Source of the DNA: Clytia hemisphaerica
Taxonomy: Eukaryota; Cnidaria; Hydrozoa; Leptothecata; Clytiidae
Assembly: GCA_902728285.1 (NCBI GenBank)
Contig: CACVBU010001199.1
Span: 103,844-167,843, forward strand
Reading direction: 5' to 3'
DNA length: 64,000 bases
A program made the translations under genes and the position numbers. This document shows positions 1 to 64,000 of this stretch, piece by piece (position 1 is the first letter of the stretch; every line of letters starts with the position of its first letter). The notes under the pieces were generated by a model. The model did no database searches. It saw only the letters and a list, made by a program, of their open reading frames with translations, and had not been told where the DNA came from.

Positions 1-11997
<11,997 letters not shown>

Positions 11998-11999
11998 GT

Positions 12000-13578
12000 A
12001 GGTGAAACAATTTCTTAATTTTATTGATTAAGGAGGAAGGATTTCGGTGCAAATAAGGCTACTGCCTGGTAAGAGCACAATCTTCTGATGATAGGCAATC
12101 TTACTTACGGATCGTCAAGGTGCTCTTATGCAGACATGGTTTTGCAAAAATCGAGAACGTTTTTTCCAAGAAAAGAGTTTATGAAACTTAAATTCGAGAA
12201 ATTTTGCGATTTTTTGAACTCGCATATCTTTCTACGTGCAACTATCAAATTTTGTCAGCGGAAAAAAATCTGGGGTCTTACTAATCGGATGATTTGTTAA
12301 CAATACATTGGCATGACGTCATCAACTGTTCGTCAGTGAACATAAACAAAACCTTTGAATGTTTCGAATTCTTTCTTTTCGAACACTCGGTCATGATCGA
12401 TGAGGTCTTCTTCATAACTCCTCTTTTTGTGTTATTCAGACGTTTTTGATGACCTCTTTGATATTCTGTAATACGAATCCTCAATTTAAAGGAAGTCTCG
12501 TTAGAGAGTCAACAGAGTATCTAAACTATCTATCAGACTTCAATCTATTTTCATGTTAACTTAAGGGTCTTCCACTGACAAAGGCTTCTGTACTAATCAT
12601 TCTTAATCTAGAATAACAAAAATAAAACGGTTTTATCGTTTATGAACTATCGCATATGATTTGTAAGATTAAGGTCCAAAAGTTGTTTCTGAGACCAAAA
12701 AAACAACACCAAAGGTAAGTAGGATCACATGTTTCATAACACGTGTTCATATTTTGATTACAAATTTCAAGAAATTGATTTGCATGTGTTTTGTTAGCTT
12801 TTTTTTACAATTACGGATGATATTTTGAAAGGTCATGAACCATTAACGTCGAATTTGACAAGATCATTCCGTATCCCATAGGACTAACCTTTGGACTATA
12901 TTAATTCTGAATTTGGTGTAGGCTCAGGAAGGGAGTTACCGGTTACCTGTGTTCCTTTAAGGTCCAATGATGGTATAATGCATTCAATTTGTGTATTACT
13001 CCGAAAGAAATGAATCATTACAAACTCTCTATATCATTCTTATCCTTAACGATCTCATCACTTGACCTTTGATGATATTTTACACTCCGTCAGAGTAAAC
13101 CCCATTTTTTTAATCGGAAATTGCTTATTTCCGACAAGCATTTTAAATAAGAACAGTGGATGATTACTTATGATTATTTAAAATAAGGTTCTATTCGTGT
13201 TATATCTAATATCCGGGCAAATGCTGGTATAAAAAAATTTGACATGATTTGGCTATACATCGGTGATAAACGCTTCCTTTCATTGTGATCCTAATTCTCT
13301 CAGGCATGACTCTCTCGGATTCAAATACTAGTTTTAGAATCTAGTTTTATGTTGAAAAAAAAGATTTCCATCCTTTTGAAATTGAATGAACACTCCTTTT
13401 TATGGCGATACCTATGATTGCCCATCCCATCTTTGACCTACATGAGAGATATTCATAATCTTTTCCCTTTACCAGACAACTTCCGTAAAAGACCAACCAC
13501 TGAGTTTTTTGAATGCTTCTCGCTGATCACTCCCTTTAATTCCAAAGGTCGTATTTTTAATATCCTCGCTACCATCTG
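12000..13578. other. Non-coding, no feature recognised
   Basis: Either the downstream EML intron or intergenic sequence. One TGACGTCA palindrome lies at 12314-12321. No exon with EML similarity was seen. Confidence 0.5.
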
Positions 13579-13826
13579 TAATAAATAAGAACAAAGTACA
13601 TCAGAACCTAAGACTTTCAGGTCAAAACTTTTAACAATAATATGTTGAGGACATTTTAAGTCTTGAAAAAAAGACTCTAAAAGAGTTCCCTTTCTTAGGG
13701 AATTAGACTAAAATACTCACAAAAGGCTGAAAATAAGAACATTTTAAGAATATTTTAGGTTATGAATCCAAAAAGTTAACAACATTCGTAGACTTTAAAA
13801 AATTTTTGGATGTTCTTATAAACGTG
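13579..13826 (-). mobile_element. TAAGAAC-family MITE (minus orientation, diverged)
   Basis: Contains repeated AAGAAC cores (AAATAAGAAC at the left, AAAATAAGAACATTTTAAGA inside). It ends GGATGTTCTTATAAACGTG before TA. The left terminus is degraded. It has the same layout as the intact copies at 41300 and 56852. Confidence 0.6.
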
Positions 13827-14178
13827 TAGAACAACACCCTTCTGTTATTCATACAGGTTACTTCTTTAGGGTAAATAATGATGAAGCTTTGTTGAATATT
13901 TCAGTCTGCTTTGCATGATGGGAACGAATTGATATTCTAAATAGACAAAAGGATGAGCATCATGCCGATTTTAATTTCCGATGTTTTAAAATCGTCTGAC
14001 ATCAATTTCCTTATTTATTGCATACATAACTCGTTTAGAATTACTGAAAGACTGCACAATCGATAGGATATTAGATTTTGCATTCGAACACCTGTTTAGT
14101 GTCCAGGCCCCTTTCATTCGAAGAACATAGCAAAAATGAGATCTATTAGGTTTGCACTCAATACTCATGTTGAAAATA

Positions 14179-14305
14179 CAGGCCAGGCGGAACAACCGTA
14201 AAAGTGGGGAGGCTGGAGGCTCAAAATGAGATAAAATTTAAAAAACATTTGCTTAAAGGTGGGGAGGCTGAAGTCTCCCCAGTCCCCCCGCTTGCGCCGG
14301 GCCTG
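14179..14305. mobile_element. 127 bp GC-rich inverted-repeat element
   Basis: CAGGCCAGGCG at the left and CGCCGGGCCTG at the right are inverted repeats with one mismatch. The interior has GGGGAGGCTG twice (14207 and 14262) plus its partial complement CTCCCCAG. A fragment with GGGGAGGCTG also occurs at 9979 in an EML intron. It is markedly more GC-rich than its surroundings. Confidence 0.55.
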
Positions 14306-14309
14306 AAAT

Positions 14310-15443
14310 AAAAGCAGATTTGAGGCAATGAGGCTTTGTTTGATATTGTTATTTTGGTAAAAGATGATACATCAGAAACGTCAAAGGGCAGAGTTTTTTG
14401 AAAATCGTTTAATTCGCAGCTTCCTTCCGTTCAAAACAACCCTTAGCCTTTAAAACCGAAAGAATATTACTTTTTCACGTGCTTAAAAAAAGACTGGACC
14501 CTAATAACTTAATATTGATTTTCTCATGTTTTAAATCGTCAAATAGCCTCCTCTACTGATATATTTTTGAAAGCATTATGATTTATAAGTTTTATAAGCA
14601 GCTTATCATGCAAAGCCATCTTAAAACCACGTGTGCAAAACATTCGAAGTTTTAACTCGTGGTACAGGGCCTGACAAAACTCAAATTTCACCAGATCGAA
14701 CTCTTTACTAAGATTTCAAAAGCTGCTCAGATGGCCCAACCTTTTTATTTTAGCTATCCTTTTACATCGCGTTGTAGAAATTTACCTCTTTGAGATTATC
14801 TTAGAATAGGTACTTATAATCCATAGCCTGCAGTTTGAATTTTAATCGATCTGCCAATCAAAAGGTTAAACAGATGATCATGTACCATGCAACAAGGGAG
14901 GTTAACGTTCCTGTCCCTGATGCGGTGCAAACCACTGTATATAATGTATTAATTCTGACGTAGTAGTGTAAGCAATACTTTAGGTTTTCATTACGGAGTG
15001 TAAACATGGTTTTATCATTTGAGCCATTTGTAATCCATTTTAACTTCATTAAATTTCAATGGTCATAAAGTTTTGTATTGTGGAAGTGCCAACAATCTCC
15101 CGCTGTGAGAACAGTATGTTAAATACATAACACACGCAATGTCAAAAAGTTATGACGTCAATGATGCCCGTTTCCTAATTTCATCAGATAGGGTTTTTTG
15201 TATAGTTTCATAACTTAATGTAATATTTTGTTTTGAGCACTTTAAAAGCACTAGTGAAATGCAAAATTATTCGATTTACATTCAGATTCAATGCCCTTCA
15301 ATGGCATTTTATATCTTATACGTCGAATTTTTCTCATTATAAATTACTTTGGCGACGTTCAATCTTCAATGAGTTCAGAGTAGATTTGAAAAATATCTAA
15401 AAGTTCTATATTTTACGAAGTGATTGTTATATTGCTCCTGATA
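14310..15443. other. Non-coding, no feature recognised
   Basis: AT-rich sequence; one TGACGTCA at 15153-15160. No gene or repeat boundary identified. Confidence 0.5.
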
Positions 15444-15703
15444 CACGTTTTTATAAGAACAAACCGTATCAGAAAATATATTTTCGATGACCAAAATATT
15501 AAGAACAAGTTAAGAACATTTTAAGGCTTTGCGGACTCTAAAACACCCAAATTTCTAAGGAAAAAGAACAAAAATACTCACTAAATGGTGAAATTAAGAA
15601 TATGTTAATATTATGTATGATAATTATTATGATATTTTAATTCTTGGCTTGCAACTCAAAAAATTAAGAACACTCGAAAGCCTCAAAGATATAAAAAACA
15701 TGT
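15444..15703 (-). mobile_element. TAAGAAC-family MITE (minus orientation)
   Basis: Flanked by TA. The left end CACGTTTTTATAAGAAC and the right end AAAAACATG are inverted. Inside is the pair TTAAGAACAAGTTAAGAAC with 11 bp spacing, and AAGGCTTTGCGGACTCTAAA, shared with other copies. Confidence 0.75.
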
Positions 15704-15709
15704 ATACAG

Positions 15710-16440
15710 TTAGAAAGTTTTGTCGTCTTTTTGAGGACACATAACGTTCCTTTCCCATATATCGTGAGATTCATAGATCAAAATCCATAGCGATACCACC
15801 ATATGTGTGGTACCACTTTGATGGCAACGATATTGCCATTTGCTTGAGGTTAAAGTCAAGCAGTGATGGCCTATCGGAATGTTTCACAGTCAATTGTTAA
15901 GAATCATTCGTTTTTAATAAACCATGGCTAATAATATTACTTCAGGACGACTTCATGCAGGGAAAATGCATCACGAAAGGGCTTCCCTCTCAATTCTCAA
16001 AAAATCTAACTCAGGTCAAACTTACTCGTACTGCCCTGTGCTCTAAAAAATATGTATACGCATGAGTTACTGAATAGAAGAACCATGAACCATGAAACTT
16101 GTAAATTAAATGCCAAGGTAAAGCGGAAGATTACAACAAAAAGTTCTTTTCTCCAAACCTTATTTTAAAGTTTGAGAACTAAAGCCTCTTCTTCGATTTT
16201 CCACTCGGTCGAAATGCCAAGCTTAAGCCTTTTTCCTCCTCCTTGATCTCTCGGTTTGCATTACAGTAACATTTTAATATGATATCCTGCGATCTCCTTT
16301 GACGTAAGCCTCGCTTCACTATATATGATTACATTTTATACAGGCAAGTTGTATTGGCTTTCATATGGCCTTTCAAGCCTGTGTATATTTTATTCAAAGC
16401 GCCCCTAGGTTCAGATCTACCGGTACAGGACCTAAAAAAT
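15710..16440. other. Non-coding, no feature recognised
   Basis: Ordinary AT-rich sequence between two transposon-like elements. Confidence 0.5.
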
Positions 16441-16444
16441 CCAG

Positions 16445-17126
16445 AAGCAGCCACCGATGAAAAATTCGTGAATACCTGTTCTTATTTGCCAGCTGGAAGG
16501 ATTTTTCGATTTTTAGAAAAGATCCCCCAATTTCCAGGGTACCAATTTTCTACTCAGAACAGATCAAATTACTTTTATTCGTTACTAGAACAGATCGTGT
16601 TTATCCAGCCAAGCAAAGCTAAAGCCAATAGAACAGATACTATTTTCTGAAGAAAAAAATAGAACAGATCATAAAACCGGATTTCCTGTAAAATATCTGT
16701 TCTTATTTGCCAGCTGGATTTATTTCAATCCTAGAACAGATCATAAAAATTAGTTTTCTTGAAAATATCTGTTCTTACTTGCCAGCTGGAAATATTTTCA
16801 ATGTTAGAACAGATCCCTAACTTCCAGCTGGAAACCTTTAGAACAGATCAGAAAGGAGCGAGTGTTTACGATGCGGAACTTATTAGAACAGATAACGAAT
16901 TTCCAGCTGGAAAACTTATAGAACAGATCAACTCGACGACCAAGATCGGTCATAATTTTTGCTTATAGAACTGATCGAAAATTTCCAGGTTGCAGATTTT
17001 TATGTAAGAACAGATCAATAATTTCTAGGTAGTCAAATTTCCTGTTTTTCTTAGAACAGATCGCTATTTTCAGCTGGAACATGCCTTTAGAACAGATATT
17101 TTAAAGAAACCCCTCGGTGGCTGCTT
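16445..17126. mobile_element. 682 bp element packed with AGAACAGATC and CCAGCTGG
   Basis: Perfect 13 bp terminal inverted repeats: AAGCAGCCACCGA at 16445-16457 and its reverse complement at 17114-17126. The interior holds at least 12 copies of AGAACAGAT(C/A) in plus orientation (16556 to 17087) and three inverted copies (TCTGTTCTTA type). About six CCAGCTGG palindromes sit nearby, usually as TTTCCAGCTGGAAA. There is no transposase reading frame. Such dense motif arrays suggest binding sites for the mobilising protein. Confidence 0.75.
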
Positions 17127-17129
17127 TCG

Positions 17130-20100
17130 AAAATCAAGTGATCTCCGATGATGACAGTGACACTTTGTTCAGAATCATACATAGGTATATAGAGGATGTT
17201 AGAATATTTCAAAATTAAGGTTGAGAAGTTATAGCAAAGATGATCTCGGCAATTTTTTGATGTATTTATGCACTTTCCAACTGGTTATCTGAAAACTCAA
17301 AAAATGTTTTTATGTCTTTACGTTTATTTACTTTTCAATCAAAATATAGAAAAATGGATGGTATTAGTTGCACATCAACAGATCTATGTATTATTGATAT
17401 CTGACGTCATCAAAAGATAGTCTTACCCTTGTCATGCCTTACTGACCTTTTCGTATATCTGATCTACCGCACGCGAAACTTGATTTCTGTGCAAAGTATC
17501 AGTAATAACGAGGATTATTATTTACTAGTAGAAGAGCAGTCGCTTGAAAATGAACTATGTGTTTTAACACTACCATCTACTTTTAAATAGCTACAACAAT
17601 CTTGATATTTTTACCCTCTCCCCCTTGAGAGACCTGGGGCTGATACAGTATCTCAAAAAATTAACTTTGAGACGTAATATTTTCTAGACTACATTTTTAC
17701 AACTCAAACAATTTTTTATACGGAGCCAAGGTTAATTGCAACTCCACCTTTATGGTTAATCCTAATGTTTAATTAACCATCATTTATTTATGACAGTTAT
17801 TCAACAGGCTCCCCACAGAATGTGATTTTTTTTGTAGGTTAGTCATTTGACATGGCTGCCTAACCACAAATTGTTAGTTCTCTTGAATGACTTGTCAGAA
17901 AATCTGCCGTATACTATCGTCTGATTTGAATGATGGCGCTACGATACTTTTCCCCCCATCAGAATTATTAAAAGCAAAAAGTAGTTGAGCTCCAGCTTCT
18001 GGACTATTGAATGCCTGTTCTTTTTGTATACCAAAATTGAAATTTTCGCCAATTTACTTGCTTCTCCAAGTCATTTTCTTAACCCTTTCTTCTAATCTTG
18101 CGCATCTTATCTTGGGAGCACACAAATTCCTGCTCAGATACTCAGCATCTGCCTTTATATGAAAGATTCATTTGTATAAGAGCTGTTGACCTTCCTATCT
18201 TTTTAGGCTCTTAATATCGGGAACCCTGAGAAGTAGCTAAAAATTCCAGGTTCTTTATCGCTCGCTTGTTGTTGAGCTGATCTTTTTGGAAACGCCGAAA
18301 CGTGATGGAGGATTGCCAATGATAAGAATCCAAAAATAAGTAGATATATGCGTGCAAGAATGTGTAGTGTTTTGATCATGTTATCGTTGAGTTTGGTTGG
18401 TCACGCGGTGTAAACTAACCTCAAAATACACGAAAACATCGAGATAAATTGATAATTTTATCTGCTTAGCTCTTAACTTTATAGTATTATCTCGTAGTAA
18501 AACTACTGATAGAGATTACACCACTTTTGGCATGACATCATTTTGACACGGTAGAAAGATGTTTATCATTTTCAAATGGTAATTTTTGGCTTCTTAAAAC
18601 TACTGTAAAAACCTTTTATGTTGTAGAGGATTAGAAGCTTGTCTCAGCATTACTCATTGACCCGTGAAAGTCTTTTAGCTTGTTAGAATTAACGATAGCA
18701 AAAAGGGGGAAGGAATAGGCCTTATCCAGAATATTTAGAACTACCTAACTTGGGCACTCATGGGGAGGACAGGTTTGTTCGAACAAAGGAAATTTCGAGC
18801 TATGGAGATTGCTTTATAAGGCATTTTCTACTGAAGGGATAATAAAACATGTTCGAGTTAAGGAGGCATTCGAGTTATGAAGTCTTCTTAAAAATTTTTA
18901 ATTTAACCAGCTGCAATATTTCACTCACTGGTCTGTTCAACCTCAGATTATCTAAAGACCACTGCAATGTTACAACATTAAAATATTCTGTGTAACACGT
19001 TAAAGATATTAGTGATTGACAAAAATGACACGAAAAACAGACAAGGACATGTATTTTCATGTACTTTTGACATGAAACTGATCTAGCCGATCAAAGTTAT
19101 TACTGTAACAGTAATCTGCTTTATCAATTCATTGGTAGAACAAGTACTTTCCTTTGTTCGTTTGTTTACATACCTCCTCAATCCCTCGAAAAACTTGTTT
19201 TCTAAGAAATTCATTTCCTTGTTGTCTTTCCATGGTTGCATAACGTAAGACACTTTGACATTAAACGATAAAGTAACTTGGTAGTTTGAATATACCATTC
19301 TATAAATAACAAGGTGTACTTACATTAGAAACCTTAAATAACTTAGTAAAAGACACCTCAAAGATTTAAAGTTAACAAAAGTAAGCTCTTAAAAACTGCA
19401 AATAACTTGAAAGGTATTTAAAAGATCAAATATCAGATGCCCAACAATTCTTTAACTGGCCTAATTTCATCGACTTTCATGGAAAGCCGACTATCCCGAA
19501 AAACTAAGTATCCTGATAATATCCCTTTCCTGCTTATTTCGTTTTCCGGCTAGATAATGGTTAATTTCCCTGCCTCTGAGCCTTCTAAGCGAGTTTATGT
19601 ATTTGCACTTTTGAGGACAGTGGAGTGACTTGGAAAAACCCGCTGTTTTGACCGGAAAACAGAGTACGGTAAAAATGATTGTTCACCGTCGTCCTCAGTC
19701 AATCAGGATTTAGACAAATCAGAAGCTAGCCCTCTCCGTCACTGAATAACACGATGCATAAACTCTATTCATAGAGGTATAAAGAAAAACAGGAGTTGAA
19801 TGTGTCGGTAATTGGTCGTTAAAGTCTTTTGATTTCTTTTATAAAATGTATCAAAAGAAATTCTAAGCTCGCCCGATGAAATAAGACTTTTTAGTAGAAC
19901 TCAAGTTTGCTATGAACATTCTAATAATCAGTATTGAAGATTCTCGCCTTTTAATATACGAAAATTAGATAAAAATTCGTCCACGAAGCAAGTTTATGTT
20001 CCATTTCGCTATCCGTTCAATTTTGTTTTGAAAAGATATTTTCTCAAGCCAGAAAATGAAAAGTTCTTTATAAGCACACACGATTTCAGACTCAATGTGT

Positions 20101-21660
20101 AGACATAAAGGCGCTGGAGAATTTTGGAGGAAAGTATCAAGCAATAGAGTTCACCTTAAGGAAAACATTGATCGAAAAATCTTATCATTTGATGAAGGAT
20201 TGCCAAGTTTACAAGCCTGTTTTTAGTCCAAATATTTTCTTACACTGATGTCAGAAACAATGAATCTCGTCTCATCTAATTTCTAAAGCTTAAATGAGCC
20301 AATAGGATTTCACCTATGGATAAAAGAGCTCATTAAAAATGCACGATATATGAGATTATGAGCATGCATACATCGTAACTTTTTTAATCGTAGGGCGAGC
20401 TTGGTTACAATAGCATACTTCTCCTGTTTCTTTATACCTCCATGCTCTATTGTTCTTTGAGAGAACTTGTACTGTGTATATCGGCTGCCGTCAAAGCTAC
20501 CTAGAAAATTCTTTTAGATATTAAATGTGGTTTTCATTTTCAGAGACTCCAAGATTTGCAAATATTTTTTCTATTCTCAAAAATCGCCAAAACTGAAAAA
20601 TGATCTCATATTATTTTTGTTTTCGTAAAATAAAAGAAAAATTAATTTTAACCCATTTAATAACTGTCTTTTGGATCTGCATATGAATGAAGTTATTGAA
20701 ATAGATTTTTGATTTAAAACTTATTAGCACCAAAAATCAAATAATAAAACTCTTTCTAGCTATGAGGCCCGTTTTAGTTTTTATTATCTTGGACCCCTGG
20801 AACTCTTGTGGGTTTTCCCTTTATTTTTTAAACAAAGAAAACCCCCTATCTCCAAAGAAGAAAGCTGCTTGAGCTAAAAGCTTTCTTGATTAGAAAAGGA
20901 AACCCCCTTGCTTAAACTAGTAGGAACATATGAAAACATTTTCTTGTCTTAGATTGATTAATATTTGATTATCTGATTTCATGCAAAATTCTTCCATGTT
21001 TCTTCAGCGTTTTCGAGTTGTTTTTTTTAATCACGTTATTTTGTTTACTTGTCAAATGATGAAAAGTTTCATTTAAATTTGGTAATTCAATCAACTTCAG
21101 TAGAAAAATTGAAAAACATCATCCCAAATTTTCAATTGTTTACAAGGGTTTAGTTTCCAGAGCTTGCACGAAGTATTTTTAATCCACTCCAGCTGCACTT
21201 CTTCGTTGTTTTGATGATGTTGAAATAAAGAAGAGGGCGGCACTGTTTTTCGCCCAATGTCAATTATACCCCTGTGAAATCAAATTACAAGACCTTAAAT
21301 AATAGATTTATTTAATGTTTCCTTTGTTTCTAAAACGCTAAAACGAACCAATAACAATTTCATAAAATTCATAAAATTCTAATCAAATTTGCAACCCGCT
21401 TTTTTTCAACTCAAAAACATGTTTTGATTTTCCAGAACGTTCATCTGTTATCGAAAGGCCATTGCAAATATGACTGAAAGGCTCCAAAAAATTAATTTGA
21501 TTTCCTTTTATTTTTTTTAACTAATTACAGAAAAGACTTATTTTCTGGCTTGGCCTGAATTTCTGCTTTTCGGTAAAGAAATCAATTTTGATCCTATTAT
21601 AATTACTGTCTCCGAGTATATCTTTGTTTCTGAAGGGTTTTTCGGAGATCTTCGAATACA
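17130..21660. other. 4.5 kb non-coding stretch, no clear feature
   Basis: No gene recognised on either strand. Contains one TGACGTCA (17402-17409) and, around 18775-18880, TTCGAG-rich sequence that may be a decayed pogo-like fragment (weak). Otherwise nothing supportable. Confidence 0.5.
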
Positions 21661-21664
21661 CCTA

Positions 21665-21954
21665 CTTCTCACAGACCCGGTAGGATTCTTTCAGCCAGTG
21701 GGGATAAAAAAAACGAACTGAAACTCTATAGAGATTGATAGTCCCATATTTTTTTTGACTGGGGATTTCAATTTCTTTGTTTTCAAGTCAGAAAATTCAG
21801 TTGGGATGGGAACAATAGCATAATATTTTACAGTGAGGATTGGTTTATTTGATTATTTTCAGTGGGGACAAAAATTGGAGAAAAATTTTCTACTGGAGAC
21901 GATATTTCGGCCAATTTTTCCAGTGGGAAGGGTTCACAGTGGGTCTGTGAGAAG
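21665..21954 (+). mobile_element. CAGTGGGGA-rich MITE, copy 1 of an inverted pair
   Basis: Begins CTTCTCACAGACCC and ends with its reverse complement GGGTCTGTGAGAAG. The interior repeats variants of CAGTGGGGA (CCAGTGGGGAT, GACTGGGGATT, CAGTTGGGAT, CAGTGAGGAT, CAGTGGGGAC, CCAGTGGGAAG). A second copy lies inverted at 22254-22498. Confidence 0.75.
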
Positions 21955-22253
21955 GGACATCCCTCATCTAATACCCGCCAAAAACCTTTCAGTAATTTTT
22001 TCTTCTCCTTTACGTCCTTTACTCAAAGACCGTTATTTTGTCGAGTAAATGGTTCGTGACTCGAGGCTTAATTAGTATTTTGTGTCCTTTTTACGAAGCG
22101 AAATCTAATCAAGGAAGATATTGAATGATAAATAAGTCTTTCTTCGTAAGTTTTAACCCAATTAGAAAATACTTTCAAATTTATTTTAATAATTCTATAC
22201 ATACAATATGGAAGCCAGCATCATCACGAATCTATTTCCTTATGAAAAACTCT

Positions 22254-22498
22254 CTTCTCACAGACCCACTATTGTCCCAGTAGAAAAATATCCTCCAATT
22301 TTTGTCCCCCCTGCAAATAATCAAATAAACCAATCCTCACTGCAAAATATTTACTATTTTCCCATCCCAACTGAATTTTCTGACTTTAAAAACAAAAGAA
22401 TCGAAATCCCCAGCAATGGGAATATCAATCGCCATTGATTTTCCCTCCGTTATTTTTATTCCCACTGGCTGAAAGAATCCTACCGGGTCTGTGAGAAG
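22254..22498 (-). mobile_element. CAGTGGGGA-rich MITE, copy 2, inverted
   Basis: The reverse complement aligns with 21665-21954 over nearly its whole length, with internal deletions. Shared stretches include CCGGTAGGATTCTTTCAGCC and GTCAGAAAATTCAGTTGGGA. Together the copies form a large imperfect hairpin with a 299 bp spacer. Any reading frame seen here is a by-product of the repeat. Confidence 0.75.
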
Positions 22499-22503
22499 GG
22501 GGT

Positions 22504-22555
22504 GTTTTAAGTCTTCTTTATGGGCATTCGGGTCGCAGACTTACTTACTTACTTA
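22504..22555 (+). repeat. SINE 3' tail fragment
   Basis: GGTCGCAGACTTACTTACTT matches the 3' end of the SINE at 3786-4059. Only the tail is recognisable. Confidence 0.45.
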
Positions 22556-23010
22556 TGGGCCTTAGGACCGTCTATTGGGGATTTTCCTCAACGCCAATTT
22601 ACTAGTACACAAACACTGCATGGTGTTAGCACAGTCTGAAAACTTTGATGGTCACAATAAAAAGGAAGGAAAAAAACAGGTTGAACCAACTGGACACAAA
22701 CTATTATACATTTTATTGATTGATAACAGTAAACTTTTTGCACGGTAAGTGGTAACTTTCTTTCTTTAAAACAATTCGTGTGAGTCACGGTATAACCAGT
22801 CAGTATCTAATGTTCCAGCTGTGATCGAAATAATACGCAGAAAAACATAGTTCATGGAAAACAGACTTTCCTTCAATTGACCGAATCTGTTGTGAAAGTT
22901 AAGTCTAATTATCATACTTTTTCCAAACTCATCCTTATTTTTCCTAAAAACCTAAAAATTGTCAAAGACATGTTCAATTATAATAGCGGGTCTCTTGTGC
23001 AAATGTGACC

Positions 23011-23289
23011 TTAAGGGGGGGGGGGGGGGGTTGTAGGGGCTCGAAATACCGTTTTCCCGTCAAAATTTTTGCTGAATCCCGAAATCCCGAGAATTGAAAA
23101 AATAATAACACCGTCACACCGGTTTGTACAGGTTCAAATACCGACATAATGACAAAAAATAAGGCCAAATACCGTCACCGTCTGGTTTTAAAATACCGTT
23201 TTCCGTCTTTTTTTACGTCAAATCCCGTAATACCGTACTAAAAAAGGGCCAATCCCGTCACACCGTAAAAGTACAACCCCCCCCTTTAA
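23011..23289. mobile_element. G-run-ended element with iterated TACCGT/CCCGT
   Basis: The left end CTTAA plus a long G run then TTGTA (23011-23035) mirrors the right end GTACAA plus a C run then TTTAAG (23271-23289). The interior is a chain of TACCGT, ACACCGTC and CCCGT variants. The same design recurs at 55810-56024. Confidence 0.65.
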
Positions 23290-24392
23290 GCACATGAATG
23301 CAATTTTTGTTATTGTTGCATTCTACACTGTATTCATGGAGCGCAATGGACAAAAGAAATTATCCGCCAAAAATTAACTGAGCATTTTAATACTATCTTG
23401 CTGATATTTACAACACGCTTTGTAGGATTGTTTTTCTCTGTCGCGTGTTTCCTACTGGTGATTTAATCTTGTTGTTTTTCATCTATTCGGCCATTCAGTC
23501 AAAACAACTGTCAGTTTGCATTACATATTTCTCATTCTCTTTTATCCTCTGATGCTCGAAGGATTTTGAAGGTGTAAAAAAGCATCGTTAATGACAGCAC
23601 CGCCTTTATTTGGTGAACCCGAGGTCAACCTCTTTGGGGGTTTCCACACTTTAGACAGCTTTGGCAGGCTTTTATATTCTAAAAATTTCTACTAACCACG
23701 TTTTATAATGACACCTTACTTTGATGGGAACATTTTGATGGAAGCTTAACCTTCTTAACCTGTGGTCGATGATATTTCCCTACTCCACTCGATGCAAAGA
23801 TGAAAAAGGATAACCAGATAATGGATTTGACCTGACAGGGTGATTTTTTCCCGGGAAATAATCCAACAGTAACGGAATTGCAAAGATCTTTGTTGCAATT
23901 TGAAACCTGGTCTAACACCTTGTCTCAAATTTATTTGACCTAGTACCAATCTTGAATAAGTTTACTACTAAAATAGCAGCAGCTAGACATTAATTAATTA
24001 TTGGTTTGAGAAGATTTAAACCCAATAAAAAATATAACGAGCTTAAAATTGAATTGACCTGACTTGAAATAAGAAACGAAAAATTCACCGTAAATTTATT
24101 GTGCTATTTTGTTATCATAATAACTCCAGATTTTTAGGCTTAGCACCTTTTCTCCAAGAGTTACGAAACGCAAAATCAGATTTTGATTAATTTTTTGTTG
24201 TCCTGTTATAACTGTATCCGATTACCTTGATTGAGACTTTTCTGATTGGCTTATTGTTGAACTCTTTGAAAATCCTTTTTGTGTGTCGCCAGACCGATAT
24301 CACTTCACTCATCACCTTTTATTGTAACGATATGTGTTTTGCCTTTTCGTTTGCAGAGAGTTGCACTCGATGTCTATCGTTGAGACATAATA
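23290..24392. other. Non-coding, no feature recognised
   Basis: AT-rich sequence between two elements; nothing supportable. Confidence 0.5.
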
Positions 24393-24644
24393 CACGTCTT
24401 TTTTTGAGAACATCTTAAATTTTTGAAGTTTTTGCATGTTCTTAACTTTTTGAGTTTCAAGCCTTAAAATGTTCTTAATATGTTCTTATTTTCTGCATTC
24501 TGAGAGTATTTTTGTCGATTTTACTAAAGAATCGGGTGTTTTAGAGTTTGCAAGACCTTAATTAAAATGTTCTTAACTTGTTCTTAATATTTAGGCCACA
24601 GAGACCTTATGTTCTTATATCGTTTGTTCTCATAAGAAAACTTG
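24393..24644 (+). mobile_element. TAAGAAC-family MITE
   Basis: Flanked by TA; begins CACGTCTTTTTTTGAGAAC. Contains pairs such as GTTCTTAATATGTTCTTA and GTTCTTAACTTGTTCTTA at 11 bp spacing. The right end is slightly decayed (AAAACTTG then TA). Confidence 0.8.
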
Positions 24645-25245
24645 TACAGTTTGTATAATATTCATAAACTTGCCTTTACCTGTGCTCTGACCTCCAGTTC
24701 CAGTTAGCATCGATAGTGCAAACTTGCGCAGCCAGGACGGGTTCCTTCACACTGCCTCAACGACACATTAGGTCACGGCATTATATAATATTGAAAACTT
24801 CCTAAATTAATCAAGTTTGCCTTAGATAGAAAAAATAACACTTGAAGTCAAACATGAATACCTAAAATGGTATTTGTTGATTGAATCTTAAAAAATATTG
24901 GAACAAGTCTCACTTTCGACCGCAAACTTCTTTCTAGAAGTGATCAAATGTAACAAACTGCTTGCTTGCTGTTTATTTTGGCGACTAGGGTACTTTTTGA
25001 TTTAACTTTGCGTTAAGTGAGGCTGATACAATAACAACAAACAAAGCTTTCAAAACTTGGTTTTGTTGGTCCAAAATACAAAGATACAAAAATGACTTTT
25101 GGACCAAACCTCTCCGGCTAAAGTCTTAATTGTTCATGTAACAATGTTCAAGCAATAAGCACTCACGTGACGTTTTTCTGCGAATTTATGATGTTTGATA
25201 TTTTGTCTCCTTTGGCATTTGCCAGCCAATATCTCATCAAACATT

Positions 25246-25382
25246 TTACTAAGAAATTGGGTGTTTTAGAGCCCACAAACCTTAAAATGTTCTTAACTTG
25301 TTCTTAATAATGACTTCAATAACAACAATATAGGTCATCGAAGCCTTACTTTCTTGCATAGTTTGTTCTTATAAAAAACGTG
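25246..25382 (+). mobile_element. Truncated TAAGAAC-family MITE (right half)
   Basis: Matches the right half of the family from AAGAAATTGGGTGTTTTAGA to the terminus ATAAAAAACGTG before TA. The left half is missing. Confidence 0.75.
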
Positions 25383-25383
25383 T

Positions 25384-26666
25384 AGAAAACCCCGGGCGTG
25401 ATAAACTTAGAAATTAGCCCATACTATTCACATTTTTATGATAAGGTCTTCGTGGGAGAAAACCTGTCAAAAATTATCAATATTTCCCCAAATGACAAAA
25501 AAAAACTATTAATGCATATTGTTTCTATGATGTCCCAGTTTCTTGTCTACGAGACCAAAGTCCTTGTGGTCCAGTGATTTTGTCTTTTGGGGAATTCCCC
25601 TATATGAATAATTGATATGCATGATATGACTTATCATACTTGTTCTACCCAATAGAAAATTTGTTGTATGAATGCTACAAATATTCAGCGCATTATTGAC
25701 ATTTTCTCGCGAAACTTATATTTTTGCGTCAAATCACAAACATGTGAAACCAATATCAACCTACGGATATCTTAGAAAGGTGGATTTTATCCCTTATACT
25801 CGAAAGTCCTTCAAATTGTTTCAAGAAATTTATTATGCATTAGTCACAGCAGTCACTTAATGGTTTTATGTTTTCACAATCTTTAAATTATGATGTCGAT
25901 TTGTTTGCCAATATGTTATAAGGTTCCATGGAAACTTGTTTAGGTGTGACGGTGTCAAACACATACTTTTGGATTTTTTCAAAATTTTGGTACAGTTGAT
26001 ATCTCAGAGCTTATCATTCATGTCCACTTCGTACTCCTTTGAAAAAGGGTTTCGTGCATCAGCTTTAGGTCTACTTTAGACGGTCAATTTTCTTAATTTA
26101 CCGATGGTCAGAACCACACAAAGCCTTTAATAAGGTTACTTAGGCAATGGGTTGATAAGGCCTTTCGTGGAACTTTGGTAATCTCAGCATGATTGGACAA
26201 TTTACTCTCTAACGGGTAACACAGCATTTATAAATCAATGGTTTGTCTCTGTTTGGGGTGAGTAAACGCCTGCTTTCTCCTAACGTTTTTAAGGAAACAT
26301 TTATCATCTCTTTTCCCACCGATCTTTAACGCCTTCGAAAGTGTTAAGAAGTTTAAATTAAGCCCACCATGACCTTTTGAAAACGCTTTTTTCAAATTTT
26401 CTGACACCAAGCGTTTGCAAAATTTCTACAAAGAAACTATTTGCAATATTTAGTTACCTCATTACTCACACAATGCATTGTAATGTAAGTTAAGCTTAAA
26501 CGAAATTTGATCACGTGGGTGTGAGGCATGAGATTTAGTGAGTGGGAGTCCGTCATCGTGCGAACAAGTAATCTGTATGCAAAGAGAATTGATCTCAGGT
26601 TTTCAAGAATTCTATTGGATTGCGTTAACTGATATTTGTTGCAAGCGACTCTCAACTCAAATCTCG
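25384..26666. other. Non-coding, no feature recognised
   Basis: No coding or repeat signal that can be supported. Confidence 0.5.
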
Positions 26667-26748
26667 CATACAGAACGTTGTTTAAACGTTTATCTAACGT
26701 TATATAAACGTTGTGAACATTAGATGAACGTTAAAACAACGCTATGTT
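26667..26748. mobile_element. Diverged AACGTT-rich miniature element
   Basis: Five or more AACGTT/AACGT cores in about 80 bp, arranged as in the intact copy at 63850-63934 (shared AACGTTTATCTAACGT, AGATGAACGTTAAAACAACG). The outer CAGCTGG termini have decayed. Confidence 0.55.
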
Positions 26749-26749
26749 A

Positions 26750-28344
26750 TATTCAACCCATGCATGTTTTCTGGTTTTTTATGTTAATTAGATTTATTTT
26801 TAAGAAACCGACTTAAAATCCCTTTTGATTCATATTACTCCAAGTCATAACTCCTTCCTTTTAAAGTAATATTCTATCAGGGAGGGAAAATAGGTCCAAA
26901 AAATTGCTCATTTTGTTCGACGCCCCTTAAGTAAGCATGTACTGACGTCAACCAAATGTTTTGATATTACAAAATCGCTTAATCGAACACTGTCATTTTT
27001 GTTGTTTCAAAAAATTCATTTGGATGAGTTTCTTGAGAAGCTAGTCCCACGAATTTCCCTAAAATTACTTTTTTTAAGCCCAAAGATAATTATTTTGTGA
27101 AATATCTTCTCCACAATTATCTCACCGCTTTAATCTCGTCACGAATTATATGCAATTTCTAGTTTTCATGTTTTCTATGTTTAGGATCGTTCAAAATTTT
27201 GATGGAAAACAAACTTTGAATGATGGGGTTACTTAAAATAGTTTTGAGAATCACACCACTACAAGATCAATTTGTGTTGTTCTTTTAAATCTCTTCTTCA
27301 AAACCTCATAGGTTTGAGTTTGTGGTTTTTCATGTACAGAGAGTTCTAGAATCCGCCATCTTGCTTGACTTTTCTCTCACGTCGTCACAATTATTATGTT
27401 CGAACACTATTATAAAAATTCAACCTTCTTTTCAATTTTTCGACGCCAGACACAATAGAAGGAAGGTCCGTTCTTTCACATTCAAATCCAACAGAATTGG
27501 TATAATTGGTGGTACCAATAAATCATACATTATCGAAGGAAAAAACACGACTAAGAGTAGTAAGGTAGTACGCACCTACTTGGATAGTTTTTAGAGGGTG
27601 AATCGGCTACTCGCAAATTCTTTGAGGTAGCCTTCAGGGACAAACTCAGGAGGTTGTATCTTTCATCACCAGTAGAAAAGGAAGGAATAATTGGTTATAA
27701 AAACTCTACAGGATTAAACCTGAGAGAATCAAATTCCCTGATTACTACGACAATTCTTTCTGCTAAAGCAATTTTTGCAAACATCATTACATCCTATTCT
27801 TTAGAGAGACAATCAATCACACTTCATCTCTAATCAACTTGCCAATTTAATGTCTTCAGATTAAATCTGTCATACGATGAGATAAAAAATGTTATAAGAA
27901 TTTCAAAGGTTTATAACCTTAGTTACTACTGGAGCTGGTTAAAGTGCTGAGATATATTTTCTTATAGCAAGATTTACTAGTAATGTTTTATTGCGAGCAT
28001 CTCAGCGGTATTTCTAAGTACACTTTTTGTTCTAAGAAATTCATGCCTCCTTTGTTTTTAACTCTATAATTTTGTTGACTTTCTGTGTCACCGTTTCAAA
28101 CATAATTTTTTTTTCCTTGACCTTGCGATGAAATGTGAAAAAAATCCTGGAAAATTTTATGCATTATAAGCTGTGTATCGTGACTGACTCTCCCCTGACT
28201 CCGCATTACATGAGACCTTTCTTGTTTCGAATGATATTTTCACTTAGGTTTTTAGTTCCTCGTTCACTTCAATAAAGATTCATTTTTAGTCCTATCGGTG
28301 TATAAACTTTTTGTATACATAGATAGCTTCTTATAAGAATAATA
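26750..28344. other. Non-coding, no feature recognised
   Basis: One TGACGTCA at 26943-26950. No gene recognised; the open frame near 27322 has no recognisable similarity. Confidence 0.5.
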
Positions 28345-28703
28345 CACTTTTTTTTATAAGGAACCTTAACTTGGCTCCGAGCCTGGAGTTCCTTATTTTG
28401 CCAGAGAGTTTCAGCTTCAAAGTTCCTTATCGAGTTCCTTAGTTACTTAGCTGTTAAGTTTGGATTTGCTAAGTGTGTAGCTTCTTTATCAGCATTTTTT
28501 GACATATTGAAAGGTGTTTCAGCAATATTTTCCGTCTTTTTATTTAGGTTGTTGTAAATGTGTGCAAGTTCAAATTGAACTCTTGCTGTTTCTTAACTTG
28601 ATTTTTTATTCTCAGCCTGAGCAGTTCCTAAACAATTCCTTATTTCTCAGACCATTTTCAACCTCAAGTTCCTTATAAACGTGTTCCTTATAAAAAAAAC
28701 GTG
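28345..28703. mobile_element. TAAGGAAC-family MITE (sister family)
   Basis: Flanked by TA on both sides. The left end is CACTTTTTTTTTATAAGGAAC and the right end, as reverse complement, is CACGTTTTTTTTATAAGGAA. The interior repeats GTTCCTTA and AATTCCTTA together with AGCCT/CAGCCTGAG modules. Its layout parallels the TAAGAAC family but with a different core motif. Confidence 0.75.
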
Positions 28704-28709
28704 TAGCTT

Positions 28710-30450
28710 CTTCCACTTCGAGCCTCTAATTGTTCTTAGTTTCCCCGGAAAATTTGCTAATTGTTCTTAGTAAAATTTGATTACAGTATTGCTTAGCCCT
28801 GCATCCCTCAATTTACCTAGAAGGTCCGAGCTGCTTTAAAGTTGCTCATATGTTTTGTTAAGTGAAAGAGTAAACGGTCATTTAACCTTCCAATAGTTTT
28901 CGTGCCAAGTGTTATACTGCGATTAATACTTAGGTTAATCGAGATTTATTTTTAGCTTTTCCTAGTCTATTTCGGTTTTCTTCAGAATGAAAGAGCACGC
29001 GAAAATATACTCCCTTTTTTATTTTTATCAATCAATAAATAGAGATAACCGTTCCATCTCTAACGTTTACACGCACGCAACGATTAAACCTTTCGTGTTA
29101 TAAACCGTTACCTAGATTAACAAACTTTCTATCAAAAGAAAGATATTTTTGAATTTTGTGTGATACAAAAACGTGTTCCTATCTCACTCGAAACAGTTTC
29201 TCGAGAAACCTCGCACATCTTTCGCACGTAACGTACATTCATGACCGTTTATACGACACTTATAAAACGTCCATAAGCTTTCAGACTCTATTGTTCATAC
29301 CGGCAGATGTTTTTCAAGTTCCTGCCATGAGATTTTACTTAAATTATGTAACACTTCAGCAGCTAGAAAATTATTTATCATTGATCGATGATTTGCTATC
29401 GCGAGAAACACGTGTTTCTCATTTTTCATTTTCCGCGAAATAATTGAATAATAATTAAGTAAAATTAGCAGGACACCTTGCCTGCTTGAGATTTCTTCTT
29501 TCATCTTCCTTTGCATCAAAATTTGCTAGCATGGTTCTATTAGTGCTAATTGTTCTTACATTTCTCGTTTGGTCCCTTCAACATTTCGCCTAAACGTCTC
29601 TTTGCTAATTTTTGATTTTTTTGTCCACCCTTAGTTTTTGAGAAAAAAAATATTTCCCAAGACGTTTTGCTACTTCCTACATTAAATTTATCTTATTTCG
29701 GTCAGTTTGTTATAAATAGTTCCTGTAAAACGACCTCTAAAAGGCCTCATATGTACAACGGATTGCGAAATATATTTGTAACTCCTGATAAGATGAATTT
29801 TTCCCACGTGCTCAGTTTAAAGTAGTTTGGAATATATAAAGCGAGCGATTTATCAGAATGCAAAAACCATCATAGAAGATCGTTATCGATTATTCGATTT
29901 CCATCTTACTTAGATTACATTTTCAAATGTTATTTTCAACAGTATCCTATGTTTTATGGTCGATAAGAGCGATTTAACAGGCGCCTCTCTTCTCTTGTAT
30001 TTTTCTCACGAAATTATAACATATCCATGAATAGAAAACTCTCATCTCAGTTAACGAGAAACTGTTTAGGTTCTGTTTAGGAGAAACCAGTTAATGAACT
30101 TCTTTACAGACGATGTTAATTGAGTGGAATCAAATACTGAACCATTCAACAAAGTTTGCGCAATGTTTAAAATAGTGAAATTCGATGATAACCGAAGGAT
30201 ATCGAGCTACATCGAATAGCAATCGATCCAATCGTCTTTTAACCCCCGAGTGAGCTTGTTACCCTTCTTGCGTGTGGCAATCGATATTTAATTTAAAGAT
30301 TGTGTTCAATTTCGCTGATTGGTTACACGTGCGATTCCACCTTGCCCATACTAAGGAACAACATTTACAGTTGATTATCGTTAAAACTTCTAAGTTGAAT
30401 TACCTAGCTCAAAAGTCATTCCTAAATAAGAACGCAATTGCTGTTGTAGC
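28710..30450. other. Non-coding, one perfect palindrome
   Basis: No gene recognised. GAGAAACACGTGTTTCTC at 29403-29420 is an 18 bp perfect palindrome centred on CACGTG. Confidence 0.5.
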
Positions 30451-30452
30451 TA

Positions 30453-30626
30453 CAGTGGATTCCCGCTAATTCGAACTTATTTTATTCGAATCTTTCTATA
30501 ATTCGAATCAATTTTCAGTTTCCGTCAGGGAGAAACCCTGGAGAAATGCTTTCTATGATTCGAATCTTTCTGTAATTCGAACAAATTAGACTCCCTATTC
30601 GACTTCGAATCAGCGAGAGTATATTG
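30453..30626. mobile_element. pogo/Tigger-like MITE with iterated ATTCGAA
   Basis: Flanked by TA (30451-30452 and 30627-30628). Termini CAGTGGATTCCCGCTAATTC and, as reverse complement, CAATATACTCTCGCTGATTC are related inverted repeats. They resemble the CAGT(G/A)GA...ATTCGAA ends known from pogo/Tigger elements. ATTCGAA/TTCGAAT recurs about six times in 174 bp. No transposase is encoded. Confidence 0.65.
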
Positions 30627-30629
30627 TAT

Positions 30630-32376
30630 AAAGATAGAATTGGTTTCTTATTTCACAGCCTTGATTACACATAATATATATTTTGTGGTTTTCACATAAC
30701 AAGGTTTTAATGTTTTTAACAAAATCTCTCTTCTAGCTGACTGGCGTCTAGAGGGAGGACCTCCTCCGTCTGTTATTGCTATTTACGTTTTGTACTTTAT
30801 TAAATTCCCTACCATTTATAAGCGTCAGAAACATTAGAGATTTGAGCAGATACTCAGTGACTACAAACTATTAAAACATATTGGTACTTATTTATACTTA
30901 TCAACTCAGATCAACTCGTCATATCACAAAATCAAAGTCCTTTCTTAATCCCTTATAAAAAGCACTTTTGTCTCTTTCTCTCAAAAGGCTTATGCAAATT
31001 GATCTGTTTTTGCACAGATTCATTTGCTAGTCGAGAGCTAAAAATATCAGAATGACAGTTACGTTATGTTCTAGGCCAACCCCTGAATTCAACTTTTTGG
31101 AGCCTTGACATTTTCTCAGCTACTTTGAAGTTTTTATGATACTGTTATACTGTAAAGCCTCGTTTTCGAGCTCTTTTCAATCACCTCCAATTTCCCCTTG
31201 TTTTCTCATTTCGCAAATCTTGTAAAAAGTTATATGAAAATATATATTTTTAAAAGAAATACCATATCTGTTTAGGTTTGAGAGGGTGAGAATAACAAAA
31301 AGAAAATATGGAAACTGCTTTTTGACGTCAGAAAAATACTGCGACGCATTCCTTCCGCCATGATTTTTTAGTTTGTTTTGTGCTGGGTCATGATGGCACC
31401 CAAAAACACCAACATTTTCACTTGGAAGTTGATATCCTGAGATTTTGAGACCGGTGTAAATTTTATCAAGTCGTTTCATTAGGTTTGTTTTGACACTTTC
31501 TTGAATTTCTCCGCTTCTTTTTCTGGAATTAATTTTTACAGCAGCCCCAAGGTCACTCAGGATTGATGAAAGATATTCCTGTAGAGGAAATCAAGGTTTA
31601 GAAAAAAAAAAGCAAGATCGAAGGAAGCCGTTATTTTAAACGTAATTTCATTTTCTGATGATATTTTGCTGCAGCGATGATTATCCTGGCTTTGAAACTG
31701 AAAATTCAGTGTACTTTAGAAAGATAGAAAGATATAAAGTGATATATTATGAAAGTTCCCTGTTTGGGGTTCGAACATAGTGTCTATTGCGATGCAATTG
31801 ATCAAAGCTTTCACACTACTCATCAACACTCGACAGAGAGTGTTATGGATGAATGTATACCGAGTTTATCGTTCTACATCTACAATCTTGAACTTACTAA
31901 GCTGAAGAAATTTCAGTTTTCAAAAATGGATCACTGGTCAAGACAGTCTTAGTTCTCCCCATATTTACTGAAAAAACAGTCACAAATGGCTGTCCCAGTT
32001 TTCCGTTTCTATCTACCTTCCGAAAGCCGAAAGAAACTGTTTGCAAAAGTACTAGTAGAACACGGGTTTTTCCACATCTACCAGCTAGGAGTTTCCTTTG
32101 ATAATTTCTCTATTTCATCCTCTTTTTTATTAATCCGACTCTGCGATAAATAAAAAGATAGAGCTTTTCACAAAATGGCGATTGGGTTGCCATAGCAATG
32201 GCTTTACATTGCTTATCAGCTGATAATCAGAAATATTATTTACTTGACGGAAACTGCACTGGAAACCCCTGTTTTTCATCAAACCAGAAATCCAGTGTTT
32301 TCTAAATAGTTTGCAAAAAAAACTTAACTGCTGGTCTTCTCTCTATTTAGTCGTTTTTTATAATATAAACCCCCTT
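30630..32376. other. Non-coding, no feature recognised
   Basis: One TGACGTCA at 31323-31330. No exon or repeat boundary could be supported. Confidence 0.5.
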
Positions 32377-32453
32377 NNNNNNNNNNNNNNNNNNNNNNNN
32401 NNNNNNNNNNNNNNNNNNNNNNNNNNNNNNNNNNNNNNNNNNNNNNNNNNNNN
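32377..32453. other. Assembly gap (77 N)
   Basis: A run of 77 N bases. A reading frame spanning it on the minus strand is meaningless. Confidence 1.
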
Positions 32454-35400
32454 CCTGCAATGAGCCTGAATTCTTAGGATTCGAAATTTCTTTCTCGGAT
32501 TCCGGGATGAGGCGTGCTGAAGTTTCTCCTATAAAGACACCAATAGCGTGACACAAGATCATTGGCTTTCTTGACGCAAGATAACTTGCATTTCTCAAGG
32601 ATTTATTTTGGCCAAGTTACCCGGATATGGCTGCTCGAAAAGTCGTACGGTAGGAAAAAATTCGATGACATTGCAAAACTATTGTAGTGTTTTTACTGTT
32701 TTGCAGCTTACGTTAATAGTATACTAAGTGTAAACTTAAGAAAATTCCCAGTCAGCAGAAAATTTTAATATTTTTCATGATAATATCTTATCTTTCTATA
32801 AAAAGGTCCTCTGTTATCTGTTATCTTTGCTAAATTTATCCTTGAGATTTATTATTCTTTACCAAAATGATTTTATTTTGCGTCAACGGGCGGGGGTCAT
32901 CAAATAATATATAACTTGCCAATTTATTGTTTTCAAAAAGAAAAAAAGATTAGCGGTAATGAAAAAAATGCTCATAGTATGGGAAAATGGAATATTTGAT
33001 TATTCGGTAAAAATCCAAATTTTCTTCATTCTAACGCAGTCACGATACTGTTTTATCCTTCACGGGTTGAACCTGCATTGAGTAAGATTTTCAGATTGAT
33101 ATAAGGGTGTTTGAAGCATTAATACCCACCCACAAAAGAAGGATGCTGGCGTATTAATGATCTCATCAACCCACCATATTAATTAGGTCCTAACTTCTGC
33201 AAACCTTTGCCTCACTAACGATGCCATTTCAAAAGAATACAAAGGAACTCCTCTTTTATTATTCCACTCGATCCGATTTCGTGGTTTTATTAAATTTTAG
33301 TAGTAATCATCAGCACCCCAGGTTATTAATCCGCTTTTTAATATACTCTCTGTTAGTTAATGAATTTTGTCTCCATACTTTATTTCAAACACCTGCGTCA
33401 TGTCACGCAAGATAGCCAGTTGATTCTCTGTCGGCCAATCTCTGAATAATTGGCAAGTTCACCCTGAGTTTTTCCACCAAGCCCTCTAATTTTGAGGTAT
33501 TTTTAGTATTGTACTAGTCTTTTGATTCCGTACCATTGTAACGTGCCTCGATATTTCGCGGGCAAAATAATTTGCACTGAATTCTATACATTAACTTATC
33601 TATGAGAGTTTCTCCTTAACAGGGCTACAGAGATTGAGAAATAATTTGAATAATAGGAGAACTCTGTTAGTGCTTTGTGTCTATTTTGGCTTCAGATTCA
33701 ATTTCAAAACAACTTTTGAAACACATCAGGTGTCTAATCCTTTAGGGGAATATTGCGCGCCTATTTCTATTTCGAACAATGCTGTCTAGAATTTCGTCTG
33801 TTTTCTTCGCAACCTCTTTTGTTTCGAGAGAGGAGAAGAGAATGAAAAGGTCGACGAAAGATGATTTGAGTATTGTGCATTGCGGTCAAACGGTGCACCC
33901 ATGCGCAATAATGTGCACAGCAAAGAATGCCGCTTTTTAAATGAGATCAGTCAAACAACCCAAACATTTGTTATTCAAAGAAAAATAATTATCAAAATGG
34001 GCGGCGGCCTGCCTTTGTTTTTTCATGTTCAAGATGTATCATAAGAATTATTCTCAAGGTTTTACGCTTTTGTATTCTTACCGCTTTTGAAATGAAAATG
34101 AACAAACAATAGAATTAGATTTTTTTAAGACTGTTTGATAAACTGTACACCGTAAACAAGAAGTTAGTGGAGATCAGTGGATAGACACTCCAGCAGCGCG
34201 CTCACAGCGTGAGAAACCCTCCTCGCTTTGATCACGTACGCATTCAAGATTTTTGCCCACGTGTGATAACTTATTGAACTTCCAAATGATTTTCACTTTA
34301 TATTTACTTCGTATATTTGCGAAGAATAGAGGCGCGCGTCCATTTCACATCCAAATCGCGTCCAACAAAAGCTGTTTTGATCAAAAAATATCGGTCCTTG
34401 AAACACGTTTATTCTTCGTTTTCTTCTCGTCTCTAGGGGCGATTTTTAACGATTTTGAAAAGTCTTTGTTGACTTTATTTGTTCTCTGAATTAAAGAATT
34501 CAAAGAAATAAAAAGTCTTCCCGCAACCATTATGATATCTTTCCTTTGTATACTTTCCTTTGTATATAGTATCATTTCAGGTGTGTATAGAGTCTAAAGT
34601 ATTCACACGGCCAAAAATAAAGACAGGCTTGCCATGAAAGATACATTGAGTTTAAAGCCCGAAGGGCTAGAGTAGAATTTCTAGCCTTCCCCAGGCAAGA
34701 AAAAGTGAATCCACTTATTTCCCAACGCGCCGCAATCATGACGACAGATTGTAACTGGTGGTTCCTTTATTTTAGAGGACTACATTTTTTTAAACCTAGC
34801 GATATAATTTACTTTCAATCTGGCAGTTGTAAAAACCACGCGCGGGCGCTCTGAATAAGTGGCTTCATTTCCCATCCAAGAGTCTCGAGTCTATGAAAAG
34901 ATACTATATTATATGTATTTGGAAAGGTAATGAAAAAGATTATTATTCTTAAAATTCCAAATTCCCAGATTTTGAGATTAGAGGGGCCTTTTCTCAAGGT
35001 GCTGTGAACCTCGACTTTCAAAAAAATGGATAAAGTTATATGACCTTGATAGATTTAATGTATCACTAATGTTTGACAAACTCTCTTCAAGTCATGGTAG
35101 CCCATTGCAATTTAATCCACAATACTTCTCTTTGTACCTCTCTCTTATCTCTCCTTGAAAGGACATTTCAAAAGAAAGCAGTCCTGAAATACAAAACTGT
35201 CATTATTGATTCAAGGGTCACATTACATCCATTTTTGTCGGAGGGGAAAACGATTTGACAATGTAATATAGGAAATGACTTTCTATAGAATAAGAGACTT
35301 CAGGAAAAAAACCTTTCAACATATGGAACGAGAATTCATTTTTTCGTCTCAAAAGTACTGACATTCTGTTTCATGAAAAAAAGATTTCTATAATAGTTTT

Positions 35401-35559
35401 AATTAACATTTGTTGATGCTTAATCTGTGGAAACCCCTTAATATCTATTATTCTTACACGTATGTACGTCTCAAAGATGATATCTAGATTAATCTCGAGT
35501 GGCGCAAGAGGGCACGTCCAAAAATTACCACTCGTAATTTTTTACTGAGTAATATTCGA
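32454..35559. other. Non-coding, solo terminal repeat at 34654
   Basis: No gene recognised. AAAGCCCGAAGGGCTAG at 34655-34671 matches the terminal repeat of the element at 2488-2725, a solo or decayed copy. Confidence 0.45.
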
Positions 35560-37270
35560 AATAGGAAAGAAAATACAATTTTGTGTTTGGAAAAGAAATA
35601 GAACGACGGTTATAAGTTTAATGTTAACTCTTTTCTTTTATTTTCTTTTCTTTTTAAAAACTTTTACAAAGTCTAATTTTTTTCTATATTTTAACTCTAT
35701 CTATTTCCAATAAAAATAGCAAAAATGAACAAAATAAGAGAAGAAAAACAGTAATAGTGCTATGTAGCTAGACAAGTCATGAAAAAACGCATCTGTCAAA
35801 ATTAGAACGGCTTGAAGAAAAACTAGAAAGTGAGGGAAAATCGAAGAAAAATTATTATGGCTCTAGAAAACATCAAAAATTAATTAAAAATGACAATATT
35901 GAGAAAAGAAATCAATTTTGAAAAGCTTATTTCGTGTTTCCTTTTTCATGTTTTTTAACCAAGATGAACGTGTAAAAAGTCAGAGGAAAACCCATTTAGA
36001 AATAGAGAGAAAAATAACATTTCCCTGAGTTGCAGTGTTGTAGTGGTGGTACGAGATTTCTGAAAGTAAAAATACTCGTCCAAAAAATTATTTTTATATA
36101 TTAAAAAAACAAAACATGAAAATCATGAAAATAATAAATTAGAAAATAAACAAAAATATATTTTTGCCTGCCCAATAATATCTCTATCAAATTGAACTTT
36201 GATTTGTATTTTTTCTTGAAAGCAACTCGAATTATTGAGATAAACATTTCAGTTAAATATCTCTGGTCGACTTTCTTTCTTGTGGAAAACTCAAAATGTT
36301 TAGTAGAAAAATAAAAGCAGTAAAGATAAAGTATATCAATTATAGCAATATATAAAACAAGGTAATAATCAACGCGAAAAAAATCACAATCAAATTTAAA
36401 GGTACTGAAACGTACTGTAGATTCAAAATTGCAATAAAATAATAATCGTATAATCGTAATAAAAGCTGACAGAAAATGTAATTTACTAAAACTAAATGTT
36501 CAATTTATAATAAATCTAGTTTTTTTATTTAAATTTTTATTTCTGTCGAGTTCATAGAACTCATATTATAAAATTATCTATAGCAGGCATACTGAACATG
36601 AAAACTATTTATGAACAGAAAAGCGAAAAAAAATAACAGAAAAATATATTTATAAGGTTTTTTAAAAATATACACTACAACACATGAAAACATTAAAAAG
36701 TTGAAATAACACAACTTGTTTTATATTTTTGGTTTTTTTCTTCAAAAAATTAATAAAAACGGATGTGTAAGTTATGTGCTAGGCACCACAAATAAAAAAT
36801 GTGCAACAGCGACATCAAATGACAATATTTTTTGGATTTCATTTTCAATATCCCCCCAAAAAAACAGATGAAAGAAAAGATGCAGAAACAAAAAACTGAA
36901 CAAAACAAAAACAAATCACAGATTCAAAAAAAAAATGCAACTTGTGCAAAATCTAATGAATCTGCACTCAACAAAGGAAATGAAAAAAATGTCAAAACAA
37001 AACAAAAAAATTGAAATTAAAAAGGTGGAACATTTTTCTCTTGTATACTAGCATCGCGCTAAGTCGAACACGTTTTCTTCTAAAAAAAATCAAAGAACAC
37101 TTTGTGTCAAGTTCAACAACAAATAAATTTGAAAAGATAATATATATTTAACAACTTCAGACACTGAGGTTCTTTGAGTTTTTACCTAGAATTAAAACGT
37201 GTAACTTTTTTCCTTTTTTAACGTTAAAAATATATATATATCATGCAATAGAGTAGAATCAACCATCTCA
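35560..37270 (-). other. Strand-asymmetric A-rich tract downstream of the PPP1R3-like gene
   Basis: About 1.7 kb in which the plus strand is very A-rich, especially 36100-37060, so the minus strand is T-rich. No gene or repeat family was recognised. Its position directly after the minus-strand gene suggests a long U-rich 3' UTR. It could instead be AT-rich filler. Confidence 0.35.
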
Positions 37271-37285
37271 TTTTCCAATCAAAAC

Positions 37286-37291
37286 TTTATT
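37286..37291 (-). promoter_or_regulatory. AATAAA overlapping the PPP1R3-like stop codon
   Basis: On the minus strand the last codons read CAA TAA A, so an AATAAA hexamer spans the stop codon. If used, the 3' UTR would be only 10-30 nt. Otherwise a later signal in the T-rich (minus strand) tract 35560-37270 is used. Confidence 0.4.
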
Positions 37292-37880
37292 GACGATTGG
37301 ACCAGGTCACAACAAAATCTTTGCCATCATTTACCATATTCAATCTTTTGCCTTTATACGTGATGTAGAAATTCACCAACAAAGTCCTCGTCTCGTCCAC
37401 TGTTTTCGTTTTTAATCTCGGTACCGGAACTTTAAACAAAAGTCTTCCAGATTTTCCAGGTACAACCAAGAAAGGTTCTGATGTTCTCCTCGTCCTCGAG
37501 TCCCAACTATAAATAACCCTAAGTAAATCTGTATCAATGGTTTTATCTTGAACTACAATGGTTCCAAAAACTGCTGCTTTCGTCGTAGCTACACTTTCCA
37601 GGTAGACAAAATTATTGTTTTCTTTTTGGCATTCTGTAAAGTTCGTTACTTTCGACAGCTTTCGTGCAGGAGTCTGAACAGAGTCTTTAGGTGAACATTG
37701 TCTTGATGGTAAATTGAAGTTCTTTACTAATAGATAACCATGATCGTCTGCAAATCTGACTGATTTTTGTGCTTTTCGTTTTTTATTCATATCGTCTGAA
37801 GAAAGTCTATGTGTTGTTTTTGTAGTAGTCGATGAGGTAATGTCGAAATTTCGCTTAGTTAATCCGCCGTCTAGCGTCAT
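37287..37880 (-). CDS. PPP1R3-like protein phosphatase 1 glycogen-targeting subunit (CBM21)
   Basis: Intronless, 197 codons. The ATG at 37878-37880 is the first after an in-frame TAA 22 codons upstream. Residues 39-45 (KSVRFAD) are an RVxF-type PP1-docking motif. The following DHGYLLVKNFNLPS matches the segment after RVxF in PPP1R3 proteins. Residues 92-192 form a CBM21 carbohydrate-binding domain (VYLESVATTKAAVFGTI, then VIYSWDSRTR with Trp126, then VNFYITYKGKRLNMVNDGKD). Family members tether PP1 to glycogen and promote glycogen synthase activation in the cytosol. It is shorter than vertebrate PPP1R3B/C (about 285-317 aa). The usual WDNN of the last CBM21 motif reads LNMVND here, so the Trp is missing. 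The paralogue cannot be assigned. Confidence 0.88.
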   Translation of the reverse strand: MTLDGGLTKRNFDITSSTTTKTTHRLSSDDMNKKRKAQKSVRFADDHGYLLVKNFNLPSRQCSPKDSVQTPARKLSKVTNFTECQKENNNFVYLESVATTKAAVFGTIVVQDKTIDTDLLRVIYSWDSRTRRTSEPFLVVPGKSGRLLFKVPVPRLKTKTVDETRTLLVNFYITYKGKRLNMVNDGKDFVVTWSNRQ

Positions 37881-39686
37881 GTTGTCGCGATGAGTATCAT
37901 GAGTTAAATGTGTCCATCCAGAAATTTCGCCTTGTATAATATCTGCTTAGCTTTGCTTTTGTTTATGTTTGAACAATACGTTCTTTTGTTCAAACTTTAC
38001 GACGTCAAACAATCTTTTTTATTGTTTTCTTTGTAAACTTCCTTATAAGGAGATTTGCAAACATGGAATAACGGACGATTTGATCATGAAAGAAAGGAGA
38101 AAGAGAAAAGCTTATCAAAGCGAATAGAAGGTTTTTATTAAAAAAGAGATTCAGAAATCTAATTAAATAGCTAAAGTATAAAAATCTGCCAAAACTGTTT
38201 AGATGAGGTTTTATATTATAATGTCACCTTTTTTAGCTTTTTTTAGAAGGATATTTAGTTGGGTAACAAATAAGTTAGGGTTTCCCCTAACCTTTTTAAG
38301 CCTCTATATCGACGCTTGTAATCTATTGAGTCGTCAGAAATATCTTTTTGTCTATTCGGGAAATAATTAAACATAAATATTTTTGAAAGCTGCACAATTT
38401 TAGAAAAAATCTTTGCACTATATGAAAACATGTCGTAAACAGAGTGCAAGTGTAACAACAAGGTCATTGTTCGTCTTTTGATCGGCTCTTCGACCTCGTA
38501 TTATTTTAAACATGGCTGATTTTTATACAAAGTATCGAATGAACATTATATGACAACTGATAAAGTTACATTGCGTGCAAAAAAGAAAACGCCGTGTGTT
38601 TCTTCCTGCCAGTTTTATAACTCTATAGCACAAAAAATCTAAATGTCATACGATACTTTTTTCAAAAAATCCTCGATTCTTTTTGTGCATTGCGCAACAG
38701 CCTGTCAAAATCGTGTTTGCTTTATTTCAAGTACTTAAGTTTCCATCAAAAAGTCCTAATTACTGCTTGAAGGTTAACAATAGATTTTTTTATTTACATT
38801 ATGTCAGTATCTGGTGCGCTCTTTTTAAGATATGACACTTTCCAAAGTTGACAATGCTTTCAGAATATCTCTTAATCGCTAAATTGTACCAAAGGGGCCC
38901 TCCGTCAATTTCTGCCTATAGATTAATAATTTTGATTGCAATATCATCTTTGCGTGTCTTTTTTTTTCTTTATCAAAGCGATTTCAGCAACCTTTCACTA
39001 ATTAAGTTATCGCTTTTATTCTTTTCACCTGAGTACACTCGATGGAGAGAGGAGAGTCATTTTAACAATTTTGTAAATCGTATTAAGAATAATTACTTGC
39101 AAAATCATTTAGATGGCAACTAATCACAGCCTTTTGTTTAATCACCTTTTCTTAATTCGTCTATTTCTCCCTATTTCTTCACTGCCAGTCTTGCCACTTT
39201 TAATATTCGTAATCTAGATGTGATGATCTCAATGCCCCCTCGTTTTACTAGTTAAATACTCCTACTGTCCTACTGTACTTCGCTTTGGAAAATTTTAAGT
39301 TTTGAAATTAATCTTTAATAATGTGTCTCATTAGAATTTGGGTCCACCGAGCAAACACAAAAGGATAAAATATTTAGGCTGAAAAAGTATTATGTAATGG
39401 TATTGTATCAAGTGTTAAGTCACGTTTTAGGGATGGGAAATGGCTGTACGAAAGAAACTTTCATAGCAGTTTTCCTAAAATTGATACTAAACCCAGTTCT
39501 AAAGGTTAATCATGTCAAAGGATCTCAACTGTTGGATTTGTAATATTTTTTCGTGAATTGATATTTTCTGCAAAAGTTTGCACTTTAAATCATTTATACG
39601 TCATAATCTTACTTTTTCACACCTTGCTCGCCTATTTTGGCATTGTATTCTAGAAACTTTGAGATTATACTTTCGGAATCTAATAT
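37881..39686. other. Upstream flank of the PPP1R3-like gene
   Basis: Contains the 5' UTR and promoter of the minus-strand gene, but no TATA box or other element stands out. No further gene recognised. Confidence 0.45.
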
Positions 39687-39863
39687 GCGTTCTTTTTATA
39701 AGAACATCCAAAAATCTTTAGGCCTTCTAATACTCCTAACTTTCATGTTTTTATATTCACCATTTTTAGAATCTGTAAATCCCTAAAATGTTCTTATCTT
39801 GTTCTTAATATTTGCCCATCGAAACATTATCCTATATAGTTTGTTCTTATAAAAACAATGTTC
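39687..39863 (+). mobile_element. TAAGAAC-family MITE, shortened and diverged
   Basis: Begins GCGTTCTTTTTATAAGAAC. Contains AATGTTCTTATCTTGTTCTTA (motifs 11 bp apart) and TATAGTTTGTTCTTATAAA near the right end. Both termini are mutated. Confidence 0.65.
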
Positions 39864-39864
39864 G

Positions 39865-41298
39865 ATATGATATTAACGCCCTCAAACTGCTAAACAAGAG
39901 ACCTATATTCTGCTGCAAATTACTACACAATGTCGAACTGGTACTTATTCAGTAATTTCGGTATATTCGAGCTGTCAAAAATGATCAGAATTAATGGGAC
40001 CTCTAATGACGTCTTTAAAATTTAAATTTTCATGCATGTTTTTAAAGTAATGGCTGTTCGAAATGGTGGTTGTTTTTTTTTGTTTGCTTAGTTTACTTAA
40101 ATACTGGTCTAATTAGTTTTTATAATTGCCTATATAATTTTCCATTTTCTAATGACTTTGACATTCATATGTGACATAATTTGTGAGAGAGCTGCTCCCT
40201 GTTTTACAAATTATAGCCTAAAGTCTGAAAAGTACACGACAGGAAGTTGTTCGGAAGAAACGCTTCAAACTGAATCCGGATAATGGAATATTCCATTGAA
40301 TTTTTGCAAAATTGTTTCTCTTATTCAGATAATTTACTGTGGAGGTAAACTCGAGGTGTTGCAAAAAAAGTTCGCGTGCATAGCTCTGATATTTACAGCT
40401 TTTTTAACAATGCCAAATAAGAAGAAAGCTATAATTATAACAGTTACGTTAGATATACCAACTTGGTGCTAACTTTTCAATAGAAAATGGGAGGTTCTTT
40501 ACAGCTAAACATTAGACCGTAATGTTGTTCACTTTCCTTTTGTTCTTTTAAGTAACTCGAGAATGAATGTAAGAGTTTTGGGGTAGTTTTACACGTTAGT
40601 GTGAAAAGGCTTGAAGCTTCTTTTCTTGGCCTACAAAACCCTTTTTTGTTGTTGATTAGATGTATATTTAGACTTACGTGATCGTGGTGTTAAGATATAT
40701 TTTGTTATCTTTGTTTGTCTTGTTCTCAGTCCCCCAATTCTCTGCGATCTTTATATTATTAGCCTGAATCTTTATTGGGTTTTAATAGTACTTTCAAGAT
40801 GCATTACCCAGGCAGGATCAGGATCCACCCTCACATCAGGTCAAAATCTTCGCCTTTTCCAGATTCTGTTTTTATTCACAATGCCAAAAACCTTTATTTG
40901 ATGATAAAGTACTGTAGACCCTCATTATAAAGTGTACCTAATTTTTCTTTGTTTATGTTTTTTATTATAATGAATCTTCTGCAGTGTTTGTTTTCCAAAT
41001 CAATGCTCTCGAAGAAGGCTCTTTCTACACTTTGATTCATCAGCTGCTTCAAACATAATAAACCTAAACAAATATCAACCTTTTTTTGCTCTTTTCGACG
41101 AATCTTTCGGTACCCTTTTCTTATTAGTACAGCTCTGCAACTTACAATTCACTTTTTCAATAAACTTTTTTTTGCATGAAATCCACCTTCACCAGCTAAA
41201 TGTTTTTCATTTGCAAAATCTTTAATGTGAAAACACAAATAAACAGTTTTCAATTTTAATGTCTTCAACGTTTGAAATTATAATTCGTATAACTACAT
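39865..41298. other. Non-coding, no feature recognised
   Basis: AT-rich sequence with no supportable gene. Confidence 0.5.
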
Positions 41299-41299
41299 A

Positions 41300-41554
41300 C
41301 ACGTCTTTTTTTATGAGAACATTTTTTGAAGCCTTTGGATGTTCTTAACTTTCTGAGTTTTAAGCCTATAAATGTTCTTAACGTGTTCTTATTCTCGCTC
41401 TTATTCTCATTTTTTGAGTAATTTTGTCCATTTTTTTTAAGAAATGGGGTGTTTTAGAGTCTGCGAAGCCTTAAAATGTTCTTAATATGTTCTTAACATT
41501 TTGGCTATCGAAGCCTTATATTCTTATATAGTTTGTTCTTATAAAAAAAACGTG
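41300..41554 (+). mobile_element. TAAGAAC-family MITE, near-intact copy
   Basis: Flanked by TA; termini CACGTCTTTTTTTATGAGAA and AAAAAAAACGTG. Contains GTTCTTAACGTGTTCTTA and GTTCTTAATATGTTCTTA (11 bp periods). The terminal pair GTTCTTATATAGTTT / GTTCTTA has 15 bp spacing. Four AGCCT modules lie between. Confidence 0.85.
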
Positions 41555-41556
41555 TA

Positions 41557-43985
41557 TTGTTTTCAGAGTGCGGTTAAGGTAGAGGGCGGTATTTAGCTTT
41601 GCTCACTTTTTAATCAAAAAATAAAGAAGACCTTAATCTCATCAAACCTTTCATTTCGGCTTCCTGGTACTATATTTAACCAGATTTATAATCTGCTCAC
41701 CTATTAATCGTTGTGATGAAACCCTTCGCTTTTAAATTTCGAGGCAAGGTCACCTAATATATGAACATGGTATAAACAAGCTGTGTTTGAACAACTGATT
41801 CCAAAATGTTTTGAATGGTTTCTTTGTAATTTATTTTACGAACGTTTGCCAGGTCATACAAAATAACGTTTGAGGTTTGTTAACTAATTGAACGTGCACT
41901 CTACCCCACCCAGTTGTTGATTTGACCCATTGCTAGAAAGTACTAATCGAATCCATACAGGAAAAATTATGTGAATTTTCCCATGTGAAATAATATGAAA
42001 ATTATGAGTACTTGAACATGATAAAGTGATATTTTCCAAAATTATCTAATCGCGAATAATGATCGTATGAAAATGAGTATAATTACTGTTTCTCCAAACT
42101 TATCTTTTAATGACACGGTGTCCGCAAAAAGGAGATAAGCCACATTCTTATCGTCCGAAATATATCATATGTGCCCAATTTTAAGAGATTCATCCTATAC
42201 ATAGCTTTGTGGATTCTTTTCGTTCCTGGTTTTGAATAGATTTCTATCCTAAAGGCAGTTTGGATTTAACCTGGTTTTACTGAGAAAAGTGAGGAATTCC
42301 TTCTTTGAGTAATTTTTATGAAAAAAACGGGACATAAAATGTTTCACATGTTTTACTTTTCATATTTTTCGTTTTTATGTTTAGAAATTGATAGATAACC
42401 ACTTCTCTTTTAGATGCTTCCCACAAGATAGCAAAATAAGCCTAAAATTTCTCATATCTTGAAATCAGAAATGTTTTATTTTTAAGAGGAAAATTTTCCG
42501 GCCTTTTTCACTCCCCCTCATTTTTGAGCTAATATTTCTTCATCAAAGTTCTTCATGAAAGCTGTTGGGATTACGTGAACTTTTTAAACAGGACACATAC
42601 AGATTTATAATGGAAAATAACTTTTCCATTTTCACTAGTATGAAATTTTGTATTCTATCAGAACGGTTCCCTGTTTTGCAGAGGCAAAAAACCGAGTACT
42701 TATTTTAGAAATTTCTTTTTTCTGCGTAGGATGTCCAGGTTGATAAAAATAAGAAGTATGAAAAAGAATGTGAAAATTGAAATAGCAGAGACCCTGACGT
42801 TCGCTTGTCTTTTAAGTCCAGGGGTTCTCTTTTTTTCAGTTTCCACTTTTTAAAACATATCTAGGGAACGTTAAATTAAGGGAAAGTTATTTCACTAGTG
42901 AATTCACATACTCAAGGAAAAACCTTATTTTCCCCTTTTCTCTTGACGCGTTGAGAAATCTTTCCTCTTCTTTGGGAAATTTTTTAAGCTTCCACGTATT
43001 TTTATTCAAGTAGGCTGAATTTTTTTCCTTACACTTCCCCCATGCTCTTCTTATCACGAAAATTATTCATATGTGGGAGGGGTGTGGTTTTTTATTACTA
43101 TTCTTTCCAAAATTACCCCCAGATCATCCAAAGTTATGCTTTTTTTTTTCTTTTTAAAGCTATTTTTTCTTCCTTTCTATATTTTTCTTTCTAACTTTTT
43201 AAATAAAGATTAAAAATAATATTAAAATTTTCATACAAAAGAAGAAAAATTTTCCGGAATATTTTTTCTTAACTTTATGTTTTCTTATTTTTGTTTCTAA
43301 TATGTGAATCTATTCCATTCTCTTTAATCTTTCTTTCCTGCGGTTGGGATTGGTTGTAGAACAGATATGTTAGGTCACGAAACATAATTCTCAAGAGAAA
43401 AAATCATCCACTTTTAAGAACGTGGAATAAGGTTTTAAATACAGGGAAGAAACTTTCGAAAACATAGCAAATGCACTATTTTTCTTACAAGCACAATACA
43501 GTAAGGCTCAAAATTTAAACAATTTAAGAAACAAGGTTAAGCCTGGAATGGCTGAATTTTTTTTATAAAAAAAGAGAGTAAAGGGAAAAGGTATAAAGAC
43601 TGACTAGCCACCAGGCGTTTATAGTAACCAGTGGGACCTCCATGCTGAGTTTAATTTCATCATATTTTGACTTAAAAGTTCGTTTTTTGGGAGGAGCTTA
43701 ACCGTAGGGAAAGCCATTTTAGGGATTGCTTTGTTCCTAATTCATAGTCGTTTTTTATCGCACTATAAGAATATAGTTTCTTCAATTTCTTGTTCGATTC
43801 CAATCATATACTCATGCCTATACCATTATAATGGTATCGTCTGAGATGAAACACTAAGAAATGTAGAGGACCAAAATAGACTTCTGTTCAATTATCACGC
43901 AATTAATCGAACCCTGAGATCTTAACATTGTCATATATGCAAAAGAGTTGACAGGAATAAGTTATGACCGCCTACTTAAAGACGT
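41557..43985. other. Non-coding, no feature recognised
   Basis: T-rich stretches around 43140-43330. No gene or element boundary recognised. Confidence 0.5.
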
Positions 43986-44220
43986 TACACTCTCAGTTTT
44001 AAAGGTTTTTCCTGAGACCTATACGGTGTCTCAATTAGCGATCCGTTATCGCAGCCCCTAAAAGGTTTCGTTGCAAATCAGACTCTAGGGTCTTGATTCA
44101 AATAAGACCCTTAAGTGGTGCCCATCAAGACCACGTGTTGTGTTCTGAAAAAGACTTTTAAGGGTCTGGGTTTAGACACCCATGGGTCTTGTTTGAAACG
44201 AGACCTCCGTAATCACAACA

Positions 44221-44556
44221 CCTAAAGGTCTCATTTGATATTTAAGACCAGTTAAGGTCTGCTTCTATTCCAGACCCAATGGTCTCATTTGAAATAAGAC
44301 CCTTCAAAAAGTCCGTTATCGCAGCCCCTAAAGGTCTCATTTGATATTTAAGACCAATTAAGGTCTGCTTCTATTCCAGACCTAATGGTCCCATTTGAAA
44401 TAAGACCCTTCAAAAAGTCCGTTATCGCAGCCCCTAAAGGTCTCCTTTGATATTTAAGACCAGTTAAGGTATGCTTCTATTCCAGACCCAATGGTTCCAT
44501 TTGAAATAAGACCCTTCAAAAAGTCCGTTATCGCAGCCCCTAAAGGTCTCTTTTAA
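44221..44556. repeat. 106 bp tandem repeat, about 3.2 copies
   Basis: The phrase GTTATCGCAGCCCCTAAAGG recurs at 44315, 44421 and 44527 (period 106); a related copy lies at 44046. Each unit contains AAGGTCTCATTTGATATTTA and two AGACC motifs. Confidence 0.85.
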
Positions 44557-46054
44557 AAGGTCTGTTTTAAAATCAGACGCTAATGATCTTCTCTCATACT
44601 TCAGGTAATGTACGTAACGAGAGAAGATGGTTGGAATCAATTTGAAAACATTTTTTTTTATCAAATACTTTCTATTTAAAATTAAGAATTATGAACTGGA
44701 AATAATAGATCAATTTTGATAAATTAAATGTAAATAATCAGTTACATAATGGAACATATAGTAATAAAAAATGGTGTATATTACATAATAGTTTATGTAA
44801 GTACGACTGTAAACCAGATTGTCAAACAAACGTGTGTCCAAGAGTTGAAAATTGAATAGACGTTTGTTGGTGACGGTGACACAAAACTTTAATGAACTGG
44901 ATAGTTGCGTGCTAACATGAAAGCTGGATAGTTGCGTGCTAAAAAATTCAAGAGAAGTGAGATAAAGATCACAAAACTGGTTTTTAGGCCTATTACTTCA
45001 TCAAATGTCATTTAGAAAATTTGAAAAATTCTTTACTTTTGATCCAGCTCTTCAAAGTTTTCCAGAAAAAAAAAACAATTTACCTCAGCAGAGAGTCGAT
45101 TTTGTTCTTGCCATACTTTAAACAAACGTTTAGAAAATGTGATGGTGGGATTTACAGCGACAGTGACATGGGCTCACATGATATTGGGTTAGATTCTCGT
45201 TAATGTCGAAGCTGAAAAAAATAATATAATAAAAGATTTAAAACGAATATTGCACAAAAAATAAAATAAAATTTCGTAAAAGCCTAGCTAGTAGGATCAA
45301 TAAATCCAAGCACAAAATTCGATCGAGCCTCGACAAAACTTTCCATGGGTGTATTTGCAACAATAAAGCTCCATGTTTGTGGAAGAAAAAAGGATTCATC
45401 CGATCAAAAGAATAATAGCTCCAGTGGACAAAAAAAGGATTTTAAGAAATTTTATTACGTGAAGATTGTGTTACTTATGACTTACCTTTTTTTCTTTTTG
45501 CTCTTCAGACCGTCTTCACCCTTTTGGCTCCAAAATTGTTTTGATTTTATTTTTGCACTTTCCAATTTTGAACTTTTCGAATTTCGAACGACGTTCGAAA
45601 CATTCGAAAATTCGAAAGAAGTCGTTACACTGCTCTAGATTTTTTAAAGCGCGCGAAATCGAGACCTTTAGAGGTCTTCATAAAAGCCCTTTTTATCGTG
45701 TCTATTGGGTGTTCACTATCGTGTCTATTGAAAAGGCTTGTAAATGGCAGACCTAAAAAGGTCTTGTTTCAAACCAGTGAGCCTTTAGAAGTCTTGAAGG
45801 AGACCTTTTTGGTGACTTTTTACAGCGCGCGAAATTGAGACCTTTAGAGGTCTCCATAAAAGCCCTTTTATCTTGTCTATCGGATGTTCACTATCGTGTC
45901 TATTGAAAAGGCTTGTATCAGGCAGACCTAAGAAGGTCTGATTTTCGAATGGATTTAATCGAGACCCTTTCCATCGCGTCTATTACTTCTTTGCTATCGT
46001 CAACGTCGTTCCCTCCTGCGTCTTATCAGCTTTTTTATACTAAATGATAGCGCT

Positions 46055-46197
46055 AGATAATACCCTGGCATTTTCTGGTTTTCGAACGCGTAAGATCGTT
46101 CTTCTTTTTTGAACTTTATAACGTCAAATTTTTTTATGACGTATTGTTTTGAGAGAGGGGGAACTCGCATCAGCCAACACCAGGGTATTCTCTGGCG
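46055..46197. mobile_element. Possible nested insertion inside the 2.7 kb element
   Basis: GATAATACCCTGGCATTTTC on the left and CACCAGGGTATTCTC on the right are imperfect inverted repeats. The enclosed sequence lacks the AGACC motif that fills the host element, consistent with a later insertion. Confidence 0.4.
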
Positions 46198-46721
46198 TCA
46201 ATCAGTAACGTAAATAAAAGCCTGGAATACACGGGGACGAGGTTGTGCTACCGTGTCTATATCTATTAGAAAAGCCTACTCCGGGGAGACCTGAAAAGGT
46301 CTGATTTTCGGATGGACTTAATCGAGACCCTTTCCATCGCGTCTATTACTTTTTTGCTATCGTGTCTATTAGAAAAGCCTACTCCGGAGAGACCTGAAAA
46401 GGTCTGATTTTCAAATGGACTTAATTGAGACCTTCGATAAAGCTTGTGAATTCCACTCTTCGAAGGTCTTGTTTTAGCATTACAAAGAGACCCTCTGGTG
46501 TATGAAACCAAACCATATTTGAAATGAAACCTCTTAAGGTTTCTTTCGGAAATAGAAGTGTCTTGATCGAGACCTTTAATGATCTGATTGTCCAAGCTGG
46601 TAAACCAGACCCGCTAAGGTGTTGTACTGGAACCTTAAAGGTATAGATTCAGACTTGTAAAGTCTCGAATGATATGAGACTACAAAAGGTCTCAGTAAAA
46701 ACCTTTAAAACTGAGAGTGTA

Positions 46722-47970
46722 TTATGACCATACAATTTTCCTTTTGTTTTCCGGTTCATGGGTTAACAAGAAAGGCACCAGTGTTTACCAAATATTTCTC
46801 CCTCTCTCTCTCACTCTAGGTATAATTTGCATACTATATATTTGACAGATTTTCTACATAAGCTCCAATGCGTGTTGGTGTCATTTTTTTTGAATTTGTA
46901 TCGATTGGTGATCTAATGATTATATAAGCAACATACTGTAACATGTTTTCATATTGGTTTCCCTCCCCCTGCACAATATGCATTGAGAGATTTCCTTACC
47001 TGAAGTGAACTCTAAGACTAAATAAAGCATTGTTAAACACGAGCATATACACTTTACACCGCCTTCTTCGCACTTTCGATTTCAAAACAAAATACCAAAC
47101 AAACCATTGTCTAAAAGATTCATGTTGACGAAACTAATCACAATTTGTAATAAATGCAAATTTTAGACATTTAATTAAATAAAGTTTAATCGATTTAGTT
47201 TCAATATTCGACGCTTTTCGAGGCCTTGATGTGATCAATGGGTTATTTCCCCAACTACTTAATTTGACTCATTTCTCTTTTATGTCATCAGGTAATATTT
47301 TTATCAGTTTAAAAATCACCTTGTTGGTGTAATCTTTCCCTGAAGGTCCTGAAGCTTCGATCAGCAGTTTTTAACTTTCATTCTAGAAAAATGTGGTGAC
47401 ACATTATTTGATTTTCCGTGCCTTTTTACACGGATGCGCGTTTGTTTTCTACCCTAATCAGTGATTATTCCTCAAAAACCGATTCATGAATCCTGTTAGA
47501 GTTTTTTCCGTGTTTTTTTATAATGAGTTAGAATTCTGTTTATAGAAAAACTTGACTGGTATTTAACCTTGTAACGCGTTGCATCAAATAAATGCGGATA
47601 CTTCAAAGGAGCATGGGTTATATATTAGTTCAATCTGGCATTCGATTATTTGCTGTGTCCAAAGCTGCGCGATGACGAATTGTTCGAACGCGAGGTCAAT
47701 GGCGTCAGCGCGCATCAGTAGAGAAAATATATTTGTTTTGCAAGCGAAGAATTGTGTATTCTTTTTCAAGTTGTTTATTTGTTAAAGAACACGATGAGTC
47801 AACAATCGAACGCATGCATGCAATCATCGAGAAGCAAAATAATTCTTCGCTTCTTTGGAACATTCTAGAATGATGAAAGTCTTGCACCATATTTAGATCA
47901 TCAAAGAACTTCTTACCAGTGAATTTAATCTCAGCATCTATTCAATACTATGTGGCGCATGTTTAGTTTG
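46722..47970. other. Non-coding with a short CT microsatellite
   Basis: CT-rich microsatellite at 46797-46817. No gene recognised. Confidence 0.5.
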
Positions 47971-47974
47971 AGCA

Positions 47975-48213
47975 ATACTATTTTTTTATGAGAACATCCA
48001 AAATTTTTGAAGCCTTCGGATGTTCTTAACTTTTTGAGTTTTAGGCCTAAAAATTTTCTTAACATTTTATTATTTTCACCCTCTTTTGAGTATTTTTGTC
48101 CATTTTCCTAAGAAATTGGGTGTTTTAGAGTCCGCAAAGCCTTAAAATGTTCTTAACTTGTTCATAAAATTTTGGCCATCGAAGCCTAATGCTCTTGTAT
48201 AGTTTATAACGTG
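47975..48213 (+). mobile_element. TAAGAAC-family MITE, partly decayed
   Basis: Begins with a T tract then ATGAGAACATCC. Carries GATGTTCTTAACTTTTTGAG and AATGTTCTTAACTTGTTC, and ends TTATAACGTG before TA. Confidence 0.7.
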
Positions 48214-48215
48214 TA

Positions 48216-51200
48216 TAGAAAACCTGAATGAAAATCAATGAACTTTTCGTCAAAACATGAAAAAAAAAATTGAGTAGACCTCTTACAGCATTTAAAATGA
48301 ATACCCCCCCCCCTAACCGGTTATGATTCTTGAATCTACATGATCCATCTTTGCAGTTCTTCGTGACTGAGAATTTCTTAATCATCTTCACTTAAATCAA
48401 CTTCCTGCCTGGATTTCATTAATGTGGTAATTATTTGACTCTTTGACGATCGAGTAAGTAATAATCACTTATCAATGCCATCCATCGTTATGAGATATTG
48501 GACGAGTTTCTGTGTGGTTTATCTATTAGAGCAAGGTTGACATTATCAGGTGGTCTTGAAGGGTACAAATACAATGAGTTTGAGATGTCCTTTAGATTTT
48601 ACAGATCTTTATCTTCCCAAAACGAGACAAAAGTCTCCTCTTTGTCAGTTTTGGCACTAATGCTATTTTAAACCAACAGAATAGATACACATTGCTGCAA
48701 AACGAAACTGAACAGAACATTTGAACTTGATTGGCTTATTTCACGAACAAAGAAAGCCCAATTCTACACTTTATACCTCTAAAGAATCGATCATTTTTGG
48801 GGTATTATTTTCCAATCTACTTAGGAAATCTGTTATTATGAAAAGGGTATTTTTTGTCCGTTCGAGAATTTTCTAATCAAACACTGGGTTATTTTTTGGT
48901 CAATATCAGTATTACCTAAATCAATTATTGTTTGTTGCTAACTAAGCATATATTTATTTCCTAATTGCATCGAAATTACAAATGAATGGTCGTAATGGCA
49001 TTTTTTCGTCTGAATAAAAGGTATTTACTGCGTTGGACGAAAAGGTGATTTAGGGAAATTGTGAACTGCCAACCTAATCACCTATTAGCACTCTATCTCA
49101 TCATCAAATTTGCATTATTTTCTTTTCAAAGCTTTCCGATGTTTTTAAAAAGTATTTCAAGAAACCATGGAGAGATTTGATGTTTTTGCTATGGAAATTT
49201 GTGTTTGTTGTATGACGTTTGTTATGCTCTACCGAGTTTTTTTACTCGGGTTTTCCAGAATAACCGTATTGCGCAACGTGTGTTACTTTTAAAAATATTT
49301 ATGACTGTCTGTTCGGGAATTTTCTTGATCAGTTTTTCAGTAGTTTAGGTCATTGATATGGACCCATTGTCTGATTCATCAAATAGGGAGATATTCTCGC
49401 ATCACTTTATACACATATGAAGTTTCAATTCCATGTAGGTCAAAGTTAACGAATGCCGATTTGCTCGATATTTCCTTATCAACTGTGGAAACCCTTTATT
49501 TAACATCAAAACCATTTTATCTCAAAACAATGCAGCAGTCACCCGGACCTCCTAAAGCGAATGAGAGCTTGATTAAAAAGGATTTGGGTGGAGTTATTGA
49601 AAAGATGAGGAAATGAGGTCATATTGTATTAATTCAAATATGACCTTCTGTTATGGTGAAATCTTTTTACTTGGTGATGAAGCCCTCTTTGTATTAGCAT
49701 CAACACAGTTTATCCTATTCACTTCCAACTATGAATCCTTATAATAAAGCTGCTTTATCGCACTCGAGCCTTCAGTTATAAGCAATTTAGTCATTCCCTG
49801 ATACTTGCTTCTTTGCGGCACATCCAGTTTTGTAAACTATGGTATCATCGTTTGTATTTATTAGACACAGGAGTGGTTATACGAAATAGGAACAGGTTCT
49901 TAAATAGGAAATACAGAGAAGTTCCAGGTTTAAAGCAAAGCCTCAACCTGTTCCCAAAATATTCTTAATAAAAATTGTTTTTAATTACTCTATTATGAGT
50001 ATAGAATCTTCTTCTCTTACCAACAGTCCGTGTCATTATTGTCGTGTTGTTTTGACTTTAAGATGAGGTCATCATCGCTTCACTACGGGAGATGAGATCG
50101 TACCATACTAATCCGTGAAATTTCTCAATCTTTCTTCCTAAGTTACAAAACATATTTCTGAGCCATTAACAGAACGAGCAAATGGCGTTTCGATACGTTG
50201 TAGCTGATTTTAAACTTTTAAACAGAATTAATATAAGATAAATCAGGCTACTAGTAGCGAGGGTCAAATTTGTTTCTTGCTCTACGAGAGACCGATTAAT
50301 TCAGAACAGCTTTGGTTTTGCTAAGATTTTCAAAGACCGCAAAGACTAAAAAAGCTGTCTTACGCTCGAAATTTCTAAGGTAATAAGGCAAACCTCCATT
50401 TTACTTTCAAATAATAAAAAAATTACAGTTTTCAGATCAGTGACTGACGACTGCATGTTTCTCTCCGCCATAAAAAAGGGCGTGAACCTTCGCAAAGTTA
50501 ATCCTCTCAAGGAAATAATGTAAGTCAGTGAATTATGACTGTACTACATCATTATAAACATGTGTTTCCAATGTTTTTTAGAGGAGCTTACAGTTCAACA
50601 CTCCCCTTTTGCAGATAAGCTCCTTGTCAACATTGACATCTCCAGGAAATGAAGGCTTTAGATAACGTTTTTAATTCTAAATTTCTCTTCTGTTGCACAA
50701 AATGTGTTACTTAAGTATTCCGAAATTAACTTACTTAAATTCTTTTCCTTGCTTCCTTCTTTAACGTACATATGACGTCAAGTTCAGCTTTAAATGATGC
50801 TGTTGTTACTGACTTAAAGATAGGAAGCTAAGTACAGTTAATAACCTTGCTAAATGAAATCACCAGTACGCTGCCTTTCATTAACTATTTGCTAAGGGTA
50901 TTTTGTATCTATTTGACTCTATAAGGTCGAACCAGAATTTTTGACACCTTCTATAATCGAGCCCAGACCCCTTTGGTCCTTTTGTTGAGTATACAGGTAT
51001 TGAGTAGGATGACCCAACCAAAATGGATATCTCAAAATGGAGCAGAAGTGTTGAGCAATATCGAAGTTAAAATTTTAAATCTATCATGTTGACGCTTATC
51101 TCAAGAGTCTATTTTCTTTTCTAATTCACCTGACAACCTCACATCCAAACAATGGGAAAACTCTCATACAAAATCATGGAAATACTTAAGATTCTAAACT

Positions 51201-51718
51201 CCAGATAATCATTGCAAAGGTGTCAAGACCATTGTTTTGACGTTTTTTCAGAAACTTATTCATGGTTCTCCTAAGCAAAATTTATAAGCCTAAGAAGGTA
51301 GAAAATGTGATGCTCCTTGTGGTAATTCCTGCATAAAGAACAATTTTTGTATGAAAGGAAGCCAGATGCGATCAGGGCCGTCGGATTGAGACTCTTCTTG
51401 ATGAGTAATCGAAATAGCTTTAAAAGATAAGGACCCACAATTCTATCCATCTATTAAAGATCCTTTGCAGATCCAATTTGTAGCTTTGCACATTAGCTAC
51501 TCTTGCTATATCATTTTTAATACTACTAAGCCCAGACGGAACTAACAAGTTGCTACGAGAGATTATTGAAGTAATTTGTATCAGTTTAAAGTTTAAATTG
51601 GAGGAAATCCGTTGCTAGTATTTATATCCTTACTTTGTACTCGTTTTTAATTAAAACCTTAAAATAGATGTAAATTATTCTTCAGTTGCTGCGATATTTC
51701 ACATTCTCGAAGTGAAAC
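48216..51718. other. 3.5 kb non-coding, no feature recognised
   Basis: One TGACGTCA at 50773-50780. Open frames present (e.g. 49353-49616 plus) have no recognisable similarity or gene signals. Confidence 0.5.
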
Positions 51719-51719
51719 A

Positions 51720-52003
51720 AAAACTGTACTAGTAAAGAACGTTTTTTAAAGAATTCCAAAGCTTTGACCGGAACAAACCAAAGGCTACTGAAAACCACAG
51801 TTTGTCTAGAACCGTATTTTTAAACATGGGTGTTTAACTCTTGACTTTTCACTCAGGAGTTTTCACTTTTGCTAATGACAACACCAGGAACACCCATGTA
51901 TAAAAATACGGTTCTAGACAAACTGTGGTTTTCAGTAGCCTTTGGTTTGTTCCGGTCAAAGCTTTGGAATTCTTTAAAAAGTGTTCTTTACTAGTACAGT
52001 TTT
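51720..52003. mobile_element. 284 bp near-perfect hairpin (foldback) element
   Basis: Arms of about 113 bp (51720-51832 and 51891-52003) are reverse complements with about three mismatches. Both start AAACTGTACTAGTAAAGAAC and include CTTTGACCGGAACAAACCAA and GTTTGTCTAGAACCG. They enclose a loop of about 58 bp. No coding capacity. No clear target duplication. Arm identity implies recent insertion or gene conversion. Confidence 0.85.
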
Positions 52004-52004
52004 G

Positions 52005-55000
52005 ACACTTTCAGGCTTATGTGTCAACAGTACAATGCAATCGCTCAGGTCTTATTAAAGTATTTTTATACACTAATGTTTATTTTACTCTCATACGTCA
52101 ACTGTGTTTTGGCAAATCTTGATCAGTTTAAGGGGTGTGCTTGTATGTGTGTATAAACTAAGTGAAGGTAGTTTAGCTTTCTCTTAATTCCCCAATGGGT
52201 ATTATAGTGTAGTTTCCATAACTCGAACCTATGTTCCTCGAATGTCTTCTTAACTCCGACAAGTTTTATGGTCTCTTAAGTTAACAGTGCCTTATAGAAC
52301 TTACTCGTGTTTGAAGTCCGTGAAAGTTCTTACATTTTAATGAGTAATTCTTAGCTCTCTCATAATTAGGCTCTATTCTCTGCATGTATACATTATTTTA
52401 GAACGAAGCCTTACACAGGAAATATTATGGATGACTTTATGCACATAGATTTGTATTCGAAAAAATCTCACCACATGTTTCACGCAGGACTAGACTTGAA
52501 TCATAGAGGATTCAAGATCTGTTCCGTATCTACTTAAAGAAAAGTAAGTTATCATACGTCACTTTTTTTCGATCACCCTTTGACAATATGCCGATATGGG
52601 AATAAAGATTCTTAGAATTTTTCCTGTCGGGTTTCTCCTCTCTTTCAGTTCAAAGATATTCAAGTCAGAACTTGTTTCTGATACTCTGTGTGTTCTTAAA
52701 AACGGTATTTTCGAGCATGCGTGGACTAGATAGATCTTTAATATCCATATCTCCCTATTCAATTCCAAGACATACATATTGTACTTGCAATGGTTTTCAC
52801 ATCCAAAAACGCTTTTCAAAAGAGTGAAGGAATGATATTTTTCAATTTTTGTTTCAAATTTTCTAATATTTGTTACTTTTTCACGCTTTTTCATCATCTT
52901 CAAAGAACCGATCAATATAGCATTATATTTCGATCATTCTGCCAAAAAAAGCGACCCTGCTAATCCGTCACCTCCATCGACACCCTCATAGTTTCAGATG
53001 TAAAATGACATTGAATGAAATTTGATGCAAATTTTGACTGAAATCTGATCTAGTTATGTCTCATTTTTAGCTAATGTACTGTGAAAGCCAAAAAAAGTTT
53101 ACTAAAAGTTTCCTCTTATCTTATCAACAAAAAGTTTCAGTTAACTGTCTGTGTCTGGAGTTTTAGTCGAGGCTTTTGCTTCCTACCTAAGTTGTACTCT
53201 ACCTCTCCCCAAAAAGGATTCTCCTGCAGAATTGCTTAATATGTTTAAAGAGCGCCCATTTTGAAACTTTTGAGATTTAGTTGACAAAATTGTGTGTTTT
53301 TGTATTCTTAAACCGTCTTAAGGTTGGTTTTATGTTTCTAATCTTGGGTCGCTTGAGTCAGTTTCCAAAGCTGATACATCAAACTACAATTTGAGTCCCC
53401 TTTTAGCGTTAACAAGTCAATTTCACTTTTATTTATAGAAACTTAAAAAAAGGTTTGATTTGTTGGTTTCCGACTTAAAAGAACCTCCCCTAGATGCTTT
53501 TGAGCACGTCTGTTTCAAGAGCTTTGATAAATTTTGTGAATGTGTGACGTCAGTGTAAACGATTCCACTTCTAAATATCATGTTATTTCACGCGTAAGGT
53601 ATTTCCTCACTCATTTCCCTCCTCCATATTCCCAGGATGACCTTTCAGTACTCAATATCTATGAATAGATACATTGAAACAAATATTTGACCTCAAGCTC
53701 TAACATTTTTCATGCTTCGTTGTAAAAAGACATCCTCCCATCAATGGACCCAAATCTCACGCATCGCCATTTTCTTCAAGTTTTGTGAATGAATTTTATG
53801 GGGAGGGTTACTTGCTTACATACAAACGAAAAAAACATATTTCGCTCTGATTTGAATTGATGTATCAAAATGAACGAAAACTTGTAAGAAGAAGCGAGAA
53901 TACGAGAATTTCTATTGATTTAAGAGAATGTCTCAGACATGTTGCTATCGCTACATGTCTGGGAAACTTGGAAATCTCTTCCAATGTCTTTGGCCAGCTG
54001 TCTGAATATTGATTTTGGCATCAAATTTTGGCTTCAATTTAGATGCTACTTTACACGTTGAACATGGCGGAGAAAAACAAAGCCAAAGGGAAATATTATA
54101 AGATAATAAAAAATGTCTGAAGGAAGCGACTATCATTTTTTGGCACCAACTTTGCATGCTGTGCAAATAGTTACAGTATTCGAACAATCGTAATCATTGC
54201 ATAGTCTGGATAGCTCTAACTTCTTTGATTTTACATGGCAGCCAGTCCATATTCGAAAATTGGTCCATTGTGTTCGCCTCTGCATTAGGGCTCATTTACT
54301 AAGGTCTTGGGGGGTCTTCTGAAAAGGATGTCTTAAATTTATTTAGTGGTATCAATTTTTCAAAATATTACCGTCTGAAAGACAAGACAAGAAATTTAAT
54401 TTAATAAAACACCACGAGGTCGCATCTCTCGAGCTATCAACAGGAAGATAAGAGCAGAGAATGACGTCAAACGGCTGCCATTATGTCTTCTTATCAGTAT
54501 GTGCCAGTATAAAACACAGACCAATTATTGACGCCAATTTGAACGTAATTAGGAAAAGCGTTTTGTTTCCCGTTCAATCCCTAAATAAGGTGATTTATGT
54601 TGGAATGGACGGTTATTCACATCAATTAACAAGTAGTTGTTAAACAAGTACCAGCATACTAATTAATTCAACTTTTATTGCACACACTGCGAAAATGGAG
54701 CCATGTTTATTTGGAAACCAATATTCATAACATTTTTTATTCAAATATTTCTCTTTTGGAAATATTATATTTGTTACTGGTTGCAGTAGCAACAATCCAA
54801 ATGCAACAAAATGTCCTCTTTACAAAACGAGTGCTAACTTTTAAGGCTAAAGAATTGTGTTAAACATTAGACCCTTTCTAGTTTTGTTGGACATAATACT
54901 GACTTGGCATATTGTAATGCCTTTCACCAACATTGTTTTTAGGCAAAAACTAAAATGTTTTTTCAAACGCGAGACCTCTTATTACAAGCAGAAATATTTT

Positions 55001-55238
55001 ACATGCACGTGAACAAGAAATAAAATTGACATGGTTACTTCTCGGATTGAATTTCGTAATGTTGCGACATTTTTAATGCGACTGAATGAAAGTGATGATA
55101 ATCGCCCTCCATATTATCATCACTGTGATTGGTACAAGATAAATGAAATTTATGGGTGGGCCATGTGTATTAACTTGACCTTAGATAGTTACACTTAGTA
55201 TAAATTAGAGGTAACTGTTTTTGCCCCAAAGTAAGATA
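52005..55238. other. Non-coding, no feature recognised
   Basis: Two TGACGTCA palindromes (53545-53552, 54462-54469). A 118-codon minus-strand frame at 52559-52915 has no recognisable similarity and is not called. Confidence 0.5.
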
Positions 55239-55240
55239 TA

Positions 55241-55414
55241 CGATTTCTTTATATAAACGTCCAAATTTTTATAAGCTTTCTTATTTTGTGAATATTTTTG
55301 TGCAATTTTTCTAGGATGGGTTTGCGAAGCCTTAAGGTGTTCTCAACCTGATCTTAATATTTTAGCCATTGAAGCCTTACGATCTTAAATAGCTTGTTTT
55401 TTACAAAGAACGTG
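55241..55414 (+). mobile_element. TAAGAAC-family MITE, deleted and diverged
   Basis: Ends AAAGAACGTG before TA. The interior keeps GCGAAGCCTTAAGGTGTTCT and CCATTGAAGCCTTACGATCT with degraded GTTCTTA motifs. About 80 bp shorter than intact copies. Confidence 0.6.
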
Positions 55415-55809
55415 TATTGTTCATCCCTTCATTGTCATTATTCTTCAAAGTTTAAACTGTAATTCACTTCTTTGGTGGCAAAGGTACTATTTTTAGTTCA
55501 CAGTGACTTTACTTGAGAGACAATACACGTATACAATACCCTGCCAGGCTTAACTGTAAATGAACGGTGTCATTTCCATGCATATCACTTAGTAGGGTGT
55601 CCACCAACCGGTTTCGTTCGCGTTCAACATATAAAGAAAGCTTCATTGTCTGGTCAAATTACCAAACATTTGAAAATTGCGAAAGGAAGAAATTTTACAC
55701 TGTCTTGAAGTTTGATATGATGTTAAAAACGAGGTTTTAAACTGTTAAGACTTTTGAATTTTACACGGTTGTTCCTTCTTTGATGTTGAGTGAGATTACC
55801 TCTACTATA

Positions 55810-56024
55810 CGGGGGGGGTTTCAGGGGTCTTAAATACCGTCATACCGACAAAAATTTGGGTCAAATACCGTAATACCGTCGATAAAAAAGCCTAATTACC
55901 TAAATACCGATACCGGTAGAAAATGAAATACCGTAATCCCGTCGTTTTTTCCTGGTAATACCGATTTACCGGGGAAAAAAAGGCCCAATACCGTCGTACC
56001 GTAAAAGTGAAACCCCCCCCCCCC
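55810..56024. mobile_element. G-run-ended element with iterated ATACCGT, second copy
   Basis: Flanked by CTATA on both sides (55805-55809 and 56024-56028), a likely target duplication of 4-5 bp. Starts CGGGGGGGGTTTCA and ends TGAAACCCCCCCC. The interior is almost entirely AAATACCGTAATACCGTC-type units in direct and altered form, like the copy at 23011-23289. Confidence 0.7.
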
Positions 56025-56029
56025 TATAC

Positions 56030-56850
56030 GGGTTCCCCCTTAAATTGACTCTTCAAACCTATTCTTTAAATAATGATGTTTTGTCCGAAATTGGAAATGA
56101 AGAACAGCAAATACGAAAAATCTAACGGTTTATTGATATGAAAAATATATTTAACAAGCTGCAAGCTCGTTTTAAACGTCAAATTTGGAATTCCTTTTGT
56201 TTCGACCGTGTTTATAAAAGTAACTTCTTCTGTAAATTTATAAACAAGATACGTTTGTGTGTTCTTATTGTCAATGTTTGATTTTTGGACTTTGAATGCC
56301 CGACCATAAGGTAACGTAATTTATGTCTCTCTGTTGTAATATTAGCTATTTGAGATGTCTTATTTCGGGAATTAACCAAATTGGTTGGAAGAATTACTTT
56401 TGTTAAATTTATCCGGTTTTTTTCATTAATGAAATAATAATACCCTTGAAAAGAATTAAAACCAATGATACTGCAAAACAATTGATTTATTGTTCTAGAC
56501 AACGTGTCAATATTTTCTCATTGAATTTGAAGAGCGACATAATTATAATTTTCAGACGGTATAAGCTACCCGCAATGTAACACGATTATATTTCCTTCTA
56601 AATTGTAGGGGGTGGTTCTATTTCCACCGTCCAATTAATCTTACTCCGCCCTCTGGGAGAAAACTTAATTTTCAATCAATCATTATGAAACGCCCTTTTA
56701 TCCCATCACAATGCAATCCATCATGTATTGTTGCTGTCTGATCAGCTCTTGTTGTTTTTGCTGACGTCAACAAATTAATGAGTCATTTAGCTGACTTTTC
56801 GAGGCACTTTTGGAAATTTGAGATATGTACCCTGCAGTAAGAAAATGGCT
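56030..56850. other. Non-coding, no feature recognised
   Basis: One TGACGTCA at 56762-56769. No gene recognised. Confidence 0.5.
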
Positions 56851-56851
56851 A

Positions 56852-57105
56852 CACGTTTTTTTTTTATAAGAATGTCGAAAATTTTTGAAGCCTTCCGATG
56901 TTCTAAACTTTTTGAGTTTTAAGCCTAAAAATGTTCTTAAAATGTTCTTATTTTCACCATTTTGTGAGTATTTTTGTGCAATTTCCTAAGAAATTGGGTG
57001 TTTTCGAGTCCACAAAGCCTTAAAATGTTCTTAACATGTTCTTAATATTTCGGCCATCGAAGCCTTATGTTCTTATATACTTTGTTCTTATAAAAAAAAA
57101 ACGTG
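56852..57105 (+). mobile_element. TAAGAAC-family MITE, near-intact copy
   Basis: TA on both sides; termini CACGTTTTTTTTTTATAAGA and AAAAAAAAAACGTG. Contains GTTCTTAAAATGTTCTTA and GTTCTTAACATGTTCTTA (11 bp periods) and the terminal pair at 15 bp spacing. One of the best copies in the window. Confidence 0.85.
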
Positions 57106-57107
57106 TA

Positions 57108-58588
57108 CTGTACTTACCCCAAAATTACTTTTAATCTTTGGCATAGAGTTTTCTACACAAGAGCATTTGTTTGGCAAAATAAGGTGGTCCACAGATAATT
57201 TAACATCGAGAAAACACCAAGCCACATAATATTACATAAGTGTGGCTAAAACTATTGGTTTTGATGGTTTCAATAAAAATTGAGTTATATTTGTCAAACA
57301 TGATGTTATGATGATTATAAATAATGGTTCTTTATCTCCACGTGGACGAACAGTTTTGTAGGTTTAAGGATCATAAGGGTTGGATAGGAGAATTGAGCGT
57401 ATTTGCTTTACATTATGCCCGGCAGTAATCAGACAATGGGCAAAAGAAGCCCCCATGAAAGATAACTCTAACACAAGATGAGTGTATATAATATGTGACT
57501 CAAAAGCAACCCTCTCTCACTCTCTTTTTGGGTCTAAACAACAAAAAGAAGGTCTTTTAAGTATCAAAATCAAATTTTTTGCCTGGTGAGGAGAAGAGCG
57601 ATTCCAGTTCCTGTTTTGTCAACTTTGCAAGAAAAGACTTAGCACATGTCAAAAGGCTTTGTTTAGATATGTCAGTATGTTTTTATGATATAATCTTTAT
57701 AGAGCTTTATACTGGTTCACCTCAAGAACTGATTAAAAAGCGGCTCTGCACACGACACTGTTCTACTAGTAAAAGAGTTAATTGCTTTTACAAAATGATC
57801 AATAGAGAAAGATAAATTAATTGATAACTCGCACCAGGTTTCTAAGCATAGGTCACGCAATCCTTGCAATAGCGAGCAGGTAGAGAATCTTCCAGGGCAA
57901 GTCTTTGACACTTTAAAGAGATTCAATCTTACCGTGAGTATGTACAGGTTAATCATGGGCAAAGCGTTTAAGTGTCTCCCTATAACCGAGCCGAACATGA
58001 TTCATAAAGTCACCTCCAAATTGACCAGGACTGCACAGCTTTGTAACCGTCGTTTAAAGGGGGCATAACTAGACATTTGTGTGATTGTAAAAGACGTTGA
58101 TACTGGAGTATTTACACAACATACTGTACGCGCGTTTCAAATGTCTGGACACGGTAATGATCTTTTCGATCAAATTTTGGGCCCTAATCCCTTAATGGTG
58201 TTTCCATGGTCCTTAGGAAATTGAGCCAATTATTACGGATTCGTGAACTTTTCAGTTCAATGTCATCAGTTTGTGTTAATTGAGAGTATACTGTGGATTA
58301 GGTCCTTCGCTCACTATCTCACATAAAGCTACTCCTTTCTGTTGAATACTGTATGTCTTAATTGCATTTTTTAATGACTTTCCCCCAGTATTTTCTCGCC
58401 TACTTATCGTGGTATAATTACATTGCTCTTTCGTTCGACGTAATTAACGCAAGGTTTATCACCTTTGCTGCGGGTCATCTCCGTCACACTCTGGCCTATC
58501 GTTTTGTGTTATCCTGTTTCTACCTTTTCCATACTTTTTGAAATACAAGAAATCATTTCATGCAAAACAAAGAAACACCTGGAAACTG
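57108..58588. other. Non-coding, no feature recognised
   Basis: Nothing supportable on either strand. Confidence 0.5.
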
Positions 58589-58656
58589 GGTGGTATAAAA
58601 CAATAGGTGGTATAAAACAATAGGTGGTATAAAACAATAGGTGGTATTAGAACAAT
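58589..58656 (+). repeat. 17 bp minisatellite, 4 units
   Basis: Four direct copies of GGTGGTATAAAACAATA; the last has two substitutions (GGTGGTATTAGAACAATA-like). It ends ten bases before the MITE at 58666. Confidence 0.9.
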
Positions 58657-58665
58657 AAGCGACAC

Positions 58666-58874
58666 ATGTTTTTTTATGAGAACATCCAAAATTTTTGAAG
58701 CATTCACATGTTCTCAACCTTTTTAGATTTAAGCCTGAATTTTGTGACAATTTCTAAGACATTGGTTGTTTTAGAGCTGTACATAAAGCCTTAAAATGTT
58801 CTTAACTTGCTCTTAACATTTGGCCCATCGATGCCTTTGTTCTTATATAGTTTGTTCTTATGTAAAAAATCATG
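58666..58874 (+). mobile_element. TAAGAAC-family MITE, shortened
   Basis: Termini CATGTTTTTTTATGAGAAC and AAAAAATCATG. Interior has AATGTTCTTAACTTGCTCTTA and TTCTTATATAGTTTGTTCTT. About 45 bp shorter than intact copies. Confidence 0.75.
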
Positions 58875-58876
58875 TA

Positions 58877-59666
58877 TAGAAGAATGAAATGGTGGAGGTT
58901 GTCGAGGAAAACGAAGGATCCTGCTTACAGTAATCCATTCTCCTTATCGCTGTACAGTGATTGAGGGAGCTCCAAAAAACCGACATAAGAGAAGCGAAAT
59001 ATGAGATGAAATGATTGACTCCTTTGTCAACATGTTACCCGATCTTATTTCATCAACACACGACATATTGTACTAGTAAAAGTACAAACTGCGTATCTGG
59101 TTTATTTTTGTTATGAAAAGCTCAGTAAAAACCGAATGCGATTAACTTCTTGAGATCACAGTTATCTTTTGATGTGTTTTTCTAATATAAATTATTGACC
59201 TATTTTTGTTAGAAAGTTTTTGATGATCTAAGTTAGAATTAAGAACATCTTTTAAATTTGTCGACATTTATTTGGGACAAGCTGGAGTTTTTACAAGCTC
59301 TTATTTGATTTGGTTGGTCGTTAAGATGTAATAAAAGAATCTTATTACTTTTTCTAAAGAACGCGTCATCTCTATCACTTTAAATGACCAATTAGTGAAG
59401 TATCTTGTAAAAACTCCAAGGCATCTCATTTATTTGAGCATTTATAAGTTGAACCTAAAATGTTGCTGGTGATTTTGATCAACCCCCTCTTGTCGTTCTT
59501 AATTCATCAGCTTTGGATTGTTATGAACAAATCAACCTTGAAATCTTTTCGGTGCGAACATCAGTTCTGTCAGAATATAATTATAATCTCTGAGTATTAA
59601 GTTGATACTGTGTAAGTGCAAGACAATACAACTTTTCGAGTACGTGAATAAACAAAGGTCTCCTTG
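58877..59666. other. Non-coding, no feature recognised
   Basis: Nothing supportable. Confidence 0.5.
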
Positions 59667-59668
59667 TA

Positions 59669-59887
59669 CACGTTACTTTTTTATAAGAACGAACTATATA
59701 AGAACATGATAAGGTTTCGATAGCCAAAATATTAAGAACAAGGTAAGAATATTTGAAGGCTTTGCAGACTCTAAAACATCTGATTTTCAACATCTGATTT
59801 TCAACATCAAAATTATTTTTAGGCTTAAAACTCAAAAGGTTCCGAAGGTTTAAAAAGTTTTGGATGTTCTTATAAAGAAAAAACGTG
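59669..59887 (-). mobile_element. TAAGAAC-family MITE (minus orientation)
   Basis: TA on both sides. The left end CACGTTACTTTTTTATAAGA continues with a clear terminal pair (TAAGAACGAACTATA then TAAGAAC, 15 bp spacing). The right end is GTTCTTATAAAGAAAAAACG. Confidence 0.8.
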
Positions 59888-59889
59888 TA

Positions 59890-62660
59890 TTTACTCTACG
59901 TTAGACCTCAATTTACTCAGACCTCGACGAGGAAAGCATACTCAGAGGAAACCCTTTAGGATAGAATTCAAGGGTAAAAAATTAAGGTAGAGCTTTGATA
60001 CCAAAATTTGCTCTAAAAAGGGTTTATGTTAGTTTTTGAATTCACATTTCTATATACAAATCCTGTCAATTCAAATCCAGTTATCTTGAAGTCATCAACG
60101 TTTTTCTCATCAGTCTGGGAAAGCAGTCAAACATTACAAGATTAAAACGAAAGCCCAAATCAAATAATCACTCAATACTGAATTTGACAGCTCACAAATG
60201 GACGTTTGCAAATAAAAGCATTATAACTGCAATATTTCACAGGTCCATGCTGCTTCCTTATCCAACAATCTGCGTTTATCGTATGATCTTTTTCCCAAAA
60301 CTAAATTCAAATCCAAATTATAGTATATTTCGGCGAGTCTGTCGTATTTTTAACCCGAATTTACCAACGATTGCATTATGGTACCCAAAACTAAGATGAC
60401 TGATATGAAGATGAAGAAACATTCTACTTTTTAAAACATATGGCATAATACTTTTTAGAATATCCAAACCTCGCTGATGATTTGAAATATATGTTCAGAT
60501 TTTACATATCTTTCTTAGATATAAAATTACAGGGGCCAAATCTTTTGATACCCTTTGTAGGGGGTACCAAAAGATTTGCCTAAAAAACCTGGAGGGAATG
60601 GGAATACAGGGGGAGATTAAATAAAAAAGCGGGTCTAGAGATTTTAACCAATATAATCATAAAGAAATGGTCTGTCTTAAAGTAAAAATATGAAGCAACA
60701 AAACTCAAAAGTGTATCATTTGTACTGTGAAGTAGGTCTATTGTCTATTTTTGTTCATATTTGGCCGTTTTGGCTTGACTTCACAGAGGGCTGTAACTTT
60801 TATGTATTAATTCCGTTGCTTGAGTAAGTTACAAGACTTAAGGCACTTTTTATATTCACACTCATTACTTATAGGGAGAGAGAACACCTAAAGACTTAAA
60901 AGTAAAAGTGACAGCTTTAAAGGTCACAGATCTAATATACTCCCTCTTAGAATTACGATTCACTTTAGTGTGCTAAATTTATTATACTGTGAATATTTCA
61001 GGTATTTTTGTATCGGAGATAAAAAAGCCTTTACCAATGTTTAACTGTGTGCGGTTTGGAGAGAACATGACTTTTTATAACTAACAGTAAATTTGAAAGG
61101 TGGGACGATAAGAGTGTGACTAATTGTCATAAATAGAAACCACCCTTATTATTTTGGTATGAATAACAGTGTAAAACATTTTATTCACTTAAATTGAAGT
61201 GCGTTCTCTCGAGTTTTAAATGGACCCTTCCTTTAACATTGTTTTAATGTGACGTTTGTAACCTTGTAACTAGGGAAAGTCCTTCCTAATTGTCATGGTA
61301 TTCTAGAAATTTGAGGTATTAGGTAATAGTGTATTTCATTATGTAACTAAGACAGTGGTTGCCTAGTACCTACGTTTAAACTACACCCAAATGAAAGTCA
61401 ATTTTAGGGTAATTTGATTCTTATTCTTCTAGTCTGAGAGGATAATAATATTTTGAGAAGTCCTTCAACCTCTTTGGCAACTATCTGCTTCGTACGTGAG
61501 TGGCCAGGGTTTTAATCTCTAAGTGTGAATAAATTCAGAATCAGAAGTAGTTCTAAACACTGGCGATTCTTTCCGTTTGCACCTGGGGGGGGGAGGCACT
61601 CGATTCAAAAACGACCATACGTGTGGCCCAAAATTAGGCCTTTGAAGTCGGACCGCGAGAAGAAAAGAAAAAAGATTTTACCATTTTCAGGCAAAATATG
61701 GTCAGATTTTCCAAATTTTACATCCTTAGAGTGCATCTTTGCTGATTTCGACCCTTACAGTGCACTTTGGGAAGCTTGGGAAATATACCCTTAAGGGCTG
61801 CACGTATGGTAGGTCATTTACCTTGAGCGTCCCGCCCCCGGGCTTTTGCATAAACCTGCTTTGAACTTGACATGTCAATCTTTGCCATTTTACTTGGCTT
61901 TTGTTTAAGGTTTGCGTTGTGTGTTAAATTACTTCCTTCCCCCTTTAAAAGAATGTCAGATACGTTCTTTGTATTATGCCGAATGAAATAGTTTTATATT
62001 TTTGATGGTTTCCGGCCACACTTTGTCATATCTGTCAACATGACTTGACCCCCGTTTTTATTTTTCATTCACATACGAATTCTTGTTGATTTATCAGGTA
62101 ATCCGGGGGTTACGTTTGAGACACGATAGATCGAGTCTGTATTTAGATTACACAATTTTTGTTGCAAAGTATGGAAAGGACTTGGTTTGATAAACATTGA
62201 GATTAAAAATGGAAACCCCAATCTACAAACTGTTTAACTTGTCTTTCTAAGATCATCCTTCCTATATCCTACTTTAAATCTTACGCAGATTTCTCCACGT
62301 AAATTAAACTTATTTACTTTGTATAAACTGCTTTCAGAGTTTTGTTTGTCCTTTTTGTAAGATTGTTTTCTTTTCGAGTTAATCTACCCGTCTGAAATGA
62401 ACCGTTTTTCAGGATTTTGATAATGGCCCACTTTCAATCCTGTTGGTCTATTTGTACTCATTTTGAGTTGTTTTAAAGGGTTTAAAATTGTGTTTTTGTC
62501 TGTTGTAGTTCTAGGGACCTAAATGACCCATTGCAGCAACACTTTCAGTCATTTCAGCAATTAAAAAGTACTAAAAGCAAATAATAAGATTCATTTTTAA
62601 TCTGCAATAAATCTTCTTGCTCAAAACACACCAATACACGAATATGATTCACCTTCTTAA
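59890..62660. other. Non-coding with one small hairpin
   Basis: A 46 bp hairpin at 60535-60580 (CCAAATCTTTTGATACCC against GGGTACCAAAAGATTTG). Otherwise no gene or element recognised. Confidence 0.5.
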
Positions 62661-62662
62661 TA

Positions 62663-62783
62663 CATGTTCCTTTATAAGAATGTTCAAAATTTCAGATTTT
62701 CTTACCAGCTTTTTGAATTTTAAGCCTAAAAATGTTATTCTTATGGACACAAGCCAGCATTATCTTTTAAATAAAAAAACCTG
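62663..62783 (+). mobile_element. Degenerate short TAAGAAC-family copy
   Basis: TA-flanked; begins CATGTTCCTTTATAAGAATG and ends ATAAAAAAACCTG. About half the family length, with a large internal deletion. Confidence 0.55.
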
Positions 62784-62806
62784 TACGACTACTCTCTGTT
62801 GGTATA

Positions 62807-63078
62807 CACGTTTTTTTTTAAGAAACACACTTTTAAGAAACATGAGGCTCAGCATGCCTAAAAACTAAGAAACATCTAAGAAACATGCTGAGGCTGAGAA
62901 TGAGAAAATAACATTTTTTAATTCGGTTTTTTTAAGAACCTTCCAATCCAGCCTTTCATAAGGCTGATTATGTCAAAAAGTTTAGAAACGTGTAAGAAAC
63001 ATTTAAGGCTCAAAAGGCCGATTTCTTAAGAAACATTGAGGCTGCTTGGTAAAACTAGTTTCTTAAAAAAAAAACGTG
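62807..63078. mobile_element. TAAGAAAC-family MITE (sister family)
   Basis: TA on both sides. The left end is CACGTTTTTTTTTAAGAAAC and the right end GTTTCTTAAAAAAAAAACG. The interior repeats AAGAAAC at least eight times, with the left terminal pair at 15 bp spacing and TAAGAAACATC then TAAGAAAC at 11 bp. It has AGGCT/AGCCT modules like the TAAGAAC family. Confidence 0.8.
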
Positions 63079-63079
63079 T

Positions 63080-63849
63080 AATGAACACTTTGCTAGTATT
63101 TGGTAAGCAGAATAAAGGCAATAATTATTGCGTGCATTGAAAAGCAAGTGGACTACTTGACATCTCTCAAAACCACCCGTACTTTCCGCAAATGTCACTT
63201 GAAGCACGCTACATATCATGCTAAATTGTCAACAAAAACTTGAGTTACTTTTTGATAAGAACAGTACTGCACTTCAGACCTGATACAAATCCTGTACACT
63301 GGTCTATTCAATAATATAGCTCGCCGCGCTCGGAAAGTTTCTTTCATAAGTTATAGATACCTGATAATTTTTCACTCAAAACCTTATTGTAAAACTTTCT
63401 GAAAAGAGAATTCGTTCAGGTCCTCCTTTTTCCTTCGTCTCCTTCTTACATCATTGATATTCCACCTTTTGAACTTTCCATATGCGTGCAACGGAGATCA
63501 AATTCGTCTACTGGTTGCTGGTTTATACTAGTACTTTGCATGTGAGAAATGTATTGTTATCAATCTCCTAACTGACGAAAAACACTTGTCTGACCAGACA
63601 AAACAGGACTAGTTGTTCTCAAGTTGTGGTTTCCTGTAAGATCAACTGCTATGCGGAAAGCTTGTCTAGGAAATACAATCAAAGCAATTCAGGGCCTCAA
63701 TAATCGGAAAAACCGAACGATTTGGTCAGTAGTAAATTTTAGGTCCTATGAAGGTTTTTCATGTTTTATTAAGTAGTTGCGTAATTTCCCCCATTATGGA
63801 AACAAACGTTCGATTTGGAATAACCTCTAAAGATTCGAACGTTTGCTCT
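63080..63849. other. Non-coding, no feature recognised
   Basis: Nothing supportable. Confidence 0.5.
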
Positions 63850-63934
63850 CAGCTGGCACGCAACGTTCTTTTAACGTTTATCTAACGTCCATATAACGTA
63901 AGATGAACGTTAAAACAACGTTGTGTGCCAGCTG
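63850..63934. mobile_element. 85 bp AACGTT-rich miniature element
   Basis: Inverted termini CAGCTGGCACGCAACGTT and, as reverse complement, CAGCTGGCACACAACGTT. Four more AACGT(T) cores lie between, spaced about 10-13 bp. A decayed relative lies at 26667-26748. Confidence 0.75.
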
Positions 63935-64000
63935 GGCTTCCATAATGGCGGAAATTACGTAACTTTAGATCGAACATGAAGATTCTCTAGGAAAAAGTTT

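Follow-up and report, generated by a model that had tools for sequence, protein, structure and literature searches.

Three sister types of short TA-flanked elements sharing an eight-site layout with a family-specific core

TA flanks are the rule for Tc1/mariner transposons, which have few sites per end. Among CACTA elements, CAC...GTG ends with a 2-bp duplication have been described, and in Spm/En transposition the subterminal repeats bound by TNPA are cis-determinants. The motifs of the soybean elements Tgm1 and Tgmt* are taken as binding sites of TNPA-like proteins (PMC2613891). Those of VANDAL elements are read by related, element-encoded VANC proteins (PMC5735166, PMC10398659). Most elements give little view of how a transposon lineage changes its recognition sequence when many sites have to change at once. 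The elements described here have a fixed layout and differ at a single core place, which allows the question to be put to each site in turn. A search of the openly licensed literature with few word combinations found no report of a kept layout with a block core shift in animal MITEs.

Element copies in the window

The window, the whole 64,000-nucleotide stretch of Clytia hemisphaerica DNA that was analysed, contains three element types, A (core TAAGAAC), B (core TAAGAAAC) and C (core TAAGGAAC). There are 12 copies of A (nhmmer, E < 1e-6, with E as low as 1e-77) and a single copy each of B and C. The A profile also matches the B element (E = 6e-8), which is left out of the count. Both termini are present in four A copies, listed first:

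24391 to 24646, plus: family A, both ends; right terminus CTTG
41298 to 41556, plus: family A, both ends; a deletion puts the left-end sites about 6 bp further in than in the consensus
56850 to 57107, plus: family A, both ends; all eight places readable, two with one mismatch (nhmmer and site map)
59667 to 59889, minus: family A, both ends, internally deleted
47975 to 48226, plus: family A, damaged termini (nhmmer)
15442 to 15706, minus: family A, right end intact (nhmmer)
58661 to 58876, plus: family A, degenerate termini (nhmmer)
13575 to 13828, minus: family A (nhmmer)
25221 to 25384, plus: family A, right half (nhmmer)
55278 to 55416, plus: family A, right half (nhmmer)
39683 to 39863, plus: family A, internally deleted (nhmmer)
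62659 to 62765, plus: family A, left fragment, 40 bp from B (nhmmer)
62805 to 63080, minus: family B element, 276 bp with flanking TA on both sides; strand set to match its right end (15-bp pair) with that of family A
28343 to 28705, plus: family C element, 363 bp with flanking TA

The elements named in the preliminary description are present where it placed them. Its figure of about 12 A copies is confirmed; two of the copies, at 13575 and 15442, lie outside the range it covered. The left end of the copy at 55278 may be represented by a weak additional match at 55237-55284.

Family A is short, non-coding and dispersed, with inverted termini and TA flanks. Lengths run from 255 bp (A consensus) through 276 bp (B) to 363 bp (C), as in MITEs; the occurrence of several copies, which also defines MITEs, is seen in A, while B and C have one copy each. 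The left 103 bp of B and the right 103 bp of C are 74% identical (blastn E 1e-10), and B is 72-73% identical to right ends of A (blastn E 1e-5 to 1e-4). The middles of A, B and C differ freely in length and sequence. One exact A-type core is found at 62933, in the unconserved middle of B, and one exact B-type core at 28588, in that of C.

The six two-ended elements are all flanked by exactly TA on each side, with no longer repeat. From these flanks TA is a putative 2-bp target duplication (the range in Chapaev-Mirage-CACTA, CMC, is 2 to 5 bp). All six begin with CAC and five end with GTG, the sixth (at 24391) with TTG; this is the CMC pattern 5'-CA(C)...(G)TG-3'. Where CACG ends were described earlier, the left end of C is CACT and the right end of the copy at 24391 reads CTTG.

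Layout and core of the eight sites

In the A consensus, B and C alike, each end has four core sites; the common layout of the eight is asymmetric, and the outermost left site is inverted relative to the others. The sites are as follows:

A copy at 56850: 56867, 56900, 56933, 56944, 57027, 57038, 57069 and 57084
B right end, 62819 to 62884, plus: R1 to R4 at 62819, 62834, 62866 and 62877, all exact TAAGAAAC, with steps of 15, 32 and 11
B left end, 62982 to 63065: 62982 (TTAGAAAC), 62993 and 63027, plus; 63058, minus, outermost
C left end, 28357 to 28441: 28357, plus, outermost; 28388, 28422 and 28434, minus
C right end, 28624 to 28690, minus: 28624 (TTAGGAAC), 28635 (TAAGGAAT), 28668 and 28683, the last pair 15 bp apart

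The left array takes up about 100 bp and the right one about 85 bp, and AGCCT/AGGCT boxes adjoin the core sites. Four such boxes, reported earlier as modules common to all families, are at matching places in A and B; C has two exact boxes and two with one mismatch. The layout was taken from distances to the ends because a cross-family MAFFT alignment misaligned the left ends.

Steps at the right end are 15 bp (R1-R2, the same in A, B and C), then 31-33, then 11 bp. The 15-bp terminal pair of the preliminary description is real at this end only; at the other, where the outermost site is reversed, the first step is 33, 31 and 31 bp in A, B and C, followed by 33-34 and 11-12 bp. The internal pairs of about 11 bp, also described, occur at both ends (11/11 in A, 11/11 in B, 12/11 in C). 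From their spacing we infer that these pairs may correspond to one helical turn, as had been suggested; the 15-bp pair spans 1.43 turns, which puts some sites out of phase.

Internal site positions agree within 3 bp among the A consensus, B and C despite their unlike middles. When the six internal places were predicted from the A consensus (same orientation, at most 4 bp off, at most one mismatch), B and C each filled all six. No dinucleotide shuffle in 20,000 did so for either element (best 3 for B, 2 for C), and random placement of an equal number of sites reached six once in 200,000 for B and never in 200,000 for C. The spacing is better than random, and the earlier claim of three sister types with a common layout stands. 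Among A copies the absolute places are kept at 6/6 in those at 56850 and 24391, at 3/6 in that at 41298 and at 1/6 in that at 59667; alignment places indels in the last two. A scan of the window for further families, with an unknown core at steps of 15, 45-49 and 56-61, gave the known A, B and C ends as top scores. Candidates at 35629 and about 6003 (score 18) were taken as chance.

One core position carries the family difference: at 24 of 24 sites it is absent in A, A in B and G in C. Across families the remaining seven positions are 96% alike. The extra base is found at 0 of 79 comparable sites in the 12 A copies (17 of 96 places are absent), uniformity between copies being checkable in A only, since B and C are single; 41 of the 79 are exact TAAGAAC. 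The core differs as a block between the families, in support of the co-variation that had been claimed. In the eight long A copies the consensus is matched in 0.893 of 421 core cells and 0.838 of 1392 other cells (Fisher p 0.005, for cells that are not independent).

Binding proteins, superfamily and module copying

These elements are probably non-autonomous transposons with ends that are bound by a transposase or a partner protein; related proteins would have come to read different cores, and every site would have followed. They would be MITEs with TA target duplications. The transposase, or an element-encoded partner, would bind the eight cores, both the terminal site by the T-tract and the subterminal array, and binding would bend the two ends or draw them together ahead of excision. 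The three families would answer to sister proteins reading TAAG-AAC, TAAGAAAC and TAAGGAAC. All eight sites may follow one protein because only fully matching elements multiplied; the sites could have changed together through selection site by site or through copying of modules. A stronger form of this proposal is possible but tentative: that the eight-site scaffold of a transposition complex stayed fixed and the recognised base was replaced twice, each time at all sites in step, leaving three families which each answer only to their own protein. New families would then arise through altered binding specificity, and the steps could still be read (no base, A and G at the same place). If true, the birth of families by this route would be frozen in one stretch of genome.

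The preliminary description looked to a Tc1/mariner-like transposase. Tc1/mariner MITEs, with a transposase binding several direct repeats per end (IR/DR) and otherwise the same history, are a doubtful alternative: TA lies on both sides of all six elements, but left and right arrays that differ from each other, with eight sites in all and boxes beside them, are closer to the subterminal arrays described for CACTA than to the few sites per end of Tc1/mariner, and the CAC...GTG ends fit CACTA. Tentatively, Chapaev-Mirage-CACTA is preferred to Tc1/mariner: it fits the ends and the putative TA duplication at least as well, and it also accommodates the subterminal arrays of a short motif, here eight cores within 100 bp of one end and 85 bp of the other. 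Against CMC, the animal CACTA relatives treated in two papers are described with CCC, not CAC, ends. The related Tc1/mariner-like transposase that had been proposed for testing was sought together with CMC types (DDE/D with C(2)C and H(3-4)H for CMC; DDE/D with a paired-type HTH for Tc1/mariner), and none was found in the 76 scanned of 97 stop-to-stop ORFs of at least 70 aa in the window. The autonomous partner of a MITE can be located anywhere else in its genome. The ORF at 37287-37946 has no Pfam family above cut-off and no PDB match. There were no Rfam matches and no tRNA. Exact-pattern scans of viral contigs and of genome contigs without animal genomes gave no match, which has no bearing on the host.

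Alternatively, AGCCT-core modules may have been duplicated or gene-converted within the element, so that the sites of each family became alike and the binding protein either adapted afterwards or had no role in the change. This is unlikely, yet an A element does read as direct-repeat modules (AGCCT plus a core, or plus two cores 11 bp apart), and the target motifs of VANDAL elements evolve likewise, through tandem repeats diverging together (PMC5735166). The flanks of the sites bear on the question. Unmasked ten-base flanks of the same site were more alike across families than permuted ones (0.439 vs 0.334; 6 of 20,000 as high). This signal is suspect, because such flanks include neighbouring cores and AGCCT boxes. 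With cores masked, 1238 of 20,000 permutations were as high; with boxes masked too, the values were 0.368 vs 0.336 (3100 of 20,000), and replacing the consensus by a real A copy gave a similar result. The test therefore gives no support to site-by-site change, its effect being lost once neighbouring motifs are masked. Masked flanks of different sites within a family (0.416) are at least as alike as those of the same site across families, which leaves room for module copying inside the element. Repeated copying, however, would tend to disturb places and steps, and the eight places with their odd steps (15, 31-33, 11; 33, 33-34, 11-12) are kept in three families; the outermost left site, inverted and alone, follows too.

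It is quite improbable that the elements carry the arrays as sites for host transcription factors, or as some other regulatory signal, with no need of them for transposition. Any DNA-binding protein could use an array of short sites, but these arrays are confined to the conserved ends and start beside the terminal T-tract, where the terminal sites too show the family difference. Chance is already excluded in practice: the cores are short and AT-rich, but nhmmer E-values to 1e-77 for A copies and the shuffle results leave it next to no room.

Comparison with known systems

Sleeping Beauty-type Tc1/mariner IR/DR elements have a TA duplication, putative in the elements described here, and several transposase sites per end at fixed places; they have fewer sites, and are not known to carry an AGCCT-like second box. 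The ichnovirus CMC MITEs and ENS1_Cis of Ciona savignyi have 5'-CAC...GTG-3' ends, as here, and a 2-bp target duplication, here putative; the cited portions of the source do not mention subterminal site arrays (PMC6004678).

By analogy, soybean CACTA and Arabidopsis VANDAL elements can be regarded as precedents. In the En/Spm elements Tgm1 and Tgmt* a short motif, partly GC-rich and partly AT-rich, is repeated in subterminal arrays that differ between left and right; the two are subfamilies in one species, and six motif positions differ between them (PMC2613891). They differ in being plant elements with 13-bp CACTA ends and a 3-bp duplication, Tgmt* has many more sites (4 left, 24 right), and no fixed site-by-site layout common to the subfamilies is described in the cited parts of that report (PMC2613891). 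VANDAL elements likewise form sister families with different multi-copy short motifs that change together; unlike the elements here, they are Mutator-like, their motifs are tandem repeats of changing number, and the function is anti-silencing (PMC5735166, PMC10398659). In the MITEs described here, the number, order and spacing of the eight sites are kept.

The core motif and its variable slot

The three sister MITE families A, B and C share eight core sites per element, four at each end. Aligned with one slot, the core position at which the families differ, the cores read TAAG-AAC in A, TAAGAAAC in B and TAAGGAAC in C. The two-ended elements are:

24391-24646, family A
41298-41556, family A
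56850-57107, family A
59667-59889, family A
62805-63080 (-), family B
28343-28705 (+), family C

The slot is empty in 8/8 sites of the A consensus, holds base A in 8/8 of B and holds G in 8/8 of C; it is uniform in B and C although three of their sites carry another mismatch. This bears out the preliminary description, which held that terminal and internal motifs change together in each family. An extra slot base occurs at none of the 79 comparable places across 12 single A copies (41 exact, 22 with one mismatch, 16 with two or more; 17 of 96 places are absent). As read from the site listing, the base 3' of the core leans by family: A in 8/8 sites of family A and 6/8 of B, T in 6/8 of C. One stray core of another type lies in the middle of B and one in the middle of C.

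Layout of the eight sites

Site positions were read after each element had been oriented with its 15-bp pair at the right.

Core positions (bp) in the oriented elements; left, core starts from the left end with orientation; right, from the right end
A consensus: left 17>, 50<, 83<, 94<; right 15, 30, 61, 72
B: left 16>, 47<, 81<, 92<; right 14, 29, 61, 72
C: left 15>, 46<, 80<, 92<; right 15, 30, 63, 74

With distances taken at the TAAG end, no internal place shifts by more than 3 bp between families. A second short motif, the AGCCT box, lies beside the cores, 39/38/38 and 72/71/71 bp in from the left end (A/B/C) and some 40 and 86 bp in from the right end. In C the second left box is AGCTT and the outer right box AACCT; these one-mismatch forms were sought only after the other boxes had been seen. 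B has two extra boxes in its middle. All internal sites share one orientation, and the element reads as a series of AGCCT-core modules in direct order, with the outermost left site alone inverted. This asymmetry had been overlooked in the preliminary description.

Scored with their own family core, B and C each fill all six internal places. None of 20,000 dinucleotide shuffles did so for B (best 3) or C (best 2); random placing of an equal number of sites did so in 1/200,000 trials for B and 0/200,000 for C. Only two of the four two-ended A copies fill 6/6; the copy at 41298 fills 3/6 and that at 59667 fills 1/6, and indels are visible in the alignment.

Spacings of 11 and 31-34 bp are near whole helical turns. 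The earlier one-turn argument stands for the 11-bp pairs but is limited to them, since 15 bp is 1.43 turns and off-turn.

To distinguish change at single sites from the copying of modules, flanks were compared. A first result favoured site-by-site change, but its signal arose from nearby motifs that the flanks contained. With cores masked, the same site is 0.375 alike between families (1238/20,000 permutations as high); with boxes masked too, 0.368 (3100/20,000). Different sites within one family are 0.389 and 0.416 alike, respectively. The spacers are therefore hardly conserved, whereas the spacing is, and the sites of each family may have been made alike by copying of modules.

Copies, termini and neighbouring features

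A profile built from four A copies finds 12 copies in the window at E<1e-6, and also matches the B element (E 6e-8, window search). Used as a query, B or C returns its own place in the window and, as weak matches, the other element and the A ends; the window holds one copy of each. Eight long A copies have a mean pairwise identity of 0.74 (range 0.63-0.87), so family A is old.

TA stands on both sides, with no longer direct repeat, in 6/6 two-ended elements; the end-selection pattern included TA, so its presence is partly built in, and the absence of a longer repeat is not. Left ends are CACG in five elements and CACT in C; right ends are CGTG in five and CTTG in the A copy at 24391. The superfamily is tentatively Chapaev-Mirage-CACTA, with Tc1/mariner also possible. 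CACTA elements from animals and from a virus are described with CAC...GTG ends and a 2-bp duplication (PMC6004678), and the wider group with CA..TG ends and duplications of 2-5 bp (PMC12730594), but animal CACTA relatives that have CCC ends are described too (PMC4298943, PMC1636069). A Pfam scan of 76 of the 97 stop-to-stop ORFs of at least 70 aa in the window found no transposase; the other 21 all lie within its first 8.1 kb.

The window also contains:

21655-22508, a long fold-back (about 850 bp) that contains several pairs of inverted arms, 86-92% and 75% complementary, and whose ends read TACACC...GGTGT; possibly another CAC/GTG element
51720-52003, fold-back whose 115-bp arms are 97% complementary, with ends AAAACTGTAC...GTACAGTTTT; it looks young
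2485-2726, fold-back whose 41-bp arms are 90% complementary; the direct repeat CCTCAT adjoining it may be a target duplication
44206-44554, a 106-bp unit in 3.3 tandem copies with 94% matches, rich in GGTCTC/GAGACC
1455-1802, 7173-7595, 8225-8614 and 11794-12018 (+), ORFs matching beta-propellers of EML-type (echinoderm) microtubule-associated proteins
37287-37946 (-), ORF of 219 aa with no Pfam family above cut-off and no PDB match

The four EML-type ORFs make it very probable that the window is animal DNA. Their propellers come in the order second, first, first, second, which points to two genes or to one long multi-propeller gene. In the 219-aa ORF, the stretch KSVRFADD may resemble the PP1-binding region of glycogen-targeting subunits.

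Proposed mechanism and known systems

Judging from the anatomy, the two ends, of about 100 and 85 bp, would be the part needed for transposition, and the middle would be free to vary. Identity among A copies is 0.893 of 421 cells in the cores versus 0.838 of 1392 outside them (p 0.005, the cells not being independent); this slight surplus is in keeping with that reading. In CACTA elements, TNPA recognises the subterminal repeats, which are cis-determinants (PMC2613891); the eight sites here, putatively bound by a single protein and arrayed differently at the two ends, follow the same plan. The subterminal motif differs between soybean CACTA subfamilies (PMC2613891), and VANDAL families have distinct motifs that change together with VANC proteins, via tandem repeats (PMC5735166, PMC10398659). 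As far as could be seen, the novelty lies in an animal MITE that keeps eight places in a fixed layout and shifts in a single slot.
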